Assembly: GCA_020860605.1 (NCBI GenBank)
Contig: JAJBTZ010000035.1
Coordinates: 1-64,000 of the forward strand
Direction: 5' to 3'
DNA length: 64,000 nt
Source of the DNA: Ruminococcus sp.
Lineage (GTDB): Bacteria > Bacillota > Clostridia > Oscillospirales > Ruminococcaceae
The notes beneath the pieces were generated by a model that worked only from the letters and a program-made list of their open reading frames with translations, had not been told where the DNA came from and did not search any database. Shown here piece after piece: positions 1 through 64,000 of this stretch. How positions within the stretch are numbered: position 1 is the first letter of the stretch; every line of letters begins with the position of its first letter. Position numbers and translations under genes: made by a program.

Positions 1-322
1 ATTCAAGATAATTGACCCGACAGTTATTGACATCGACCGAAAGCAGCTTCAGGAGGCCTACCTCTGGACTGACGAGATGCTCGAAATGCTCGACGAGTGC
101 AACAGACTTGTCCAGGAAAACACCATAATGTACTACACTGGTGACCTTGGAAGCGGTCTTGATTCAACCTTCAGCTCGCTCGACTGGGGCATCAACCGCA
201 GTGGAGCCTCATACTCCTGGGCACAGCTCAAGGAAACCTATGGTGACAGGCTCGAATACTACATCGATGAACTGAACGCTCAGATTGATGCGTATCTTGA
301 CACAGGAGAGCTTGTGTCGTAA
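1..322 (+). CDS. Solute-binding lipoprotein, C-terminal fragment
   Basis: The reading frame is open from the window edge (codons start at base 2) and ends in TAA at 320-322, so only about 106 C-terminal residues are visible. They begin FKIIDPTVIDIDRKQLQEAY and match the C-terminus of the complete lipoprotein at 592-2043 nearly residue for residue (TDEMLEM, WAQLKETYGDRLEYYIDELN). By that similarity this is the end of an ABC-type extracellular solute-binding protein. The signal peptide and lipobox lie outside the window. A strong terminator follows at once, so this gene ends its transcript and the next copy has its own promoter. The substrate cannot be told from this fragment. Confidence 0.8.
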   Translation, partial: FKIIDPTVIDIDRKQLQEAYLWTDEMLEMLDECNRLVQENTIMYYTGDLGSGLDSTFSSLDWGINRSGASYSWAQLKETYGDRLEYYIDELNAQIDAYLDTGELVS

Positions 323-365
323 ATTACAACCAGTTCCCAGCTTTTAAAAGCTTTTCACAACGGGG

Positions 366-404
366 AAATACCGATTGCATAAGTGCAGTCGGTATTTTCT
401 TTTT
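366..404 (+). terminator. Rho-independent terminator
   Basis: Stem AAATACCGA / TCGGTATTT with a 14-base loop, followed by a T-rich run. It lies about 45 bases after the stop of the truncated lipoprotein gene. Confidence 0.85.
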
Positions 405-493
405 ATGTGTTCTTATTCAACAAAATCCGGCAGATCTGAATAGAAAATATTTCATATCTCAGAATCCATCAATGAAAACATTACAATAACTCA

Positions 494-522
494 TTGCTAT
501 TCTTCTTAAAATAGGATATAAT
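494..522 (+). promoter_or_regulatory. Promoter of solute-binding lipoprotein
   Basis: TTGCTA (494-499), 17-base spacer, TATAAT (517-522). The start codon at 592 follows after about 65 bases of leader with AGGAGG seven bases upstream of it. Confidence 0.65.
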
Positions 523-591
523 AATTTTTAGGCATTTTTAACAACCAATTTCAACAATAGCTTGTGAACACTATGTAAAAAGGAGGACAAC

Positions 592-2043
592 ATGTTTAAG
601 AGAATTGTCGCCGTATTGTGTACACTCATTATGGTAATAGCCCTTGTAGGATGCGGGAGCTCGTCAAGAGAAATCGTTTATCTTACGCTTTCAACTGAAG
701 ACTCAGCAGCAATATTAGCTGCTGCAGGAATTACGCTTCCTGATGTAGAGGAAGCAGCGGGTGCCGGAACTGTTGTCAAATGGTTCTGCTGGTACGACCC
801 GTTCAACAACTACTCGGAAGACGAGATCGTCAACACTGGCTACTACACATTCACCGAGAAATATGGCTGCTCTATCGAATGGATTGAAACCACCTATTCG
901 ATAAGGTATGACGACCTTGCGAACCTTATTCTGTCATCCAATTCGCCTGATTGCTACCCTGCTGGCTCATACGCGACAGCGGTGTATCCCATGAAGTGCA
1001 TAAAGGGCACATTCGTCAGCGTTGATGACTATGTCGACTATACCGACCCTCTTTGGTCGGGCATGGCTGAAACTGCCGACTACTTCGTTCTCGGCGGAGA
1101 GCACTATGCAATAGTCACGGACCTCACATACCGCAATGTCGTTTCCTACAACCGAAGAGTTGTTGAGGAATGGGGCTTTGATGACCCGGCAGAGCTTTAC
1201 TACAATGACGAATGGACCTGGGATGTATTCTACGACATGTGTGTAGAATTTTCCGATCCTGATGAGGACAGATATGCCCTTGACGGCTATGCCTATCAAA
1301 GAGGAATCATAGAGTCAACTGGTCAGGAATTGCTTCAGATTGACGAAAATGGTATCTTCTATTCAAACATCGATTCGCCTGAAATAGAGCGAGCACAGGG
1401 CCTCATATACAACCTGGTGAAAAACGACTGCACTTATCATGAGGGCACTAACTACTGGGCTCTGAGAACCAAAGGCGGTGCTCAGTTTGGCGCTGGTATT
1501 GCAGACGGGCTCTGCTTGTTCTACATAATCGAAACCAGCTACTTCACGATGACTGTTGAGGAGATAACTCCCCTCTGGGGCGACGTCACCGAGGGCGAAG
1601 TCATGTTCTGCCCGCTTCCCAAGGACGATGATGGCGACGGAACCTATTATCTCAACTCAGCTCCTGAAGGATATATGCTTGTTGCAGGCGGAAGCAACCA
1701 TGCAGGCACTGCACTTCTGGCTGCTTGTGAGAGATTCAAGATAATCGACCCGACGGTTGTCGACATCGATCAGAAGCAGCTGAAGGAGATATACTACTGG
1801 ACTGACGAGATGCTCGAGATGGATTCCATCTGCTACGAGATTGCTGCTGCAAATCCAAGAATGGTTCTCACGGGCGACCTCCCGGATGTACTCGACAACT
1901 CTCTGGACACCATGCTCAACAGCATCACAAGAACTGATGAGCCAACGACATGGGCACAGATTAAGGAGTCGTATAGCGACAGGATTGACTATCTGATTGA
2001 AGATCTGAATTCACAGATTGCAGAGTTTAACGCATTAACATAG
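592..2043 (+). CDS. Extracellular solute-binding lipoprotein
   Basis: The protein has 483 residues with a lipoprotein signal peptide (hydrophobic stretch then LVGCG, Cys at about residue 21). It should be exported, lipidated and tethered outside the membrane. The body looks like an ABC transporter family 1 solute-binding protein: acidic, rich in Trp/Tyr, with a conserved VVSYNRRVVEEWGFDDP segment and an acidic DDDGDG stretch that might bind calcium. It is one of three paralogues in the window (also 1-322 and 32502-33956). The start is fixed by AAGGAGG upstream of ATG 592. No permease or ATPase gene is adjacent on the downstream side. The next gene is a CE15-like esterase, which hints at plant-polysaccharide fragments as ligand, but that is an inference. 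Confidence 0.82.
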   Translation: MFKRIVAVLCTLIMVIALVGCGSSSREIVYLTLSTEDSAAILAAAGITLPDVEEAAGAGTVVKWFCWYDPFNNYSEDEIVNTGYYTFTEKYGCSIEWIETTYSIRYDDLANLILSSNSPDCYPAGSYATAVYPMKCIKGTFVSVDDYVDYTDPLWSGMAETADYFVLGGEHYAIVTDLTYRNVVSYNRRVVEEWGFDDPAELYYNDEWTWDVFYDMCVEFSDPDEDRYALDGYAYQRGIIESTGQELLQIDENGIFYSNIDSPEIERAQGLIYNLVKNDCTYHEGTNYWALRTKGGAQFGAGIADGLCLFYIIETSYFTMTVEEITPLWGDVTEGEVMFCPLPKDDDGDGTYYLNSAPEGYMLVAGGSNHAGTALLAACERFKIIDPTVVDIDQKQLKEIYYWTDEMLEMDSICYEIAAANPRMVLTGDLPDVLDNSLDTMLNSITRTDEPTTWAQIKESYSDRIDYLIEDLNSQIAEFNALT

Positions 2044-2065
2044 TTCAGACTATTTTACATCGGGG

Positions 2066-2100
2066 AATACCGGCCATTCCTATGGGTGGTCGGTATTTTC
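2066..2100 (+). terminator. Rho-independent terminator
   Basis: Stem AATACCGGCCA / TGGTCGGTATT with one G-T wobble, then TTTC. It closes the lipoprotein transcript and resembles the terminator at 366-404, as expected of a duplicated unit. Confidence 0.8.
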
Positions 2101-2103
2101 ATA

Positions 2104-2133
2104 TTGACAAACGGGTCAGCTATCATTTAGAAT
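2104..2133 (+). promoter_or_regulatory. Promoter of CE15-like esterase
   Basis: TTGACA (2104-2109), 18-base spacer, TAGAAT (2128-2133). It sits immediately after the previous terminator and 33 bases before ATG 2166, which has GAAAGGAG as ribosome binding site. Confidence 0.55.
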
Positions 2134-2165
2134 ATTCTTAGAATTATTTCGAAAGGAGCATTATT

Positions 2166-3533
2166 ATGAAACGAATTTTGAGTATTTTTCTGGCTTTTGC
2201 GCTTACTCTCAGCCTTTGCGGGTGCGGGGATGGCGCTGTGAACGATGACGCCGAGGTGACTGAGGCCACTGAGGCTACTACAAAGGAGGAGACTGAAGTG
2301 GAGCCGGTTGTTTATACTTATGATATGAGCACACTGCCGGAGGTTTCGGAGCTTGAAGCTTCGGATGCTTTGACCGACCCGTTCACGTTCTTAGACGGCA
2401 GCTATGTCGACAACGAGGACGACTGGGCAAGAAGAGTGGCGGAGATCAAGGCGATGTATCAGTACTACATGTACGGAATCTGGCGGGACGGCTCGGATGA
2501 GGAGCTCACCTACTCGCTCGACGGGTCGACACTGACTCTTTACATCACGAGAATCAGCACTGGGGCGACCACGAGCTTCACGGCGACGGTAACCCTTCCC
2601 GACAGCAAGGCTCCTGATGGCGGTTATCCCGTTGTTGTCGGGATGCATTCTGGCATCAGTGAGGACACGATGACTGCGAACGGCTATGCCGTCATCACTC
2701 TTGACTACTATGCCTATGCGGTGGCTTCGGATGACACGAACCACACTGGCGCCTTCTATGACCTCTACCCCTATGGCGACGACTGGCAGGAGCAGACGGG
2801 AGTTCTGATGGCGTGGAGCTGGGGTTGCTCGAAGATTTTAGACGCTCTCGAAGCCGGGCTTGGAGATGAGCTCGACATCAGCTGTGAGAACACTGCCGTC
2901 ACCGGCGTTTCCCGTTGGGGAAAGGCAGCCATTGTCTGCGGAGTTTATGAGACGAGGTTCAAGCTCGTCATGCCGTCCTGCTCTGGCGCAGGAGGAGTGG
3001 CGCTGTTCAGATACACTTCCGAGGGGAAGACCTACGACTTCAGCTCAGTCGGAGCTTCGAGCTCCTACACATACACCCAGAACGAGCCACTTTCGAGCCT
3101 TCAGGCTTCAGGCGAAGTTGGATGGTTCTGCGACAGATTCAAGGAGTTCAAGTCGGTTGAGTATCTGCCTTTTGATCAACATCTCTTGCTCAGTACAATC
3201 GCGAGCGAGGACAGATACCTCTTCATCATCGGCTCCTGCATCTACGAGGACTGGGTCAATGCCCCGTCAATGTGGTATGCCTATGTCGCTGCGGAATATG
3301 TCTACGACTATCTCGGCCTCTCGGACCACATAGCCATCAACATCCACCAGCAAGGCCACGCTGTTATCGCCGAGGATGTCGAGTATATGGCGGATTACTT
3401 CGATTACCATGTCTATGGGATCGAGCCGGAGCTTGATTTGGATGACCTCAAGACTTCCGTCTTTGCGCTCGAAGTTAATGCGGACGAAAGTATGGAGGAT
3501 TTTAATAAAAGGTGGATGGATGGGTTGTCGTAA
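2166..3533 (+). CDS. CE15-like (glucuronoyl esterase family) lipoprotein
   Basis: The protein has 455 residues and a lipoprotein signal (LSLCGCG, Cys about residue 18 or 20), followed by a Thr/Glu-rich linker and an alpha/beta-hydrolase domain from about residue 50. The nucleophile motif GVSRWGK (Ser about 249) corresponds to the GCSRxGK motif of carbohydrate esterase family 15. LPFDQHLLL, NAPSMWYAYVAAEYVYDYLG and QQGHAV (His about 398) match later conserved CE15 blocks. Known CE15 enzymes cleave ester links between 4-O-methyl-glucuronic acid on xylan and lignin alcohols. The canonical acid lies in a PxESGxGG block; here that block reads MPSCSGAGG, so the Glu is Cys, and E361 or D362 may replace it. 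Activity is therefore likely but not certain. The gene stands alone between its own promoter and a repeat element. Confidence 0.72.
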   Translation: MKRILSIFLAFALTLSLCGCGDGAVNDDAEVTEATEATTKEETEVEPVVYTYDMSTLPEVSELEASDALTDPFTFLDGSYVDNEDDWARRVAEIKAMYQYYMYGIWRDGSDEELTYSLDGSTLTLYITRISTGATTSFTATVTLPDSKAPDGGYPVVVGMHSGISEDTMTANGYAVITLDYYAYAVASDDTNHTGAFYDLYPYGDDWQEQTGVLMAWSWGCSKILDALEAGLGDELDISCENTAVTGVSRWGKAAIVCGVYETRFKLVMPSCSGAGGVALFRYTSEGKTYDFSSVGASSSYTYTQNEPLSSLQASGEVGWFCDRFKEFKSVEYLPFDQHLLLSTIASEDRYLFIIGSCIYEDWVNAPSMWYAYVAAEYVYDYLGLSDHIAINIHQQGHAVIAEDVEYMADYFDYHVYGIEPELDLDDLKTSVFALEVNADESMEDFNKRWMDGLS

Positions 3534-3574
3534 GCCCATCCGAAACCAAGGCAGTTGCCCGAAGGGCAACTGCA

Positions 3575-3757
3575 CGCTCGCCCCTTCGGGGCTCGCGCCC
3601 TCTCAGTCGCCTTCGGCGCCAGCTCTCCCAGAGGGAGAGCCAAGATTTCCACTTGCACAAAGCTTTCCTTGAGGCAGCAACTTGGCTCCCCCCTCCGGGG
3701 GAGCTGGCAGCTGCGAAGCAGCTGACTGAGAGGGCGCGAGCCCCGAAGGGGCGAGCG
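3575..3757. repeat. MITE-like inverted repeat, family A copy 1
   Basis: This is the most complete copy of a dispersed element. The ends are inverted repeats: a 34-base arm starting CGCTCGCCCCTTCGGGG and reading on into GCGCCCTCTCAGTC returns in inverted form at 3724-3757. Inside are AGCTCTCCC...GGGAGAGCC palindromes and a short core around TTTCCACTTGCACAAAGC. No transposase is present. Confidence 0.8.
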
Positions 3758-3884
3758 CTGCAAGTTCGGCGAAGCCGAACTTGCCGACTTGCCGAAGGCA
3801 AGTCGTCGCGACACGAAGGGAGCGCGGTCGCCACGGAGTGGCGACAAATTTCATCAAAAATCGACGTTTGTCTAAAAATAATAG

Positions 3885-3913
3885 GTGACAAATTGAGTTA
3901 GTTGTGCTATAAT
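3885..3913 (+). promoter_or_regulatory. Promoter of unknown gene 3964
   Basis: GTGACA (3885-3890), 17-base spacer, TATAAT (3908-3913), about 50 bases before the start codon. Confidence 0.55.
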
Positions 3914-3963
3914 GAAATAATACTTTTCGTCAATAAAGGGGAATTTTACTCAGGGGCATTTTT

Positions 3964-5325
3964 TTGAGCTTAACAAAGGGATATGAAGGCTTAAAGCGGG
4001 AGGCGAAGTTATTGCTATATACAAACGATTACCTCAAGTTCACCGAGTATGCATGGGAGAAGTTCTACGACTCGGTCGATTCGTCGACTTTTCCTGAAAA
4101 CGACACGAGTGTCATATATGAATCTTTATCGGAAAACCTCGATGCGATGCCGTTCTGCGTCTATCTGAAAAGATTTCTGCACGAGAGAATGGGGCTCGAT
4201 GGTGACTATATGGAGACGCCTGTAGAGGTCTATCAGAAATATCTCTGCGATGAGTTTGAGAAAAGAGGCGTTCCAGCCTCGTTCGACTCGAAAACTGCGA
4301 GGATGAGCTCGACTGCCCGTAACTGGCTCAACCAGCAGACGGTCAAGCGAAGCGTTGTATTCCTCCTTGCTTTCGGGCTCGGAATGGGCACTGACGACGT
4401 CAACGACTTCCTCGAGAAGGCCCTCCACGAGCGCTACATCAACCCGAAGGAGCCCCTTGAAACCATCAGCTGGTATTGCTTCGAGCATGACATGGACTAT
4501 CAGGGCTTCCAGTATCTTTGGGGAAAATATCTCGAGCTCCCGTCGAGAACCTTCACAGAGCTCGACCAAATCCTTGAGAGCAGAACCTCAGCTGTTCGGT
4601 CCCGCCTCTTCCAGGTCCAGACGGAGGAGGACCTCATGTACTTCCTCTCGGTTCTCAAGTCCCATAATCAGGAGTCGAAGATGAGTGTTTCGGCGAGGAT
4701 CAACTTCAACGACCTCTATAACAAGTCGAGGCTCCTGGTCGCTAATCTCAAGAACCAGATGGAGGAGGAGCGGTTTTCCCGGGAAATGAAGGAATATCGC
4801 GAGACTCTCTCCCGTGACCCAAGGCTCACAGACGAGGAGAAGTTTGCAAGGATGGAGTCCAGACGCCTCACGATGCACTACTACACCCCGAAGGACGTCA
4901 CCGAGGGCGACCTCGAGAAGGTCATCTGCTCTGCTGTCCCCACCGACAAGCACGGAAACCTCATCCCAGCGAAGGCGTCGTCCCTGAACAAGGCCTTCTA
5001 CGGCAAGCGCTTCACCCGCCAGCACATCCACGACATCCTCTACAACAAGATCGACGTCGACCGCTTCGACCTCATAACCCTCAATTTCTTCATCTACTCC
5101 CAGTCAGGCGACAGCTACTCAAGGAACCTGAACCGCTTCAACGGCTTCATCGAGTCCACAAACTGGATCCTCGCCGAGTGCTCCATGGGCGACCTCTACG
5201 TGACGAACCCCTACGAGTCTTTCGTCCTCATGTGTATGCTAGCCGACGACCCCCTAGGCACCTACGCCGACGTCCTCGAGCTCTCGTACCATGATGGCAA
5301 GGAGCAGGAGTATGAGATTAAATAG
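3964..5325 (+). CDS. Unknown protein, predicted soluble
   Basis: The protein has 453 residues and I do not recognise the family. It shows no signal peptide and no clear membrane segment. It is rich in charged residues with helix-like patterns; a stretch around EEERFSREMKEYRETLSRDP could be a coiled coil. A hydrophobic patch VVFLLAFGLGMG near residue 130 is too short and too isolated to call a membrane helix. The start is uncertain: TTG 3964 gives the full frame, AGGGG lies about 20 bases upstream, and no closer ATG in frame looks better. It has its own promoter and terminator. It lies next to the kinase/FHA island but points towards it, so membership of that system is only a possibility. Confidence 0.7.
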   Translation: MSLTKGYEGLKREAKLLLYTNDYLKFTEYAWEKFYDSVDSSTFPENDTSVIYESLSENLDAMPFCVYLKRFLHERMGLDGDYMETPVEVYQKYLCDEFEKRGVPASFDSKTARMSSTARNWLNQQTVKRSVVFLLAFGLGMGTDDVNDFLEKALHERYINPKEPLETISWYCFEHDMDYQGFQYLWGKYLELPSRTFTELDQILESRTSAVRSRLFQVQTEEDLMYFLSVLKSHNQESKMSVSARINFNDLYNKSRLLVANLKNQMEEERFSREMKEYRETLSRDPRLTDEEKFARMESRRLTMHYYTPKDVTEGDLEKVICSAVPTDKHGNLIPAKASSLNKAFYGKRFTRQHIHDILYNKIDVDRFDLITLNFFIYSQSGDSYSRNLNRFNGFIESTNWILAECSMGDLYVTNPYESFVLMCMLADDPLGTYADVLELSYHDGKEQEYEIK

Positions 5326-5342
5326 GAATTTTTGAATATGAA

Positions 5343-5373
5343 AAGGCCCCAAACGCGTGTTTGGGGCTTTTTT
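5343..5373. terminator. Bidirectional terminator
   Basis: Stem GCCCCAAAC / GTTTGGGGC with a four-base loop, six T on the plus side and a shorter T run on the minus side. It separates the convergent genes 3964-5325 (+) and 5389-6258 (-). Confidence 0.85.
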
Positions 5374-5388
5374 GGGGGATTTTGGGGG

Positions 5389-6258
5389 TTATTTGTAGGA
5401 GGTTGGTGCGGAAATGCGACAGCCTACAAACATGCTGTCGGTGACGGGGCCGTTTGCGAAGAAGTCTTCCGAGACAATGAGCTCTTCGAGGGATCTGCAA
5501 TTCATGGACATCATCGTCATAGTCTTGACCTTTGAAGTGTCGAAGAAGCTAATGTCGAGCGACTCGAGGCTTTGGCAGCCATCGAACATGTAGCCCATGT
5601 AAATGACGCTCGAGGTGTCGAAGTTGTCGCCGAAGGTGATCGACTCAAGGGAACGACAATTTCTGAACATCTGCGCCATGCCAGTTACACCTGCGGTGCT
5701 GAAGCAGGTTAAGTCAACCGACTCAAGCGAGGTGTATTCATAAAACATCTGGAAAGTACTGTCACCCGCCAAAACTCCTCCGTCACCCGCTATATAGAGA
5801 TGAGTCCCATCAAGCCAAGCCAGAACACTTTCATCTTCCTCAAGAGAAAAATCCCATGCATCAGACGGTGCCGAGTCCAAGGAGTCTAAGAAAGTGATTG
5901 CTGTTATCTTTGACTTGTCATAGTAATCTTCACTTTGAAGGAGACTGTTGTTTAGGACAGATGTCTGACTCGCAGGTGCAGTGGTGGTAGTTACAGGCGT
6001 GGTTGTAGTCACTGGGGTCGTAGTCGTTGCTGGCGTAGTAGTGGTCGTTGGCGTAGTAGTTGTCGCCGGAGCTGTCACCTTTGTAGTCGCCACCGTAGTC
6101 GTCGCAGCAGTAGTGGTCTGGTAGTCGTCCTGAGTATTCGCCTGCTTGGCGGTGCCTCCGAAGTTGGTGAACCAGAACCAGAGCAGGGCCGCTATCGCTA
6201 TCGCGCCGATGGCAAGGATCAGTATCGTACCAGGAAGTTTGCTTTTCTTGTTTTCCAT
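5389..6258 (-). CDS. Membrane-anchored BspA-like (DUF285) surface protein
   Basis: The protein has 289 residues: a short charged N-terminus, a membrane helix (about residues 10-32), a Thr/Pro-rich linker of TTTTP repeats (about 45-105), then an outside domain. That domain opens with a cap (ITAITFLDSL...DAWDFSLEEDESVLAW...LYIAGDGGVLA) and continues with about four DUF285 repeats of the FDTSxVxxMxxMFxxCxSLE type. These form leucine-rich-repeat-like surface proteins in gut bacteria. A shared cap and repeat pattern links it to the second half of 7211-9076 and to the kinase fusion 9276-11879. It is the last gene of the operon starting at promoter P1. The ribosome binding site GAGG lies eight bases before ATG. 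Its ligand is unknown; adhesion or sensing is inferred. Confidence 0.8.
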   Translation of the reverse strand: MENKKSKLPGTILILAIGAIAIAALLWFWFTNFGGTAKQANTQDDYQTTTAATTTVATTKVTAPATTTTPTTTTTPATTTTPVTTTTPVTTTTAPASQTSVLNNSLLQSEDYYDKSKITAITFLDSLDSAPSDAWDFSLEEDESVLAWLDGTHLYIAGDGGVLAGDSTFQMFYEYTSLESVDLTCFSTAGVTGMAQMFRNCRSLESITFGDNFDTSSVIYMGYMFDGCQSLESLDISFFDTSKVKTMTMMSMNCRSLEELIVSEDFFANGPVTDSMFVGCRISAPTSYK

Positions 6259-6268
6259 TGCTTATACC

Positions 6269-6715
6269 TCACTTCTTAAAAATCTTATTCAGGCGGGATT
6301 TGAAGGACTTGGCTTCCTTTTGTTCCTTTCGGTCTTGCCTGAACTGCATGGTGGTCAGAGCTAACTGGTAATCTTCTGAATTCTCAGGAATTTTCTTGAA
6401 GTCGCGCTTAAGGGCGATGTCTATCAGATCCTCCATGGAGTTATCCTGGGCCTTGCCCACAAGGTTGTACACGATTGCAGCGAAAATATAAGACACAGGA
6501 ATCATTATGAGCGCGACAGCTTTTGGAATCTCCACCACCGTCGTCAACAGGAGTATAAAAGAAATACATACCGTTCCTAAGGCTAAAATGAACCTCAAGC
6601 GACGGAGCCAATACTTTCTCTTCTTTTGCTTCCGCACCAGTTCCTTGCCAAGCCTGGTCGCCTCTTCGGAAAACCAGTACCTGTCATAGTCAAAAGTGTA
6701 TAGCCTTCTTGCCAT
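6269..6715 (-). CDS. Small two-helix membrane protein (paralogue A)
   Basis: The protein has 148 residues from ATG 6715; a GTG three codons upstream (6724) is also possible but sits too close to the GGAAAG site. It has two central membrane helices (about residues 43-62 and 68-92) flanked by basic, charged ends. The N-terminal motif FSEEATRLGKELVRKQKKRK and the C-terminal IDIALKRDFKKIPENSEDYQ recur in the next gene (6744-7190), so the two are tandem duplicates. I do not recognise the family. Sitting between two BspA-like surface protein genes, they may help place or regulate those proteins; this is inference from position only. Confidence 0.72.
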   Translation of the reverse strand: MARRLYTFDYDRYWFSEEATRLGKELVRKQKKRKYWLRRLRFILALGTVCISFILLLTTVVEIPKAVALIMIPVSYIFAAIVYNLVGKAQDNSMEDLIDIALKRDFKKIPENSEDYQLALTTMQFRQDRKEQKEAKSFKSRLNKIFKK

Positions 6716-6743
6716 CAAAATCACTTCTTTCCTTTTTGTCGGC

Positions 6744-7190
6744 TTACTTCTTCGCTTTCCTTTGCTCCTTCAGGACTCGCCTTTGCATTACGGCCTGATA
6801 GGCGTAGCGGTACTCATCGGAATATGGGGAGAGGAGCTGGAGGTCTCTTTCAAGGGCAGCGTCAATTTTGTCCTCTGTCTTTTTGTCGCTTAATTCTGTG
6901 AGTTTGTTGTAGGCGAAGTTGGTCAAAAGCGCTGCAACAATCAATCCTACAACGTCAATCACCATGCCAGTCACCTGTAGTGCAACAGAGTCGAGCCTCA
7001 GAAGGCTGCTGCCGAGCATCATTATTGCGCCACCAATAAAGCATGTACCCAGAATTATTACATAAACCTTATCATGCCCGACCTTCCTCCTCTCCCGACG
7101 ATTCGCCAGATTTTTCGAAAGCCTCGTCGCCTCCTCTGAGAACGGATACTGCTGATAGGTGTAGGTATACGGTATTTTAATTCCTGCCAT
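6744..7190 (-). CDS. Small two-helix membrane protein (paralogue B)
   Basis: The protein has 148 residues with AGAGGA seven bases before ATG. Two membrane helices lie at about residues 43-63 and 70-93. It shares with 6269-6715 the N-terminal YPFSEEATRLSKNLANRRER, the two-helix core and a cytoplasmic-looking tail (KIDAALERDLQLLSPYSDEY). Both ends are strongly charged, so both termini are probably in the cytoplasm. The family is unknown to me. Gene spacing of about 20-30 bases on both sides makes it part of the P1 operon. Confidence 0.72.
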   Translation of the reverse strand: MAGIKIPYTYTYQQYPFSEEATRLSKNLANRRERRKVGHDKVYVIILGTCFIGGAIMMLGSSLLRLDSVALQVTGMVIDVVGLIVAALLTNFAYNKLTELSDKKTEDKIDAALERDLQLLSPYSDEYRYAYQAVMQRRVLKEQRKAKK

Positions 7191-7210
7191 TTTTAATTCC
7201 TCTTTCTAAA

Positions 7211-9076
7211 TTATTTATATTCCGTCGGCTCAGATATGCCAGCATCTTCGAACATATAAGCAGTCTGTGGGTTGTTGATGAAGAAATCTTCAGAAACAAT
7301 CAGCGTTTCAAGTGAATTACAGGAGAGGAACATCTGCCTCATGGTTGTTACATTAGATGTATCAAAAGTACTCAAATCCAGTTCTGTAAGGCTATTGCAC
7401 CACTGGAACATCTTTGACATATCAGTTACATTAGAAGTATCTAAGCAAGCCAAATCGATCGATTCAAGCGACTGATAATTCATGAACATGCTCTCTGCGC
7501 TTGTGTCCGCCAGAACTCCTCCATCCCCTGCTATATAGAGATGAGTCCCGTCAAGCCAAGCAAGCACTGAGCCATCGCCGTTCAGGGAGAAATCCCATGC
7601 TACTGGCGGGGTTGTGTCGAAGGAATCTAAGAACGTGATTTCGGTTATTTCAGACCTTTCGAAATATTCCTCACTCTGGAGGAGGGTGTTGTCGAGGACA
7701 GCGGTGGCATTGGCGGTGGCCTCGGGCTTTTCAAGAGTGGTGCCCTCATACATGCCGGTGGTGTCGGCACCTGCGGTGGTGAAGCTGTCGGAAACTATGA
7801 GTTTCTTAAGACTCGAGCAATTGTAGAACATGTAGGACATGTCAGTGACGCTTGAGGTGTCGAAGCCACTTAAATCGAGGGAGGTAAGAGAGGAGCACTC
7901 GTAAAACATGCTCCGAATAGTTGTAACATTCGAAGTGTCAAAGTCATCCAAATCAAGTGAGGCAAGGGATGTACATTCATAGAACATGTAACTCATGTCG
8001 GTGACATTTGAGGTATCGAACTCGCTCAGATCAAGAGAAGTGAGGGAGGGGCATTTTACAAACATACTTTCCATCGTGGTGATATTCGAGGTGTCGAAGT
8101 CGCTGAGGTCAAGAGTCGTGAGAGATGAGCACTTGCCGAACATGCTCCGCATGTTGGTGACGCTTGAGGTGTCAAAGCTGTCGCCGAAGTCGATTTCAAC
8201 AAGAGCGGTGCAGTCGTAGAACATGCAATACATCGTGGTGACGCTTGAGGTGTCGAAGTCGTCGCCGAATTCAAGCTTCGTCAAAGACGAGCAGGCACGG
8301 AAGGTGTGGCTCATGTCCTCGACATTCGAGGTGTCAAACTCGCTCAGGTCGAGCGACTTGAGAGAAACACAGTCGAAGAACATGCTGTACATGCTGGTGA
8401 CCTCAGAGGTGTCGAAGCCCTCTCCGAAGATAATTAACTCGAGCGACTGGCACTCGTAGAACACGCCACTCATGTCGGTGACGTTTGAAGTATCGAAGCC
8501 CGAGAAATCGACGGAAGTGAGCGAAGTGCAGTTATTGAACAGGCCATACATGGTCGTCACATAAGAGGTGTCGAGCCCGCTCAGGTCGATCGTTTCGAGC
8601 GAAGTGTAGTCAGAGAACAGCTTTGAAGCATCCGGCTGGGCGACGACTCCGCCTTCGCCTGCTATGTAGAGGCGGGTGCCTCTCTGCCAGGCGAGGACGC
8701 TGGCGTCCTGGTTTATGGAGAAGTCCCACGTACTGGCGGGAGCGGTCTCGAGAGAATCGAGGAAAACGATCTCGGTTATATCAGCCTTTTGGAAATAAAC
8801 GTCGCTCTGAAGGACGCTGTTGTCGAGCACCGATAGCTCAGTGATGGTCGGAATCGTTATCACTGGCGACTGAGTGGTGGTAGAATGGGTCGTTGTGGGA
8901 GTGGTGGTGTGAGAAGTGGTGCTCTTCTCATTGGTGCCGGAAAAGTTCAGCCAGATGGCGACAACCATTCCCGCCACGATGAGCCCGATAATAACTATCA
9001 GCACCCTCACAATAATCCTGTTCCTCTTTTCAACCGGCATCCTGTCCCGACTGTTATCATTAAAATTATTATTCAT
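7211..9076 (-). CDS. BspA-like (DUF285) surface protein with two cap-repeat units
   Basis: The protein has 621 residues: a basic N-terminus, one membrane helix (about 22-45), a Thr/Ser-rich linker, then two units. Each unit starts with a cap (VLDNSVLQSDVYFQKADITE and VLDNTLLQSEEYFERSEITE) containing WDFS and LYIAGxGGVxA. About ten DUF285 repeats follow the first cap (FDTSNVTDMSYMFYECSSLT type) and about four the second. The second unit is nearly the same as the outside domain of 5389-6258, so it arose by duplication or fusion. A C-terminal sorting motif is absent; the N-terminal helix is the anchor. It is the first gene of the P1 operon; AGAGGG lies seven bases before ATG. Confidence 0.82.
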   Translation of the reverse strand: MNNNFNDNSRDRMPVEKRNRIIVRVLIVIIGLIVAGMVVAIWLNFSGTNEKSTTSHTTTPTTTHSTTTQSPVITIPTITELSVLDNSVLQSDVYFQKADITEIVFLDSLETAPASTWDFSINQDASVLAWQRGTRLYIAGEGGVVAQPDASKLFSDYTSLETIDLSGLDTSYVTTMYGLFNNCTSLTSVDFSGFDTSNVTDMSGVFYECQSLELIIFGEGFDTSEVTSMYSMFFDCVSLKSLDLSEFDTSNVEDMSHTFRACSSLTKLEFGDDFDTSSVTTMYCMFYDCTALVEIDFGDSFDTSSVTNMRSMFGKCSSLTTLDLSDFDTSNITTMESMFVKCPSLTSLDLSEFDTSNVTDMSYMFYECTSLASLDLDDFDTSNVTTIRSMFYECSSLTSLDLSGFDTSSVTDMSYMFYNCSSLKKLIVSDSFTTAGADTTGMYEGTTLEKPEATANATAVLDNTLLQSEEYFERSEITEITFLDSFDTTPPVAWDFSLNGDGSVLAWLDGTHLYIAGDGGVLADTSAESMFMNYQSLESIDLACLDTSNVTDMSKMFQWCNSLTELDLSTFDTSNVTTMRQMFLSCNSLETLIVSEDFFINNPQTAYMFEDAGISEPTEYK

Positions 9077-9122
9077 TATAATACCCTCTTTTCAGTATTT
9101 CGGCCCCATGTCCGATACCCTA

Positions 9123-9165
9123 ATTATACCACTCACCTCCCCTAGTCCCGTAGTTTCGATTTTCC
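9123..9165 (-). promoter_or_regulatory. Promoter P1, conserved CTACGG-type element
   Basis: Read on the minus strand: GAAAATCGAAACTACGG, a 19-base spacer, then TATAAT (9128-9123). It is one of six copies in the window and drives 7211-9076 and the genes behind it. The -35 region has no TTGACA. Confidence 0.7.
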
Positions 9166-9205
9166 CAAGAAAGCAACCCGCCGGCATCTAATCGACACCG
9201 GCGGG
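9166..9205 (-). terminator. Terminator of the P2 kinase operon
   Basis: Read on the minus strand: stem CCCGCCGG / CCGGCGGG with a 13-base loop, then TTGCTTTCTT. It lies about 70 bases after the stop of 9276-11879 and just before promoter P1. Confidence 0.75.
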
Positions 9206-9275
9206 CAGCTCTATTTCAGAAAGAAACCGCACCCGACGAGGTAGGTAAGTCGCCGGGGCGAAGGGAATGGCTAGG

Positions 9276-11879
9276 TTATTCATATTTTGTGCCAGCATAC
9301 ATGGCACCAGTATATATTGCGTTACTTCCGAAGTCATCTGGAAGAATTAATTCTTCCAAGCGATAACAGCTAATGAACATATTACTCATATCAGTAACTT
9401 TTGACGTGTCAAAGTTACTCAAGTCAAGACTGGTAAGCTTCGAGCAGTAACAGAACATGCCATTCATAGAGGTTACCTTAGCAGTGTTAAAATTACTAAG
9501 TTCAATTGCCGTAATTGCGGAACAATTGCCAAACATGAAGCCCATGTTTTCAACCTTTGAGGTGTTGAAGCTTGATACATCAATCGAAGTCAGAGATGAA
9601 CATGAACTAAACATGCAATACATATTTGTGACTTTCGATGTAGCAAAACTACTCAAATCAAGAGAGGTGAGGCTTGAGCACTTGTAGAACATGGAGGACA
9701 TATCGGTGACATTTGCAGTGTTGAAGCTCGAGAGGTCGAGGGAGGTGAGAACCTCACACTTATTGAACATAAATGACATGTTGGTCACATTCGCCGTATT
9801 GAAGCTATTGCTGAACTTAATCGAAGTAAGTTTAAAGCAATCAGAGAACATTGCATACATTGTGGTGACGCTCGAGGTGTCAAAGCCAGAAAGGTCAAGG
9901 GAAGCCAAAGCCTCACATTTATAGAACATGTAGGACATATCGGTAACATTCGATGTGTCAAGATCGCTGCCGAACTTAATTGAAGTAAGTACTAGACAGT
10001 CATCGAACATGGCTATCATGGTAGTGACATTTGAGGTATCAAATCCAGAAATATCGATTGAGGTGAGCTTTTCACACTTGTAAAACATGTAGGACATATC
10101 AGTCACACTTGATGTGTCGAAGTTACTGCCGAACTTAATCGAGGTAAGTGCAAAGCACTCATCAAACATACACTGCATGGTGGTAACGTTTGACGTGTCA
10201 AAGCTGCTCAAATCAAGTGATTTAAGTGAAGTGCAATACTTGAACATAGAATTCATGCCCTCAACATTCGAGGTATCCATTCCATTCAAATTAAGCGAAG
10301 TGAGTGAATTACATTCCAAAAACATGAATCTCATATCAGTAACATTCGACGTGTCGAGGCTTGAAACGTCAAGCGACGTGAGAGAGCTGCAATAGCCAAA
10401 CATGGCGTACATGTTGGTAGTGTCTGATGTGTCGAGGCCACTGAGGTCTACAGACTTCAGTGAGGTGTACTGGTATAGCAGATAGGATGCATCCGAGGCG
10501 GTCTTGACTCCGCCGTTAGCTGCGACGTAGAGATTGTTGTCGTCATCAACCCATGCCAGCACGCTGCCATCTTCATCACGGGAGAAGTCCCAGGCGTCAT
10601 TTGGTGCCGAACTGGTAGAGGTTAAGAAGCTTACTGTGACTATATTCGCCTTGGTGAAGTATTCGTCATAGTAGAGCATGTCCTTGTCCAGGACACGCGA
10701 GCCTGTGGATACTTCCGTGGTCGTGGTCGACGTAGTAGTCGTCGCCTGCTTCTTCGTAGTCGCTGCCGTAGTGGTGGCGGGGGTGGTTCCCCTGTCGTTC
10801 TTGTCGCTATCGCCAGAGATATTCACCCACACGGCGATTACCATGCCGGCGAGGATCAGGCCGATGAGGACTATGAGAACCGGGACGAGCTTTGAGGAGC
10901 CCTGCTTCTTGGGCTTATCGGCGGGCTTCTCGTTATAGAGGGCGCTCGCGAAGGCGTCTACCGACTGGTAGCGGTCTCTTGAGCGGACGGAGAGCGCCTT
11001 CATAATCGCTCTTTCCTGCGAGAAGGTGAGGCCGGCGCCGTATTTGTTTGGCGAGACGATTTCGTCGTCGGTGATGCGGTCAGTAGCACGAGGCGGGGTC
11101 ACGCCGGTCAGGCAGTAGTAGATCGAGGCTGCGAGGGCGTAGACATCCGTCCAGGGGCCCTGGCCACTTCTCTGGTACTGCTCAAGTGGCGCGTAGCCAT
11201 GCTTCAGGGTGATCGTCTGGGTCTCCGAGCCTTCGGAGATGTCCTTGGCGCAGCCGAAGTCGAGGAGCTTTAAGCTCCCGTTCTCGAGCATCAGGTTGTC
11301 GGGGCTGATGTCCCGATGGATAAGCCCGGTTTCGTGCATAGTCGACAAAGCCTTGAACATCGGCTTCATCATCTCAAGGAGCTCCGTTGCTTGAATTCTC
11401 CCGCCTCTTTCAGCCGTCAGAGCCTTGAGGGTTGTCCCCTCGACATACTCCATGACGATATAGGCGGTGTTGTTCTCCTCGAAAAAGTCCTTGACGCCAA
11501 CGATATGAGGCTGGCGGTCGAGCATACCCATGGTTTTGGCCTCTCGGAGGAACTTTTCCTTTCCTCTCTCGAAGCTTTCCTGGCTGCTGTATGTCGGATA
11601 GACATCGCGCGAGAGCCCAGAGGTTCTCGAGGCACAGCCGGCAGGGTAATATTCCTTGATGGCGATCTTGAGGCCAAGCTTGAGGTCGCGGCCGACATAG
11701 GTGATGCCGAATCCGCCTTCGCCCAAAACCCGTCCCACAAGATACCTCTCCTGCAGCACACTTCCCGGCACGAGCTGATGCGGTGCCGGCACATAATTCG
11801 CCGAATTATACCCGCAAGAACAGCTCTCCCCATTCTTCAGAGGCGCCATGCAATATTTACAATAAGTAATTTCCTTCAC
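9276..11879 (-). CDS. Ser/Thr kinase fused to BspA-like (DUF285) surface domain
   Basis: The protein has 867 residues. In order: a zinc ribbon (C7, C10, C20, C22); a Ser/Thr kinase at about 46-325 with GEGGFGITY, AIKEYYP (K75), IHRDISPDN (D190, N195) and DFG (207-209), so all catalytic residues are present; a membrane helix at about 330-352; a Thr-rich linker; and outside a cap domain with about 14 DUF285 repeats (SFDTSNVTTMxxMFxxCxxLTS). The kinase would sit in the cytoplasm and the repeats on the surface, the layout of a receptor kinase. Start is GTG 11879 with GGGAG nine bases upstream; a later start would cut the zinc ribbon. It is the last gene of the P2 operon, 27 bases behind another kinase. 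A surface ligand controlling kinase activity is inferred. Confidence 0.88.
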   Translation of the reverse strand: MKEITYCKYCMAPLKNGESCSCGYNSANYVPAPHQLVPGSVLQERYLVGRVLGEGGFGITYVGRDLKLGLKIAIKEYYPAGCASRTSGLSRDVYPTYSSQESFERGKEKFLREAKTMGMLDRQPHIVGVKDFFEENNTAYIVMEYVEGTTLKALTAERGGRIQATELLEMMKPMFKALSTMHETGLIHRDISPDNLMLENGSLKLLDFGCAKDISEGSETQTITLKHGYAPLEQYQRSGQGPWTDVYALAASIYYCLTGVTPPRATDRITDDEIVSPNKYGAGLTFSQERAIMKALSVRSRDRYQSVDAFASALYNEKPADKPKKQGSSKLVPVLIVLIGLILAGMVIAVWVNISGDSDKNDRGTTPATTTAATTKKQATTTTSTTTTEVSTGSRVLDKDMLYYDEYFTKANIVTVSFLTSTSSAPNDAWDFSRDEDGSVLAWVDDDNNLYVAANGGVKTASDASYLLYQYTSLKSVDLSGLDTSDTTNMYAMFGYCSSLTSLDVSSLDTSNVTDMRFMFLECNSLTSLNLNGMDTSNVEGMNSMFKYCTSLKSLDLSSFDTSNVTTMQCMFDECFALTSIKFGSNFDTSSVTDMSYMFYKCEKLTSIDISGFDTSNVTTMIAMFDDCLVLTSIKFGSDLDTSNVTDMSYMFYKCEALASLDLSGFDTSSVTTMYAMFSDCFKLTSIKFSNSFNTANVTNMSFMFNKCEVLTSLDLSSFNTANVTDMSSMFYKCSSLTSLDLSSFATSKVTNMYCMFSSCSSLTSIDVSSFNTSKVENMGFMFGNCSAITAIELSNFNTAKVTSMNGMFCYCSKLTSLDLSNFDTSKVTDMSNMFISCYRLEELILPDDFGSNAIYTGAMYAGTKYE

Positions 11880-11906
11880 TAAAACCCGCTCCCTTTGATG
11901 GATTTT

Positions 11907-14900
11907 TTAGCTTACTCTGACCACTGCTACTCCAGTGAGGTTGGCATAATTGCCGCCGTCTTTGCCTGCCCACCAATTCAAAAGAACACCATCGCTTACA
12001 TCAAATCCGGCATCTTCAAAGGCTTCCTTAATCTCGACTAGCGAAACAATTATAACCCCGCTTCTGTCAACTCCGCCGATCTGTTCGCCGAAGAGTGCAG
12101 TAATCATGTTCCAGTTTGAGGTATAAATCCCCATAGGTCCCCAGCCAAGATGATCTTCGTCTATGAGATCGTAGTAAATGTACAAGTACAACTCTGGGTC
12201 GGTAAAGTCGTAATCCTGCAAGAAGCTGAGCTCACCAGTATCAGTCATTTTCTCGGAGTAGAGAACAGTTTCACCTGAGCTGGCTGTAGTTGTTGCAACT
12301 GTCGTTGTGGCAGGTGCCGTTGTTGTGGCCGGAGTAGTGGTTGTGGCGGGTGCAGTCGTTGTAACGGGTGCCGTGGTGGTCACGGCTGTAGTGGTAACGG
12401 CTGCTGAGCTTGAGCGCGCAACCGTGCCTGTTGTAGCCAAATCAATGCTGATAATGTCCTCACCCTCCACTCCTATGTAGAAGAAGAAACCATCGGAGAC
12501 ATCGTAGCCGAGTCCTTCGGCTCTTTGTTTGAGAATTGTGAGAGGGATATACTCGTATCCGCAATCGTGAGCCATTACGACATATACCGCAGCATTATCG
12601 CCGTTCGGGTCGCCTACATAGATAGTTCCTACATAATTGCTAGAGTAAGTTTCCTGATTGTCGTAGTAAATGCAAGCGTACTGATTCTCATCAGAGAAAT
12701 CTGCTTCATCGCTGTTCATAGCACTCCAGTCATAGCCCTTGTAGCTTTTTATCGTGGTAAGAGACAACTCTTCAGTCGGGTCGTAGAGCTCAACTGATAT
12801 GTATGCTCCGTAGACAGGCATAGTGAACGTGAAGTCGTAGTGAATAACTTCTCCAACCCAGTCATAAGAGTCACAGCCGAAATAGGTGATGGTATAGTCA
12901 ACGACGTTGCCGTCGATGTCTGTTATGCTGATATCCTTGAGCTGGTGATAGGGTGACGGGACAATAAGCTGAGCGTTGACCTCGTCGCCGTAAGCGTAGA
13001 CCTCATACCAAACTTCGCCATCTCCACCCGTGATCTCAATATTCATCGGGAAGAAGAAGGCTTCATCCACAACTTCAACCTTTGTCACGTGGATATCTTT
13101 GCCTGACACGTCGTTATCGATATAAAGGCTGAACCATTCATCAACGTTGCCGACAGCTTCAAGGATCTCGGAGCACATGAAGGAAATGGTGTAGGTTCCG
13201 TCATCGTTTCTCACAGATGTAACTCTGGATGCATAAACCCAACCTTCGGGAACCTGAAGGGCAAGCAGGATGTAGGGCGAATCGGCTGTAATATCGACAT
13301 AATTTCCATTCTCGACAGCTGCCACAAATCTTTCCCAGCGCTCGTCTTCGTTGCTGATGGCCATGCTGCCATATCCAGCAGTTCCGACAGTGATGTCGAT
13401 ATCAAATGAGGTCAGAGGCTCAACAGAGACTTCCTCCTCCGTCTCATCACCGCTCTCCCTATACGTCACCGAAATAAGCGAGAAGTCTCCGCCTTCTACG
13501 GCGTTTACGAGGGCTATGTGGGCGATGGGCTTGGTGGGGTCGAGGGTGAGGCTCAGGCTGGTGCCGAAGGAGTAGCCGGTGTCAACAGTGGTGCCGGCGG
13601 TGGTGCCGTCAGTGTAGGTCACCTCGAGCTTCAGGGTGTACATCTCGGAGAAGTAGATTTTGACGTACTCGAGATAAACCTCGTCCGAGAACTCCCAACC
13701 GATGGAGGAATAGAAGCTCTCGAAGGAAACTGTCCTCGTGTAGGCGTCATAGCTTACGGAGCCTTCCTGATAGCTGCCGATGTCGACGCCAGCAATCGGG
13801 AGCCAGTTTTCAGTGGTGGAGGCGACGACGTTGTCGTTATTGCCATCATCACTCTTATTCGTCCCAGTCACCGCCAGCACTATTGCCGTGACGGCGAGGA
13901 CTATGACGACGACCATTGCGACTATTACGAACGCGATGCGCTTTTTGCTAAGGGAGGTTTCGGGAGTGGTCTCCTCAGAGGTCTCTGGGGTCTCGCCTGA
14001 AGTGTCGTCGATGGCGGACTCGGTGACGGGGACCTCGTCGGTGACGAAGAGCTTTTCGGGCTCCTCCTGGTTTTCGGGAACGGGAACCTCGATTCTGCCT
14101 TCACGGACAGTCAGGTCGTTCGGCTTGACTGCCTGCTGCTTGACCTTGCGGGGCTTGCAGTTGTTGAGCTTGATGGGCCTGTCCTCTGGCTCTGCCTCGG
14201 CGAGAGGCTCGTTATAGAGAGCTGCGGAGAACTCCTTCATCGAGCGGTATCTGTCCATAGACTTGACGGCCAAAACCCTCATGAGAACAGTCTCCTGCCT
14301 TGGGTCAATCTTGACGCCGAGCTTGTGAGGAGGAACGATTTCGTCGTTCATGATACGGTCTGTAGAACGTGGCGGAGCTCCGCCAGTGAGGCAGTAGTAG
14401 ATGGACGCGCCAAGGGCATAGACATCCGTCCAGGGACCCTGAGTGTTGCTCATCTGGTACTGCTCGAAGGGAGAGTAACCGTGCTTCAAGATGAGGGTCT
14501 GGGTCTGCTGGTTCTGCATCATCTCGCCAAAGATTTCCTTGGCACAGCCGAAGTCGAGGAGCTTGATGTTGCCGTTTTCTAACATCAGGTTGTCAGGGCT
14601 GATGTCGCGGTGGATAAGCCCAAGGTCATGCATCCTCTGAAGTGCCGGGAAGAGGGGCTTTATCATCTGGAAGAGCTCGTCAGCGGGAATCTTCCCTCCG
14701 CGCTGAGCTGTCAGCTCCTTCAGGGTTGTGCCCTCGATATATTCCATGACGATGTAGGCGGTGTTGTTCTCCTCGAAGAAGTCCTTCACGGCGACGATCT
14801 GAGGCTCCTTCTCAAGCTTGCCCATCGTTCTCGCTTCCTTCAGGAACTTCTCCTTGCCTCGCTCATACGAGCCAGTGGTGCGGGAGACGCAGTTCACCTG

Positions 14901-15176
14901 GATGGAGTCGGAGGTGTTTCTCACAGCGTTTCCGACGGGGTAATACTCCTTGACGGCGATTTTGACGCCAAGGCGGGTGTCTCGTCCGACATATGTAATG
15001 CCGAAGCCACCTTCGCCCAAGACTCTTCCCAAGAGATATCTTCCCTGAAGCAGCGTCCCAGGGAGCAGGTGATGCGGAGCTGGGACATAGCTGCCCTCAG
15101 TCAGGCCACAGTTAGGGCAGGTGCCGTTTTCCTTGACCTGTGACATGCAATAGGGACAATATTTCGGTTCATCCAT
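11907..15176 (-). CDS. Transmembrane Ser/Thr kinase with large extracellular region
   Basis: The protein has 1089 residues. It starts with a zinc ribbon (CPYC, CPNC) and a full kinase domain (about 46-330: GEGGFGITY, AVKEYYP with K76, IHRDISPDN, DFGCAKE). A Glu/Pro-rich linker follows, then a membrane helix at about 425-450 and some 640 outside residues. The outside part has beta-rich segments, an ATTTTPATT linker, and two related modules, one before and one after that linker. Both modules end alike, with GYDVSDGFFFYIG and GFDVSDGVLLNWW. I do not recognise the outside domains; a carbohydrate- or wall-binding role is possible. The kinase half is closely related to 9276-11879. ATG 15176 has AAGGAG nine bases upstream. 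Confidence 0.86.
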   Translation of the reverse strand: MDEPKYCPYCMSQVKENGTCPNCGLTEGSYVPAPHHLLPGTLLQGRYLLGRVLGEGGFGITYVGRDTRLGVKIAVKEYYPVGNAVRNTSDSIQVNCVSRTTGSYERGKEKFLKEARTMGKLEKEPQIVAVKDFFEENNTAYIVMEYIEGTTLKELTAQRGGKIPADELFQMIKPLFPALQRMHDLGLIHRDISPDNLMLENGNIKLLDFGCAKEIFGEMMQNQQTQTLILKHGYSPFEQYQMSNTQGPWTDVYALGASIYYCLTGGAPPRSTDRIMNDEIVPPHKLGVKIDPRQETVLMRVLAVKSMDRYRSMKEFSAALYNEPLAEAEPEDRPIKLNNCKPRKVKQQAVKPNDLTVREGRIEVPVPENQEEPEKLFVTDEVPVTESAIDDTSGETPETSEETTPETSLSKKRIAFVIVAMVVVIVLAVTAIVLAVTGTNKSDDGNNDNVVASTTENWLPIAGVDIGSYQEGSVSYDAYTRTVSFESFYSSIGWEFSDEVYLEYVKIYFSEMYTLKLEVTYTDGTTAGTTVDTGYSFGTSLSLTLDPTKPIAHIALVNAVEGGDFSLISVTYRESGDETEEEVSVEPLTSFDIDITVGTAGYGSMAISNEDERWERFVAAVENGNYVDITADSPYILLALQVPEGWVYASRVTSVRNDDGTYTISFMCSEILEAVGNVDEWFSLYIDNDVSGKDIHVTKVEVVDEAFFFPMNIEITGGDGEVWYEVYAYGDEVNAQLIVPSPYHQLKDISITDIDGNVVDYTITYFGCDSYDWVGEVIHYDFTFTMPVYGAYISVELYDPTEELSLTTIKSYKGYDWSAMNSDEADFSDENQYACIYYDNQETYSSNYVGTIYVGDPNGDNAAVYVVMAHDCGYEYIPLTILKQRAEGLGYDVSDGFFFYIGVEGEDIISIDLATTGTVARSSSAAVTTTAVTTTAPVTTTAPATTTTPATTTAPATTTVATTTASSGETVLYSEKMTDTGELSFLQDYDFTDPELYLYIYYDLIDEDHLGWGPMGIYTSNWNMITALFGEQIGGVDRSGVIIVSLVEIKEAFEDAGFDVSDGVLLNWWAGKDGGNYANLTGVAVVRVS

Positions 15177-15202
15177 TTAAATCCGCTCCTTTCCAAGTTT
15201 AA

Positions 15203-15445
15203 TCATTGTTTTTTATTCCTCATAAATATCGAAGCGACAGCGATTGCCAATAGTACAATTCCGACCACCAGCACCGCCACAGCCTCTTCGAGCTCATAAT
15301 TCGCGACAAACAGCCCGAAATTAATCGCCCCACCAGAGTCCCAAGTCACCACCGCAATAAGCCCAGCAGCAGTCACGACCGCTGCAATGATAAGCAGTAT
15401 CACCGAGCCAAGGGTGATTTTGGGGGTGTTGTTTGAGTTGTTCAT
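15203..15445 (-). CDS. Small two-helix membrane protein
   Basis: The protein has about 80 residues with two hydrophobic helices (about 10-32 and 45-68) and a basic tail RNKKQ. The start ATG at 15445 overlaps the TGA of the upstream pseudokinase gene (ATGA), which is typical of translational coupling; a GTG three codons upstream (15454) is the alternative. I do not recognise the family. Close coupling to the pseudokinase suggests it may be its membrane partner, since the pseudokinase itself has no membrane helix. That is inference from gene order. Confidence 0.68.
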   Translation of the reverse strand: MNNSNNTPKITLGSVILLIIAAVVTAAGLIAVVTWDSGGAINFGLFVANYELEEAVAVLVVGIVLLAIAVASIFMRNKKQ

Positions 15446-16374
15446 TTCTTCCACACTCTCCTCTTTATCATGTTCTTTAGCTTGTTCTTGCCCTGAAGCG
15501 CATCTTTAAACTCAGCCATGGTTTTATACCTGGGATTTTTGCCAGGCGTCTTAGCCGTCGGTGGCGGAACCGAAAGGGCTCTTAAAATCGCTGCCTGCTG
15601 GTAGTCCTTGAGGCCTGCTCCGAGGTCGTTTGGTGGGACAAGTGGGTCTGGAGCATCAAGGCGACTCATAGCATTTGGTGGCACCTTGCCGGTCAGGCAA
15701 TAGTAGATCGTTGCAGCGAGGGAATAGACATCCGTGTAGGGGCCATGCCCATGATCCATATAGGCTTCCACAGCATCGAAACCCGGAGTACGAAAAGTAG
15801 GTATTTCTATTTCCTTAGTTACATTCATGAGACTGAAATCTCTAAGGACCAGCTTGCCACTTTCGGTGAGGATTATAGCGCCGGGATTTATATCTTCGTG
15901 AAGAATTCCTGCCTCATGAACCTTTTGGATATCATCCATAAGCTCTTCGAACTTCGGAAGAATCTCTTCCGCTGAGAAAACATGCTTGTCATGCAAGATG
16001 CAATCCTTCAAGCTCTTGCCTTCTATATAGTCAGTAACGATATAGGCGGTATTGTTCGCCTTAAAGACACTCAGAACATTCTCAACTCCTGACAGCTTTG
16101 GCAGCTTCAAAAGCTTGTTAGCCTTGTCGAGAAAGTTCTCAATGCCTTTTGGATATAAGCCTTTAATTTTCTGTGGCACTTCTACGCTGCCATCTTCATT
16201 ACGATTCAATCCATAGTAAATATAGTCTTCTATCACCTTGACATTTGTGCCTGTTTCGAGGCAAAGGGCTTTGTATGTGATGGTAGCTGAATCATGATCG
16301 ACAACATCAATGATTTCATAATGGTTCTTACCATTCCCAAGTGTATACCCCTTCGGCAGGTATCCGTCGTCCAT
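15442..16374 (-). CDS. Pseudokinase (degenerate Ser/Thr kinase domain)
   Basis: The protein has 310 residues that align along their length with the active kinase encoded next to it (16438-17697). The catalytic features are lost: the glycine loop GQGGFG is DHDSAT, the VAIK lysine is Ile (VKVIE, residue about 49), HRD is HED with the later Asn changed to Ala (DINPGA), and DFG is DFS. The two metal- or base-type Asp residues remain. The C-lobe is well kept (GHGPYTDVYSLAATIYYCLT), so the fold should be intact. It most likely acts as a scaffold or allosteric partner rather than a kinase. AAGGGG lies about six bases before ATG. It has no membrane helix, unlike its neighbour. Confidence 0.85.
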   Translation of the reverse strand: MDDGYLPKGYTLGNGKNHYEIIDVVDHDSATITYKALCLETGTNVKVIEDYIYYGLNRNEDGSVEVPQKIKGLYPKGIENFLDKANKLLKLPKLSGVENVLSVFKANNTAYIVTDYIEGKSLKDCILHDKHVFSAEEILPKFEELMDDIQKVHEAGILHEDINPGAIILTESGKLVLRDFSLMNVTKEIEIPTFRTPGFDAVEAYMDHGHGPYTDVYSLAATIYYCLTGKVPPNAMSRLDAPDPLVPPNDLGAGLKDYQQAAILRALSVPPPTAKTPGKNPRYKTMAEFKDALQGKNKLKNMIKRRVWKK

Positions 16375-16437
16375 TCTTTCCCCTTCTTCCTCCCCAACCC
16401 TTGGGGGAGTTTCCTCCCCCGTTGGGATGGGGCTATG

Positions 16438-17697
16438 TTAGTCCTTCCACTGGCTATGGTTATAGGCGCTGACGGCCACTATTATCAGGCCGACAATGCC
16501 GATGAGAGCGAAGATCATTCCGAATCCGCTGCCGTTACACATCGCTGAGAAGCCGAAGATGAACATTATACCACAAACTATTGCGATTATGATCATCGCC
16601 GTTTTGCGGGTCGAATCGGTTGGCGGTGGTGGCGGTGGCGGAGGAACGGGTGGCTTAGGGCCATCGTCATCATCCAGCACTATCGTCTGGTTCTGCTCCT
16701 GCTCCTTCTTCTTGCGCTCTTCGTCAATATCGATTTCTTCAACAGGCTCTGGTGGCTCTGGCTGAGGCAGCCATGCTGGCCAGGTCCAATTGTAGGGCTT
16801 CTGGGTTTCGTCCCAGGGGAAAGCCTTGATGAACTCGCCCATGGTGCGGTATCTCGGCTTCTTGCCGGGACTCTTCGCAGTCGGTGGCTGCAAGGCGAGG
16901 CCTCTCATGAGAACCTCCTCCTGCCTCTGGGTAAGACCTGCTCCGTACTGGTTGGCGGGGACCATAGGGTCCTCATCAAGGCGCTTCATCGCCTCGACAG
17001 GGACCTTGCCCGTCAGGCAATAATAGAGCGTGGTGCAGGCGCCATAAACGTCGGTATAGGTCCCCTGCCCATGGGTCATATACTGCTCGATGGGAGCGAA
17101 GCCCGGCTTCAGCACAACCGTCATCGACTTGCCGTTCTCAACAGAACGGGCGCTGCCGAAGTCGATAAGCCGAAGGGTTCCCTCGTTAGTGAGCATGATG
17201 TTGTCGGGAGCGATATCGCGATGGAGAAGGCCGGTTCTATGCATCCTGTCGATGTCTTCAAGAAGGGTCTTATAGACCGGCAGGAGGTCATATGCCTTGA
17301 AGAGCTCCTTATGGAGGACATAGTTCTTTAAAGAAATTCCCTCTATATACTCCATGACTAAGTAAGCTGTCTTATTCGCCTGGAAGTAGCTGAGAGCCTT
17401 GACGACAGAAGGGATGTCCTTGAGCTTTGAAAGAGCCGTAGCCTCATCGAGGAAGCTCTTCATACCTCCCTCATAGAGCTTCTGGTTCGGATGAGTAGAA
17501 GTCACCGAGCCATCCTGAGCTCTCTGCATACTGAGCTGTCTCGGATAATACTCCTTAACCGCGACATGGAGCCCATCAGACACCCTTCTCGCGCTATAAG
17601 TAATCCCAAAACCGCCCTGGCCCTTTACATCCTCTATGATATAACTTTCGTCCCAGTTTTTCAACTCATACCCTAACGGCAAAGTCTCATTATACAC
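16438..17697 (-). CDS. Ser/Thr kinase with C-terminal membrane helices
   Basis: The protein has 419 residues: a kinase domain at about 18-290 with GQGGFGITY, AVKEYYP (K48), LHRDIAPDN (D161, N166) and DFG (179-181), followed by a Pro-rich and acidic linker (a run of eight Pro near residue 355) and two membrane helices (about 368-388 and 393-412). Unlike the two kinases downstream it lacks a zinc ribbon and an outside domain, so it is a membrane-tethered cytoplasmic kinase. Start is GTG 17697 with GGAGGGG seven bases upstream. Its sibling 15442-16374 is inactive, so the pair may work as kinase and pseudokinase partner. Confidence 0.87.
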   Translation of the reverse strand: MYNETLPLGYELKNWDESYIIEDVKGQGGFGITYSARRVSDGLHVAVKEYYPRQLSMQRAQDGSVTSTHPNQKLYEGGMKSFLDEATALSKLKDIPSVVKALSYFQANKTAYLVMEYIEGISLKNYVLHKELFKAYDLLPVYKTLLEDIDRMHRTGLLHRDIAPDNIMLTNEGTLRLIDFGSARSVENGKSMTVVLKPGFAPIEQYMTHGQGTYTDVYGACTTLYYCLTGKVPVEAMKRLDEDPMVPANQYGAGLTQRQEEVLMRGLALQPPTAKSPGKKPRYRTMGEFIKAFPWDETQKPYNWTWPAWLPQPEPPEPVEEIDIDEERKKKEQEQNQTIVLDDDDGPKPPVPPPPPPPPTDSTRKTAMIIIAIVCGIMFIFGFSAMCNGSGFGMIFALIGIVGLIIVAVSAYNHSQWKD

Positions 17698-17746
17698 TCA
17701 AACCCCTCCACTTCTTTGTGAAATAGTTTTGTTCACGGTTGGTACC

Positions 17747-19201
17747 TCAATTTGCGTCGGATATCCAAGAAAGGATGTCGTCCATTGGTGTTGAGAACGA
17801 CGAATCAGCTACAGTCATTATAGTAATATAATACATATAATCGCCGACTCTTCTAGCCATGTTTCTTACGCATGAGGTACTACCGTAAGTAGAATTGTAA
17901 CTCTCATAATAGAAACTGTAATAAGTATTAGAGCCAATCTTAACGGCTTCGAGCTCTCCGACAGTGGTGTTATCCTGCTCAGAATAATACTCAATATCCG
18001 ATTCGATAAGCGAACGGGCATCATATGAAGAATCATATCCTACGTAATAGACCACCATATACACGCCGCTGGTTCCATACTCATTATCAGCATCAAACGC
18101 AAATACATGCTTGTAGTTAGCCAAAGCTTCTGGAACCTCACTATCAGTGCTATATATTGTCCCATCATAATACTTATGATCTACGTTAATCGTCCACTTT
18201 GAACTCGGGTCAAAGCTGAAATCGAGATTTTCGTTGACATAAGCACCGTTCTTGACTTGACCAAAGATATCGTCAACACTTAACTCCTTCTCAGGCGCTG
18301 CTGTAGTGGTAGTAGCCTTTGTAGTAGTTGTTGCCGGTGTAGTGGTTGTCGCCTTGGTAGTTGTAGTCGCTGGCGTTGTTGTCGTCGCAGCCGTTGTGGT
18401 GGTCGCTGGCGTTGCAGCTTCTGATGGTGTAGTGGCACCAGAGAACCAAGTGAGAATTTCCTCCACAGGAGGCTCATCTATGCTGAACGTATATATGCCT
18501 ATACAGAATATAAAATCGTCTACTAGCCTGTACATAAGAGTCCGATAAACATAATACTGATCATCGTCATAGTAATGACTTCCCATTACGTAAACGTATT
18601 CGTGTGAACCTATGGTTATCTCTTCAAGATCTCCGAATGTGTAATCATCATGAGCCTGCATATCTATCTGAGCATATTGCTCAGCAGATGTGATCAGATT
18701 CCCATTCCAGCGTAGATTCAGATTATCAGCATAGAACGTCACGTTCTCATTTGTAGCTAAATCAACTGAATACCCCAGAGTAAGCATCTCTATCTGTGAC
18801 AAGGCTTCCTGCCTGTCTTCATCAGAAGTTATGCTACTAGGATCGATATCGTTCCACTCATAGATTGCATCATCGTCATAAAAAGACCACGTTAACGCAG
18901 GAGAGAAACTGATATCAAAATACTCATTGACATAAACCCCATTAACTACGCTGCCCATTACCAGATTCATATCCAATGCAACTGGTTCTTCTTCGGTAGT
19001 TGCCACGGTTGTGGTGGTTACAGGAGCAGTTGTAGTCGTTGCTGGTGTCGTGGTAGTGGCGGAGGTGGTAGCCTCCGCCGTGGTGGTTGTGGCTGGGGTG
19101 TCGTCCGAAGACTTATTGACAGCTTCGAAGCTGCACCCACACGCCGTCAACATTATCGCCATAGAAGTAAGTATCAAGAGTAAACGCTTGAAAGCATTCA
19201 T
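17747..19201 (-). CDS. Lipoprotein with duplicated domain and Thr-rich linkers
   Basis: The protein has 484 residues with a lipoprotein signal (MLTACGCS; Cys about residue 21). Two related domains of about 150 residues are joined by long runs of TTTTP/TTTTK repeats. Domain 1 starts near VMGSVVNGVYVNEYFDISFS and domain 2 near IFGQVKNGAYVNENLDFSFD; both contain an xxNLxxW/WTI strand and a Tyr-rich end. I do not recognise the domain. It is exported and tethered outside the membrane. It lies between a kinase gene and a protease-FHA gene in the P2 operon, two bases after the latter's stop, so it could be a sensor or ligand-binding partner of the transmembrane kinases; this is inference. Confidence 0.78.
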   Translation of the reverse strand: MNAFKRLLLILTSMAIMLTACGCSFEAVNKSSDDTPATTTTAEATTSATTTTPATTTTAPVTTTTVATTEEEPVALDMNLVMGSVVNGVYVNEYFDISFSPALTWSFYDDDAIYEWNDIDPSSITSDEDRQEALSQIEMLTLGYSVDLATNENVTFYADNLNLRWNGNLITSAEQYAQIDMQAHDDYTFGDLEEITIGSHEYVYVMGSHYYDDDQYYVYRTLMYRLVDDFIFCIGIYTFSIDEPPVEEILTWFSGATTPSEAATPATTTTAATTTTPATTTTKATTTTPATTTTKATTTTAAPEKELSVDDIFGQVKNGAYVNENLDFSFDPSSKWTINVDHKYYDGTIYSTDSEVPEALANYKHVFAFDADNEYGTSGVYMVVYYVGYDSSYDARSLIESDIEYYSEQDNTTVGELEAVKIGSNTYYSFYYESYNSTYGSTSCVRNMARRVGDYMYYITIMTVADSSFSTPMDDILSWISDAN

Positions 19202-19202
19202 C

Positions 19203-20636
19203 TTACTTGGCTCCTCCCTTTTTGACTATCTCGAATGTAACATTCTTCGAACCGAGATAGAAGACGTCGCCATAGGTGACTACCATCGGCTGGTTGGCGG
19301 TCAGGCGCTTGTCGTTGAGATATGTGCCGTAGGTCGAGCCGAGGTCGGTGAGGAGGATCTGGCCGTTGGAGAGGGAGAGCTGGCAATGGATGCCGCTGAC
19401 TCCGTCAGCAGGTGCCGGGATAACGATCTCATTATTGCCAGGATTTCTGCCGATACGAAGGGTTCCAGTGATAGGATATCTCTTCCCAAGCAGCGCCCCC
19501 GTCACAGCCTGCACCCTAGGCCCCTCCGGGAACCCGGACTCGATAGGCTGAGTAGGTGTAGTCGGCCCCTGAACAGGAGGCTGAACTGGAGGCTGCACTG
19601 GCGGTTGCGGAGGCTGAACAGCCTGCTTCTTAGAACTGCTCTGAATCATCACGATAACAACGATCAGAACTATAATAACGATAGCTGCGATAACAAGACC
19701 AACAATGAGGCCGATGTTGACAGAAGAAGCCTTGGCATTGAGGGTGTAGCCATTAGCCTCGGCGAGCTCGTGAGCATAAGCGATATCTACAGCGTAGTAG
19801 GTAGAAGTGGAACTGTCACTGACACCGTATGTATTAATACCGACTACCACTCCATCTGTAGTGACCAGAGGTCCACCTGAGTTTCCTGACGAAATTCTGG
19901 CATCAGTGCTGATAACATTTACACTTCCGCCAAAGTATGTAGTCATTCCTATTCTCGAAATAATACCCTGTGTTAAAGTTGAAGCTGAAACTGAGCCATC
20001 ATAGCTATACTTGAAGAACCATTTCCCTTCATCAGAAGAATACTGCAAGTCTTCAGTTCCGAATACTTCTGTACTAATGGCAGGGTAGCCAATCGCATAT
20101 ACTGTATCACCAATGTTAGCATCTTCTGCCTTGTCTGCGATTTCGAGAGCAATTCTGCCATCGATTGTGCTGTCTGCTTTCAGAATAGCGCAGTCATAAT
20201 CCTCAGAGTAATCAACTACTGTACAAAGTACCATTCTAGTGTACTCTGCATCCCACTTCATGTTTGTTAATTTCAAAGTGTCGCCATCATAATAGTAAGT
20301 TATAGCAAAAGCATCATCAGTATACACAAGGTAAACTTTATCAGCCAGTGTATAACTTCCATCAGAATTCTCGTCAGCTACTACATGTCTGTTAGTAACA
20401 AACAAATTGGTTTCATCGCCTATGTTTACAGACGTTGAGCCATTTTCATAGCTTACTCCGAAGGCGGTGCCTGTGCAAGCCCAGGAAAGATTTCCGTTAG
20501 CATCGTGAAATTCTGAATAAACCATCACAACGCCATTAGCAGCGTCTGAAACAGCGCTTGCCGAAACATTGACTGTTGCTAACGGAGTTAGCATTAAAAC
20601 TAATGCCATGAGTAGGCAGGAAAGCCTTTTCAACAT
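19203..20636 (-). CDS. Membrane trypsin-like protease with cytoplasmic FHA domain
   Basis: The protein has 477 residues: a signal peptide (about 1-28), a trypsin/HtrA-type protease domain (about 30-290) with the catalytic triad in TNRHVV (H84), DYDCAIL (D148) and SSGNSGGPL (S253), a membrane helix (about 305-330), a Pro/Gln linker, and a C-terminal FHA domain (about 385-470) with LRIGRNPGNN, GIHCQL and LTDLGSTYGTYLND. The order puts the protease outside and the phosphothreonine-binding FHA inside. FHA domains bind pThr peptides, so kinase activity in the cell could control clustering or activity of the protease outside. GGAGG lies nine bases before ATG. It is downstream of two PP2C genes in the same operon. 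Confidence 0.88.
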   Translation of the reverse strand: MLKRLSCLLMALVLMLTPLATVNVSASAVSDAANGVVMVYSEFHDANGNLSWACTGTAFGVSYENGSTSVNIGDETNLFVTNRHVVADENSDGSYTLADKVYLVYTDDAFAITYYYDGDTLKLTNMKWDAEYTRMVLCTVVDYSEDYDCAILKADSTIDGRIALEIADKAEDANIGDTVYAIGYPAISTEVFGTEDLQYSSDEGKWFFKYSYDGSVSASTLTQGIISRIGMTTYFGGSVNVISTDARISSGNSGGPLVTTDGVVVGINTYGVSDSSTSTYYAVDIAYAHELAEANGYTLNAKASSVNIGLIVGLVIAAIVIIVLIVVIVMIQSSSKKQAVQPPQPPVQPPVQPPVQGPTTPTQPIESGFPEGPRVQAVTGALLGKRYPITGTLRIGRNPGNNEIVIPAPADGVSGIHCQLSLSNGQILLTDLGSTYGTYLNDKRLTANQPMVVTYGDVFYLGSKNVTFEIVKKGGAK

Positions 20637-20663
20637 GATTTTGTACCTCCAAAAAATTTTTTA

Positions 20664-21374
20664 TCAGTAGATCCACACAGCAGCTGCTGTGTTGTTGTCG
20701 TTGTCCGAAGGGACGCGCTCGAGGAGCTTCGAGCGCATCCTTCTTATCCATTCGCCCGGTGTCTGGGAGCGCTTGAGGTCTTGGATCATCTCATCCTCAA
20801 CGACATACTCCCAGAACCCATCCGAGCAGAGTAAAAACGCATTCTGGTCGCCCTTTTTTAAGTCGAAGGAACCCGTGTCGATCTTCAGCTCGTCATCCTG
20901 CCCGAGGGCTCTTAGGATTCGGCTGCGGTCTTCGTGGAACCTGATTTCTGAGGGCTTTATCTGGCCGAGATAAACTGCAAGCTGAGAGGCACTGTGGTCG
21001 AGCGTCTGGAAGACGAGCTCGCCGTTTACGAAACGGTAGATTCTCGTGTCGCCGACATAGGCATAGACACACTTGCCACGGGTGTAGGAAATCGTCGCTA
21101 CGGTGCTCTTCATCTTGATAGCTTCAGTCTGGAGCTTCTTGATCTCGTCGTTGGCAAGGGAAATGTCCTTGCAGAGCTCATCGAGATTGGCATCTCCCGA
21201 CCAGCCACTCACGAGGGTTTCAACCGTCTTTTTCGAGGCGATGTCTCCTCCGCCGTGACCTCCCAAGCCATCGGCAACAACGGCTAAGACGCCTCTGTCC
21301 GAAAGAGCAATTCTGACCGAGTCCTCATTGCAGTTTCTTCCGCCGATATTAGAGTAGCTTGCATTTCTTATCAT
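20664..21374 (-). CDS. PP2C-family Ser/Thr phosphatase
   Basis: The protein has 236 residues and is a stand-alone cytoplasmic PP2C domain. Metal-binding and catalytic motifs are present: GRNCNEDS near the N-terminus, VADGLGGHGGGD, GDTRIYRF, LLCSDGFWEYV and DNDNNTAAAV near the end. PP2C enzymes use two metal ions to remove phosphate from Ser/Thr and act as the usual opponents of bacterial Hanks-type kinases. The length is close to that of minimal bacterial PP2C proteins such as Stp/PrpC. It is 22 bases behind the receptor-like phosphatase gene in the same operon. AAGGAG lies eight bases before ATG. Confidence 0.92.
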   Translation of the reverse strand: MIRNASYSNIGGRNCNEDSVRIALSDRGVLAVVADGLGGHGGGDIASKKTVETLVSGWSGDANLDELCKDISLANDEIKKLQTEAIKMKSTVATISYTRGKCVYAYVGDTRIYRFVNGELVFQTLDHSASQLAVYLGQIKPSEIRFHEDRSRILRALGQDDELKIDTGSFDLKKGDQNAFLLCSDGFWEYVVEDEMIQDLKRSQTPGEWIRRMRSKLLERVPSDNDNNTAAAVWIY

Positions 21375-21395
21375 CGTTATTTCTCCTTTGAAAAA

Positions 21396-22802
21396 CTATA
21401 CCTCAAGGACTACTGCTGTGTAGTTGTCCTGATTGGAATAAGCCTTGGCGGCTACTGCCTTGCCGAGAGCTTCGGCTGTTTCCTCAGCGGTGTTGGTGGT
21501 TGCAATGCAGGAAACGAGCTCTTCATAGCTGAGGGCGTTATAGACACCATCACTCATTAAAATATACCTGTCTCCGCCGTGAATGTCAAGCGGTTCTGCC
21601 GGCATATCAACGTGGGTGAGCTCTCCTCTGCCGAAGAAGCTTGTGAGGCCGGAGCCGTCCTTCGCTCCGAAGGCAGCGTCGAGTGTGCCGGAGCCGTTTG
21701 CAACCTTGAGCTCAAGGTCGTGGCGGTAGATATGCTCACGGTTGAGCTGGATTAAGCTTCCGTCGCGCCAGAGATAGATTCTCGAGTCGCCGATGCTGAA
21801 CCACATGAACTTGCCTTGTCTGATGAGGCCAGCCACCATGGTGGAGCCACACTTGCCGATCTTGGACGAGCCAAGCATCTTGTTGACAGCCTTGTTGGTC
21901 TCGACGACCATCTTCCACATGAGGGCTTCATACTTCTCGCCAGCGTTTGCGACGAAGGTGTTGAGAGCGGTTTCAACCGCCTTCTGGGAGACCTTGTCGC
22001 CGTCCTCAAGACCGCCCATGCCGTCGGCAACTATAGCCAACACACCCATCGAGCTTGCAGCATCTGCGGGAGAAACGGTGAAGCTGTCCTGCTGAGCCGA
22101 ACGAGCGCCCTGATTATGGAGCTTGCCGACCTGCGGTACGGAGAGATATTCCTTAGGATTCTTAGCCACCTCAACCACCTTCGGCGAAGTCATGCTCTTA
22201 GCATAGAGCACCAACAGCACGATAGTTGCAGCTGCGAGGATTACGCAGACGATTATCAGGACGACTGTGCCGGAGTTGACGGAAGAATCTCCACTCTTCT
22301 CGACTTCTTCAGTTGATGTAACGGTGCTGGTTTGTTCGGATACAGAAGTCACCGCTGCCTCGGAAGTTGTAGTCGTCGGAGTCTGTGTTTGCTCTTCGGT
22401 TGTGGTTGTGGGTGGGTCTGGTTCCTCTGTGCCTTCAGCCACAGCTTCCAGATCGCTTGCTATAATGAAGCAATCGCCATCGTAATCTTTAACCGTAATC
22501 GCGTCTGATTTCTCAATCTGATACCATGTAACTGTACCGTTCTCATCTAAAACCTCGCCAATAGCTATGACTTCTCTATTACTGTAGGAAAAGCCAACTA
22601 GATTAAGGCTGTCAGCATTTGACGGAGTCTTTCTGATGTAAGTGATGGTTGTAACCTTCATAGTCGTCGGCTCAATCGCCACTACTTCGTAGTCCTCATC
22701 CGCCCAGACCCCGATGGTCAGGGTGCTGAGCAGGAGGGTTAGGGACAGCGTGAGGAGGAGAAGGCGACTGAGGAGGGACTTCTCTGTAAATAATTTCGCC
22801 AT
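21396..22802 (-). CDS. Receptor-like PP2C phosphatase
   Basis: The protein has 468 residues: a signal sequence (about 1-35), an outside segment of about 100 residues that looks SH3-like (MKVTTITYIRKTPS...VIAIGEVLDENGTVTWYQIE), a Thr/Glu-rich linker, a membrane helix (about 178-202) and a cytoplasmic PP2C domain (about 225-465). PP2C motifs include GARSAQQDSF, VADGMGGLEDGD, GDSRIYLW, LMSDGVYNAL and SNQDNYTAVVLEV. An outside module resembling SH3b wall-binding domains could sense cell-wall material and control dephosphorylation inside; the domain call is tentative. The start codon follows the stop of the FHA gene 22804-23502 by one base, so the two are tightly coupled. Confidence 0.88.
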   Translation of the reverse strand: MAKLFTEKSLLSRLLLLTLSLTLLLSTLTIGVWADEDYEVVAIEPTTMKVTTITYIRKTPSNADSLNLVGFSYSNREVIAIGEVLDENGTVTWYQIEKSDAITVKDYDGDCFIIASDLEAVAEGTEEPDPPTTTTEEQTQTPTTTTSEAAVTSVSEQTSTVTSTEEVEKSGDSSVNSGTVVLIIVCVILAAATIVLLVLYAKSMTSPKVVEVAKNPKEYLSVPQVGKLHNQGARSAQQDSFTVSPADAASSMGVLAIVADGMGGLEDGDKVSQKAVETALNTFVANAGEKYEALMWKMVVETNKAVNKMLGSSKIGKCGSTMVAGLIRQGKFMWFSIGDSRIYLWRDGSLIQLNREHIYRHDLELKVANGSGTLDAAFGAKDGSGLTSFFGRGELTHVDMPAEPLDIHGGDRYILMSDGVYNALSYEELVSCIATTNTAEETAEALGKAVAAKAYSNQDNYTAVVLEV

Positions 22803-22803
22803 A

Positions 22804-23502
22804 TCAGTCTACCTTATCCTCACCCTGCTTCCAGGTGAACTGGTCGCTGCAGAGAGGGACGAAAAGAAGCTTGGTGGTACCAATCTTGATGACGTCGTAA
22901 GCCTTGATCTGCTCTGCATTGAATACTGAATGACCGTTGAGCTTGACGATGTTTCTGCCGTCGGCAGGGCCGAAGAAGAAGGCGTTGTCGTCAGCATCGT
23001 AAGCGATCATAGCGTGCTTCTCACGGGAAATCTGAAGGTCGTTGGAGATGTGGATGTCGCCAATCTCACGACCAATGTAGTTGTAGCCGTTGTGAACTCT
23101 GAAGTCGACGCCTTTTTCTGGGCCATCGATGCAGACGAGCCATCCGCAAACAGGATCGACAGAAGTGCTGTCCATAGAGCTTGCTCCGCCGATACCGCCT
23201 ATCTGAGTAGGCTCCATGTTGTCGGCTCTGTTGCTGCCATCGTGATAAGGATCAACTGCAACGGTTCCGCCCATGTTAGAAGCGTAGTTGCTGGGAGCGG
23301 TGGTAGCGCCGAAGTTGGGGTTGCCGGTGGAGCCAATGCCAGCACCAGGAGCAGTGGTTGCTCCGAAGGAGTTAGCTCCAGGAGCGGTAGTAGCGCCAAA
23401 GGAGGCAGCTCCTCCACCACAATTCGGGCAGGATGCATGAATCGATGCATCATAATAATTTCCACAAGACGGGCACCTAGTTAATTTGTTCTGAACTTCC
23501 AT
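22804..23502 (-). CDS. Zinc ribbon-FHA protein with FGATTAP repeats
   Basis: The protein has 232 residues. An N-terminal zinc ribbon (CPSCGNYYD...CPNCGGG) is followed by a low-complexity linker with three FGATTAP repeats and by TVAVDP and MEPTQIGG, then a C-terminal FHA domain (about 120-215: NYIGREIGDIHI, ISREKHA, LNGHSVF). The Thr residues of the linker look like kinase targets, as in FHA regulators of the GarA/OdhI kind that are phosphorylated on an N-terminal Thr and then bind their own FHA domain. That comparison is inference. It is the first gene of the P2 operon, with AGGAGG eight bases before ATG. Confidence 0.85.
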   Translation of the reverse strand: MEVQNKLTRCPSCGNYYDASIHASCPNCGGGAASFGATTAPGANSFGATTAPGAGIGSTGNPNFGATTAPSNYASNMGGTVAVDPYHDGSNRADNMEPTQIGGIGGASSMDSTSVDPVCGWLVCIDGPEKGVDFRVHNGYNYIGREIGDIHISNDLQISREKHAMIAYDADDNAFFFGPADGRNIVKLNGHSVFNAEQIKAYDVIKIGTTKLLFVPLCSDQFTWKQGEDKVD

Positions 23503-23610
23503 TTTAAATTTCCTCCTGAAAAAAGAATTATTTTTTATTTTGGCTCTACAGGTCTTTGACCTGCGAGCTTAAATACTGTTTTTCCCGAGATGTAAATCTC
23601 GTATGTTTAT

Positions 23611-23653
23611 ATTATAGCACGGTCGTTTGGGGCGCCGTAGTTTGGATTTTCAC
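23611..23653 (-). promoter_or_regulatory. Promoter P2, conserved CTACGG-type element
   Basis: Read on the minus strand: GAAAATCCAAACTACGG, an 18-base spacer starting CGCCCC, then TATAAT (23616-23611). It lies between the stop at 23669 and the start at 23502 and probably drives the ten genes from 22804-23502 down to the terminator at 9166-9205. Confidence 0.75.
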
Positions 23654-23668
23654 CTCTTTTCAGTCTTG

Positions 23669-24256
23669 TCAGACACACGGCGCCATAGGATCTTCATATG
23701 GACGTGGCTTATCAGTTTTCCCAAAGGGATCCATGCCACCACAGGTGGGGCATTTGTCCCAAGCCTTGCCATCATAGTAGTTGCCACACTTTTCGCATCT
23801 GACCAAGTTGGGATTATGTACGGGTTTACACTCAGCCTCCTGAATCTTCGGGTCGGACATAGCAATCAAAGAAAACTTCGTGTTGCCACCGAAGGAAAGT
23901 TTGTCACCTTCGTACATCCTTGTCGCTTCGGTGATGACTTTTCCGTTGAGCATAACACCATTTGGGCTGACAAAATAGCTCTTGTCATCCTCGTAAAAGG
24001 TGATTGAAATGAGCTTATATCCTTCATCGCGAGTAACTACGCCTTCCTCAGATACATAGGAATCATTATAGTAAACTCTGAATAAATTCACACGTGGGTA
24101 GATGCAGAAGCCTTGGGGACCATTGATCTCATGCAACCAGCCATAGCAGACAGCTCCACACCATTGGCACTTCCTCTGCGATTCCAGATTATAAAAGATT
24201 ATATTGTTCCGTTGACCACAACATCCGCAAATTGCTTGAAACATGGCGGGAGTCAT
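23669..24256 (-). CDS. Degenerate FHA-like protein with zinc fingers at both ends
   Basis: The protein has 195 residues. A four-Cys finger at the N-terminus (CGCCG...CQWCG) is followed by a beta-rich middle with the end of an FHA fold (YFVSPNGVMLNGKVIT, MYEGDKLSFGG) and a C-terminal zinc ribbon RCEKCGNYYDGKAWDKCPTC. The classical FHA residues (GR near the start, SxxH) are not seen, so phosphothreonine binding is doubtful. The C-terminal ribbon closely matches the N-terminal ribbon of the FHA protein 22804-23502, so these proteins share a module in opposite positions. It follows 24275-24880 by 18 bases and likely shares its promoter P3. GAGGTG lies seven bases before ATG. Confidence 0.72.
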   Translation of the reverse strand: MTPAMFQAICGCCGQRNNIIFYNLESQRKCQWCGAVCYGWLHEINGPQGFCIYPRVNLFRVYYNDSYVSEEGVVTRDEGYKLISITFYEDDKSYFVSPNGVMLNGKVITEATRMYEGDKLSFGGNTKFSLIAMSDPKIQEAECKPVHNPNLVRCEKCGNYYDGKAWDKCPTCGGMDPFGKTDKPRPYEDPMAPCV

Positions 24257-24274
24257 ACTAATTCACCTCGCCCA

Positions 24275-24880
24275 TCAGTTCTGCACCACTTCAAACGTAT
24301 TATTGCGGTTGGCGAGGAAGAATCTCGAGCCGATGCCTAGGGATACTGGGGCGTTGGGGGTGAGTTGGCGACCGTCGTCGAGGAAGGTGCCGTAGGAGGA
24401 GCCGAGATCTGTAAGGAGAATCGCTCCGCCTTGGCGGTAGACCCTGCAGTGGTTATGGCTGATGCCTGACTCCTGAGAGGAGAATCTCACGCCACAGTTC
24501 GCGTCTCTTCCGAAAAGAAGGCCGTTGCCAAGGCTGTAAACCCTGCCCTTGAGGTTTCCTGAAATGCACATGATCGAAACCGTGCCATAGGGGGCAGGAG
24601 CGGTTCCGCCGTTATTATTGCTGTAGTAGACAGCGCCAGCTGCCTGAGCGGTCTTGTTTCTTGAGATAGGAGCGGTGTCGCGGGTGCTGACCACGATGGC
24701 GATCGTGAAGCCGACAGCAACGAGAACCGCAAGGGTTCCGACACTGAAAATGCCTGCGACTGCACAGCATATGAGGGCGAGCACGCCCATATTATCCCTG
24801 CACCTTGCTCTTCCGATAAAGAACGGAATCAGCCCAAGAAGAGCTCCTACTGCTGCGCCTGCAATTATCATTATTAACAT
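24275..24880 (-). CDS. Membrane-anchored FHA protein
   Basis: The protein has 201 residues: two or three hydrophobic helices in the first 75 residues (about 2-22 and 32-65), then a linker and a C-terminal FHA domain (about 105-200) with LFGRDANCGVRF, GISHNHCRV and LTDLGSSYGTFLDD, all classical pThr-binding positions. It places an FHA reader on the inner face of the membrane, near the transmembrane kinases and phosphatase encoded downstream. GGAGG lies eight bases before ATG. First gene behind promoter P3. Confidence 0.88.
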   Translation of the reverse strand: MLIMIIAGAAVGALLGLIPFFIGRARCRDNMGVLALICCAVAGIFSVGTLAVLVAVGFTIAIVVSTRDTAPISRNKTAQAAGAVYYSNNNGGTAPAPYGTVSIMCISGNLKGRVYSLGNGLLFGRDANCGVRFSSQESGISHNHCRVYRQGGAILLTDLGSSYGTFLDDGRQLTPNAPVSLGIGSRFFLANRNNTFEVVQN

Positions 24881-24915
24881 ACTGATTACCTCCGATAAAT
24901 TCTTTCGATGTTTTC

Positions 24916-24957
24916 ATTATACTACGGTCGATTTGGGCGCCGTAGTTTGGGTTTTCA
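24916..24957 (-). promoter_or_regulatory. Promoter P3, conserved CTACGG-type element
   Basis: Read on the minus strand: GAAAACCCAAACTACGG, an 18-base spacer, then TATAAT (24921-24916). In this copy the spacer ends in CCGTAG, making a perfect inverted repeat CTACGG-12-CCGTAG across the promoter. Confidence 0.75.
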
Positions 24958-24986
24958 TGAGAACCATGTCGCCCTTCGGGCGACCG

Positions 24987-25140
24987 CGCTCGCTTCGCTC
25001 GCGCGCCCTCTCAGTCAGCTGCTTCGCAGCTGCCAGCTCCCCCAGAGGGGGAGCCAAGATTTCCACTTGCACAAAGCCTTCCTGAGGCAGTAACTCGGCT
25101 CTCCCTTTGGGAGAGCTGTCGGCGAAGCCGACTGAGAGGG
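24987..25140. repeat. MITE-like inverted repeat, family A copy 2
   Basis: Left arm GCGCCCTCTCAGTCAGC, core TTTCCACTTGCACAAAGCC, right arm ending GACTGAGAGGG. The right arm is shortened and abuts the stop codon of the FHA gene at 25142. Confidence 0.8.
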
Positions 25141-25141
25141 T

Positions 25142-25885
25142 TCACTGCTTCTTAACCAACTGGAACTTCTCATATTCCGAGCCGAGCCAGAAGACGTCGC
25201 CGTAGTAGAGCTCTACGGGCTGGTTGGCGGTGAGCTTTTCGCCACGTCTGACGTAGGTGCCATAGGTGGAACCGAGGTCGGTTATGTAGATTCTGCCGTT
25301 GCGGTAGAGGAGCTCGCAGTGGAAGCCACTGATGCCTTTTGAGTCTATCGGATAGACGAGGTCGTTATTCGCGTTCCTGCCGAGGCTTATCTTGTCCGAG
25401 AAGGCGAACCGCTTTCCGTTGAAGAAGCCTGCAATCCCCTGAATTCTGGGCTTGTTGGCGCTCGGCTGAGGCTGGGGCTGAGGTTGCTGGACATACTGCG
25501 GTTGCTGAACATATTGTGGCTGCTGGACAAACTGCTGCTGAGGGGCAGCATAGGGGGTACGGGACGTGGTCCCGTTGACCTTCGCGCCGGTTTCGTCGGT
25601 GACGGTGATGAGGTCAGAGACGAGTGTCGCCACACCCGGCATGAACCTGCCACGGCAGGTCAGCGTTCTGTTGGAATAGACCTCGAGTCCCACATGAATC
25701 TGCTTCGGAACTCCCCAGAAGGAGAATGTGAGATTGTGGACTCCCTCGGTCATCATGACCTGAGCAGTCTGGCCATTCTTCAGGCGAACCGCCTGACTGA
25801 CGCCATCAATCTCGATTCTGATATCGTTCACCGCTCCATACGCTGCGTTTTCCCGCTTTATGGTAACCATAAACTGCTGTGCCAT
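25142..25885 (-). CDS. FHA protein with N-terminal beta domain
   Basis: The protein has 247 residues. An N-terminal domain of about 105 residues is beta-rich (IEIDGVSQAVRLKNGQTAQV, VHNLTFSFWGVPKQI) and resembles small carrier or DUF-type beta domains that I cannot name. A Gln/Pro linker with three QQPQYV repeats (about 120-145) leads to a C-terminal FHA domain (about 155-245) with ISLGRNANNDLVY, GISGFHCEL and ITDLGSTYGTYVRR. It is predicted soluble and cytoplasmic. The FHA domain is very close to those of the protease 19203-20636 and of 25958-26350. AAGGGAG lies about nine bases before ATG. It has its own promoter P5. Confidence 0.88.
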   Translation of the reverse strand: MAQQFMVTIKRENAAYGAVNDIRIEIDGVSQAVRLKNGQTAQVMMTEGVHNLTFSFWGVPKQIHVGLEVYSNRTLTCRGRFMPGVATLVSDLITVTDETGAKVNGTTSRTPYAAPQQQFVQQPQYVQQPQYVQQPQPQPQPSANKPRIQGIAGFFNGKRFAFSDKISLGRNANNDLVYPIDSKGISGFHCELLYRNGRIYITDLGSTYGTYVRRGEKLTANQPVELYYGDVFWLGSEYEKFQLVKKQ

Positions 25886-25956
25886 TAAAAGCCGCTCCCT
25901 TCAATCAAGTTTTCTTTCTGAAATCTGAAATAGTCGTCGAACCTTCGACATTTTCA

Positions 25957-25998
25957 ATTATATCACGCCCGTTTTTGCGGTCGTAGAATGGATTTCCC
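25957..25998 (-). promoter_or_regulatory. Promoter P5, conserved CTACGG-type element
   Basis: Read on the minus strand: GGAAATCCATTCTACGA, an 18-base spacer, TATAAT (25962-25957). The element overlaps the last codons of the FHA gene 25958-26350 and drives 25142-25885. Confidence 0.7.
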
Positions 25999-26350
25999 GA
26001 AAATCGACTATCCGCCATTTCTCATCTTCCGCAACGAGCCAGAACTCGTCTCCATAGGTGAGCTCAAGCTTTTCGCATTGATCAAGTCTGCCTTTCTTTG
26101 TAAATGTTCCGTAGGTGGAGCCCCAATCGCACAAGACAATTTTGCCTTCGTGGTATGTAACCGAACAATGCACGGGACTTATCACTTTCCCTGGTATTAA
26201 TGGGTACACGATTTCGTTGAAGTTCTTATCTCTTCCGAATCTCAATACGCTAGATATTTTAAAACACTTTCCTTCGAAATATCCGCTTACCCCGAGTATC
26301 GCTGGTACTGGGCCATTAGGTGGCATTGGCACGCCTGGCTTCTGGGTCAT
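25958..26350 (-). CDS. Stand-alone FHA protein
   Basis: The protein has 130 residues from ATG 26350, chosen because AAAGGAG lies eight bases upstream; the GTG at 26359 overlaps that site. It is almost only an FHA domain (about 25-110) with LRFGRDKNFNEIV, ISPVHCSV and CDWGSTYGTFTKKG. The SxxH pair is present, so pThr binding is likely. A short Pro-rich N-terminus and a C-terminal tail with STTAKTG could carry phosphorylation sites. Small FHA proteins of this type often act as adaptors for Hanks-type kinases. It has its own promoter P6 and its 3' end contains promoter P5 of the next gene. Confidence 0.85.
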   Translation of the reverse strand: MTQKPGVPMPPNGPVPAILGVSGYFEGKCFKISSVLRFGRDKNFNEIVYPLIPGKVISPVHCSVTYHEGKIVLCDWGSTYGTFTKKGRLDQCEKLELTYGDEFWLVAEDEKWRIVDFREIHSTTAKTGVI

Positions 26351-26376
26351 GGTGACCACTCCTTTCGTTATTTTTC

Positions 26377-26418
26377 ATTATATCATCCAAAGTTTCGCTC
26401 CCGTAGAATTGATTTCCG
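26377..26418 (-). promoter_or_regulatory. Promoter P6, conserved CTACGG-type element
   Basis: Read on the minus strand: GGAAATCAATTCTACGG, an 18-base spacer, TATAAT (26382-26377). It lies directly behind the terminator of the upstream kinase/CvpA operon. Confidence 0.72.
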
Positions 26419-26422
26419 CAAT

Positions 26423-26450
26423 AAAAAAAGGGACGGCGTTGGCCGTCCCT
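26423..26450 (-). terminator. Terminator of kinase/CvpA-like operon
   Basis: Read on the minus strand: stem AGGGACGGC / GCCGTCCCT, four-base loop, then a run of seven T. It lies 11 bases after the stop of 26461-27741. Confidence 0.9.
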
Positions 26451-26460
26451 GCGGGGGAAG

Positions 26461-27741
26461 TTATATGTTGAAAAGGGCTGCTAGCTGGTAGAAGTATCGG
26501 AACACGGAGGTGTTCTGGATGGTGTCGGTGATGGTCTTGTCGAAGGTGCTGCCGAAGAGGAGGATTACTATTATCACTATGCCGACGGCGATGGCAGCGT
26601 ACAGGAGCCAGACGGCTCCGCTTGCGATGCCTTCGATGGTGCCGAAGATGAGATCCAAGGCATAGGGAATGTGGACGTTCTCGAGAACCTTGAAAAGCTT
26701 CATGATGAGGCTCATGAGGAACCTGAGTATCAAAGCGAAGATCAGGAAGAGAACAATCTTCAGGCAGTAGACGATGAGGGGCTCGAAGAGCCTGGACTCG
26801 ACAATCTCTCCCACCTTGTCGCCAGTCAGGTAAGCCCAGATTATCGACTGAATCGAATCGTCGAGGGCTTCCTCGCCGACAATCAGCTCTATGCAGTTCA
26901 GGATGTTTTCGGATTTCAAGAAGTCGTCTCCGATGATGAAGCCCATGACGTCAGTCTCAACATATTCGCTGATCTCTGAGGCCATCTTCATGGTAGTGTA
27001 GGCGTTTTCTGAGGTGTTGAGGAGGCTGACAAGGGTGTCGCAGCAGTTGTCAAAGCTCCCATATTTCGGAAGGCAATTCTTAAGCCAGCTCTCAGCGAGG
27101 GCATAGGCGAAATCCTTGCGGTAGTCGTAATTGTCGCCGACAAGGGAGCTCTCCTCGTCAAGATACATGCTGGCGCAAATCCGATTGTTCTCGTTGTTTT
27201 CGATGCCGGTGAGCTGGATGTAGGCGGTGGCGTTCGAGACCTTGCGGGAGCTCGTGAGCTCGTCGCTCATATAGTCGATGATAATGTCGAGGGCGTCGTC
27301 ACGGGAGACGGTCTCAGTGATAGCGTCGACAATATGCTCAGCAGGACTTGAGTTCTCAATCGACTTGTCGACAGTTTCGGTGATGGAATTCTTGATGAGA
27401 CCATCGTAGATGAGTGGCGTCAGCGTCTGCGAGGCAAAGATGCTCAGGGCGAAAACAGCTGCCAGAAGAACCGTCGAGACGGTTCCATAGAGGAAGCCTC
27501 GTTTGACTCCGACGAAAAGACCGATTAAAATCGCAGCGACTGCAAGAAGATCGACTATGAGGACTGGGATAGCCTGCTCACTATCGAGAACGACAGCAGC
27601 GACAATTCCGGCAATCGACAGAAGAACCGCAAGGATTATCAGGACTACCGAACGGGAATGGTTGTAGGGCGTCGGTGCTCCGCATTGAGCACAGCTTTTT
27701 ACTCCTCGACGGAGTCTGTATCCGCATTTTTCGCAGTACAT
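26461..27741 (-). CDS. CvpA-like membrane protein with N-terminal zinc ribbon
   Basis: The protein has 426 residues. A zinc ribbon (CEKCGYRL...CAQCGAPT) opens it, then helices at about 30-50 and 55-75 and a CvpA-like pattern (VDLLAVAAILIGLFVGVKRG and a following helix). A long middle part of about 170 residues lies outside the predicted helices, and three helices close the protein (about 325-345, 365-390, 393-412), with the CvpA-like segment DLIFGTIEGIASGAVWLL. CvpA proteins are inner-membrane proteins tied to colicin V production and envelope integrity; the biochemical role is unclear. The start lies inside the 3' end of the kinase gene (43-base overlap, AGGAAG before ATG), so the two are translationally coupled. 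Confidence 0.75.
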   Translation of the reverse strand: MYCEKCGYRLRRGVKSCAQCGAPTPYNHSRSVVLIILAVLLSIAGIVAAVVLDSEQAIPVLIVDLLAVAAILIGLFVGVKRGFLYGTVSTVLLAAVFALSIFASQTLTPLIYDGLIKNSITETVDKSIENSSPAEHIVDAITETVSRDDALDIIIDYMSDELTSSRKVSNATAYIQLTGIENNENNRICASMYLDEESSLVGDNYDYRKDFAYALAESWLKNCLPKYGSFDNCCDTLVSLLNTSENAYTTMKMASEISEYVETDVMGFIIGDDFLKSENILNCIELIVGEEALDDSIQSIIWAYLTGDKVGEIVESRLFEPLIVYCLKIVLFLIFALILRFLMSLIMKLFKVLENVHIPYALDLIFGTIEGIASGAVWLLYAAIAVGIVIIVILLFGSTFDKTITDTIQNTSVFRYFYQLAALFNI

Positions 27742-29273
27742 ACATCTTCCTCGCTTTCTTCGGTAGTTTCGGTGGATTCTTCGGCGGTTTCTTCGGCATT
27801 TTCTGCCGTTTCGGTGGATTCAGGCTCGGAACGTTCGGCCGAATTGACCTCTTCGGTGGATTCGGGCTCTGCTTCAGTTTCTTCAGCAGGCTCAGTCTCT
27901 TCGACTTTAGCCTCATCTAAGATAGTATCAGAGAGCTCCGACTCCTCGATGGTTTCTTCGGGGATATCGGCCTTCTCGACCTTTTCCTCGAAGGCTGGGA
28001 TGTCCTCAGGCTTGATTTCGGCCTCTTCGGTCTGCTTCTTCTTGCCGAAGAGCTTGAGCTTCGGCTTCTTGTCGTTTGCAGTCTTCGCGACCCATTCGTT
28101 AACCGGCTTCCCGCACCAACGGCAGTAGGCAGCGGTGTCGCCGATCTGCTTGTGGCAGGAGGTGCAGTAGCGCTTGATGGTGAGGCCTTCGTAGAGGCTC
28201 ATGTGGAACTCGGTCATCGACTGAAATCTGTCTGTCGGCTTTACTCCAAGGGCGAGCAGGATTGCCTTCTCCTGCTGTTCAGAAATGTCGGCGTGGAGCT
28301 TTCTCGGCGGAATCAGGTTGTCCTCGGAGATTCGGTCGACAGCTCTGTCGGGGAGCTGCCCGGTGAGGCAGTAGTAGATGGAAGCTGCGAATGCATAGAC
28401 ATCCGTCCAGGGGCCTTGACCTTTGCGCTGGTACTGCTCGAGGGGAGCGTAGCCATGTTTAAGAGTGATGGTCTGGGTCTCCGAATTCTCGGAAACATCT
28501 CTGGCGCAGCCGAAGTCGATTAGGCGAAGCTTTCCGTTTTCGATCATCAGGTTGTCGGGGCTGATGTCTCTATGAATAAGGCCGGCATCGTGGACAGTCT
28601 GAAGAGCCCCAAACATCGGCTCGAGCATGGCGAAAAGCTCCTTTGAAGGGATTCTCCCTCCGCGCTGCTCGGCATAGCTCTTAAGGGTCGTGCCGTCGAT
28701 ATACTCCATGACGATATAGGCGGAGTTGTTCTCCTCGAAATAGTCCATGACAGAGACGATTTCGTTCTGCTTGGCGAGGCGAGCCATGACTCGAGCCTCG
28801 TTGAGGAAGCGCTCCTTGCCCTTCTCGAAGCTGTCCTGAGCGCTCGTGAAGCTCATGACATTCAGGGACATGGCCGACTGCCTTGAGGAGAGGCCAACGG
28901 GGTAATACTCCTTGATCGCGACCCTCATGTCAAGCGTCATATCGCAGCCGATATATGTAATTCCGAAGCCGCCTTCGCCGAGGACTCTCCCGACAAGGTA
29001 CTTGCCCTTGAGGACGGTTCCAAGCGGGAGCTGATGCAAGGCGGATTTATACTCGGCGAACTTCTTTTTCTGGGCGCATTTATCGCAAATTTTGATACCG
29101 TAGCCTTCCGAAACGGTCTTCATGCAATAGGGGCACCTCTGAACCTGCTTCGGCATCCGCTTGCTCTTCGGAACCGCTTCCGGCTCGCTATTCTGGGGAG
29201 GCAAGTCATTATGAATCGCCCCTTCCCTCTCAGTCACAGCATCGGATTTTATAATCTTTTTATCTTCAGTCAT
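27699..29273 (-). CDS. Soluble Ser/Thr kinase with two zinc ribbons
   Basis: The protein has 524 residues from ATG 29273, which has GGAGGG six bases upstream; a longer open frame to 29396 would run through the promoter. In order: a disordered N-terminus; a zinc ribbon CPYC...CDKC (about 47-66); a kinase domain at about 92-370 (GEGGFGITYIG, AIKEYYP with K121, IHRDISPDN, DFGCARD); a second zinc ribbon YCTSCHKQI...CRWCGKP; and a highly acidic, Glu/Thr-rich tail of about 110 residues. No membrane helix is seen, so this kinase is cytoplasmic, unlike the other three active ones. The acidic Thr-rich tail looks like a place for autophosphorylation and FHA binding, which is inference. Co-expressed with the CvpA-like gene. 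Confidence 0.88.
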   Translation of the reverse strand: MTEDKKIIKSDAVTEREGAIHNDLPPQNSEPEAVPKSKRMPKQVQRCPYCMKTVSEGYGIKICDKCAQKKKFAEYKSALHQLPLGTVLKGKYLVGRVLGEGGFGITYIGCDMTLDMRVAIKEYYPVGLSSRQSAMSLNVMSFTSAQDSFEKGKERFLNEARVMARLAKQNEIVSVMDYFEENNSAYIVMEYIDGTTLKSYAEQRGGRIPSKELFAMLEPMFGALQTVHDAGLIHRDISPDNLMIENGKLRLIDFGCARDVSENSETQTITLKHGYAPLEQYQRKGQGPWTDVYAFAASIYYCLTGQLPDRAVDRISEDNLIPPRKLHADISEQQEKAILLALGVKPTDRFQSMTEFHMSLYEGLTIKRYCTSCHKQIGDTAAYCRWCGKPVNEWVAKTANDKKPKLKLFGKKKQTEEAEIKPEDIPAFEEKVEKADIPEETIEESELSDTILDEAKVEETEPAEETEAEPESTEEVNSAERSEPESTETAENAEETAEESTETTEESEEDVCTAKNADTDSVEE

Positions 29274-29324
29274 CGTAACCCTCCAAACACGGTCGTGGCT
29301 ATAAGCTTGAAATGTTATAATATC

Positions 29325-29366
29325 ATTATAGCACGGTCGATTTCGGCGCCGTAGTTTGGATTTTCG
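29325..29366 (-). promoter_or_regulatory. Promoter P4, conserved CTACGG-type element
   Basis: Read on the minus strand: GAAAATCCAAACTACGG, an 18-base spacer, TATAAT (29330-29325), then about 50 bases to ATG 29273. Confidence 0.75.
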
Positions 29367-29410
29367 GGGATGTCGCGCTTCGCCGGCAGCGACCACCGAA
29401 GGTGGTCGCC

Positions 29411-29586
29411 CGCTCGCTTCGCTCGCGCCCTCTCAGTCGCCTTCGGCGACAGCTCTCCCAGAGGGAGAGCCAAGTTGCTGCCTCAAGGAAGGCTTTGTGC
29501 AAGTGGAAATCTTGGCTCCCCCTTTGGGGGAGCTGGCAGCCCCGAAGGGGCTGACTGAGAGGGCGCGAGCCCCGAAGGGGCGAGCG
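29411..29586. repeat. MITE-like inverted repeat, family A copy 3
   Basis: Complete arms (GCGCCCTCTCAGTC and its inverse at the right end). The central segment is in the opposite orientation to copies 1, 2 and 4 (TTGTGCAAGTGGAAATC), so the core can flip or the element inserts both ways. The 29274-29768 gap also holds promoter P4, repeat B1 and a terminator, and no gene. Confidence 0.8.
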
Positions 29587-29635
29587 TAGACTTTCGCCTT
29601 CGGCGAAAGTCGCAAGTTCGGCTTCGCCGAACTTG

Positions 29636-29717
29636 CACCCCTCCACCACCGACTTCGTCGGCGGTCCCCCTCCCCTTCGGGGGGGAGGCTATCTCTGCCT
29701 GAAGGATGGGTTCTGCT
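29636..29717 (-). repeat. Terminator-linked repeat, family B copy 1
   Basis: On the plus strand it reads CACCCCTCCACCACCGACTT and on to GGTCCCCCTCCCCTTCGG, GGAGGCT and GGATGGGTTCTG. It lies directly downstream (minus strand) of the terminator at 29725-29750. Confidence 0.7.
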
Positions 29718-29724
29718 GAAGCAC

Positions 29725-29750
29725 AAAAAAGCTCCCCTGTTGAGGGGAGC
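29725..29750 (-). terminator. Terminator of CMD-cupin operon
   Basis: Read on the minus strand: stem GCTCCCCT / AGGGGAGC, four-base loop, six T. It lies 19 bases after the stop of 29769-30509. Confidence 0.9.
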
Positions 29751-29768
29751 GCGATAGTTTAAGTTTGG

Positions 29769-30509
29769 TTATGCTTCCGGCGCTGGTTCCAGCCATTCAT
29801 TGGAGCAGCCTTCGCCAGGGACTTCCACCGCAAGGTGGGAGAACCAGCTGTCTTTGCCGGCACCGTGCCAGTGCTTGACGCCTGCTGGGATGTTGACGCA
29901 GTCGCCGGGATGCATCTCGATCGGCTCCTTGCCCCATTCCTGATAGTAGCCATCACCTCCGACACAAATGAGGATCTGGCCTCCGCCTTTTTCGGCATGG
30001 TGGATATGCCAGTTGTTACGGCAGCCGGGCTCGAAGGTGACGTTGAAGATGCCGACCTGTGAGGTCGAAACGGGGGCTAAGTAGCTTTGACCACTGAAGT
30101 ATTGGGCGAAGCCGTCGTTCGGGGCGCCTATCGGGAAGATCATCGAAGCTGCATGAGCGGATTTGCCGTTGTCGTCCGAAGTGACCTCCTCAGTCCAGAT
30201 ATTCTTCGCCATGTTGAAGACAGCCCAGGCCTTCGGCCAGCCAGCATAGAAAGCGACATGGGTGATGACGGCAGAAATTTCGCTCTTCGAGACACCGGCG
30301 TTTTTGGCGTTCTGAAGGTGATACATGAGCGACGAGTCGGTCACGCCAGAGCTCATCAGCGCGACAACCGTTATAATGCAGCGGGCTTTGAGGTCGATAT
30401 CAGTGTTGTTCCAGTTCTCTCCGAAGAGAACGTCATCGTTAAAATGGGCAAACTCCGGGGCAAAGCTGCCGAGAGAATCTCTGCCTGCGGTTTGGGTTAT
30501 TTTGGGCAT
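29769..30509 (-). CDS. Carboxymuconolactone decarboxylase-cupin fusion
   Basis: The protein has 246 residues from ATG 30509 (AAGGA eight bases upstream; an in-frame GTG/ATG further up lies in hairpin sequence). The first half is an AhpD/CMD-like helical domain (about 15-115: ITVVALMSSG, AVITHVAFYAGWPKAW); the usual CxxC of AhpD is not seen. The second half is a cupin (about 140-240) with metal-ligand pattern NWHIHHAEKGG and HPGDCVNIPAGVKHWHGA. Such fusions are common in anaerobes next to oxidoreductases or hydrolases and are thought to handle small electrophilic or ring compounds; the substrate is unknown. It is co-transcribed with the hydrolase 30671-31639 from the MerR-type promoter. Confidence 0.85.
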   Translation of the reverse strand: MPKITQTAGRDSLGSFAPEFAHFNDDVLFGENWNNTDIDLKARCIITVVALMSSGVTDSSLMYHLQNAKNAGVSKSEISAVITHVAFYAGWPKAWAVFNMAKNIWTEEVTSDDNGKSAHAASMIFPIGAPNDGFAQYFSGQSYLAPVSTSQVGIFNVTFEPGCRNNWHIHHAEKGGGQILICVGGDGYYQEWGKEPIEMHPGDCVNIPAGVKHWHGAGKDSWFSHLAVEVPGEGCSNEWLEPAPEA

Positions 30510-30562
30510 GGGATTGGTCCTTTCTTTTAATAATATTTCGTCAGCACAGCTCCTTGCGGAAA

Positions 30563-30598
30563 CCCCTCCACCGCCGGCTTCGGCGACGGTGGAGGGGT
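30563..30598. repeat. Short perfect-type hairpin related to family B
   Basis: CCCCTCCACCGCCG and CGGCGACGGTGGAGGGG form a long stem between the hydrolase and CMD-cupin genes. It shares the CCCCTCCACC start of family B. It may stabilise or attenuate the message between the two genes. Confidence 0.55.
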
Positions 30599-30670
30599 GC
30601 GATTTCGCCTTCGGCGAAATCGCGTCGACGGAGGCGACGCCAGTCGCCGTAGCCGACAAGTTGCGCTGCT

Positions 30671-31639
30671 TTACTTCAAATATTTCCTCATAAACTCCTC
30701 AATCCTGTCAAACGGGATCACGTCCATGTTGTCGTACAGGTCAGTGTGGACGGCGCCAGGAATGATGAGGAGCTCCTTGTTGTCGCCTTTGAGCTTAGCG
30801 AACTCGTCGCGGGTGAAGTAGCAGGAGTGAGCCTTTTCGCCGTGAATCATGAGAACAGCACTGCGGATTTCGCTCGAGCGCCAAGCGGTTGGGAGATTAA
30901 TGAAGCCGAGGCTGCCGGTTTCGGCTCTGCCTTCGTTTGAGTTGGCACTTCTTGGGTGGTAGCCACGGGAAGTCTTATAGTAATCGTGATAATCGTGGAA
31001 ATACCAGGGAGCCTCTGCGGGCATCGGGTCGGCGACTCCTCCGGGATAGTTGGTCGTGCCATTGCGATAGTCCTCAGTTCTCTGAGCGTTCAAGTGCTGG
31101 AGCATGGCGTAGCGTCCGTCCTCATCGAGGGTGTCGAAATAGTCATTCGCGTTGACGCGGGACATGTTGTACATGGTGGAGGTGACGGTGGCCTTGATAC
31201 GGGTGTCCATCGAGGCGACGTTCAGCGCCATTCCTCCCCAACCGCAGATGCCGATGATGCCGATCTTTTCGGGGTCAACATTATCCTGAACGCTGAGGAA
31301 GTCGACCGCTGCGGAGAAGTCCTCGGTGTTGATGTCAACGGAGGTCATGTTCCTCGGCTCGCCAGAGGATTCACCCATGAAGGAGGGGTCGAAGGCGATG
31401 GTGAGGAAGCCTCTCGTGGCCATTTCCTGAGCATAGAGCCCGGCAGCCTGTTCCTTGCAGGCGCCAAAGGGCCCGCAAACGGCGATTGCGGGGAGCTTGC
31501 CCTCATAGGTTTTCGGCTCGTAGAGGTCGGCAGCGAGGGTGAAGCCATAGTGGTTGTGGAAGGTCACCTTGCGGTGGCTGACCTTATCGCTCTTCGGGAA
31601 GGTCTTGTCCCATTCGGTTGTAAGTTTCAGTTCTTGCAT
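30671..31639 (-). CDS. Alpha/beta hydrolase, dienelactone hydrolase-like
   Basis: The protein has 322 residues with an alpha/beta-hydrolase fold: VTFHNHYGFTLAADLYEP at the start, an oxyanion-type turn CGPFGACKEQ, a nucleophile elbow IGICGWGGMA that carries Cys in the place of the usual Ser, and a late acid/His region (VLMIHGEKAHS, IPGAVHTDLYD). Cys nucleophiles are known from dienelactone hydrolases; here this is read from the motif alone. The substrate is unknown. AGAGGA lies seven bases before ATG. The gene is divergent from merR 31789 and starts 80 bases downstream of a promoter with a 19-base spacer. Confidence 0.82.
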   Translation of the reverse strand: MQELKLTTEWDKTFPKSDKVSHRKVTFHNHYGFTLAADLYEPKTYEGKLPAIAVCGPFGACKEQAAGLYAQEMATRGFLTIAFDPSFMGESSGEPRNMTSVDINTEDFSAAVDFLSVQDNVDPEKIGIIGICGWGGMALNVASMDTRIKATVTSTMYNMSRVNANDYFDTLDEDGRYAMLQHLNAQRTEDYRNGTTNYPGGVADPMPAEAPWYFHDYHDYYKTSRGYHPRSANSNEGRAETGSLGFINLPTAWRSSEIRSAVLMIHGEKAHSCYFTRDEFAKLKGDNKELLIIPGAVHTDLYDNMDVIPFDRIEEFMRKYLK

Positions 31640-31687
31640 TATTAGTCCTCTCTTTCTTTTTTCGTGTCGGATTTTGTCGAAAAGCGG

Positions 31688-31716
31688 TTGACAATCCGCT
31701 TCTTGTCTGCTATAAT
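31688..31716 (+). promoter_or_regulatory. Promoter of merR
   Basis: TTGACA (31688-31693), 17-base spacer, TATAAT (31711-31716): a consensus sigma-A promoter. Its -10 box lies next to that of the divergent promoter. Confidence 0.75.
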
Positions 31717-31719
31717 TGC

Positions 31720-31750
31720 ATTATAACACCTGAACCTGACTTTAGGTCAA
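31720..31750 (-). promoter_or_regulatory. MerR-type promoter with 19-base spacer
   Basis: Read on the minus strand: TTGACC (31750-31745), 19-base spacer, TATAAT (31725-31720). The dyad TGACCTAAAGTCAGGTTCA lies between the boxes. The long spacer with a dyad in it is the hallmark of promoters that MerR-family activators untwist. Confidence 0.8.
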
Positions 31751-31788
31751 GCCCTTTCTTAAAAAATTTTTGAAAGAAGAATGAAAAT

Positions 31789-32202
31789 ATGAGCGACAAA
31801 ACCACCTACACAATCGGACAGGTCTCCGAGATGTTCAATCTGCCGATTTCGACCCTCAGATACTACGACAAGGAAGGCCTCTTCCCGAACCTCGAGAGGA
31901 CTTCCGGCATCCGCAAGTTCAGTGAAACCGAGATCGAAGCCCTTCGGGTCATCGAGTGCCTGAAGAAGTCTGGGCTTGAAATCAAGGACATCAAGCGCTT
32001 CATGGACCTCTGTGCCGAAGGCCCCGCCACCTTTGCCGAAAGAAAGGAGCTCTTCGAGAACCAGAAAAAAGCCGTCGAAGCCGAAATCTCCCGCCTGAAC
32101 GCGACCCTCGAAATGCTGAACTATAAGTGCTGGTACTACGAGTCGGCGATGGAGATTGGGGAGGAGGAGACGAGGAGGTTGAGGGGGATGCCAGAAGGAT
32201 AG
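31789..32202 (+). CDS. MerR-family transcriptional regulator
   Basis: The protein has 137 residues. The N-terminal winged helix-turn-helix is clear (TIGQVSEMFNLPISTLRYYD, then EGLFPNLERTSGIRKFSETE), followed by the usual dimerisation coiled coil (about 80-115, ELFENQKKAVEAEISRLNAT). Its size and the lack of a metal-binding Cys cluster place it with small-molecule or electrophile sensors of the AdhR/TipA-like side of the family rather than metal sensors; a single Cys near LNYKCWYYE could be a sensor. It is divergent from the hydrolase/CMD-cupin operon, which carries the matching 19-base-spacer promoter, so that operon is the likely target. Confidence 0.9.
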   Translation: MSDKTTYTIGQVSEMFNLPISTLRYYDKEGLFPNLERTSGIRKFSETEIEALRVIECLKKSGLEIKDIKRFMDLCAEGPATFAERKELFENQKKAVEAEISRLNATLEMLNYKCWYYESAMEIGEEETRRLRGMPEG

Positions 32203-32221
32203 CTTCTGATGAAGGCGAAAA

Positions 32222-32397
32222 CGCTCGCCCCTTCGGGCTCGCGCCCTCTCAGTCAGCTGCTTCGCAGCTGCCAGCTCCCCCCAGAGGGGGAGCCAAGATT
32301 TTCACTTGCACAAAGCCTTCCTTGAGGCAACAACTCGGCTCTCCCTCTGGGAGAGCTGTCGGCGAAGCCGACTGAGAGGGCGCGAGCGAAGCGAGCG
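32222..32397. repeat. MITE-like inverted repeat, family A copy 4
   Basis: Arms CGCTCGCCCCTTCGGG...GCGCCCTCTCAGTC and their inverse, core TTTTCACTTGCACAAAGCC. It lies just after merR. The rest of this 300-base gap holds a small CTTTCGCCTTCGGCGAAAG hairpin and the terminator below. Confidence 0.8.
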
Positions 32398-32452
32398 TAG
32401 ACTTTCGCCTTCGGCGAAAGTCAGAAGTTCGGCGAAGCTGACTGATGAGTAT

Positions 32453-32485
32453 AAAAAAGCCGCCCCACTCGGGACGGCCTTTATT
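32453..32485 (-). terminator. Terminator of solute-binding lipoprotein
   Basis: Read on the minus strand: stem GCCGTCCC / GGGGCGGC, four-base loop, six T. It lies about 20 bases after the stop of 32502-33956. Confidence 0.88.
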
Positions 32486-32501
32486 TTTTGGATAGCTAAT
32501 A

Positions 32502-33956
32502 TCAGCCTTCGTAATCGTTCAATGAGTATGGATCGTAGGCTGCGATCTGTTCGTTGAGCTGATTGATGTAGTAATCAAGCTGCTCGTTGTAGGATTCCTT
32601 CATCTGTGCCCATGTGGAGGCATCAGAGGAGGTTGCGAATCTTTCGAACGAATCAACTACTGAGTAGAGCTTGTCGCCATAGCCTTCGCCGTAGGTAACG
32701 ATAACATGATCTGCGGTTGAAAGCGCGTAGCACTCATCATACATCTCGAGCATCTCTTCGGTCCAGAGGTAGGTCTCCTCGAGCTGGAGTCTGTCGATGT
32801 CGACGACTGTCGGGTCGAGAACCTTGAATCTCATGCAGGCGGAAAGAAGAGCAACTCCCTCAGGGTTGGTAGCGCCCTGGATGATGCAGTAGCCGGTAGG
32901 AATGGACTCGGTGTAGTAGTTGCCGTCGCCATCATCGTCACGAGGAAGCGGGCAGAACATGAGCTCGCCGTCTTCCATGTCGCCCCAGACAGGGCTGATG
33001 GTGTCAACAGTGCCGGTGAACATCCAGGTACCGCCGAGATAGAACAGGCAGAGTCCTTCGTTCATACCGCCACCTTCAACGCTGTTTCTGATGGTCCAGC
33101 CGTTGTCCCAAACAGGATAGAGGCAGTTGTTCTTCGACAGCTCATAGAGGAGGTTTGCTGCACGCTCGATAGCTGCGGAGTCGATGTTGGATGCAAACTG
33201 CTGGGTTTCGGTGTCATATGTGACGATTGTCTCACCGCAGGAATGCATGAGAGCAAGACCATAGTACCAACCGTCGAGAGCATATCTGTTCTCAGACTCG
33301 TCGGTGAAGTCTATACACATCTCATAGAAGACATCCCAGGTCCACTCGTCGTTGTAGTAGAGCTCGGCAGGATCGTCGTAGCCGTACTCTTCCATAACTC
33401 TTCTGTTATAAGCGACAACATTGTTGAATGTGTTGTCATAAACAATAACATAAGGTCTGTCCTTGATTGAATAGTAGCTGTAGGCATAGTTCTTCTCGCC
33501 TTCCCAAAGCGGGTCGTCGTAGTCTATGTAATCGTCAACGGGGACGAACATGCCCTTAACGCAGTTAGTGGGGAAGATATCATCATGTCCGGGATAGAAG
33601 TCTGGCGAGTTGGAAGCCAAAATGAGGTTTGCAAGCTCATCAAATCTGGTGTCCCAAGTGCACTCATACCACTCGACGGAGCAACCATACTTCTCCTGGA
33701 AGGTCCAGTAGCCGGAATTGATAATTTCATCATCTGAATAGTTCTGCATATCATCGTACCAAGCGAACCAAGTGATACTTGTTCCTGCTGCCTCTGCATC
33801 CTCAACATCAGGAAGCATAATTCCTGCAGCCTTAAGGATAGCCTCGGCGTCCTCGGTAGCGAAGGTAAGCTGAATTACTTCTCTTGAAGAGCTGCCGCAG
33901 CCGACCAAAGCCACGATCATAAGTCCTGCGAGAAGCATTGCTATTACTCTTTTCAT
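32502..33956 (-). CDS. Extracellular solute-binding lipoprotein (third paralogue)
   Basis: The protein has 484 residues with the same start as 592-2043 (VALVGCGSSSREV, lipid Cys about residue 20) and about the same length. Shared blocks include FQEKYGCSVEWYE, NVVAYNRRVMEEYGYDDPAE, WTWDVFYEMC, FCPLPRDDDGDG and TDEMLEM-like ends. It is therefore a second full copy of this ABC-type binding protein, on the opposite strand and 30 kb away. Again no permease or ATPase gene adjoins it. GGAGG lies ten bases before ATG. Orphan copies may use a shared permease elsewhere; the ligand is unknown. Confidence 0.82.
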   Translation of the reverse strand: MKRVIAMLLAGLMIVALVGCGSSSREVIQLTFATEDAEAILKAAGIMLPDVEDAEAAGTSITWFAWYDDMQNYSDDEIINSGYWTFQEKYGCSVEWYECTWDTRFDELANLILASNSPDFYPGHDDIFPTNCVKGMFVPVDDYIDYDDPLWEGEKNYAYSYYSIKDRPYVIVYDNTFNNVVAYNRRVMEEYGYDDPAELYYNDEWTWDVFYEMCIDFTDESENRYALDGWYYGLALMHSCGETIVTYDTETQQFASNIDSAAIERAANLLYELSKNNCLYPVWDNGWTIRNSVEGGGMNEGLCLFYLGGTWMFTGTVDTISPVWGDMEDGELMFCPLPRDDDGDGNYYTESIPTGYCIIQGATNPEGVALLSACMRFKVLDPTVVDIDRLQLEETYLWTEEMLEMYDECYALSTADHVIVTYGEGYGDKLYSVVDSFERFATSSDASTWAQMKESYNEQLDYYINQLNEQIAAYDPYSLNDYEG

Positions 33957-34181
33957 TAAAGCACCTCCGAAAAATTTTGCAAAAAACTTATATCATCTCC
34001 GCAAGCGCATGGGATTCAAGAGCTACCTCATGCAACCATTTTCAACCCGATATAATTTGCACCTTTGATGTTGAAAAATGAATATTCGGAGATATCAAGA
34101 TTATACACCTTTTCACATTAGATTTCAATCGTCATTTTATACAAGAAAAGCTGATGCATTTTGTGCAGGATGCACAACTAA

Positions 34182-34224
34182 GCGGTCAGATGTGCCACTG
34201 CACACCCGACCGCATTTTGTTTTC
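34182..34224 (+). terminator. Orphan terminator-like hairpin
   Basis: Stem GCGGTC / GACCGC with inner GTGC / GCAC, then ATTTTGTTTT. No plus-strand gene lies upstream for 2 kb, so it may end a small RNA or be a relic. Confidence 0.45.
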
Positions 34225-34267
34225 GTGAAGGGATGTTGGGGGATGATGTTAATATTTTAACACAATT

Positions 34268-34368
34268 CACCCCTCCACCACTGGCTTCGCCAGCGGTCCC
34301 CCGGCTTTGCCGAAGGCAAAGTGTCCCCCTCTCGGGGGAGGCTTTGACTGACTCAAGGATAGGTTCTG
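34268..34368 (-). repeat. Terminator-linked repeat, family B copy 2
   Basis: CACCCCTCCACCACTGGCTT, GGTCCCCCGGC, CTCTCGGGGGAGGCTTTGAC and AAGGATAGGTTCTGG. As in copies 1 and 3 it lies directly beyond a minus-strand terminator. A short extra hairpin (CTTTGCCGAAGGCAAAG) is inserted in its middle. Confidence 0.7.
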
Positions 34369-34378
34369 GTGAATGCAC

Positions 34379-34410
34379 AAAAAAGGGGCGCCGGCTTCGC
34401 CAGCGCACCC
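34379..34410 (-). terminator. Terminator downstream of repeat-rich secreted protein
   Basis: Read on the minus strand: stem GGGTGCGCTGGC / GCCGGCGCCCC with a three-base loop, then six T. It ends the transcript of 34544-37231 after a long 3' region. Confidence 0.7.
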
Positions 34411-34456
34411 CTCAGTCAGCCCTTCGGGCTGCCAGCTCCCCTAAGCGTAGGGGAGC
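34408..34456. repeat. Family A fragment (one arm)
   Basis: CCCCTCAGTCAGCCCTTCGG followed by GCTGCCAGCTCCCCT and its inverse AGGGGAGCC. Only the left arm of the element is present. Confidence 0.6.
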
Positions 34457-34543
34457 CTTATTTCCGAACTTTTAGCCTCTCCGCAGTTCGCTTGCGAACT
34501 GTATGCCCAGGAGAGGGGGGCCATACGAAACATGGTGGAGTGG

Positions 34544-37231
34544 TTATTCGCTATCCGTCTCCCCTGCCTCAACGGGTTCGTCGATTTCGACGATTTCTTC
34601 GGTTATATCGGCAGTTTCCTCGGTGGCAACACCGATGTATTCGTGGCAGACGGTGCAGTAGCCGTTTTCGTCGACGGTGTGGGGGATGCTGGCGAGGTGG
34701 CCGCCAACGAATACGCCGTGGTATTGCTCATTGATGTAGATGACGCCACTGACGGCGGAGGTGTACTGATAGAACGTGACCGAAACGGTGACGGTTCCTG
34801 CTGGCATGGTGAATGAATATGTGCCGTCGCCATTATCTGTATAAGCAACGGTGTTTCCAGCGCTGTCGAGAATAACTACCTCTTTTACCTTATACAGACT
34901 GTTTGCAGTTGCAGTTATGGTGACCAAATCGCCCATGGTAGCGTTCGGCTTATCGACTGTAACAGTTCCGTTTGTGGTGGTTGAAGTTATTACCGAGTAA
35001 GTTGACTTCTTGAACGTTACATTTACGGTTACAGCATACTCAGGCATGGTGAAGCTATAAGCTCCGTTGTCAAGGTTGATGGTTGTGGTGACGTACTCAG
35101 TTCCGTTGTAATAGGTGTAGGTCACCGTATCGACTTCGTAGCCTTCCTCGGCAGTCGGGGTGACAGTGACGACTGTTCCTGCACTGGCAGACTCTGGGCT
35201 GATCGTGACCGAGCCGTTCGAGCTTTCAGACGTGGTGACGCTGAAGATAGACTGCTTGAACGTAGCGCTGACGGTTACAGGATATGCAGGCATGGTGAAG
35301 CTATAGTAGCCTTCGGTGTCAGGCTGGATGGTTGCGATGATGTCGTCAGTTCCGTCGTTATAGGTGTAGGTCACTGTCTCGACTTCATAGTCTTCGGCAG
35401 CGGTTGGGGTGACGGTAACCTTTGCTCCTTCACCGGCAGACTCTAGGCTGACCGCAATCGTGCCATTCTCAATATCTGCATCGACAGCTACCTCATACTC
35501 AGGAACGCTGAGCTGAAGATAGCCATAGGTCTCGTTAATGGTAATCACGTAGTTCGGGTCATCCGAGTGGAAATACTGCAAAGCTGCCTTGTAATACTCA
35601 GTATTATAACCCTCCTCTGCGGTTGTGATCTGAACAGGGTTTCCAGCAGTAGGCTTGATGTAGGTAGTGATACCGATGCTTGCACCATCGGTCAGCTCAC
35701 CGAGGATGATGAGAGCGCCATCATCGAGATACAGATTACAATCAACCGTATCAGTACCAGAAGTATAAGCATTTCCACTGATTACGGGAGCACCAGACAA
35801 ATTAAAGGTCACATTGCTGTCTACGTATACTCCAACGTAGTTGTCGGCATAGCTACCGCCGGTGATGGTCAGCGTGCTATTACCAGTAGCGTATATGCCG
35901 TATACCCAGCCAGAAATAGTACACGCTGATCCAAGACTTACGTTTCCAGAAGCATACTCATATATACCGATTATTTCGAAATCGGTCGACGTTATCGTAG
36001 ATGAGCCATAAGCGCTTCCAAGATCGCCTGCAATACTGGCCCATGCACTCAACTCCGACGAATCAATCGGCTCGGTTTCTGAAACTGACTTCTTGAACGT
36101 TGCACTGACGGTTACGTTGTAATAGGGCATGGTGAAGCTATAGACTCCCTCGGAAGCGGTGAGGGTTGTGGTGATGTCGTCAGTTCCGTCGTTATAAGTA
36201 TAGGAAACCGTGTCGACTTCGTAGCCCTCATCGGCAGTCGGGGTGACAGTAATTGTTGTATCTGCTATGGCGGACGTAGAGCTGACAGCAACTGAGCCGT
36301 TCGAGCATCTGGACGTGGAGACGTTGTAAACCGACGCCTTGAACGTTGCGCTGACAGTTACGGCATAATCAGGCATAGTGAAGCTGTAGACTCCATTGGA
36401 AGGAGTGATGGTTGTGGTGACGTCCTTAGTTCCGTTATTATACGTATATGTTACCTCGTCGACCTCATAGCCCTTATCGGCTTCTGGGGTTACGGTGACG
36501 GTCGTGCCTGAATAGGCAGTATCAGAACTGAAAGTGACACTACCGTTTTCAATATTCTTATCTGCGGTTACAGTGCTTTCAACAGGAAGATAGAGCTCAA
36601 GATATCCGCCTGTTTCGTTAATACGAATATCATAGGTCGGGTCATCCGAGAAGAAATAGTCGACAGCGGTCTTGTAGCGCGTCGTAGTTGTCTCAGCAGT
36701 TGTAATCTGAACCGGGTTGTTTGCTGTAGGCTTTGTGTTTGTGGTAACACCAATGCTTGCACCACTGGACAGGGTACTAAGAGTGATGAGAGCACCGTCG
36801 TCAAGATAAACGTTACAATCGACAGTTTTGCCGTTGGAAGTGTAGGAGTTGCCACTGATTACAGTTGCTCCTGAAATTCCCAAAGTAGAATTCGAGCCAC
36901 CAACGTATATACCGCAGTTGTTGGAGGAAAAAGTGCCGCCTGAAATGGTCACAGTACCGCCATCTTCAATGTATACTCCATATGCGTAATTAGTTATCGA
37001 GGAATATTTGCCTTTAGTTGCGCCAAAAGTGATAATACCACTCTTAGATACATAGACGCCAATAGAATTTGAATCCCCACTATAAGTATAAGCCTTGCTA
37101 TTCACATTACTACTTACTTCTAGTTTGATGCTCAACCCCGATGACGAAATCGGCTCGGTTGCCGTCACTGTCATCGTGAAGGTGCAGAGGCAGAGGGCTA
37201 TGGCGGTCAGGATGCTTAAAAATCTCTTCAT
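34544..37231 (-). CDS. Secreted beta-helix and InlB-type repeat protein
   Basis: The protein has 895 residues with a signal peptide (about 1-25). Two beta-helix-like stretches (GVYIEDGGTVTISGGTF; GIYATGNSTLTITGGSY) alternate with about five or six repeats of some 70 residues, each with GxVxVxxxSAxxGxxVTVTPxADxGYEVDxVTY, a YNNGT turn and YSFTMPxYxVTVSATFK. These match Listeria-Bacteroides/InlB-type repeats of surface proteins. The C-terminus is a short Cys-containing segment (CTVCHEYIG) and an acidic tail, without a sorting signal. It is exported; how it stays on the cell is unclear. Its mRNA starts with the structured leader at 37232-37370. Confidence 0.8.
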   Translation of the reverse strand: MKRFLSILTAIALCLCTFTMTVTATEPISSSGLSIKLEVSSNVNSKAYTYSGDSNSIGVYVSKSGIITFGATKGKYSSITNYAYGVYIEDGGTVTISGGTFSSNNCGIYVGGSNSTLGISGATVISGNSYTSNGKTVDCNVYLDDGALITLSTLSSGASIGVTTNTKPTANNPVQITTAETTTTRYKTAVDYFFSDDPTYDIRINETGGYLELYLPVESTVTADKNIENGSVTFSSDTAYSGTTVTVTPEADKGYEVDEVTYTYNNGTKDVTTTITPSNGVYSFTMPDYAVTVSATFKASVYNVSTSRCSNGSVAVSSTSAIADTTITVTPTADEGYEVDTVSYTYNDGTDDITTTLTASEGVYSFTMPYYNVTVSATFKKSVSETEPIDSSELSAWASIAGDLGSAYGSSTITSTDFEIIGIYEYASGNVSLGSACTISGWVYGIYATGNSTLTITGGSYADNYVGVYVDSNVTFNLSGAPVISGNAYTSGTDTVDCNLYLDDGALIILGELTDGASIGITTYIKPTAGNPVQITTAEEGYNTEYYKAALQYFHSDDPNYVITINETYGYLQLSVPEYEVAVDADIENGTIAVSLESAGEGAKVTVTPTAAEDYEVETVTYTYNDGTDDIIATIQPDTEGYYSFTMPAYPVTVSATFKQSIFSVTTSESSNGSVTISPESASAGTVVTVTPTAEEGYEVDTVTYTYYNGTEYVTTTINLDNGAYSFTMPEYAVTVNVTFKKSTYSVITSTTTNGTVTVDKPNATMGDLVTITATANSLYKVKEVVILDSAGNTVAYTDNGDGTYSFTMPAGTVTVSVTFYQYTSAVSGVIYINEQYHGVFVGGHLASIPHTVDENGYCTVCHEYIGVATEETADITEEIVEIDEPVEAGETDSE

Positions 37232-37370
37232 AAAAAATACCTCCTGTTTGTTTAGGAGGTCTTAGGGGTACCTCCTACACATGGGTGTACGGAGGTTTAT
37301 ATGGGTCTCGCGCGAAGCGCGAGTACCCCCCGCAGATTCAGCACTTTTGTAAGTGCACGATTACAAATTG
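37232..37370 (-). promoter_or_regulatory. Structured 5' leader A with hidden ribosome binding site
   Basis: Read on the minus strand from the promoter: hairpin GCACTT / AAGTGC; GGGGGGTA; hairpin CTCGCGC / GCGCGAG; ACCCATATAAA; hairpin CCTCCGTACAC / GTGTAGGAGG; and hairpin ACCTCCT / AGGAGGT whose 3' arm is the ribosome binding site, seven bases before ATG. Leader B at 39683-39838 has the same order of parts. Confidence 0.65.
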
Positions 37371-37377
37371 TACAAAT

Positions 37378-37406
37378 ATTATACCATATTTTGTAGAGGA
37401 TTGCAA
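37378..37406 (-). promoter_or_regulatory. Promoter of 34544-37231 transcript
   Basis: Read on the minus strand: TTGCAA (37406-37401), 17-base spacer, TATAAT (37383-37378). Confidence 0.7.
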
Positions 37407-37515
37407 TAGGTTTTTGGGGGATTTTAAAATTTTTTTGAGGGACTAACCCACCATTGTCGGCTCCGACGGCTGAAGCCGTCTCCGCCGACGCGATTTCAGG
37501 CTTCGCCTGAAATCG

Positions 37516-37589
37516 CACCCCTCCACCACGCTTCGCGTGGTCCCCCTCCCCTTCGGAGGAGGCTTTGACTGCCTTGAGGATAGGTTTTG
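37516..37589 (-). repeat. Terminator-linked repeat, family B copy 3
   Basis: CACCCCTCCACCACGCTTCG, GGTCCCCCTCCCCTTCGGAG, GAGGCTTTGACTGCCTTGAG and GATAGGTT. It lies directly beyond the terminator at 37601-37632. The 447-base gap 37232-37678 otherwise holds leader A, its promoter, AT-rich spacer and short CTTCG hairpins. Confidence 0.7.
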
Positions 37590-37600
37590 CCGAAGGCAAA

Positions 37601-37632
37601 AAGTTCCCCACCATAACGGCAGGGAGCTTTTT
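37601..37632 (-). terminator. Terminator of wall-anchored protein gene
   Basis: Read on the minus strand: arms AGCTCCCTGCC and GGTGGGGAACT (one mismatch, two wobbles), then TTTTTG. It lies about 47 bases after the stop at 37679. Confidence 0.7.
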
Positions 37633-37678
37633 GGGATGTTTTGTTCGGGTTTTAAGCCCTCCACATTATTTCAGCACG

Positions 37679-39682
37679 TCATCTTCTTTTCGAGGAGACT
37701 GCTGCCAGAGCAGCCATTGCCATCGGGATGAGCGAGAGGGCAATGCCAGTTGTCGGGTTGGATTCTTCCACATCAGAGTCATCGACGTCGATATCGTCTG
37801 GCTCTTCGTCAGTGTCAGCTTCTTCAACGGGGTCTGTGATTTCGATCTCTTCCAAAGTTGTATTTGCAGGAATCAGGCCTGCAATCGCATTCTCGATCTG
37901 AGTCGCCATCGCAGAAACGCTCGACTGCTGCAGCATGTTGCAATTCCAGTTTACGGCATTGATTGCGTCTGTAACGTCAGAAAAGTTGGTGTAATCATCA
38001 GGATTAAGAGCATTTGCCTTTGCAATCGCATTGTTGACTGCTGTGTAGTCAGCACGAATAGTTAAAAGAACGGAGTAATCGGGACGAGAAGCTGAAGAAT
38101 TGGTCTCGGTAACCTCCTTGAAGTCAGCAGAAATTACCACTCCACATTCAGGTGCGGTGAAACTGTAGACATAAGCCGTGACTGACTCGCTGTTATATGT
38201 TGTAGCATAGGTTTCCTGCAAAGTAAGCGTTACGGTATTACCAACTGCATCAACAGCAGTGACTTCTCCGTCAAGCTCATAACCACTGCTAACATACATT
38301 GTAAACGAGACTTCATCGCCTGGAGTGGCATAAGCAACTCCGTCAATCCTTGCCTGTGGATACTCAATGTAGTACGAAACTGAACAATCATTAACCTGTA
38401 TCGCACCAATGAAGAAGTCCATCCAGACATCAGCATCAGGCATGATAAAGGTAAAGGTTCCATCGCCGTTATCTGTGCACTCTATTTCACACATTTCTCC
38501 CACATCGTTCAGGTAGAGAACCTGAGCCTGACTGATAGTATATTCAGATGTAACAGTTATCGTAACCTCTTCGCCCGCAACCGCGTAATTCTTGTTGGAA
38601 GTTGCATAGCCATAAGAATTGCTAAAGTTCGGGTCTATAGAATGAGCACCGTAAGGTATTGCCTTGATAACAACGTCGACGTAGTAGTAACTAGACTCCA
38701 CATAGGTTCCGTCTTCCGCAGAGCCGACATCTGCAATATAGCTCATAGTCAAAAGACCGTCTGTGCCGTCGGGGTCGTCTTCTGTTCCCGCAACAGGTGC
38801 TTTATAGTATGTAGCAGCCAGTCCTATATTAGCTTCGTCACCGAGACTGCTAATCCAACTCGCCACTATTTCATCCCAATTCGGATGCGCTTCGCCATAA
38901 TAAACAGTCAGGAAATAATCATACCAACTATAATCATCGTTAGAGCCCAACTGGTCAATGTACATAACCTCATCGGTCTCCAAAAGCTCAGAAAGCGTTG
39001 CAATAAGTTCTTGGTTAGCCGCAAGGATTTCTGCGGTGGTAGGTGAACTCGTTGTTGCTACTATTGTGCCAGTTCTTCCAAAGGTGTAATCCTCATCAGG
39101 CAATGTAACGCGTATTCCAACAACTCCATCGACGGCTTCAACATTGTTTTCTATGTCCTCTGCGACAGGTTCGGAAAGATAATAGATGCTTACTTCCCAT
39201 GTGAGACTGTCGTCTATATCCCAAGTGTCCATAACAGAATTAACCCATGTGACAGCCTTCTCTTCGGTGTTTTCGCCGTCATAGGCTTCAAGGTCTTCCT
39301 GAGCTATAGTCCAGTCGTACTCCGCAAATAGAGTGTATTCAAGTTCATGCACAGATTCTTTGACAATTTCGCCACTGACCAGAACATCATAGTCAGGCAT
39401 TACAAAAGTAGCAGATGTGTGGTCATCTCTGATGGTGTACTCAACATCACTCATGTATGTATAAGCATTATTCTCATATGTATAAAAATACAATTCATAG
39501 ATGCCAAGCCCTTCGCCTGGGGTAACTGTCACTTCAGTTCCCGCTTCGGCAGATGAATAGCTCAATGTTGCATCAACCCATAGGATAGTTGCACTATGAG
39601 AGCCATCCGCAAACACTCCCATCGGGAGTATTGAAACCACCATCAGCACGCTGAGAAGAACGCACAGTAGTTTTTTTGCCAT
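37679..39682 (-). CDS. Secreted wall-anchored protein with NPTTG sorting signal
   Basis: The protein has 667 residues: signal peptide (about 1-26), several beta-rich domains including short repeats with GTFTFIMPDADV and VYSFTAPECGVVISADFKEV that recall the InlB-type repeats of 34544-37231, a helical FIVAR-like segment near residue 545-615 (YTAVNNAIAKANALNPDDYT), an Asp/Glu-rich stretch, and a C-terminus NPTTG, hydrophobic helix, KRR. That last part is the layout of a sortase signal with NPxTG instead of LPxTG. It should be joined to the cell wall. Function is probably structural or adhesive. AGGAGG lies eight bases before ATG, inside a leader hairpin. No sortase gene is in the window. Confidence 0.8.
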   Translation of the reverse strand: MAKKLLCVLLSVLMVVSILPMGVFADGSHSATILWVDATLSYSSAEAGTEVTVTPGEGLGIYELYFYTYENNAYTYMSDVEYTIRDDHTSATFVMPDYDVLVSGEIVKESVHELEYTLFAEYDWTIAQEDLEAYDGENTEEKAVTWVNSVMDTWDIDDSLTWEVSIYYLSEPVAEDIENNVEAVDGVVGIRVTLPDEDYTFGRTGTIVATTSSPTTAEILAANQELIATLSELLETDEVMYIDQLGSNDDYSWYDYFLTVYYGEAHPNWDEIVASWISSLGDEANIGLAATYYKAPVAGTEDDPDGTDGLLTMSYIADVGSAEDGTYVESSYYYVDVVIKAIPYGAHSIDPNFSNSYGYATSNKNYAVAGEEVTITVTSEYTISQAQVLYLNDVGEMCEIECTDNGDGTFTFIMPDADVWMDFFIGAIQVNDCSVSYYIEYPQARIDGVAYATPGDEVSFTMYVSSGYELDGEVTAVDAVGNTVTLTLQETYATTYNSESVTAYVYSFTAPECGVVISADFKEVTETNSSASRPDYSVLLTIRADYTAVNNAIAKANALNPDDYTNFSDVTDAINAVNWNCNMLQQSSVSAMATQIENAIAGLIPANTTLEEIEITDPVEEADTDEEPDDIDVDDSDVEESNPTTGIALSLIPMAMAALAAVSSKRR

Positions 39683-39838
39683 AAAAAATTCCTCCTAAAT
39701 AGTCTTTACGGCGACTACGGAGGAAAAATATAAAAGCCTCCGGAGCACCGATTTAGTGTCGGAGGTTGTTAGTGGGCACGCCGAAGGCGTTACCCCCCCA
39801 CACAGATTTTTACATTTTGGGAGATACCTCTCCCTACT
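39683..39838 (-). promoter_or_regulatory. Structured 5' leader B with hidden ribosome binding site
   Basis: Read on the minus strand from the promoter: hairpin GGGAGA / TCTCCC; GGGGGGGTA; hairpin ACGCC / GGCGT; TGCCCACTAACAA; hairpin CCTCCG / CGGAGG; and hairpin CCTCCGTAGTC / GACTATTTAGGAGG whose 3' arm is the ribosome binding site, eight bases before ATG. The order matches leader A although most stem sequences differ. The remaining bases to 39923 are AT-rich with nothing evident. Confidence 0.65.
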
Positions 39839-39844
39839 ACGACA

Positions 39845-39873
39845 AGTGTATCACAGTTCGGCATACTTGTCAA
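39845..39873 (-). promoter_or_regulatory. Promoter of 37679-39682 transcript
   Basis: Read on the minus strand: TTGACA (39873-39868), 17-base spacer, TACACT (39850-39845). Confidence 0.75.
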
Positions 39874-39923
39874 TATGATTATTTGAAATTTTTATAATTT
39901 AGGCGGTTGAGGCAGAAAATGTT

Positions 39924-39958
39924 GAAAAAAAGCGGAGAAGCTTTTCACTTCTCCGCTT
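39924..39958 (-). terminator. Terminator of acn-icd operon
   Basis: Read on the minus strand: stem AGCGGAGAAG / CTTCTCCGCT, seven-base loop, seven T. Confidence 0.92.
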
Positions 39959-39969
39959 GTTGTTTTTTC

Positions 39970-41181
39970 TTACATCAGCTTGCCAAGGGCGTCAGCTATC
40001 GCCCCAATAAACTCCTCGGTGGAAACCGACTGCTTATTCTCGAGGGTCGAGAGGGCTGCCATGTCGCCGGTCATGATGCCACTCTCGATGGTCGAGATGG
40101 TGGCTTTCTCGAGGTTGTCGGCGTACTGGCAGAGCTCTGGGATGTTGTCGAGCTCACCGCGCTTGCGGAAGGCGCCGGACCAGGCGAAGATGGTCGCTAC
40201 TGGGTTCGTCGAGGTACGCTCGCCCTTGAGATACTTGTAGTAGTGGCGCTGGACGGTGCCGTGGGCAGCTTCGTATTCATAGACGCCATCGGGAGAGACG
40301 AGGACGGAGGTCATAAGTCCTAAACTGCCATAGGCGGTCGCGACCATGTCGCTCATGACGTCGCCATCATAGTTCTTGCAGGCCCAGATAACTCCGCCAT
40401 TTGAGCGGACGATTCTGGCGACAACGTCGTCGATGAGGGTGTAGAAATACTCGATTCCAGCAGCTTCGAACTTCTCCTTATACTCGGTCTCGTAAATCTC
40501 CGCGAAGATGTCCTTGAAATGGTGGTCATAGGTCTTAGAGATGGTGTCCTTCGCTGCGAACCAGACGTCCTGATGGGTGTCGAGGGCGTAGGAGAGGCAG
40601 GAACGGGCGAAGCTCTGGATCGACTTGTCAAGATTGTGGACGCCCTGGATGATTCCGGCGCTGGTTTTAAAGTCGTGGATGAGAGCTCTCGTCTCGTTGC
40701 CGCTTTCATCGGTGACGACGAGCTCAGCCTTGGAGCCCTGAGGGACGGCCAGCTCGGTGTTCTTGTAGATGTCGCCATAGGCGTGACGAGCGATGGTGAT
40801 CGGCTTCGTCCATGTGGGAATAAACGGGGTGATGCCCTTGACGATAATCGGGGTTCTGAAAACGGTGCCGTCGAGTATTGCACGGATGGTACCGTTCGGG
40901 GACTTCCACATCTCTTTTAAGTGGTACTCATCAACACGTGCTGCGTTCGGGGTGATGGTGGCACACTTGACGGCGACGCCATACTTCTTGGTGGCCTCAG
41001 CGCTGTCGATGGTGACCTGATCGTCGGTTTCGTTTCTGTGAACGAGTCCTAAGTCGTAATACTCGGTTTTCAGGTCGACGAACTGAGCGATGAGCTCGTC
41101 CTTTATCATCTGCCAGACAACTCTGGTCATCTCATCGCCATCCATCTCAACAAGCGGTGTTTTCATTTGGATTTTAGACAT
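39970..41181 (-). CDS. icd: Isocitrate dehydrogenase (NADP), eukaryote-like type
   Basis: The protein has 403 residues, the length of dimeric eukaryote-type NADP isocitrate dehydrogenases. Visible family blocks are [55 protein letters not shown], the substrate and metal region [17 protein letters not shown], and [14 protein letters not shown]. It turns isocitrate into 2-oxoglutarate and CO2 with NADPH formation in the cytoplasm. It lies 24 bases behind aconitase in one operon, with no citrate synthase in the window. The product 2-oxoglutarate is the substrate of the glutamate synthase encoded at 46463 onwards. GGGAGG lies eight bases before ATG. Confidence 0.95.
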
Positions 41182-41205
41182 TTTGTTGACCTCCCTGTGT
41201 TGATA

Positions 41206-43137
41206 TCAAAGCTTCGATTTCGTGTAATCTAAGAGACCGCCTGCAAGGATGATTTCCCTGTCACGAGCGGAAAGTTCTATTTTAAGAGTAACCGAATCGC
41301 CTGTAGTGAGATTTTTGAGAACGACGGTGTCGCCGGTTGCGACGGCTTCGCGAAGATTCTCAAGACTCAGCTTGTCGCCCTGAGAGATTTTAGAGTAGTC
41401 GGACTCGGTCTCGAAAGTAAGAGGCAGGATTCCGGCATTGATGAGATTCGCCTTGTGGATTCTCGCAAACGACTGAACGACGACGGCCTTGATGCCTAAG
41501 TAGAGAGGCGCAAGAGCAGCGTGCTCTCTTGATGAGCCCTGACCATAGTTCGAGCCACCGACGATGATGCTGGTGCCTAAACTGAGGGCGCGTGCCGGGA
41601 ATTCAGTATCGACGACCTCGAAGCAGTGCTTCGAAATCTCAGGGATATTCGACCTGAGCGGAAGAATCTTCGAGCCAGCAGGCATGATGTGGTCAGTAGT
41701 GATGTTGTCGCCGACCTTGAGGGAGCACTCGGCTTCGATGCTTTCAGGCAAAGGAGAGGTCTTCGGATATCCCTTGATATTCGGGCCACGCTTGATTTCG
41801 ACTGAAGGAGCCTCCTCGGGAGTTGCAGGGAGAGCGACCATGTTGTCGTTGATGACGAACTCCTCGGGCATCTTGAACTCAGGCATGTCGCCCAAGGTTC
41901 TCGGGTCGGTGAGGACGCCCGTCAGAGCAGAAGCAGCAGCGGTTTCAGGGGAAATGAGGTAAACCTGAGCGTCCTTGGTGCCACTACGGCCGAGGAAGTT
42001 TCTATTAAATGTTCTGAGCGAGACGCCAGCGGAATTCGGTGACTGACCCATTCCGATGCAGGGACCACAGGCGGACTCGAGGATTCGAGCGCCACAGTCG
42101 ATCATGTCGGAAAGATATTCGCCCTGCGAAAGCATGTTGAGAACCTGCTTCGAGCCGGGAGCGATCGAGAGGGAGACATCAGGATGGACAGTCTTGCCCT
42201 TTAAGATATAGGCGACCTTCATCATGTCGACAAACGAGGAGTTGGTGCAGGAGCCGATGCAGACCTGATTTATCTTCATCCCTGCAAGCTCACTTACCGG
42301 CTTGACGTTGTCGGGAGAATGAGGGCAGGCTGCCAAAGGCTCAAGAGTGCTGAGGTCTATAACGAGCTCCTCGTCGTAAACAGCGTCATCGTCAGCCTTG
42401 AGCTCGACCCAATCGGCTTCCCTGTGCTGAGCCTTCATGAATTCATAGGTTTTCTCGTCTGAGGGGAAGATGCTGGTTGTGGCGCCGAGTTCGGCTCCCA
42501 TGTTGGTGATAGTAGCGCGCTCGGGAACGCTGAGAGTCTTGACACCTTCGCCAGTGTATTCGATAATCTTGCCGACACCACCCTTGACGGTGAGGCATCT
42601 TAGTACTTCCAGAATAACGTCCTTAGCGGAAACCCATGGGCTCAGTTTGCCCTTGAGCTCGACCTTGACCATCTTCGGGTAAGTGATATAGAGCGGTCCG
42701 CCTCCCATGGCGACTGCTACGTCGAGGCCACCTGCTCCAATTGCGAGCATTCCGAGGCCTCCACAGGTGGGAGTGTGGGAGTCGGAGCCGATCAAGGTCT
42801 TCCCAGGAATTCCGAAGCGCTCGAGGTGAACCTGATGGCAGATGCCGTTGCCAGGACGGGAGAAGGAAATTCCCCTCTTCTTCGCGACGGAACCGATAAA
42901 CAGGTGGTCGTCGGCGTTCTCGAAGCCCGACTGGAGGGTGTTGTGGTCGACATAAGCGACGCTCTTCTCTGTCTTGACTGTTGGAATCTCCATCGCCTCA
43001 AGCTCGATATAGGCCATCGTGCCGGTGGCGTCCTGAGTGAGAGTCTGGTCAATTCTGATTCCGATTTCGGAACCCTTTTTAAACTCACCATCGACAAGGT
43101 GAGCCTTTAGTATTTTTTCAGCTGCGGTATAACCCAT
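41206..43137 (-). CDS. acn: Aconitate hydratase
   Basis: The protein has 643 residues, the short bacterial type related to the homoaconitase side of the family. It has the [4Fe-4S] ligands in CIGSCTNSS and CGPCIGMGQSPNS, the substrate-binding GSDSHTPTCGGLG, and the swivel-domain motifs GDNITTDHIMPAGSK and GGSNYGQGSSREHAALAP. It converts citrate to isocitrate through cis-aconitate. First gene of a two-gene operon with isocitrate dehydrogenase: together they supply 2-oxoglutarate, as in an oxidative half TCA pathway used for glutamate synthesis in Clostridia. AGGGG lies nine bases before ATG. Confidence 0.95.
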   Translation of the reverse strand: MGYTAAEKILKAHLVDGEFKKGSEIGIRIDQTLTQDATGTMAYIELEAMEIPTVKTEKSVAYVDHNTLQSGFENADDHLFIGSVAKKRGISFSRPGNGICHQVHLERFGIPGKTLIGSDSHTPTCGGLGMLAIGAGGLDVAVAMGGGPLYITYPKMVKVELKGKLSPWVSAKDVILEVLRCLTVKGGVGKIIEYTGEGVKTLSVPERATITNMGAELGATTSIFPSDEKTYEFMKAQHREADWVELKADDDAVYDEELVIDLSTLEPLAACPHSPDNVKPVSELAGMKINQVCIGSCTNSSFVDMMKVAYILKGKTVHPDVSLSIAPGSKQVLNMLSQGEYLSDMIDCGARILESACGPCIGMGQSPNSAGVSLRTFNRNFLGRSGTKDAQVYLISPETAAASALTGVLTDPRTLGDMPEFKMPEEFVINDNMVALPATPEEAPSVEIKRGPNIKGYPKTSPLPESIEAECSLKVGDNITTDHIMPAGSKILPLRSNIPEISKHCFEVVDTEFPARALSLGTSIIVGGSNYGQGSSREHAALAPLYLGIKAVVVQSFARIHKANLINAGILPLTFETESDYSKISQGDKLSLENLREAVATGDTVVLKNLTTGDSVTLKIELSARDREIILAGGLLDYTKSKL

Positions 43138-43168
43138 GCTATCGCCCCTTCATTTTAATGTTAGGTTT

Positions 43169-43197
43169 ATTTTAATACAGTAACGAGCCGGTGTCAA
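43169..43197 (-). promoter_or_regulatory. Promoter of acn-icd operon
   Basis: Read on the minus strand: TTGACA (43197-43192), 17-base spacer, TAAAAT (43174-43169). Confidence 0.6.
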
Positions 43198-43310
43198 TAC
43201 CAAACCGCCATCTTTGGATATTTTGCCGAATCGAACATCAAATATTTGCAAAAAAGGCGACATAAAGCCGCCTTTGATTGGGAAAATGAATTTTCTGAAA
43301 TGTGAATCCT

Positions 43311-43706
43311 TCATGTTGTGAAGAACGAATTGTAAAAATCCGCCACCGTTGATATACACTTGTCCTCAGGATAGTGCTTGATATTGCCTGTTACCAACGT
43401 AGCGTTGCAGAACTTCGCCACTTCATAAAACTTGCGATCCGACTCGTCAGTGAACTTCACATTTGGCAATGGCTTCGCTATAACTGAGATTCCAGAAAGC
43501 GTCAGCTCCTCGAGCAGCCAGTCGACCTGCCACTTGTCAAAGCCAAACTTCGGCCTCGACAGAACCGAACGATACTCCTCTAAAAGCCGATAGTCATAGC
43601 ACATCTTGAAACGTCCTGCCAGAGTTGCGGAAACTATTGCCGAAGGCTTGCTTCCCTGCGACCAGAGAGCCGAAACAAGGACGTTAGTATCAAGTACAAC
43701 AAACAC
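43311..43706 (-). CDS. PIN-domain toxin (putative ribonuclease)
   Basis: The protein has 131 residues with the PIN fold: VLDTNVLVSAL at the start (first catalytic Asp), an acidic residue in LLEEYRSVLSR, and DESDRKFYEVAKFCNATLVT with the later Asp pair. PIN toxins of type II systems cut RNA in a metal-dependent way. Start is GTG 43706, four bases after the antitoxin stop, with GGGGAG about nine bases upstream. The upstream Phd-type partner makes a toxin-antitoxin pair likely. The three to four acidic residues needed are present, so it should be active. Confidence 0.85.
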   Translation of the reverse strand: MFVVLDTNVLVSALWSQGSKPSAIVSATLAGRFKMCYDYRLLEEYRSVLSRPKFGFDKWQVDWLLEELTLSGISVIAKPLPNVKFTDESDRKFYEVAKFCNATLVTGNIKHYPEDKCISTVADFYNSFFTT

Positions 43707-43710
43707 TTCC

Positions 43711-43986
43711 CTATTCTCCCCTTCTTGCAGCCTGAATTTCAGCCTCTATTTCCTCATCAGACATATATCCGGCAGCTGCTGCCTGAGATCGCATACTGTT
43801 GAACGCAATCATGGCTTTTGCCTGGCGGACAGCCTGAAGCATTAAATCGAGATTATCTCCAGAAACGTCCATCATCAATGCAGCTGGCTTGCCGTTATTA
43901 GTGATGACAACTTCGTTGCCATGGGCAAGATTATCCCACATGCTCTTCGATTCGGTCCTCAGATCTCTTACAGAATAGAAATTCAT
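43711..43986 (-). CDS. Phd/YefM-family antitoxin
   Basis: The protein has 91 residues. The N-terminus MNFYSVRDLRTESKSMWDNL followed by EVVITNNGKPAALMM is the typical Phd/YefM DNA-binding and dimer domain; the C-terminal part (SDEEIEAEIQAARRGE) is a toxin-binding helix. It should neutralise the PIN toxin and repress the shared promoter at 44019-44047. AAGGAGG lies eight bases before ATG. Confidence 0.88.
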   Translation of the reverse strand: MNFYSVRDLRTESKSMWDNLAHGNEVVITNNGKPAALMMDVSGDNLDLMLQAVRQAKAMIAFNSMRSQAAAAGYMSDEEIEAEIQAARRGE

Positions 43987-44018
43987 CTACAGCACCTCCT
44001 TGGTGTTCTTTCAATATC

Positions 44019-44047
44019 AGTATACACCATCGTGTCCATTTTGTCAA
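44019..44047 (-). promoter_or_regulatory. Promoter of toxin-antitoxin operon
   Basis: Read on the minus strand: TTGACA (44047-44042), 17-base spacer, TATACT (44024-44019). A CAAACATGTTG near-palindrome overlaps the -35 box and is a candidate operator for the antitoxin. Confidence 0.75.
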
Positions 44048-44067
44048 CATGTTTGTGACACAAAATA

Positions 44068-44095
44068 TAAAGCCGAGCAGAAGCTCGGCTTTGTT
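44068..44095 (-). terminator. Terminator of YitT/acyltransferase operon
   Basis: Read on the minus strand: stem AAGCCGAGC / GCTCGGCTT, four-base loop, followed by TATATTTTG. It lies a few bases after the stop at 44101. Confidence 0.8.
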
Positions 44096-44100
44096 TCTGG

Positions 44101-45006
44101 TTATTCATCAACAGCCTCTGGCACCTTGCGTCTTGACTTGAAATACCCCACCGTTCCCGACACGGTTGACATGGTGGCGAAAGAGCCGGGGTATTTTTCG
44201 ATTATATTCTTGAGGGAGACCATCTGGTCCTTGTTGACTACGCAGATGAGGACGCTGCGGCCTTCGTGGGTGTAGCCTCCTCTGCCTTCGACGATTGTGG
44301 CGGAGTGGCCGAGCTTCGTGATTATTTCCTCGGAAATTTCCTTCGGGGAGTTGGTGATGATCTCAAATCTTATCGCCTCACGGTTGCCCTTGAGGATTCG
44401 GTCGCTCAAGGTGCTCGAGAAGTAGCTATAGACGATGCAGAGGAGCACGGGCTCGATCTTATAATCATAGACGAAGTAGGAGGAGATCGCGACGACGGTG
44501 TTCAGGGCAAACATTACCCATGCAAGATTATAGGAAGGATGCTTCTTATGGATGATGACAGCGATGAGGTCGGTTCCTCCTGAGCAGCAGTTCGACATCA
44601 TCGCGTACCCTAAGATTCCGCCGTTTAAGATTCCCGAAACGACTGGGCCTAAGATGGTGCTCGTGCCTGTGTCGGTCTGGTAAACAAATCTTGAAAGGTC
44701 GACATAAGACGACTGCAGGACGATCAGCATTACCGAGAAAGTAGATATGTAGACAAGAGTCCGAACGGCGAACTGCTTGTCGACATAGAAGAATACTATT
44801 ATTATAAGCGGGATGTTGATGAGGAGTGAAAGATATCCTACGTTGATGCCCAGAACGTACTGGATCATGGTTGCAATACCGTTGACTCCCGACGGTGCGA
44901 AGCTGTTCGGGAAGATAAACAGGACATAGACCAATGCACAGGCGCTTGCCAACAAGGCTATAAAGACGTAGCTCCAGATTTTTCTCAAAACTGTGACGAA
45001 TGACAT
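44101..45006 (-). CDS. YitT-family membrane protein
   Basis: The protein has 301 residues: five or six membrane helices in the first 200 residues, with the family block GILNGGILGYAMMSNCCSGG, then a cytoplasmic DUF2179 domain (about 215-290: FEIITNSPKEISEEIITKLG, GGYTHEGRSVLICVV). This is the layout of YitT/YpjC/YqfU proteins, common in Firmicutes and of uncertain function. It starts 16 bases after an acyltransferase gene, so the two share a promoter and perhaps a membrane-lipid role. Confidence 0.88.
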   Translation of the reverse strand: MSFVTVLRKIWSYVFIALLASACALVYVLFIFPNSFAPSGVNGIATMIQYVLGINVGYLSLLINIPLIIIVFFYVDKQFAVRTLVYISTFSVMLIVLQSSYVDLSRFVYQTDTGTSTILGPVVSGILNGGILGYAMMSNCCSGGTDLIAVIIHKKHPSYNLAWVMFALNTVVAISSYFVYDYKIEPVLLCIVYSYFSSTLSDRILKGNREAIRFEIITNSPKEISEEIITKLGHSATIVEGRGGYTHEGRSVLICVVNKDQMVSLKNIIEKYPGSFATMSTVSGTVGYFKSRRKVPEAVDE

Positions 45007-45021
45007 TTTAATCTGCCTTTC

Positions 45022-46194
45022 TTATTTGCCGACTGTGTCGATAATATTTACGTATTTGACGATCCTGCGTTTGTCAGGAGGGATCAAATAGAATAGACGT
45101 TTATTGTAATAGAGATTGAACCAGCCCATCGGGGTGTAGGGTGCACCGCCGATGTCGGGTGTCTTCTTGTGGAGCTCGACCGGCTCGCCATAGACGGTGC
45201 CGACGAGGTCAAGATTCTCGCGATCGACCCTCAGGTGGGACTCGCCTGCCTCAAGATTCATGTGGCCATGCTTGTTTACGGCACCAATTTTGATGTCGTC
45301 CTCCATGACGATGCCGGGCTCGAGCTGGCTCCTTTGGAGATAGTACCACTCGTTGACCGTGTGGACGATGTCGTTATCAAATCTATAGTCGTCCGAAAGA
45401 GTGGTTCTGAAGCCACATGCTTCGCAGTGGATTTCGTTGCCAGAGGCTTTCAAGTGGAACTCTTCGCCACAGCTGGGGCACTTATATAAGATACTGTCGA
45501 GGCCTTCGGCGGTTTTACTGGTTTTATAGCGGTGGCCCGCCATCGCCTGCTCGTCATCGTGCCAGATGGCAGCGTCGATTCTTTCGGAGAGCTCAGCCAC
45601 TGAGAGACTTGTGACCTCTTCGGCGGTGAAGAGTCTGGCGGTTTCGACCTTGATGTCGCCCTTGCGGTATTTTTTGCCCCACTTTGGGAAGACAAGTGCC
45701 GAGCCGTTGCCGGCAATCGTGTAGACTGGGATTCCGAGCTTCTTCACGAGCTCAGGCGTGCCCTTCGTGACTTTCTGAGAGTGTGCCACACCGTTCAGCC
45801 TGCCTTCGGGGAAGAGAACGATTATGTTGCCCTCGTTCTTGGCTCGAAGTACTCCTCGAATAGTGCCGGTGTCGGGGCAGAACATCTTCTTTGTGACGGT
45901 GTGGCCGAACATGCGGATTATCTCTCCGATCCCTGGGGAGAACATGAAATGCTCGCTCAGTACGAAAGTAGGTCGGTGAGGAAGAAGCGTCAGGCCAACG
46001 ATTATGTGGTCTTTAAGCGAAATATGTGGCGCCAATATCAGTGCCGGGCCCTCGATGCCCTTGATGCCTGAGCGGTCGATGGTCATGTGGATGCCCTTCA
46101 GTTTGAAGATGAGGGCGGAAATGTACAGATATATATGGTATATAATGGGAGTTGGTCTTCCCTGCTTCTTAGAATTATTTTTTCCAGACGGCAT
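45022..46194 (-). CDS. PlsC-like acyltransferase with C-terminal zinc-ribbon domain
   Basis: The protein has 390 residues. The first half is a lysophospholipid acyltransferase domain with the HX4D motif APHISLKDH and the acceptor motif LFPEGRLNG, as in 1-acylglycerol-3-phosphate acyltransferases. The second half (about 225-385) is an added domain that starts with a zinc ribbon (YKCPSCGEEF...CEACGFRT) and continues with beta strands I cannot name. Plain PlsC proteins are about 240 residues, so the extra 150 are unusual. It probably acts at the membrane face on lysophosphatidic acid or a related acceptor. The start is not certain; no strong ribosome binding site precedes ATG 46194. Confidence 0.82.
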   Translation of the reverse strand: MPSGKNNSKKQGRPTPIIYHIYLYISALIFKLKGIHMTIDRSGIKGIEGPALILAPHISLKDHIIVGLTLLPHRPTFVLSEHFMFSPGIGEIIRMFGHTVTKKMFCPDTGTIRGVLRAKNEGNIIVLFPEGRLNGVAHSQKVTKGTPELVKKLGIPVYTIAGNGSALVFPKWGKKYRKGDIKVETARLFTAEEVTSLSVAELSERIDAAIWHDDEQAMAGHRYKTSKTAEGLDSILYKCPSCGEEFHLKASGNEIHCEACGFRTTLSDDYRFDNDIVHTVNEWYYLQRSQLEPGIVMEDDIKIGAVNKHGHMNLEAGESHLRVDRENLDLVGTVYGEPVELHKKTPDIGGAPYTPMGWFNLYYNKRLFYLIPPDKRRIVKYVNIIDTVGK

Positions 46195-46267
46195 TTTTAT
46201 TTTTCCACCACCAACAATTGTCTTTCGGTGAAAGACACTTATATATTAAATGTCCTTCCAGTAAACT

Positions 46268-46296
46268 ATTGTAGCATATAATAATCAAAATAGCAA
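46268..46296 (-). promoter_or_regulatory. Promoter of acyltransferase/YitT operon
   Basis: Read on the minus strand: TTGCTA (46296-46291), 17-base spacer, TACAAT (46273-46268). Confidence 0.65.
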
Positions 46297-46341
46297 CAGG
46301 ATTTTGCACGCTTTTTGGTAAAATTTAAAACGGTTCTGAAC

Positions 46342-46370
46342 TTGACACTTTGGACTTAACATGATATAAT
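46342..46370 (+). promoter_or_regulatory. Promoter of glutamate synthase operon
   Basis: TTGACA (46342-46347), 17-base spacer, TATAAT (46365-46370): full consensus. About 90 bases of leader with an attenuator follow. Confidence 0.85.
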
Positions 46371-46383
46371 TTTTCGTAATGAG

Positions 46384-46441
46384 CAAAGGCGTTCATAGAG
46401 GGGATAGTCTGCCCTTTTTGAGGTAACGCCTTTGTTTTTTT
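46384..46441 (+). terminator. Leader attenuator of glutamate synthase operon
   Basis: Outer stem CAAAGGCGTT (46384-46393) / AACGCCTTTG (46425-46434), inner stem AGAGGG / CCCTTT, loop around GATAGTCTG, then seven T. It lies between the promoter and the first gene, so most transcripts should stop here unless an antiterminator acts. An ANTAR protein encoded in the same operon is the natural candidate. Confidence 0.8.
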
Positions 46442-46462
46442 CTTATGAAAGGAAGAGAAGTC

Positions 46463-47554
46463 ATGAAGTTGGAAGGTCAGGTACGCATACCTTCGGGCTG
46501 TGCAATATCCGCCGTTATCTCGCGAGACGGCAGAAAGATGAGCGGTGACGCCATTATCAAGAGCATGATACCGATGCACGACCGCTCAAACGGTTTAGGA
46601 GGCGGATTCGCAGCATACGGTATTTATCCGGAATATAAGGAATTCTACGCTTTGCACATTTTCTACAACGACAATAACGTCAGGATGGAATGCGAGAATC
46701 TCTTAAAAGACGGGTTCGAGATTATCAAATCGGAGAGCATCCCCATAAGAAAGACTCCGAAAATCACCGATGTTCCGCTTATCTGGAGATACTTCGTGGC
46801 TCCGATGTCGTCGGTATTATCAAGACTCCATGTTGACGAGAAAGAATATGTTGCCGAAACGGTCATGAAGATCAATTCCCAGATTAACGGTGCCTACGTC
46901 TTCTCGTCAGGCAAGAATATGGGAGTTTTCAAGGCGGTTGGATACCCTGAGGATGTCGGTTATTTCTATAGATTGGATGAATACGAGGGCTACTGCTGGA
47001 CAGCTCACGGAAGATATCCTACTAACACCCCTGGCTGGTGGGGAGGCGCTCACCCGTTTGCTCTACTCGATTACACTATCGTCCACAACGGCGAGATTTC
47101 CTCTTACGATGCAAACCGTCGATATATCGAGATGTACGGCTACAAGTGCACTCTTCAGACTGATACCGAGGTTATAACATATATTGCGGATTATCTCTTA
47201 AGAAGGCAGGGCTTAACACTTGAGGAGACCGCTTCCGTCATCGCAGCTCCCTTCTGGTCGACTATCGAATCGAAGCCTGAGGAAGAGAGAAAGAAGCTGA
47301 GCTATCTTAGAACCGTTTACTCAAGCTTACTCGTCACTGGTCCCTTCTCGATAGTTCTCGGCTTCGAAGGCGGACTGATGGCGCTTAATGACAGATTAAA
47401 ACTCCGCTCGATGGTCACGGCTGAGAAGGACGACCTGGTCTTCGTTGCGAGCGAGGAATCGGCGATAAGGGCGATTTGCCCGGATGCTACGAATGTGTAT
47501 GCACCCGCTGGCGGAGAGCCGGTTATTGTAAAAGTTAAGGAGGGGAAATACTGA
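46463..47554 (+). CDS. Glutamate synthase, class II amidotransferase subunit
   Basis: The protein has 363 residues from ATG 46463 (AAGGAAGAG seven bases upstream; ATG 46445 has no site). It is the separate glutaminase domain of an archaeal-type split GltB: Cys at residue 13 in SGCAISAVISRDG, TAHGRYPTNTPGWWGGAHPF, HNGEISSYDANRRY and QTDTEVITYIADYL are class II (Ntn) amidotransferase blocks. It should release ammonia from glutamine for the synthase subunit made by the next gene. The stop overlaps the next start by one base (ATGA). Because the Cys is internal, a short propeptide must be removed or the Cys is not N-terminal; this is odd for the class but usual in this subfamily as far as I can judge. 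Confidence 0.88.
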   Translation: MKLEGQVRIPSGCAISAVISRDGRKMSGDAIIKSMIPMHDRSNGLGGGFAAYGIYPEYKEFYALHIFYNDNNVRMECENLLKDGFEIIKSESIPIRKTPKITDVPLIWRYFVAPMSSVLSRLHVDEKEYVAETVMKINSQINGAYVFSSGKNMGVFKAVGYPEDVGYFYRLDEYEGYCWTAHGRYPTNTPGWWGGAHPFALLDYTIVHNGEISSYDANRRYIEMYGYKCTLQTDTEVITYIADYLLRRQGLTLEETASVIAAPFWSTIESKPEEERKKLSYLRTVYSSLLVTGPFSIVLGFEGGLMALNDRLKLRSMVTAEKDDLVFVASEESAIRAICPDATNVYAPAGGEPVIVKVKEGKY

Positions 47555-49059
47555 TGGCTATAAATTATGTAAACCCCGAATTTGAGGTAATAAGAAACCC
47601 CAATCGCTGCATAGCGTGCAGGGTCTGCGAGCGCCAGTGCTCAAACGGCGTCCACAGCTTTGACCCCGAAACGGGTACGATGATGGCAGATGAGACAAAG
47701 TGTGTCGACTGCCAGAGATGTGTGGCGCTTTGTCCTACAAGAGCGCTCAAGATTGTCAAGAACGAATGCCAGCTCCGTGAAAACGCCAACTGGCAGCAGG
47801 ACACTATTTATGAAATCTACAAGCAGGCAGGAAGCGGAGGGGTCCTCCTCTCGTCAATGGGCAACCCAAAGCCTCTGCCAGTTTACTGGGATAAGATTCT
47901 TATCAACGCTTCACAGGTCACAAATCCTCCTATCGACCCGTTAAGAGAGCCGATGGAGACGAAGGTCTTCTTAGGAAAGAAGCCCACGAAGCCTGAGAGA
48001 AACCCTGATGGAAGCCTGAAGACAGACTTAGCTCCGCAGCTTGAGCTCACAATGCCGGTCATGTTCTCGGCGATGAGCTATGGCTCGATCAGCTACAACG
48101 CTCACGAGAGCCTTGCAAGGGCTGCTGAGGCCTTGGGAATCTACTACAACACCGGCGAAGGCGGACTCCACGAGGACTTCTACAAGTACGGTGCCAACAC
48201 CATCGTTCAGGTTGCATCTGGACGCTTCGGAGTTCACGAGGATTACCTCAGCGCTGGCGCTGCAATCGAGATTAAGATGGGTCAGGGCGCTAAGCCCGGT
48301 ATCGGTGGACACTTGCCTGGCAAGAAGATTGTCGGAGACGTTTCGAGGACGAGAATGATCCCAGAAGGCTCAGACGCCATCTCCCCTGCTCCTCACCACG
48401 ATATTTACTCTATCGAGGATTTGAGGCAGCTGGTCTACTCCCTCAAGGAGGCGACACAGTATACTAAGCCAGTTATTGTAAAAGTAGCGGCTGTACATAA
48501 TATCGCAGCTATCGCGAGCGGTATTGCAAGAAGTGGTGCCGACATAATCGCGATTGACGGCTTCAGAGGAGGAACCGGCGCTGCTCCGACAAGAATCAGA
48601 GACAACGTTGGTATTCCGATTGAGCTGGCGCTGGCTTCGGTTGACCAGAGGCTTCGCGATGAAGGCATCAGAAACAACGTCTCCCTCGTTGTCGGCGGTA
48701 GTATCCGTTCGGCTTCGGACGTTGTAAAGGCTGTGGCCCTCGGTGCTGATGCCTGCTATGTTGCGACTGCTGCACTTCTGGCGCTTGGATGCCACTTGTG
48801 CCGTACCTGCCACACTGGCAACTGCAACTGGGGAATTGCAACCCAGAAGCCGGAGCTCGTCAAGAGGCTCAACCCGGATATCGGCTCACAGAGGCTCATA
48901 AATCTCATGACCGCTTGGCGCCACGAGATCATGGAGCTCATGGGCGGTATGGGTATAAACTCGATTGAAGCGCTTCGAGGCAACAGAATGATGCTCAGAG
49001 GAATGGGTCTTAACGAAAAAGAGTTAGAGATACTTGGTATCTCTCATGCGGGAGAGTGA
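47554..49059 (+). CDS. Glutamate synthase, FMN/Fe-S synthase subunit
   Basis: The protein has 501 residues. An N-terminal ferredoxin-like part has two 4Fe-4S sets (CIACRVCERQC and CVDCQRCVALC), followed by the FMN-binding (beta/alpha)8 synthase domain: SAMSYGSISYNAHESLARAA, GEGGLHEDFY, KMGQGAKPGIGGHLPGKKI, DGFRGGTGAAPTRIRD and the 3Fe-4S region CHLCRTCHTGNCNWGIATQ. It condenses ammonia with 2-oxoglutarate and reduces the imine to glutamate. This corresponds to the central domain of large GltB in a stand-alone form. One-base overlap with the previous gene. Confidence 0.92.
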   Translation: MAINYVNPEFEVIRNPNRCIACRVCERQCSNGVHSFDPETGTMMADETKCVDCQRCVALCPTRALKIVKNECQLRENANWQQDTIYEIYKQAGSGGVLLSSMGNPKPLPVYWDKILINASQVTNPPIDPLREPMETKVFLGKKPTKPERNPDGSLKTDLAPQLELTMPVMFSAMSYGSISYNAHESLARAAEALGIYYNTGEGGLHEDFYKYGANTIVQVASGRFGVHEDYLSAGAAIEIKMGQGAKPGIGGHLPGKKIVGDVSRTRMIPEGSDAISPAPHHDIYSIEDLRQLVYSLKEATQYTKPVIVKVAAVHNIAAIASGIARSGADIIAIDGFRGGTGAAPTRIRDNVGIPIELALASVDQRLRDEGIRNNVSLVVGGSIRSASDVVKAVALGADACYVATAALLALGCHLCRTCHTGNCNWGIATQKPELVKRLNPDIGSQRLINLMTAWRHEIMELMGGMGINSIEALRGNRMMLRGMGLNEKELEILGISHAGE

Positions 49060-49064
49060 CGGAT

Positions 49065-49493
49065 ATGAAAAGAGTTTATGTTAATGAAAAATGGTGCCTT
49101 GGGTGCCATCTCTGCGAGTATAACTGCGCTTTTGCAAACTCAGGGCTCACCAATATGGCGAAGCTGAAGGGTCAGAAGATTTACCCGAGAATAAGGGTTG
49201 AAGGCGACGACAAGATCACATTCGCAATCTCCTGCCGTCACTGCGAGGACCCCATCTGCATCAAGAGCTGCATTTCTGGAGCACTTTCAAAGACTCCTGA
49301 CGGAATGGTCGAGATCGACAAAAACCGCTGTGTCGGGTGCCTCACCTGTGTCCTCGTCTGCCCGTATGGCGCTGTCATTCAGGATGGCGACGGTGCGGTT
49401 CAGAAGTGTGAGCTTTGCTTAAAGAACTCTTCGGGCGCGCCTGCATGTGTTGCTGGCTGCCCGAACGGCGCTATAGTTTACGAAGAGAGGTGA
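49065..49493 (+). CDS. 4Fe-4S ferredoxin-type electron-transfer subunit
   Basis: The protein has 142 residues from ATG 49065 (GGGAGAG nine bases upstream). It holds four [4Fe-4S] motifs: CLGCHLCEYNC, CRHCEDPICIKSC, CVGCLTCVLVC and CELCLKNSSGAPACVAGC, the pattern of HycB/CooF/DmsB-like subunits. In this operon it probably passes electrons from the FAD subunit (next gene) to the synthase subunit. Six bases separate it from the preceding stop. Confidence 0.88.
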   Translation: MKRVYVNEKWCLGCHLCEYNCAFANSGLTNMAKLKGQKIYPRIRVEGDDKITFAISCRHCEDPICIKSCISGALSKTPDGMVEIDKNRCVGCLTCVLVCPYGAVIQDGDGAVQKCELCLKNSSGAPACVAGCPNGAIVYEER

Positions 49494-49498
49494 GCGAA

Positions 49499-50734
49499 AT
49501 GGCAAAGAAGTATGTTATCATCGGCAACGGCACCGCTGCTGTCGGCTGCATTGAGGGAATCCGTGCTCATGATAAGGATGGCTCAATCACCGTTATTTCA
49601 GCTGAGAATCACCCCGCCTATTGTCGTCCGCTTATCTCCTACTACCTTGAGGGCAAGGCTGTTCCCGAAAGAATGAGCTATCGGCCTGATGATTTCTATG
49701 ACAAGAACGGCGTAAAAGTCATCTACGGTGAGAGTGCTGCTAAAATAGATACTGCTGCGAAGGCTGTTGTTCTTGAAAGTGGCGAAAAAGTCCCGTATGA
49801 CAGCGTCTGTGTTGCTGCTGGTTCGAGGCCGCTCGTTCCGCCTTTTGAAGGCTTGGACACAGTCCCCGTCAAGTTCCCGTTTATGACTCTTGACGACGCT
49901 CAGGCTCTCGAGAATGCAATCACCGAAGAGAGCGACGTCTTCATCGTCGGTGCAGGTCTTATTGGCCTCAAGTGTGCTGAGGGGCTTTACGGAAGAGTGA
50001 AGTCGATCACCGTCTGCGATTTAGCGGACAGGGTTATGCCGAGTATCCTGGATGCCGAAACCGCAGAAATGATGAAAAAGCGTCTCGAAGACAATGGCTT
50101 GAAGCTGATGCTTTCGGACACCGCCACTAAATTCGACGGAAACGTCGCTTATATGAAGAGTGGCGCTGAAGTCAAGTTCGACGTTCTGGTGCTGGCAGTT
50201 GGCGTAAGAGCTAACATTTCGCTCGTCAAGGACGCTGGCGGAGATTGTGGAAGAGGCATCACTGTTGACAATCATATGGCGACGAGCCTCCCCAACATCT
50301 ACGCTGCCGGCGACTGCACCGAGTCGGTGGACTATTCCTCTGGCAACGTAAAAGTCATGGCGATAATGCCGAACGCTTACATGCAGGGGCACTGTGCCGG
50401 AGAGAATATGGCGGGTGAAGCTGTCACATTCGACAACGGAATCCCCATGAATGCAATCGGGTTCTTCGGGCTCCATGTTATGAGTGCAGGAACTCCCGAC
50501 GGAGAGCTCTATGAGGAGAAAACCAACTCGAGCATTAAGAAGCTCTTCACGAAGGACGACCGTCTTGTCGGGTTCATTTTAGCGGGCGATACGACCCGTG
50601 CCGGAATTTATACAAATTTGATAAGAAACGGTATTTCTCTTAGCTCTATTGACTTTGATACCATAAAAACAGCTCCAAATATCTTTTCTTTTGGTCAAGA
50701 ATACTGTAGAAATTCTCTTGGAGGTGTGGTATAA
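49499..50734 (+). CDS. FAD-dependent NAD(P)H oxidoreductase subunit
   Basis: The protein has 411 residues from ATG 49499, six bases after the ferredoxin stop. It has two Rossmann folds: IIGNGTAAVGCIEGI (FAD) and IVGAGLIGLKCAEGL (NAD(P)H), plus NIYAAGDCTESVD near residue 270, in the order seen in nitrite reductase NirB-type and rubredoxin reductases. It likely oxidises NAD(P)H and feeds electrons to the ferredoxin subunit, as GltD does in classical glutamate synthase. The C-terminal part has LVGFILAGDTTRAGIYTNLI, also typical. Confidence 0.88.
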   Translation: MAKKYVIIGNGTAAVGCIEGIRAHDKDGSITVISAENHPAYCRPLISYYLEGKAVPERMSYRPDDFYDKNGVKVIYGESAAKIDTAAKAVVLESGEKVPYDSVCVAAGSRPLVPPFEGLDTVPVKFPFMTLDDAQALENAITEESDVFIVGAGLIGLKCAEGLYGRVKSITVCDLADRVMPSILDAETAEMMKKRLEDNGLKLMLSDTATKFDGNVAYMKSGAEVKFDVLVLAVGVRANISLVKDAGGDCGRGITVDNHMATSLPNIYAAGDCTESVDYSSGNVKVMAIMPNAYMQGHCAGENMAGEAVTFDNGIPMNAIGFFGLHVMSAGTPDGELYEEKTNSSIKKLFTKDDRLVGFILAGDTTRAGIYTNLIRNGISLSSIDFDTIKTAPNIFSFGQEYCRNSLGGVV

Positions 50735-50735
50735 T

Positions 50736-51452
50736 ATGTTGATAGATGTTTCAGGCTTGGGATTCAGCGAGATTAACTCATTGATAAGAACTCAGGGCGA
50801 GAGCTGTCACCTCACGGGGTGCTTGAGCCAGAGGTTCATCGGTGCCGGTATGTCATATCGCGAAATCACGATTGACGGAACTCCCGGTAACGCTCTTGGA
50901 GCGTATCTCAACGGCGGTGAAATCACCGTCAACGGTAATGCTCAGGACGCTGTTGGCGACACCATGAACGATGGCAAGATCATCATCCACGGTCACGTTG
51001 GCGACGCTGTTGGCTATGCAATGCGTGGCGGAGAGATTTACGTCAGAGACAGCGCTGGCTATCGCGCAGGAATCCATATGAAGCAGTATAAAGAAAAGCG
51101 ACCGATCATGGTTATCGGTGGCAGGGCAGGAAGCTTCTTGGGCGAATATCAGGCTGGTGGCCTCATAATCGTCTTAGGGCTTAACAAGGGCGATTATCCG
51201 ATTGTCGGAAACTTCCCGGGTACGGGAATGCATGGCGGAAAGCTGTTCTTAAGGACTGCTGAAGGCCTCAAGTTCCCGGCACAGGTCAATGTAAACGAAG
51301 CCAGTGACGAAGACATGGCGGAGATTATGCCGTACTTAAAGAACTACTGCACCTACTTTGGTGCAGACCTGATGGAGATCTTAAACTCCAAGTTCACGGT
51401 TGTAACTCCCAACTCGAAGAATCCGTACAGACAGATGTACGTCAACAACTGA
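50736..51452 (+). CDS. Glutamate synthase GXGXG-domain subunit
   Basis: The protein has 238 residues that form a right-handed beta helix with the GXGXG repeats of GltB's C-terminal domain (GNALGAYLNGGEITVNGNAQ, DAVGDTMNDGKIIIHGHVGD, GGRAGSFLGEYQAGG). In complete GltB this part is structural and shapes the ammonia path; in archaeal-type enzymes it is a separate gene. GGAGG lies 11 bases before ATG 50736, a little far; no better start exists. It follows the FAD subunit by one base. Confidence 0.9.
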   Translation: MLIDVSGLGFSEINSLIRTQGESCHLTGCLSQRFIGAGMSYREITIDGTPGNALGAYLNGGEITVNGNAQDAVGDTMNDGKIIIHGHVGDAVGYAMRGGEIYVRDSAGYRAGIHMKQYKEKRPIMVIGGRAGSFLGEYQAGGLIIVLGLNKGDYPIVGNFPGTGMHGGKLFLRTAEGLKFPAQVNVNEASDEDMAEIMPYLKNYCTYFGADLMEILNSKFTVVTPNSKNPYRQMYVNN

Positions 51453-51476
51453 TCAAGGCATAAAGGACGGTGCAAA

Positions 51477-52685
51477 ATGAGCTATACTCCCGACGAAATT
51501 CTCCAGTATATTGAGGAAGAGGATGTTAAGTTCATCCGCTTGGCGTTCTGCGATGTTTTCGGAACGCCTAAGAACATTTCCATCATGCCGAACGAGATGA
51601 GGCGAGCCTTCGAGCAGGGCATCTCTATCGATGCCTCGGCTATCGCCGGTTTCGGCGAAGAGAGCCATTCAGACATGCTCCTCATCCCGGATCCTTCGGA
51701 GATTTCCATTCTCCCCTGGAGACCTGAGCACGGAAGAGTTGTGAGAATGTTTTGCACCGTTTGCAATCCCGACAGAACTGTATTTGAAGCGGACACGAGG
51801 AGTCTTTTGAAATCGACTGCCGAGGAACTGAAGTCCGAAGGGTTCGACTTCAACTTCGGTCCCGAAACGGAGTTTTATCTCTTCAAGCGTGATGAAAACG
51901 GCGAGCCCACGAAGATTCCCTATGACCATGCGGGTTATATGGACATAGCTCCCGAGGACAAGGGCGAAAACGTAAGGCGTGAAATCTGCTTAACACTTGA
52001 GCAGATGGGAATTGTTCCAGAGTCCTCCCACCACGAAGAGGGGCCGAGCCAGAATAAAATAGACTTCAGATATTCTGACGCCCTGACCGCTGCTGATCAC
52101 GCGATAACTTTCAGATCCGTTGTAAAGACAATTGCTGTAAGAAACGGGCTCGTTGCCGACTTCTCTCCGAAGCCGCTTGAAAACCTGCCCGGAAACGGAA
52201 TGCATATAAATATATCCGCCGTTTATAACGGCGAGGACGTTCTTTCTTATGCAACTGCCGGCATTTTAAAGCATATTTCCGAAATTACGCTGTTTTTAAA
52301 TTCTCAGCCTAATTCCTATAAAAGATTCGGTGCTAACAAGGCACCACTCTATATATCTTGGTCGGAGCAGAACCGCTCCCAGCTCATAAGAATTCCCGCT
52401 ACAAAGCGCGAATACAGGAGAGCTGAGCTTAGGTCTCCCGACCCTATGTGTAACCCTTATCTCGCGCTTTTACTTCTGATGAAAGCTGAAGCTGACGGAA
52501 TCAAGAATAAGCTAGAGCTCTGCCCTTCTACTGATGTAAATCTCTATCGGGCATCGAGCGAGGTTCTTTCTAAGTTCCAGACGCTTCCAAGAAGCCTCGG
52601 TGAGGCAGTTTTGGTAGCTCAGAGCTCAGATTTCGTCAAAGCCTCAATTCCGCAGTCGATTATCGACGACTATTCTTCAAGATAA
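51477..52685 (+). CDS. glnA: Glutamine synthetase, type I, shortened C-terminus
   Basis: The protein has 402 residues. Type I blocks are clear: ESHSDMLLIPDPS, FGPETEFYLF, SHHEEGPSQNKIDF, SPKPLENLPGNGMHINIS, ANKAPLYISWSEQNRSQLIR and REYRRAELRSPDP. It makes glutamine from glutamate, ammonia and ATP. Type I enzymes of Firmicutes are about 440-445 residues; this one ends near the position LPRSLGEAVLVAQSSDFVKA and lacks the last 35-40 residues, including the tail that in Bacillus takes part in feedback inhibition and contact with GlnR. No adenylylation tyrosine loop (as in enteric GlnA) is seen. It is 24 bases behind the GXGXG gene in the same operon. Confidence 0.93.
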   Translation: MSYTPDEILQYIEEEDVKFIRLAFCDVFGTPKNISIMPNEMRRAFEQGISIDASAIAGFGEESHSDMLLIPDPSEISILPWRPEHGRVVRMFCTVCNPDRTVFEADTRSLLKSTAEELKSEGFDFNFGPETEFYLFKRDENGEPTKIPYDHAGYMDIAPEDKGENVRREICLTLEQMGIVPESSHHEEGPSQNKIDFRYSDALTAADHAITFRSVVKTIAVRNGLVADFSPKPLENLPGNGMHINISAVYNGEDVLSYATAGILKHISEITLFLNSQPNSYKRFGANKAPLYISWSEQNRSQLIRIPATKREYRRAELRSPDPMCNPYLALLLLMKAEADGIKNKLELCPSTDVNLYRASSEVLSKFQTLPRSLGEAVLVAQSSDFVKASIPQSIIDDYSSR

Positions 52686-52730
52686 GCATCAACCTGATCG
52701 TAACGCCATTATAAACCGGGGGTCGTGAAA

Positions 52731-53336
52731 ATGGAACTCAAAGAGAAGGTCTACAGCGTTTTAGTTGTATCGTCCTCCGAAAAATTTTCCGGCGTTATTA
52801 AAAGGCTTCTCCCTTCTAACCTCTACTCCCCTGTCTCGGTTGCCACAGACGTGAGCTCCGCCAAAAGGCAGGTTCTCGAGCGGGACTATGACATCGTGAT
52901 GATAAACTCTCCGCTGTCGGACGAATTCGGGAAGAGATTCGCGATTGATCTGAGTCAAAGCTCAGGCGCTGGAGTGATTCTCTTTGCTGGGTCGGAGCAC
53001 TTTCCTGAGCTCAGCGAAATGCTGATGCCCTATGGAGTACTGACTATTCCGAAGCCCGTAAGCGTTCCGCTTGTCCAGCAGTCGCTTCTGATACTTCGTG
53101 GCACTCGTGAGAGACTCAGGCGAATGGAGAAGAAGAGTCCTACCTTTGAAGAAAAGATGGCGGAAATCAGGCTTGTCAATCAGGCGAAGCTCTTACTTAT
53201 CACAAAGTGCGAAATGAGCGAAGCACAGGCTCATAGATATATCGAAAAGCGAGCGATGGACACTTGTGTCACGAAGAAGGTCGCAGCAGGGGATATAATC
53301 AGAGAATACGAACAAAACGGCAAGGAGGATATGTAA
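52731..53336 (+). CDS. ANTAR-domain response regulator
   Basis: The protein has 201 residues from ATG 52731 (GGGGGT seven bases upstream; GTG 52725 is less likely). The first 115 residues look like a receiver domain (YSVLVVSSSEKFSGVIKRLL, DYDIVMINSPLSDEFGK), though the acidic pair and phospho-acceptor Asp of true receivers are partly missing (INSP at the acceptor place). The C-terminus is an ANTAR RNA-binding domain (FEEKMAEIRLVNQAKLLLIT, MSEAQAHRYIEKRAMDT). ANTAR proteins bind RNA hairpins and prevent leader termination, often for nitrogen genes. The attenuator at 46384-46441 in the same operon is a likely target. It follows glnA by 45 bases. Confidence 0.87.
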   Translation: MELKEKVYSVLVVSSSEKFSGVIKRLLPSNLYSPVSVATDVSSAKRQVLERDYDIVMINSPLSDEFGKRFAIDLSQSSGAGVILFAGSEHFPELSEMLMPYGVLTIPKPVSVPLVQQSLLILRGTRERLRRMEKKSPTFEEKMAEIRLVNQAKLLLITKCEMSEAQAHRYIEKRAMDTCVTKKVAAGDIIREYEQNGKEDM

Positions 53337-54950
<1,614 letters not shown>

Positions 54951-54952
54951 AC

Positions 54953-54996
54953 CTCTCAGTCAGCTTCGCTGACAGCTCCCCTTGGTAAGGGGAGCC
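54953..54996. repeat. Family A fragment at the 3' end of pyrG
   Basis: CTCTCAGTCAGCTTCGCTGA followed by CAGCTCCCCTTGG and AGGGGAGCC. It starts two bases after the pyrG stop and contains a strong hairpin, so it may act as transcript end or processing site between pyrG and purF. Confidence 0.65.
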
Positions 54997-55025
54997 ATGA
55001 TTGCATTGACAAAGGGTTGATAAGA

Positions 55026-56486
55026 ATGAATGAAATTCACGAAGAGTGTGGGATATTTGGGGTGTATGCTCCTGATACGAGGCGGCTCTCGGATATGGTT
55101 TACTATGGGCTGTATGCTTTGCAGCATCGTGGGCAGGAAAGCTGCGGAATGGTCGTTTGCGATGACGGGCTTTTCTACTCCCATAAGGACTTGGGGCTCG
55201 TGGGCGAAGTGTTCACAAAAGAAGCTATCGCCTCGCTCCCCTCAGGACAAATGGCTGTCGGGCATGTGAGATATGGCACTACAGGAAGCACCAATCGCCT
55301 GAACTGCCAGCCTATCGAAGTGAACCACTGCAAGGGCAGGCTCGCTCTTGCTCACAATGGAAATCTTACAAACGCCTATGAGCTCAGAGCTCGCCTTGAG
55401 CTCTCGGGAGCTATTTTCCACACCACAAGCGACACCGAAACCATAGCTTATATTGTCACGCAGGAGCGATTGACTGCACCCTCGATTGAGGAAGCGGTGA
55501 ACCGCGCCGCTTGGCGTTTGGAGGGTGCTTACTCCTTAGTCTTCATGTCGGCTACGAAGCTCATCGCCATGAGGGATGCACACGGCTTCCGGCCCCTTTG
55601 CTACGGCAAAACGCCTGACGGGTGCTATGTCGTGGCGTCTGAGAGCTGCGCTCTTGGAGCTGTCGGAGCGGAGTTCATAAGGGACATCCTTCCGGGCGAA
55701 ATCGTCGTCTTCGACGAAAACGGGGTCTACTCGATCAAGGATCACTGCGGAAAGAAGCCCGAAAGGCTCTGCGTTTTCGAGTATATCTACTTCGCCCGCT
55801 CCGATTCTGTGATAAACGGCGTTTCGGTTCACGCTGCAAGGAGGAAGGCGGGAGAGCTCTTAGCGAAGAGCTGCCCAGTTGAGGCGGATGTCGTCATCGG
55901 CGTTCCCGATTCAGGGCTCGATGCAGCGCTTGGCTACTCGTTGGCTTCCGGGATTCCGTATGAGCTCGGGTTCATTAAAAATAAGTACGTCGGCAGGACG
56001 TTTATCGCGCCTACTCAGAGCGACAGGCTCGACCAGGTGAGAATCAAACTCAGCCCCATAAGCGAAGCGGTTACGGGAAAACGTGTTATAATGATTGACG
56101 ACTCCATCGTCAGAGGAACCACGAGCGCTCAGATTGTAAAGCTACTTCGAAACGCTGGCGCTACAGAGGTTCACGTGAGGATTTCCTCTCCGCCGTTCCT
56201 GAATCCATGCTACTATGGAACCGATATCGATTCCGAAAACGGGCTTATCGCCTGCAGCCATACGGTTGAGGAGATTGCTGAGATTATCGGAGCGGATACT
56301 CTTGGATATCTTCCGACGGAGGACTTAAATGTTCTCGCCGAGAGCGAAAATATCTGCACCTCCTGCTTCACGGGAGATTATCCGACGGGGATTCCCGTCC
56401 ACACTGACAAGGGGCGCTTCGAGGGCAAGCTTTCCGAAGCAAAACCTCAAAAATCACGTTTATACAAGTTGCCAAAGGCAACTTGA
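55026..56486 (+). CDS. purF: Amidophosphoribosyltransferase
   Basis: The protein has 486 residues from ATG 55026 (AAAGGG nine bases upstream). After a seven-residue propeptide the catalytic Cys stands in HEECGIFGVY. Class II amidotransferase blocks (GHVRYGTTGSTN, AHNGNLTNAYELR) and the PRPP-binding IMIDDSIVRGTTSAQIVKLL are clear. CSHT...CTSCFTGDYPTG near the end are the Cys ligands of the [4Fe-4S] cluster of the Bacillus type. It makes phosphoribosylamine from PRPP and glutamine, the first step of purine synthesis. Confidence 0.96.
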   Translation: MNEIHEECGIFGVYAPDTRRLSDMVYYGLYALQHRGQESCGMVVCDDGLFYSHKDLGLVGEVFTKEAIASLPSGQMAVGHVRYGTTGSTNRLNCQPIEVNHCKGRLALAHNGNLTNAYELRARLELSGAIFHTTSDTETIAYIVTQERLTAPSIEEAVNRAAWRLEGAYSLVFMSATKLIAMRDAHGFRPLCYGKTPDGCYVVASESCALGAVGAEFIRDILPGEIVVFDENGVYSIKDHCGKKPERLCVFEYIYFARSDSVINGVSVHAARRKAGELLAKSCPVEADVVIGVPDSGLDAALGYSLASGIPYELGFIKNKYVGRTFIAPTQSDRLDQVRIKLSPISEAVTGKRVIMIDDSIVRGTTSAQIVKLLRNAGATEVHVRISSPPFLNPCYYGTDIDSENGLIACSHTVEEIAEIIGADTLGYLPTEDLNVLAESENICTSCFTGDYPTGIPVHTDKGRFEGKLSEAKPQKSRLYKLPKAT

Positions 56487-56498
56487 TAAAGAATGTCT

Positions 56499-56522
56499 AA
56501 AATAGCCCTAATGGCTATTTTA
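56499..56522 (+). other. Hairpin between purF and purC
   Basis: Stem AAAATAGCC / GGCTATTTT with a five-base loop and only a short T run. It may attenuate or process the message between purF and purC. Confidence 0.45.
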
Positions 56523-56593
56523 CGGCTTCGCCGCCGCCATTCTTCAAATCCAAAATCTAAATAAATTTCAAACACTTTTAGGAGGACAATATC

Positions 56594-57295
56594 ATGGACA
56601 AGCTTTATGAAGGAAAGTCGAAAATCGTTTACGAGGGCACCGAGCCGGGTACTTGCATCATCAAGTACAAGGACACCGCCACCGCTGGAAACGGCGTCAA
56701 GAAGGAAGACTTGCCCGGCAAGGGAATCCTCAACGCCAAGATTTCAAACCTTATTTTTGAGTATCTCGCAAAGAACGGCGTCAAGACCCATCTTATCAAG
56801 GTTTTGAATGAGACTGAGGTTCTCGTCAAGAAGGCCGACATCGTTATGGTCGAGGTTATCGTAAGAAACGTCGCTGCCGGAAGCTTCTCGAAGAAGTATG
56901 GCGTTCCTGAGGGAACCAAGCTCCTCAACACCGTCACTGAATTCAGCCTCAAGAGCGACGAGCTGGGCGACCCGATGATCAACGACTGCCAGATTACTGC
57001 TCTCGGCGTTGCAACTCAGGCTGAGCTTGACGAGCTCAAGGCTGTTTCACTCAAGGTTGACGAGCTCATGACTGAGCTGTTCTTAAAGTGTGGCATCAAG
57101 CTTATCGACTTCAAGCTCGAATTCGGCAGAGTTGACGGCGAGCTCCTCCTCTGCGACGAAATCTCCCCTGACTCATGCAGACTCTGGGATGCTGAAACCG
57201 ACGAAAAGCTCGACAAGGACCGCTTCCGCAGAGACCTCGGCAACGTTCTCGACGGTTACAGAGACGTTCTGGCAAGACTTGAAAACGCAATCTGA
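56594..57295 (+). CDS. purC: SAICAR synthetase
   Basis: The protein has 233 residues, the usual short bacterial form. It starts MDKLYEGKSKIVYEGTEPGT and has VEVIVRNVAAGSFSKKYGVP, LIDFKLEFGRVDG and DEISPDSCRLWD, the family's ATP and substrate motifs. It joins aspartate to CAIR in purine synthesis. AGGAGG lies eight bases before ATG. The next gene, purB, catalyses the following step and starts 25 bases downstream. Confidence 0.96.
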   Translation: MDKLYEGKSKIVYEGTEPGTCIIKYKDTATAGNGVKKEDLPGKGILNAKISNLIFEYLAKNGVKTHLIKVLNETEVLVKKADIVMVEVIVRNVAAGSFSKKYGVPEGTKLLNTVTEFSLKSDELGDPMINDCQITALGVATQAELDELKAVSLKVDELMTELFLKCGIKLIDFKLEFGRVDGELLLCDEISPDSCRLWDAETDEKLDKDRFRRDLGNVLDGYRDVLARLENAI

Positions 57296-57319
57296 ATAAA
57301 TCAGGAGGTTCAAACCCCA

Positions 57320-58744
57320 ATGACAGATAAATACGAAAACCCACTGTGTAAAAGATATGCTGGCGAGAAGATGCAGAAAATCTTCTCTGACGACACGAAG
57401 TTCTCGACCTGGCGTAAGCTCTGGGTTGCTCTCGCTGAGAGCGAGAAGGAGCTTGGACTCGACATCACGGACGAGCAGATCGCTGAGATGAAGGAGCATA
57501 TCTACGACATCGACTATGAGGCTGCTGCCCAGCGCGAGAAAGTCGTCCGCCATGACGTCATGGCTCACATCTATGCCTATGGCCTCGTCTGCCCGAAGGC
57601 GAAGCCAATCATCCATCTCGGCGCTACAAGCTGCTATGTTGGTGACAACACCGATATAATTTTGCAGAGAGATGCTCTGCTTAGAATCAGAAGCCTGCTC
57701 GTGGCTGCGATTTCGGCTCTTTGCGACTTTGCGGAAAAGTATAAGGATCTCCCCTGCCTCGCCTATACCCATTTCCAGGCTGCTCAGCCGACAACCCTCG
57801 GCAAGCGCGCCACTCTCTGGCTTCAGGATCTTGTCATGGATCTTGAGAGGCTCGACTTTACACTGTCGAACTTAAAGCTCCTTGGCTGCCGTGGAACCAC
57901 GGGAACGGGTGCGAGCTTCCTTGAACTCTTTGGCGGGGACAAGGAAAAGGTCTGCAAGCTCGAGCAGCTCATCGCTGAAAAGATGGGATTTGAGGCTGCT
58001 TACTCGGTCAGCGGTCAGACCTACACAAGAAAGGTCGACTACTACTCGCTGTCGGTTCTCTCGGGAATCGCCCAGAGCGCCCACAAGTTCTCTAACGACA
58101 TAAGGCTCCTTTCCCACCTGAAGGAAGTCGACGAGCCCTTCGAGGCTGGACAGGTCGGTTCCTCTGCTATGGCTTATAAGAGAAACCCGATGCGTTCGGA
58201 GAGAATTGCTTCCCTCGCGAGATACGTCACCGTTGACGCCCTGAACCCTGCACTCACTGCAAGCGAGCAGTGGTTCGAGAGGACGCTTGACGACTCGGCT
58301 AACCGCAGAATCAGTATTCCTGAAGCGTTCTTAGCTGTCGACGGAATCCTGAGCCTCTATATCAACATTATAAGTGGGCTCAAGGTCTATCCGAAGATTA
58401 TAGCAAGGCATCTTCAGGCTGAACTCCCCTTCATGGCGACCGAGAACATTCTTATGTACTGCGTCAAGAAGGGTGGAGACAGGCAGACTCTTCACGAGGC
58501 TATAAGAACCCATTCTGTCGCAGCTGCAACCGATATAAAGGAAGGCGGAGACGGAAATCTTATCAAGAGAATCGCCTCTGATCCGATTTTTGGGTTGACA
58601 GAGGACGAAATCCAGAGTATTATAGATGAAGGTGGCTTCACAGGGCTCGCTTCCGATCAGGCGGAGGAATATGTCCAGTACGTCAGAACTGAGATTCTTC
58701 CGAACGAGGGCGAGAAGGCCGATGACGTCACAATCAACGTTTAA
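57320..58744 (+). CDS. purB: Adenylosuccinate lyase
   Basis: The protein has 474 residues. Fumarase/lyase superfamily motifs are GATSCYVGDNTD, THFQAAQPTTLGKRA and the signature SSAMAYKRNPMRSERIASLA. It removes fumarate from SAICAR and from adenylosuccinate, so it serves both purine synthesis and AMP formation. AGGAGG lies 11 bases before ATG 57320. It sits between purC and purA, the genes of the steps on either side. Confidence 0.96.
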   Translation: MTDKYENPLCKRYAGEKMQKIFSDDTKFSTWRKLWVALAESEKELGLDITDEQIAEMKEHIYDIDYEAAAQREKVVRHDVMAHIYAYGLVCPKAKPIIHLGATSCYVGDNTDIILQRDALLRIRSLLVAAISALCDFAEKYKDLPCLAYTHFQAAQPTTLGKRATLWLQDLVMDLERLDFTLSNLKLLGCRGTTGTGASFLELFGGDKEKVCKLEQLIAEKMGFEAAYSVSGQTYTRKVDYYSLSVLSGIAQSAHKFSNDIRLLSHLKEVDEPFEAGQVGSSAMAYKRNPMRSERIASLARYVTVDALNPALTASEQWFERTLDDSANRRISIPEAFLAVDGILSLYINIISGLKVYPKIIARHLQAELPFMATENILMYCVKKGGDRQTLHEAIRTHSVAAATDIKEGGDGNLIKRIASDPIFGLTEDEIQSIIDEGGFTGLASDQAEEYVQYVRTEILPNEGEKADDVTINV

Positions 58745-58779
58745 TCAGCAAAAGCTTTAAAATAGAAAGGACAAGGCAT

Positions 58780-60048
58780 ATGCTTACAGCAATAGTTGGA
58801 ATCAACTGGGGCGACGAAGGCAAGGGCAGAATGGTCGACCTTCTGTCGAAGGACTTCGACATCATCTGCCGCTACCAAGGCGGCAACAACGCAGGACACA
58901 CCGTTATCAACGAGAGAGGAAGCTTCGTTCTGAATCTTCTGCCATCCGGCATCTTCCACGAGACGGCTGTCAACGTCATGGGCGGAGGAATGGTCGTTGA
59001 CCTTGAGCACCTTTGCCACGAAATGGCTTCCCTGCGTGAAAAAGGAATTGAAATTACTCCAGACAATCTTAAAATCAGCGACAAAGCTACCATATGCCTG
59101 CCCTATCACAAGGAGCTCGACATCATGGAGGAGGATCGCCTCAAGGACAAGAAGTTCGGCTCCACTCGCCGTGGCATCGCTCCCGTTTATGCGGACAAGT
59201 ACATGAAGAAGAGCCTCCGAATGAGCGATCTTCAGAACCCTGACACTCTCGAGGAGAAGGTCAAGGACATTGTCGAGTGGAAGAACTTAACCTTCAAGGG
59301 ATATGGGCACGAGCTCATCAATGCGGATGAGATCCTCAGCTGGCTCAAGAAGTATGGCGACGAGATTCTGCCGTATATCACCGACGTTTCCTCATACCTC
59401 GAGAAGTCTGCCGATGACGGGAAGAATATCATGTTTGAGGCACAGCTCGGAGCCCTCCGTGACATCGACTACGGAATTTATCCCTACACTTCTTCTTCGC
59501 AGACTCTCGCCCACTATGCTCCTATCGGAGCTGGAATTCCCGGAAGAAAGCTCGACTGCTCTATCGGCATCATGAAGGCTTATTCGACCTGCGTTGGCGA
59601 AGGGCCATTTACTTGCGAGATGTTCGGCGAAGAGGCTGAGGCATTGAGAGCTGCCGGAGGAGAATATGGCGCTGCTACTGGAAGACCTCGTAGAGTCGGA
59701 CCGTTTGACGTTCCTGCTTCGAAGTATGGCGTGAGAGTTCAGGGAGCTGACTATCTGGTTCTTACGAAGCTCGACGTTCTTTCCTATATGGACAAGATCC
59801 CAGTTTGCGTTCACTATGACGTTGACGGAGAAATCACAGACAACTTCCCGACAGGCGACAAGCTTGAGCGTGCAAAGCCGGTTGTAGAGTACGTCAAGGG
59901 CTTCGGAGACGTTTCGAAGTGCCGTAAGAAGGAGGACCTTCCCGAGGATGCCCTCAACTACATCCGTCTCATCGAGCACGCAGTTGGTCGTCCGATCAAG
60001 TACGTATCTGTCGGAGCTGAGAGAGACGAATATATTACAATGTTCTGA
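58780..60048 (+). CDS. purA: Adenylosuccinate synthetase
   Basis: The protein has 422 residues. GINWGDEGKGRMVDLLSKDF is the GTP-binding start, followed by CRYQGGNNAGHTVI, GSTRRGIAPVYADK (Arg-rich IMP site), FEAQLGALRDIDYGIYPYTS and TGRPRRVGPFD. It joins IMP and aspartate using GTP. AAAGGA lies nine bases before ATG, 35 bases behind purB. Confidence 0.97.
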   Translation: MLTAIVGINWGDEGKGRMVDLLSKDFDIICRYQGGNNAGHTVINERGSFVLNLLPSGIFHETAVNVMGGGMVVDLEHLCHEMASLREKGIEITPDNLKISDKATICLPYHKELDIMEEDRLKDKKFGSTRRGIAPVYADKYMKKSLRMSDLQNPDTLEEKVKDIVEWKNLTFKGYGHELINADEILSWLKKYGDEILPYITDVSSYLEKSADDGKNIMFEAQLGALRDIDYGIYPYTSSSQTLAHYAPIGAGIPGRKLDCSIGIMKAYSTCVGEGPFTCEMFGEEAEALRAAGGEYGAATGRPRRVGPFDVPASKYGVRVQGADYLVLTKLDVLSYMDKIPVCVHYDVDGEITDNFPTGDKLERAKPVVEYVKGFGDVSKCRKKEDLPEDALNYIRLIEHAVGRPIKYVSVGAERDEYITMF

Positions 60049-60063
60049 TAAACTACAGCAAGC

Positions 60064-60092
60064 GTTTATCGGCTTTATTGCCGGTAAACGCC
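60064..60092 (+). other. Hairpin between purA and carA
   Basis: GCGTTTATCGG / CCGGTAAACGC with an eight-base loop and no T run. It may separate purine from pyrimidine gene expression by RNA processing; no known riboswitch pattern is seen. Confidence 0.5.
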
Positions 60093-60124
60093 TAACTGAA
60101 ACATAAGGAGGCAAACTCTAAAAG

Positions 60125-61228
60125 ATGAAAGAGTATGACCGCAAGCTAATTACGGAGGACGGAAGCGAATACTTAGGCTATGGTTTCGGAAGCTCAGACG
60201 ATAGAGTTCTGGAGCTTGTATTCAACACTTCCATGGTCGGCTATCAGGAGATAGTTTCTGACCCGTCCTACACCGATCAGATGGTCGTTATGACCTATCC
60301 TATTATCGGAAGCTACGGAATCAACGACGACGATTTCGAGACGAAGTACCCTTCAATCGGTGCTCTGGTAGTCCGAGATTATAACGACATGCCGTCGAAT
60401 TTCCGTTATATAAAGACACTTTCGGAGCTTCTTGAGGAGAACAATATCCCAGGAATAAGCGGAGTTGATACCCGTAAACTCACCCGCAGCATCCGGGATT
60501 ATGGTTCCAGAAGAGCTCTTATTACCGATATTTCTACAACCCTTGAAGAGGGTCTTGAGATTATCAAGAACACCCCCGTTCCCCACGATGCCGTTTCGAG
60601 AGTCAGCACAAAGAAGCGCTGGTATTCGAGAACGTCGAACCCGCAGTATAACGTCGTTGCGCTTGACTGCGGAATCAAACTCAACATTGTTCGCTCCCTG
60701 AACCGTAAGGGCTGCAACGTCACCATTGTCCCCTACGACATCACTGCCGAAGAGGTCATTTTCATGAAGCCCGATGGAGTCTTCCTCTCGAACGGTCCCG
60801 GCGACCCGGAGGACGTCACTCAGGCGGTAGAACTGGTAAAAGGACTTCGGGGCAAGTATCCGATATTCGGAATCTGCCTTGGGCACCAGATTATTTCTCT
60901 TGCATATGGCGCGAAGACTTATAAACTGAAGTTTGGCCACAGAGGCGGAAACCACCCTGTCAAGAACCTTGCGACTGGAAAGCTCGAAATCACTTCCCAG
61001 AACCATAGCTATGCTGTTGACCCTGAGAGCCTTGAGGGCACTGGGCTTGAAGTCACACACATAAATCTTCTTGACAACACTATTGAGGGCGTTGAGTGCA
61101 AGGAAGACAGAGTTTTCAGCGTTCAGTATCACCCGGAAAGCGCTCCGGGACCTGAGGATTCGGGGTATCTGTTTGACAAGTTCCTTGATTACATGAAGGA
61201 GGCGAAGAGCAATGCCGAAGAGAACTGA
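60125..61228 (+). CDS. carA: Carbamoyl-phosphate synthase, small subunit
   Basis: The protein has 367 residues. The N-terminal domain has [20 protein letters not shown] and [18 protein letters not shown]; the class I amidotransferase domain has [27 protein letters not shown] (Cys nucleophile) and [12 protein letters not shown] (His-Glu). It frees ammonia from glutamine for the large subunit. AAGGAGG lies 13 bases before ATG 60125, longer than usual. It overlaps carB by 17 bases. Confidence 0.96.
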
Positions 61229-64000
61229 TATTAAGAAGGTTCTGGTTATAGGTTCTGGACCTATCGTAATCGGTCAGGCTGCCGAGTTTGACTATGCAGG
61301 AACTCAGGCTTGCTTGGCGCTTAAGGAAGAGGGCTACGAGGTTATTTTAGCCAACTCGAACCCCGCCACCATCATGACTGACACTTCCATCGCCGACAAG
61401 GTCTATATGGAGCCTCTGACGCTTGAATATCTGGCGAGAATCTGCCGTTATGAGAGGCCTGACGCCATCGTTCCTGGAATCGGTGGACAGACGGGACTTA
61501 ACCTTGCGATGCAACTTGCCAAGAAGGGCGTTTTGCAGGAATGCGAGATTGAGCTTCTCGGTACCGATGCCGACAGCATTGAATGTGCTGAGGACAGAGA
61601 GCGGTTCAAGGAGCTCTGCGAGAGCATCGGCGAGCCGGTTGTTCCCTCTGAGATTACTTATTCTATAGAAGAAGGCCTGAAGGCTGCTGAGGATATCGGT
61701 TACCCCGTTATACTTCGTCCTGCTTTCACCCTCGGTGGCACTGGCGGAGGATTCGTCAATAACCCGGAAGAGATGAAGGTTATGATGAAGAATGCTCTTG
61801 CACTCTCCCCTGTTCATCAGGTTCTGGTCGAGAAGAGCATCAAGGGCTACAAGGAAATTGAGTACGAGGTCATGCGGGACGCTAACGACACCGCTATAAC
61901 TGTTTGTAACATGGAAAACCTCGACCCTGTCGGAATCCACACAGGCGACTCTATAGTCGTGGCGCCGAGCCAGACCTTAACTAGCAAAGAGTACCACATG
62001 CTCCGTAACAGTGCTCTCAAGATTATAAGAGCACTGAAAGTCAAGGGAGGCTGCAACGTTCAGTTTGCACTCGACCCACAGTCGTTCAAATACTATGTAA
62101 TAGAAGTTAACCCGAGAGTTTCCCGCTCTTCAGCGCTTGCCTCAAAGGCGAGCGGATACCCGATTGCGAGAGTTTCGGCGAAGATTGCAGTTGGAATGAA
62201 CCTTGATGAGATTCAGCTCGTCAACACCCCTGCCTGCTTCGAGCCGTCGCTCGACTATGTCGTCACGAAGATGCCTCGGTTCCCGTTTGATAAGTTTGCA
62301 AGCGCTTCGAATGTCCTTTCAACTCAGATGAAGGCGACTGGCGAGGTCATGAGCGTTGGAAGAACGATGGAGGAAAGCCTTCTCAAGGCGATCCGTTCGC
62401 TCGAGGATGGCAAGAACCACATCCACATGGCGAAGTTCGACTCGGAGCATATGACAACCGACGAGCTCCTCGCTTACATCCGTGAAGGAACAGACGACAG
62501 AATCTACGCCATTTCGCAGCTCATGTGGATGGGAGTCGACCACTCGAGAATCTGCAACATCACTGGCATCGACATGTTCTTCCTCGACAAAATCAAGAAC
62601 ATCGTCGACTTCGAGAAGGAGCTTGAGGCTTCTCCCCACTCGATCACTCTCCTGAAGGAAGCCAAGAAGATGGGCTTCTCCGACTCCTACATTGCGGAGC
62701 TTTGGAAGACTACCGAAGATGAAGTCTACGAAGAACGCTGCAACGCTGGCATTTATCCCGTTTACAAGATGATCGACACCTGTGCGAGCGAGTTCGACAG
62801 CTATGTCCCCTACTTCTATTCGACCTACGAGGACGAAGAGGAGTCTATAGTTTCCGACAGAAAGAAGATTATCGTCCTTGGTTCTGGTCCTATCAGAATC
62901 GGTCAGGGCGTTGAGTTCGACTACTCGACCGTTCACGCTATCAAGACTATCCGTGAGGCTGGCTACGAGGCCATCGTTATAAATAACAACCCGGAAACCG
63001 TTTCCACAGACTACACCACCGCGGACAAGCTCTACTTCGAGCCTCTGACGGTTGAGGACGTCATGAACGTCGTCCACCACGAGAACCCGGTTGGCGTTAT
63101 CGCGACCTTGGGAGGACAGACGGCTGTCAACCTGGCAGCACCTCTCACGAAGCGTGGCGTCAAGATTGTCGGAACCGACTGTGACGCTATCGAGAAGGCT
63201 GAAAACCGTGACGCCTTCGACGAGGTTATTAGATCTCTTGGAATCCCGAACCCGAAGGGAGAGGCGGTCACCAATATCGAGGATGGCGTGAAAGTCGCCG
63301 AGAGAATCGGCTATCCCGTTCTCGTCAGACCTTCGTTTGTACTCGGTGGAAGAGCGATGGAGATTGTCGCGACTGAGGAGATGCTCAGGCACTACCTGAA
63401 GAACGCCGTTGAGGTCGACGTCGACAAGCCGGTGCTCGTCGACAAGTACATCATGGGCAAGGAGGTCGAGGTCGACGCCATCTGCGACGGCGAGCAGGTC
63501 TTCATCCCCGGAATTATGGAGCTGGTTGAGAGAACCGGCGTCCACTCTGGCGACAGCATGAGCGTCTATCCGCCATTCAGTATCTCACAGGCGGTCAAGG
63601 ACACAATCAACGATTATACCACGAGGCTTGGCCTCGGCATCGGCATAAAGGGACTCTTCAACATCCAGTTCATCGTCGACAAGGAGGACAACGTTTCGGT
63701 TATCGAAGTTAATCCGAGAGCATCAAGAAGCGTTCCGTTCCTCTCGAAGTCGACTGGGGTCAATCTCGTAAGAATTGCCACGAAGGTAATGCTTGGGCAG
63801 AGTCTCAAGGATCAGGGCATCACCGATATGACCCCGAAGGAGAAGAAGCGCTGGTATGTCAAGGCGCCTGCGTTCTCGTTCGAGAAGCTAACTGGCATGG
63901 ATTCCTACCTCTCGCCTGAGATGAAGTCGACTGGCGAGGCCATCGGTTACGACGACAAGCTCAACCGTGCCGTCTACAAGGCCCTTCAGGCCTCCGGCAT
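61212..64000 (+). CDS. carB: Carbamoyl-phosphate synthase, large subunit (partial)
   Basis: The frame starts at ATG 61212 ([20 protein letters not shown]), inside the end of carA, and is still open at the window edge after about 929 codons of an expected 1060-1070. The two ATP-grasp halves are visible: [52 protein letters not shown] and [20 protein letters not shown] in the first, and [35 protein letters not shown] and [20 protein letters not shown] in the second. It makes carbamoyl phosphate for pyrimidines and arginine. The C-terminal allosteric domain is mostly outside the window. Confidence 0.97.

Follow-up and report, generated by a model that had tools for sequence, protein, structure and literature searches.

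A kinase, PP2C and FHA gene island of Ruminococcus sp. with exchangeable receptor ectodomains and a probable role in surface-facing Ser/Thr-phosphorylation signalling

The kinase, PP2C and FHA parts that make up the locus described here are individually known. The type VI threonine phosphorylation pathway consists of the kinase PpkA, the phosphatase PppA and the reader Fha. In the TerY-P-like set, a zinc-ribbon kinase, a PP2C and a vWA protein are encoded in one locus. Plants possess LRR receptor-like kinases and KAPP, an FHA-PP2C protein. For KKP, the excerpted description (PMC11341870) gives the order PP2C-kinase-kinase, kinases with cold-shock or FHA domains, and location on prophages. The author of the original prediction knew of no described system with the composition of the present locus. 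None was found in open-licence PMC papers, and those searched appear to contain no description of a cassette that stays linked across phyla, includes a protease-TM-FHA protein and has exchangeable ectodomains.

The window, i.e., the whole 64,000-nucleotide stretch of Ruminococcus sp. DNA analysed, contains at 5389-29273, on the minus strand, four motif-complete Hanks kinases, one pseudokinase, two PP2C phosphatases and four clear FHA proteins, including one trypsin-TM-FHA protease, together with the zinc-ribbon FHA protein znFHA5 and the degenerate FHA-like znFHA4 (Table 1). Every gene class of the original prediction (kinases, pseudokinase, PP2C, FHA and FHA-like proteins, protease-FHA, zinc-ribbon CvpA-like protein, lipoprotein, BspA-like proteins) was recovered by Pfam and in translations, and the single strand was confirmed. 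In profile searches of the 2.28-Mb genome, five of the seven Pkinase matches fall inside the island, as do four of the six FHA matches (the other two share one FHA-FHA-ABC-transporter-like protein) and two of the three PP2C_2 matches, the PP2C search covering this genome and leaving out 119 relatives. With such a share of the matches, the gathering of these genes is not due to chance, and the island is real.

Table 1. Genes and promoter elements of the island, with positions in the window
Feature	Position	Strand	Evidence
Kinase A, 524 aa, motif-complete Hanks kinase	27699..29273	-	Pkinase 119.6 bits on longer ORF; motifs; ATG at 29273
Zinc-ribbon, CvpA-like membrane protein	26461..27741	-	sub-threshold Zn_Ribbon_1, Colicin_V
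FHA protein 1	25958..26359	-	FHA 46.7 bits
FHA protein 2	25142..25885	-	FHA 62 bits
FHA protein 3, membrane-anchored	24275..24880	-	FHA 45.8 bits; hydrophobic N-terminus in translation
znFHA4, zinc-ribbon, degenerate FHA-like	23669..24256	-	weak match to znFHA5 profile (8e-06)
znFHA5, zinc-ribbon FHA protein, cassette marker	22804..23502	-	AlphaFold model with FHA fold
Membrane PP2C phosphatase 1, extracytoplasmic N-terminal part and Thr-rich stretch	21396..22802	-	PP2C_2 50.1 bits
PP2C phosphatase 2, cytosolic	20664..21374	-	PP2C_2 43.9 bits
Signal peptide - trypsin-like protease - TM - FHA	19203..20636	-	Trypsin_2 68.9, FHA 55.8 bits
Lipoprotein, domain duplicated internally, Thr-rich linkers	17747..19201	-	translation
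Kinase with C-terminal TM helices	16438..17697	-	Pkinase 111.6 bits
Pseudokinase	15442..16374	-	Pkinase 60.2 bits, broken motifs
80-aa two-TM protein	15203..15445	-	translation; start overlaps pseudokinase stop
Receptor kinase: zinc ribbon - kinase - TM - ~645-aa beta-rich ectodomain	11907..15176	-	Pkinase 108.5 bits; ectodomain model
Receptor kinase: zinc ribbon - kinase - TM - PARCEL/DUF285 (BspA-like) ectodomain	9276..11879	-	Pkinase 121.6, DUF285 318.6, TIGR02167 392 bits
TM - BspA/DUF285 surface protein without kinase	7211..9076	-	DUF285 299.8 bits
Small two-TM protein	6744..7190	-	translation
Small two-TM protein, paralogue-like neighbour of 6744-7190	6269..6724	-	translation
TM - Thr-rich stalk - BspA/DUF285 surface protein	5389..6258	-	DUF285 58.1 bits; Thr-rich run
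Shared promoter, before kinase A	29325..29365	-	0 mismatches
Shared promoter, before FHA1	26377..26417	-	1 mismatch
Shared promoter, before FHA2	25957..25997	-	1 mismatch
Shared promoter, before membrane FHA3	24916..24956	-	1 mismatch
Shared promoter, before znFHA5	23611..23651	-	0 mismatches
Shared promoter, spacer +1 base, before BspA gene 7211-9076	9123..9164	-	profile score 31.8 (training sites 31.9-36.5)

Hanks kinases were defined by a match to PF00069 above the curated Pfam cut-off and by complete catalytic motifs. Five island proteins pass the cut-off; in four of them, the Hanks-type Ser/Thr kinases, the Gly-loop, beta-3 Lys, HRD..N and DFG are all complete, and the pseudokinase has no Gly-loop and the broken motifs HEDINPGA and DFS. 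Kinase A carries zinc-ribbon CxxC motifs on both sides of the kinase domain and is without a transmembrane ectodomain. The largest ectodomain in the window, that of 11907-15176, can be called carbohydrate-binding-module-like with modest confidence: such folds were matched at approximately 13440-13805 and 13062-13421 in a model predicted from five sequences (mean pLDDT 62, pTM 0.35), a likeness that does not prove sugar binding. A search of the PDB for a sequence relative of this ectodomain found none. The BspA/PARCEL assignment rests on DUF285, which is strong in 7211-9076 and 9276-11879 and present in 5389-6258; of these three proteins, 9276-11879 was the one scanned with TIGR02167, and it exceeds the 30-bit cut-off. 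A set of 99 kinase domains forms one sequence cluster, whereas the ectodomains of the same kinases form 32, with LRR_4, LRR_5, DUF285, PASTA, Sel1, TPR, YARHG, SBP_bac_8 and DUF4352 among their families. As judged from this clustering, the system has a conserved inner core with swapped, exchangeable receptors, which is a new point of the present analysis.

Like PrkC/PrpC (PknB/Stp), the island combines a kinase-TM-ectodomain protein and a PP2C at one locus. It might be a cell-envelope homeostasis system of this kind, duplicated and elaborated, with kinases sensing wall fragments and not foreign polymers. PASTA domains do occur in some ectodomains of the family (two kinases of locus L018, Priestia locus L094, 3 of 31 ectodomain representatives), and the PknB/PASTA model is the best NCBIfam match, the repeat model aside, of the four motif-complete kinases. 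However, Pfam detects no PASTA in the window kinases, and the four scanned with the PASTA kinase model NF033483 score 112.6-173.9 bits against an equivalog cut-off of 450 bits; similarly, the one PP2C scanned with the Stp1/IreP phosphatase model NF033484, 21396-22802, reaches 108.8 of the 230 bits of its equivalog cut-off. The island further differs from PrkC/PrpC in the zinc ribbon before the kinase, the FHA readers and the protease, and contig C46 of the genome encodes another strong kinase next to a PP2C, a pair that fits PrkC/PrpC and is probably identical with it. A homeostatic role is considered rather unlikely.

PP2C phosphatases were assigned by PF13672 (cut-off 24 bits), which two island proteins pass, and FHA domains by PF00498 (cut-off 20.7 bits), which is exceeded by FHA proteins 1-3 and the protease. 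In Pfam, znFHA5 gives only a sub-threshold Yop-YscD_cpl match and its predicted FHA fold comes from the AlphaFold model; in the znFHA4 translation, GR/SxxH was not seen. The protease resembles HtrA/DegS in having a trypsin-like domain outside on a TM anchor, but it has a cytosolic FHA tail and scores far below the HtrA/DegS cut-offs. The CvpA-like protein is named from matches below the Pfam cut-offs (Colicin_V 18.3 vs 29.3 bits, zinc ribbon 21.2 vs 25 bits), and its gene overlaps that of kinase A by 43 nt, similarly in five of the five nearest relatives. The three small two-TM proteins matched no family in Pfam. The 80-aa protein among them and the repeated promoter element were absent from the original prediction.

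With a membrane kinase carrying an outside sensor, a PP2C and an FHA reader encoded together, the island is similar in composition to the type VI threonine phosphorylation pathway, and it could serve to regulate a surface machine (type VII secretion, a type VI-like pathway, a Tad pilus), as PpkA/PppA/Fha do. Relative locus L018 adjoins DUF5702 and DUF6382-FHA proteins, which we take to be Tad-associated, and MotA/ExbB-like genes lie within loci L101 and L104. However, no secretion machine was found adjoining the island: those of its neighbours in the window that were scanned with Pfam have metabolic or surface functions, with no type VI secretion genes among the window genes scanned, and the genome contains no EssC-like long FHA ORF. 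It also differs from the type VI pathway by several kinases with different ectodomains, the protease-TM-FHA protein, the zinc-ribbon FHA proteins and private promoters. The whole explanation seems improbable. For this genome, a parent system of the type VII secretion kind was rejected, as no WXG100 protein was matched (the control was positive in B. subtilis).

Some FHA matches in relatives are ORFs of 1355-1714 aa, probably EssC-like by their length. Linkage of FHA and kinase genes alone is thus unspecific, and znFHA5 was chosen as the marker. Its relatives occur in 534 stretches of the genome collection; linkage was counted in the best 80 by marker similarity, 38 of which have both flanks longer than 7 kb. 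Kinase, PP2C and FHA genes surround znFHA5 in all 38 full-flank loci, two PP2Cs are present in 35, and a trypsin-FHA ORF was found by profile search in 29; its lack in the other nine indicates that the protease is not obligatory. Among 66 trypsin-FHA ORFs, the catalytic Ser motif is kept in all and the His motif in 62. The trypsin-TM-FHA arrangement crosses phyla (Bacillus L088 and L100, Priestia L094, Heliobacterium L103, Thiohalocapsa L101), and at L070 FHA is joined to a different protease, PrsW. In Bacillus and Priestia the locus is a unit of five genes, for PP2C, trypsin-FHA, PP2C, kinase and zinc-ribbon FHA. L024 has a linked HTH_31 protein, homologues of which occur in L008 and L013.

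In a separate sample of 20 relative stretches from 17 genomes, picked by eye from FHA and kinase lists, znFHA5 is present in 11, nine of these with a blastp-detectable kinase within the stretch, and was not found in the other nine (L010, L012, L014, L020, L021, L022, L023, L025, L026). The marker occurs in 17 of 398 genomes of a phylum sample. The sole same-genus genome searched for FHA gave no match, so the system is dispensable; when that genome was searched for an empty site, one flank gene was found and the other was not. The wide core, as far as comparison of loci tells, is a zinc-ribbon kinase, two PP2Cs, a trypsin- or vWA-type FHA protein and a zinc-ribbon FHA protein. Homologues of the lipoprotein are present at L030 and L031. 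BspA, lipoprotein and small TM protein genes differ between relatives and are lineage-specific trimmings. This variation of peripheral genes is what a chance or low-meaning pile-up of unrelated surface and signalling genes would give; such a pile-up is already disfavoured and hardly credible, since the core stays linked over hundreds of megabases of divergence and the units have a private promoter in common. Scattered, unlinked genes in relatives would have refuted the original prediction; there the genes remain linked and co-directional, and the test did not refute it.

Clustered kinases with a PP2C are also shared with KKP as excerpted (PMC11341870), and a zinc-ribbon kinase with a PP2C, together with vWA-TM-FHA proteins in relatives L009, L069, L101 and L104, recalls the TerY-P-like set. 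PMC7159879 mentions kinase/PP2C/vWA linkage for one class of conflict systems. If kinase/phosphatase pairs here served in conflict or defence against phages, as in KKP, PD-T4-6 or the kinase-PP2C-vWA set, this would also agree with the matches of the kinases to the PADLOC PD-T4-6 and mad6 models, which lack curated cut-offs and match generically. However, mad6 (NF047741) scores of 88-113 bits stand against an equivalog cut-off of 460 bits, which places the kinases outside MADS. The FHA-fused and cold-shock-fused kinases that define KKP in that excerpt were not seen, no window kinase having an FHA or cold-shock match in Pfam; the island kinases carry instead zinc ribbons and ectodomains, and znFHA5 has no relatives in 50,697 phage records. 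As for the TerY-P-like set as commonly defined, no vWA was matched among the 20 proteins Pfam-scanned, and the window has trypsin-TM-FHA in place of vWA, and polymorphic receptors. Large variable ectodomains point outward, and a conflict role is judged quite improbable.

As a second new point, an unusual promoter, GAAAATCCAAACTACGG-N18-TATAAT, lies upstream of six transcription units in the island, and a terminator-like hairpin (26429-26450) is located between the CvpA-like gene and the FHA1 promoter. Close genomic matches are confined to the island, with two further ones at three mismatches elsewhere. Near relatives were tested at 16 regions, and 14 of these keep the element. CTACGG-N18-TATAAT was not found in the more distant loci L008-L027, nor as an exact match in L028-L030 or L033-L107; the looser CTACG-N17-21-TATAAT gave one match each in L028-L030 and a single one in L050, and profile search did not find the element before znFHA5 in L028 and L030. 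It is thus a feature of close relatives only. On this sequence evidence, the common private promoter would tie the island into one regulon.

We favour, with a probability of about 60%, the reading that the locus is a dedicated trans-membrane Ser/Thr-phosphorylation signalling system with receptors, readers, erasers, an FHA-steered protease and a joint promoter. Of the proposed surface-sensing phosphorelay network, the dedicated surface-facing Ser/Thr-phosphorylation network stands, given the linkage in relatives and the private promoter; the term phosphorelay does not, as no phosphotransfer (His-Asp) component was seen, and kinase, PP2C and FHA make up writer-eraser-reader signalling. From gene content, motifs, linkage, the conserved core with variable ectodomains and the shared promoter, we infer topology, ligand, phosphorylation, FHA binding, protease target and output in vivo as follows. 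Receptor kinases with interchangeable ectodomains would act as sensors at the cell surface; what they sense in the window is probably polymeric, as one ectodomain looks carbohydrate-binding and one has PARCEL/BspA repeats. The kinases would phosphorylate Thr on themselves or on partners inside the cell; zinc-ribbon, soluble and membrane-anchored FHA proteins would gather on phosphothreonine, and the two PP2Cs would remove this mark. The cytosolic FHA tail may bring the trypsin-TM-FHA protein to phosphorylated receptors, where the outside protease could act on neighbouring ectodomains or stalks. One island-private promoter type would turn the units on together.

The likeness to plant LRR receptor kinases and KAPP may be regarded as an analogy and not as membership: the island has the reverse domain order (kinase N-terminal), separate genes, zinc ribbons and a protease. 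More tentatively, and with considerable doubt, the locus might represent a widespread undescribed class of bacterial receptor kinases, its plan convergent with that of the plant proteins. One core would serve exchangeable receptors, an outside protease would be steered by inside phosphothreonine (inside-out proteolysis or receptor shedding), and a lineage regulon would arise from the private promoter via an unnamed activator or sigma factor. Bacteria would then assemble modular receptor kinases in much the same way as plants. The five-gene units of Bacillus and Priestia, culturable non-model species, give a direct handle on the ligand, phosphosites, FHA binding and protease target.

The original prediction of a kinase, phosphatase and FHA island on one strand was borne out by Pfam matches, translations, a check of kinase motifs and genome-wide match counts. 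Twenty genes run on the minus strand from 29273 down to 5389 (Pfam and translations; table), and the predicted gene classes hold, although a TM protein of 80 aa had been overlooked. The kinase catalytic motifs are intact in four island kinases and broken in the pseudokinase, and the island holds five of the seven Pkinase matches of its own genome, four of the six FHA matches and two of the three PP2C_2 matches. Outside the island the genome encodes only one FHA protein, an FHA-FHA-ABC transporter-like ORF (own-genome stretch L001:1-2136) adjoining a GMP-synthase-like gene (both names read from sequence). Four copies of a GC-rich intergenic repeat, consisting of blocks of the form CTCTCAGTC...CTCCCCC...AGAGGG that occur in either orientation, lie around and inside the island and look like a non-coding dispersed palindromic repeat.

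Features of the island; genes are listed in transcription order and rest on Pfam and translation unless marked
Feature	Coordinates	Strand	Description
Gene 1	27699-29273	minus	zinc-ribbon kinase A
Gene 2		minus	CvpA-like zinc-ribbon membrane protein
Gene 3		minus	FHA1
Gene 4		minus	FHA2
Gene 5		minus	membrane FHA3
Gene 6		minus	zinc-ribbon FHA-like protein, degenerate
Gene 7	22804-23502	minus	zinc-ribbon FHA protein znFHA5
Gene 8		minus	membrane PP2C
Gene 9		minus	soluble PP2C
Gene 10	19203-20636	minus	trypsin-TM-FHA
Gene 11		minus	lipoprotein, duplicated
Gene 12		minus	kinase with TM
Gene 13	15442-16374	minus	pseudokinase
Gene 14		minus	TM protein, 80 aa (translation)
Gene 15	11907-15176	minus	receptor kinase, 645-aa ectodomain with two putative CBM-like domains
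Gene 16	9276-11879	minus	receptor kinase, PARCEL/BspA ectodomain
Gene 17		minus	BspA protein
Genes 18 and 19		minus	two small TM proteins
Gene 20		minus	further BspA protein
Sixth promoter site	9123-9164		before 9076; one spacer base longer; profile score 31.8
GC-rich repeat, ~120-190 nt	3560-3760, 24990-25140, 29411-29600, 32228-32397		four copies

A repeat search revealed a 50-nt repeat preceding several island genes, and the promoter element shared by six island units has the form GAAAATCCAAACTACGG-N18-TATAAT; a TTGACA-like -35 is absent from it, and the conserved block stands in its place. Searching the whole genome with the 41-nt pattern at up to three mismatches gave seven sites: five, with 0-1 mismatch, lie in the island, and two, with three mismatches each, lie elsewhere; the reversed pattern, used as a control, gave none genome-wide. 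The profile built from the five 0-1-mismatch sites, with which the sixth site was scored, went no higher than 8.5 across 23 further upstream regions in the window and no higher than 10.3 before 14 within-unit island genes. The element is in place in 14 of 16 relative regions tested (four genes in each of L028, L030, L031 and L032, stretches near in znFHA5); it was not found by the profile before znFHA5 in L028 and L030. When each region was shuffled 200 times, the score was never reached in 13 of the 14 positive regions, and one shuffle reached it for the kinase A region of L030. Pattern searches showed the element to be absent from the loci of more distant relatives.

Within the family, a Pkinase match occurs in 117 and an FHA match in 41 of 119 genomes; in the genome from the same genus FHA found no match. 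Among 20 stretches from 17 family genomes, picked by visual inspection of the lists of FHA and kinase matches, blastp found a relative of znFHA5, the marker of the cassette, in 11 and none in nine; PP2C genes lie beside it in 11/11 and a kinase within the stretch in 9/11 (blastp). In one stretch a GH5 cellulase-LRR fusion (L008:11485-13224) lies between znFHA5 and a kinase with an LRR ectodomain; in another (L018:2-7367) the cassette adjoins DUF5702, WG-repeat and DUF6382-FHA proteins, which we take to recall Tad pilus loci. Scanning the genome collection with the znFHA5 alignment gave 565 stretches fitting the peptide pattern, 534 of which encode a relative. In the best 80 of these, nearest by znFHA5, so that more distant relatives may differ, profiles partly trained on the loci scored found the marker in 80, a kinase in 69, PP2C in 75 (two in 63), an FHA ORF in 79 and trypsin with FHA in a single ORF in 56. 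In 42 of them a flank is no longer than 7 kb. At the other 38, the full-flank set, the check for linkage in relatives did not refute the proposal: the core genes stay together, with kinase, PP2C and FHA ORF at 38/38, two PP2Cs at 35, trypsin-FHA at 29, and kinase, two PP2Cs and trypsin-FHA jointly at 26. One opposite-strand member was seen in the znFHA5 loci profiled.

The distribution of the marker is wide but patchy: it occurs in 17 of 398 genomes of the phylum sample, own genome counted. Among the named carriers are Flavonifractor, Oscillibacter valericigenes, Bacillus, Priestia abyssalis and Heliobacterium chlorum; Desulfovibrio and Thiohalocapsa are represented by MAGs. In Bacillus and Priestia, for example P. 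abyssalis DSM 25875 (L094), the cassette is a unit of five genes (PP2C, trypsin-FHA, PP2C, kinase, zinc-ribbon FHA). No relative was found in 50,697 phage records, and distant matches occur in 19 plasmid records. One of these plasmids, from Leisingera (L108:11638-19607), carries consecutively a kinase, FHA, PP2C, a hypothetical gene and two dynamin-family genes.

The loci of relatives encode 155 kinases, with CxxC ahead of the Gly-loop in 130, a TM after the kinase domain in 120 and an ectodomain 100 aa or longer in 97, or 99 with the two receptor kinases of the window. At equal threshold (E 1e-8, 80 aa), these 99 kinase domains form one cluster (99.7% of pairs linked, median identity 47% among linked pairs), whereas their ectodomains split into 32 clusters (10% of pairs linked); the families represented include LRR_4, LRR_5, DUF285, PASTA, Sel1, TPR, YARHG, SBP_bac_8, DUF4352 and others. 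Varied ectodomains of bacterial kinases were already noted in general in PMC12077195; what is new here is their diversity within one linked cassette.

The trypsin-TM-FHA fusion, a membrane protease with a predicted cytosolic FHA tail, was confirmed by Pfam in L088, L094, L100, L101, L103, L008 and L011, and among trypsin-FHA ORFs the Ser motif is intact in 66/66 and the His motif in 62/66. In relatives, vWA-TM-FHA proteins were also found (L009:9161-10621, L069:8369-9976, L101:12321-13985, L104:10621-12627), in the position or company of trypsin-TM-FHA. A second protease-FHA fusion, with a PrsW-type intramembrane protease, belongs to the same cassette at L070:7408-8739. MotA/ExbB-like genes adjoin the cassette in the Desulfovibrio MAG (L104:8373-9957) and the Thiohalocapsa MAG (L101:938-1780).

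Beyond gene content, linkage, fold and promoter, we infer a mechanism in which receptor kinases with swapped ectodomains would signal inward, FHA proteins would assemble on phosphothreonine, PP2Cs would reset phosphorylation, and the FHA tail would bring the protease to the receptors, with possible targets in the Thr-rich stalks that several proteins of the island carry. Protease recruitment is the boldest step proposed; it is based on the fusion of an outside protease to an inside FHA, kept from Bacillus to Thiohalocapsa, with the Ser motif conserved in all 66 ORFs and the His motif in 62.

In the open-licence PMC papers searched (including PMC12088040, PMC1262709, PMC7159879 and PMC11341870), no description of this cassette was found. 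The kinase/FHA/phosphatase theme is itself old, since PMC1262709 describes individual bacterial kinases that carry LRR, PASTA or solute-binding domains and cites M. tuberculosis FHA genes clustered with kinases and phosphatases. The island is a real, conserved and probably not yet described variant of bacterial Ser/Thr phosphosignalling.
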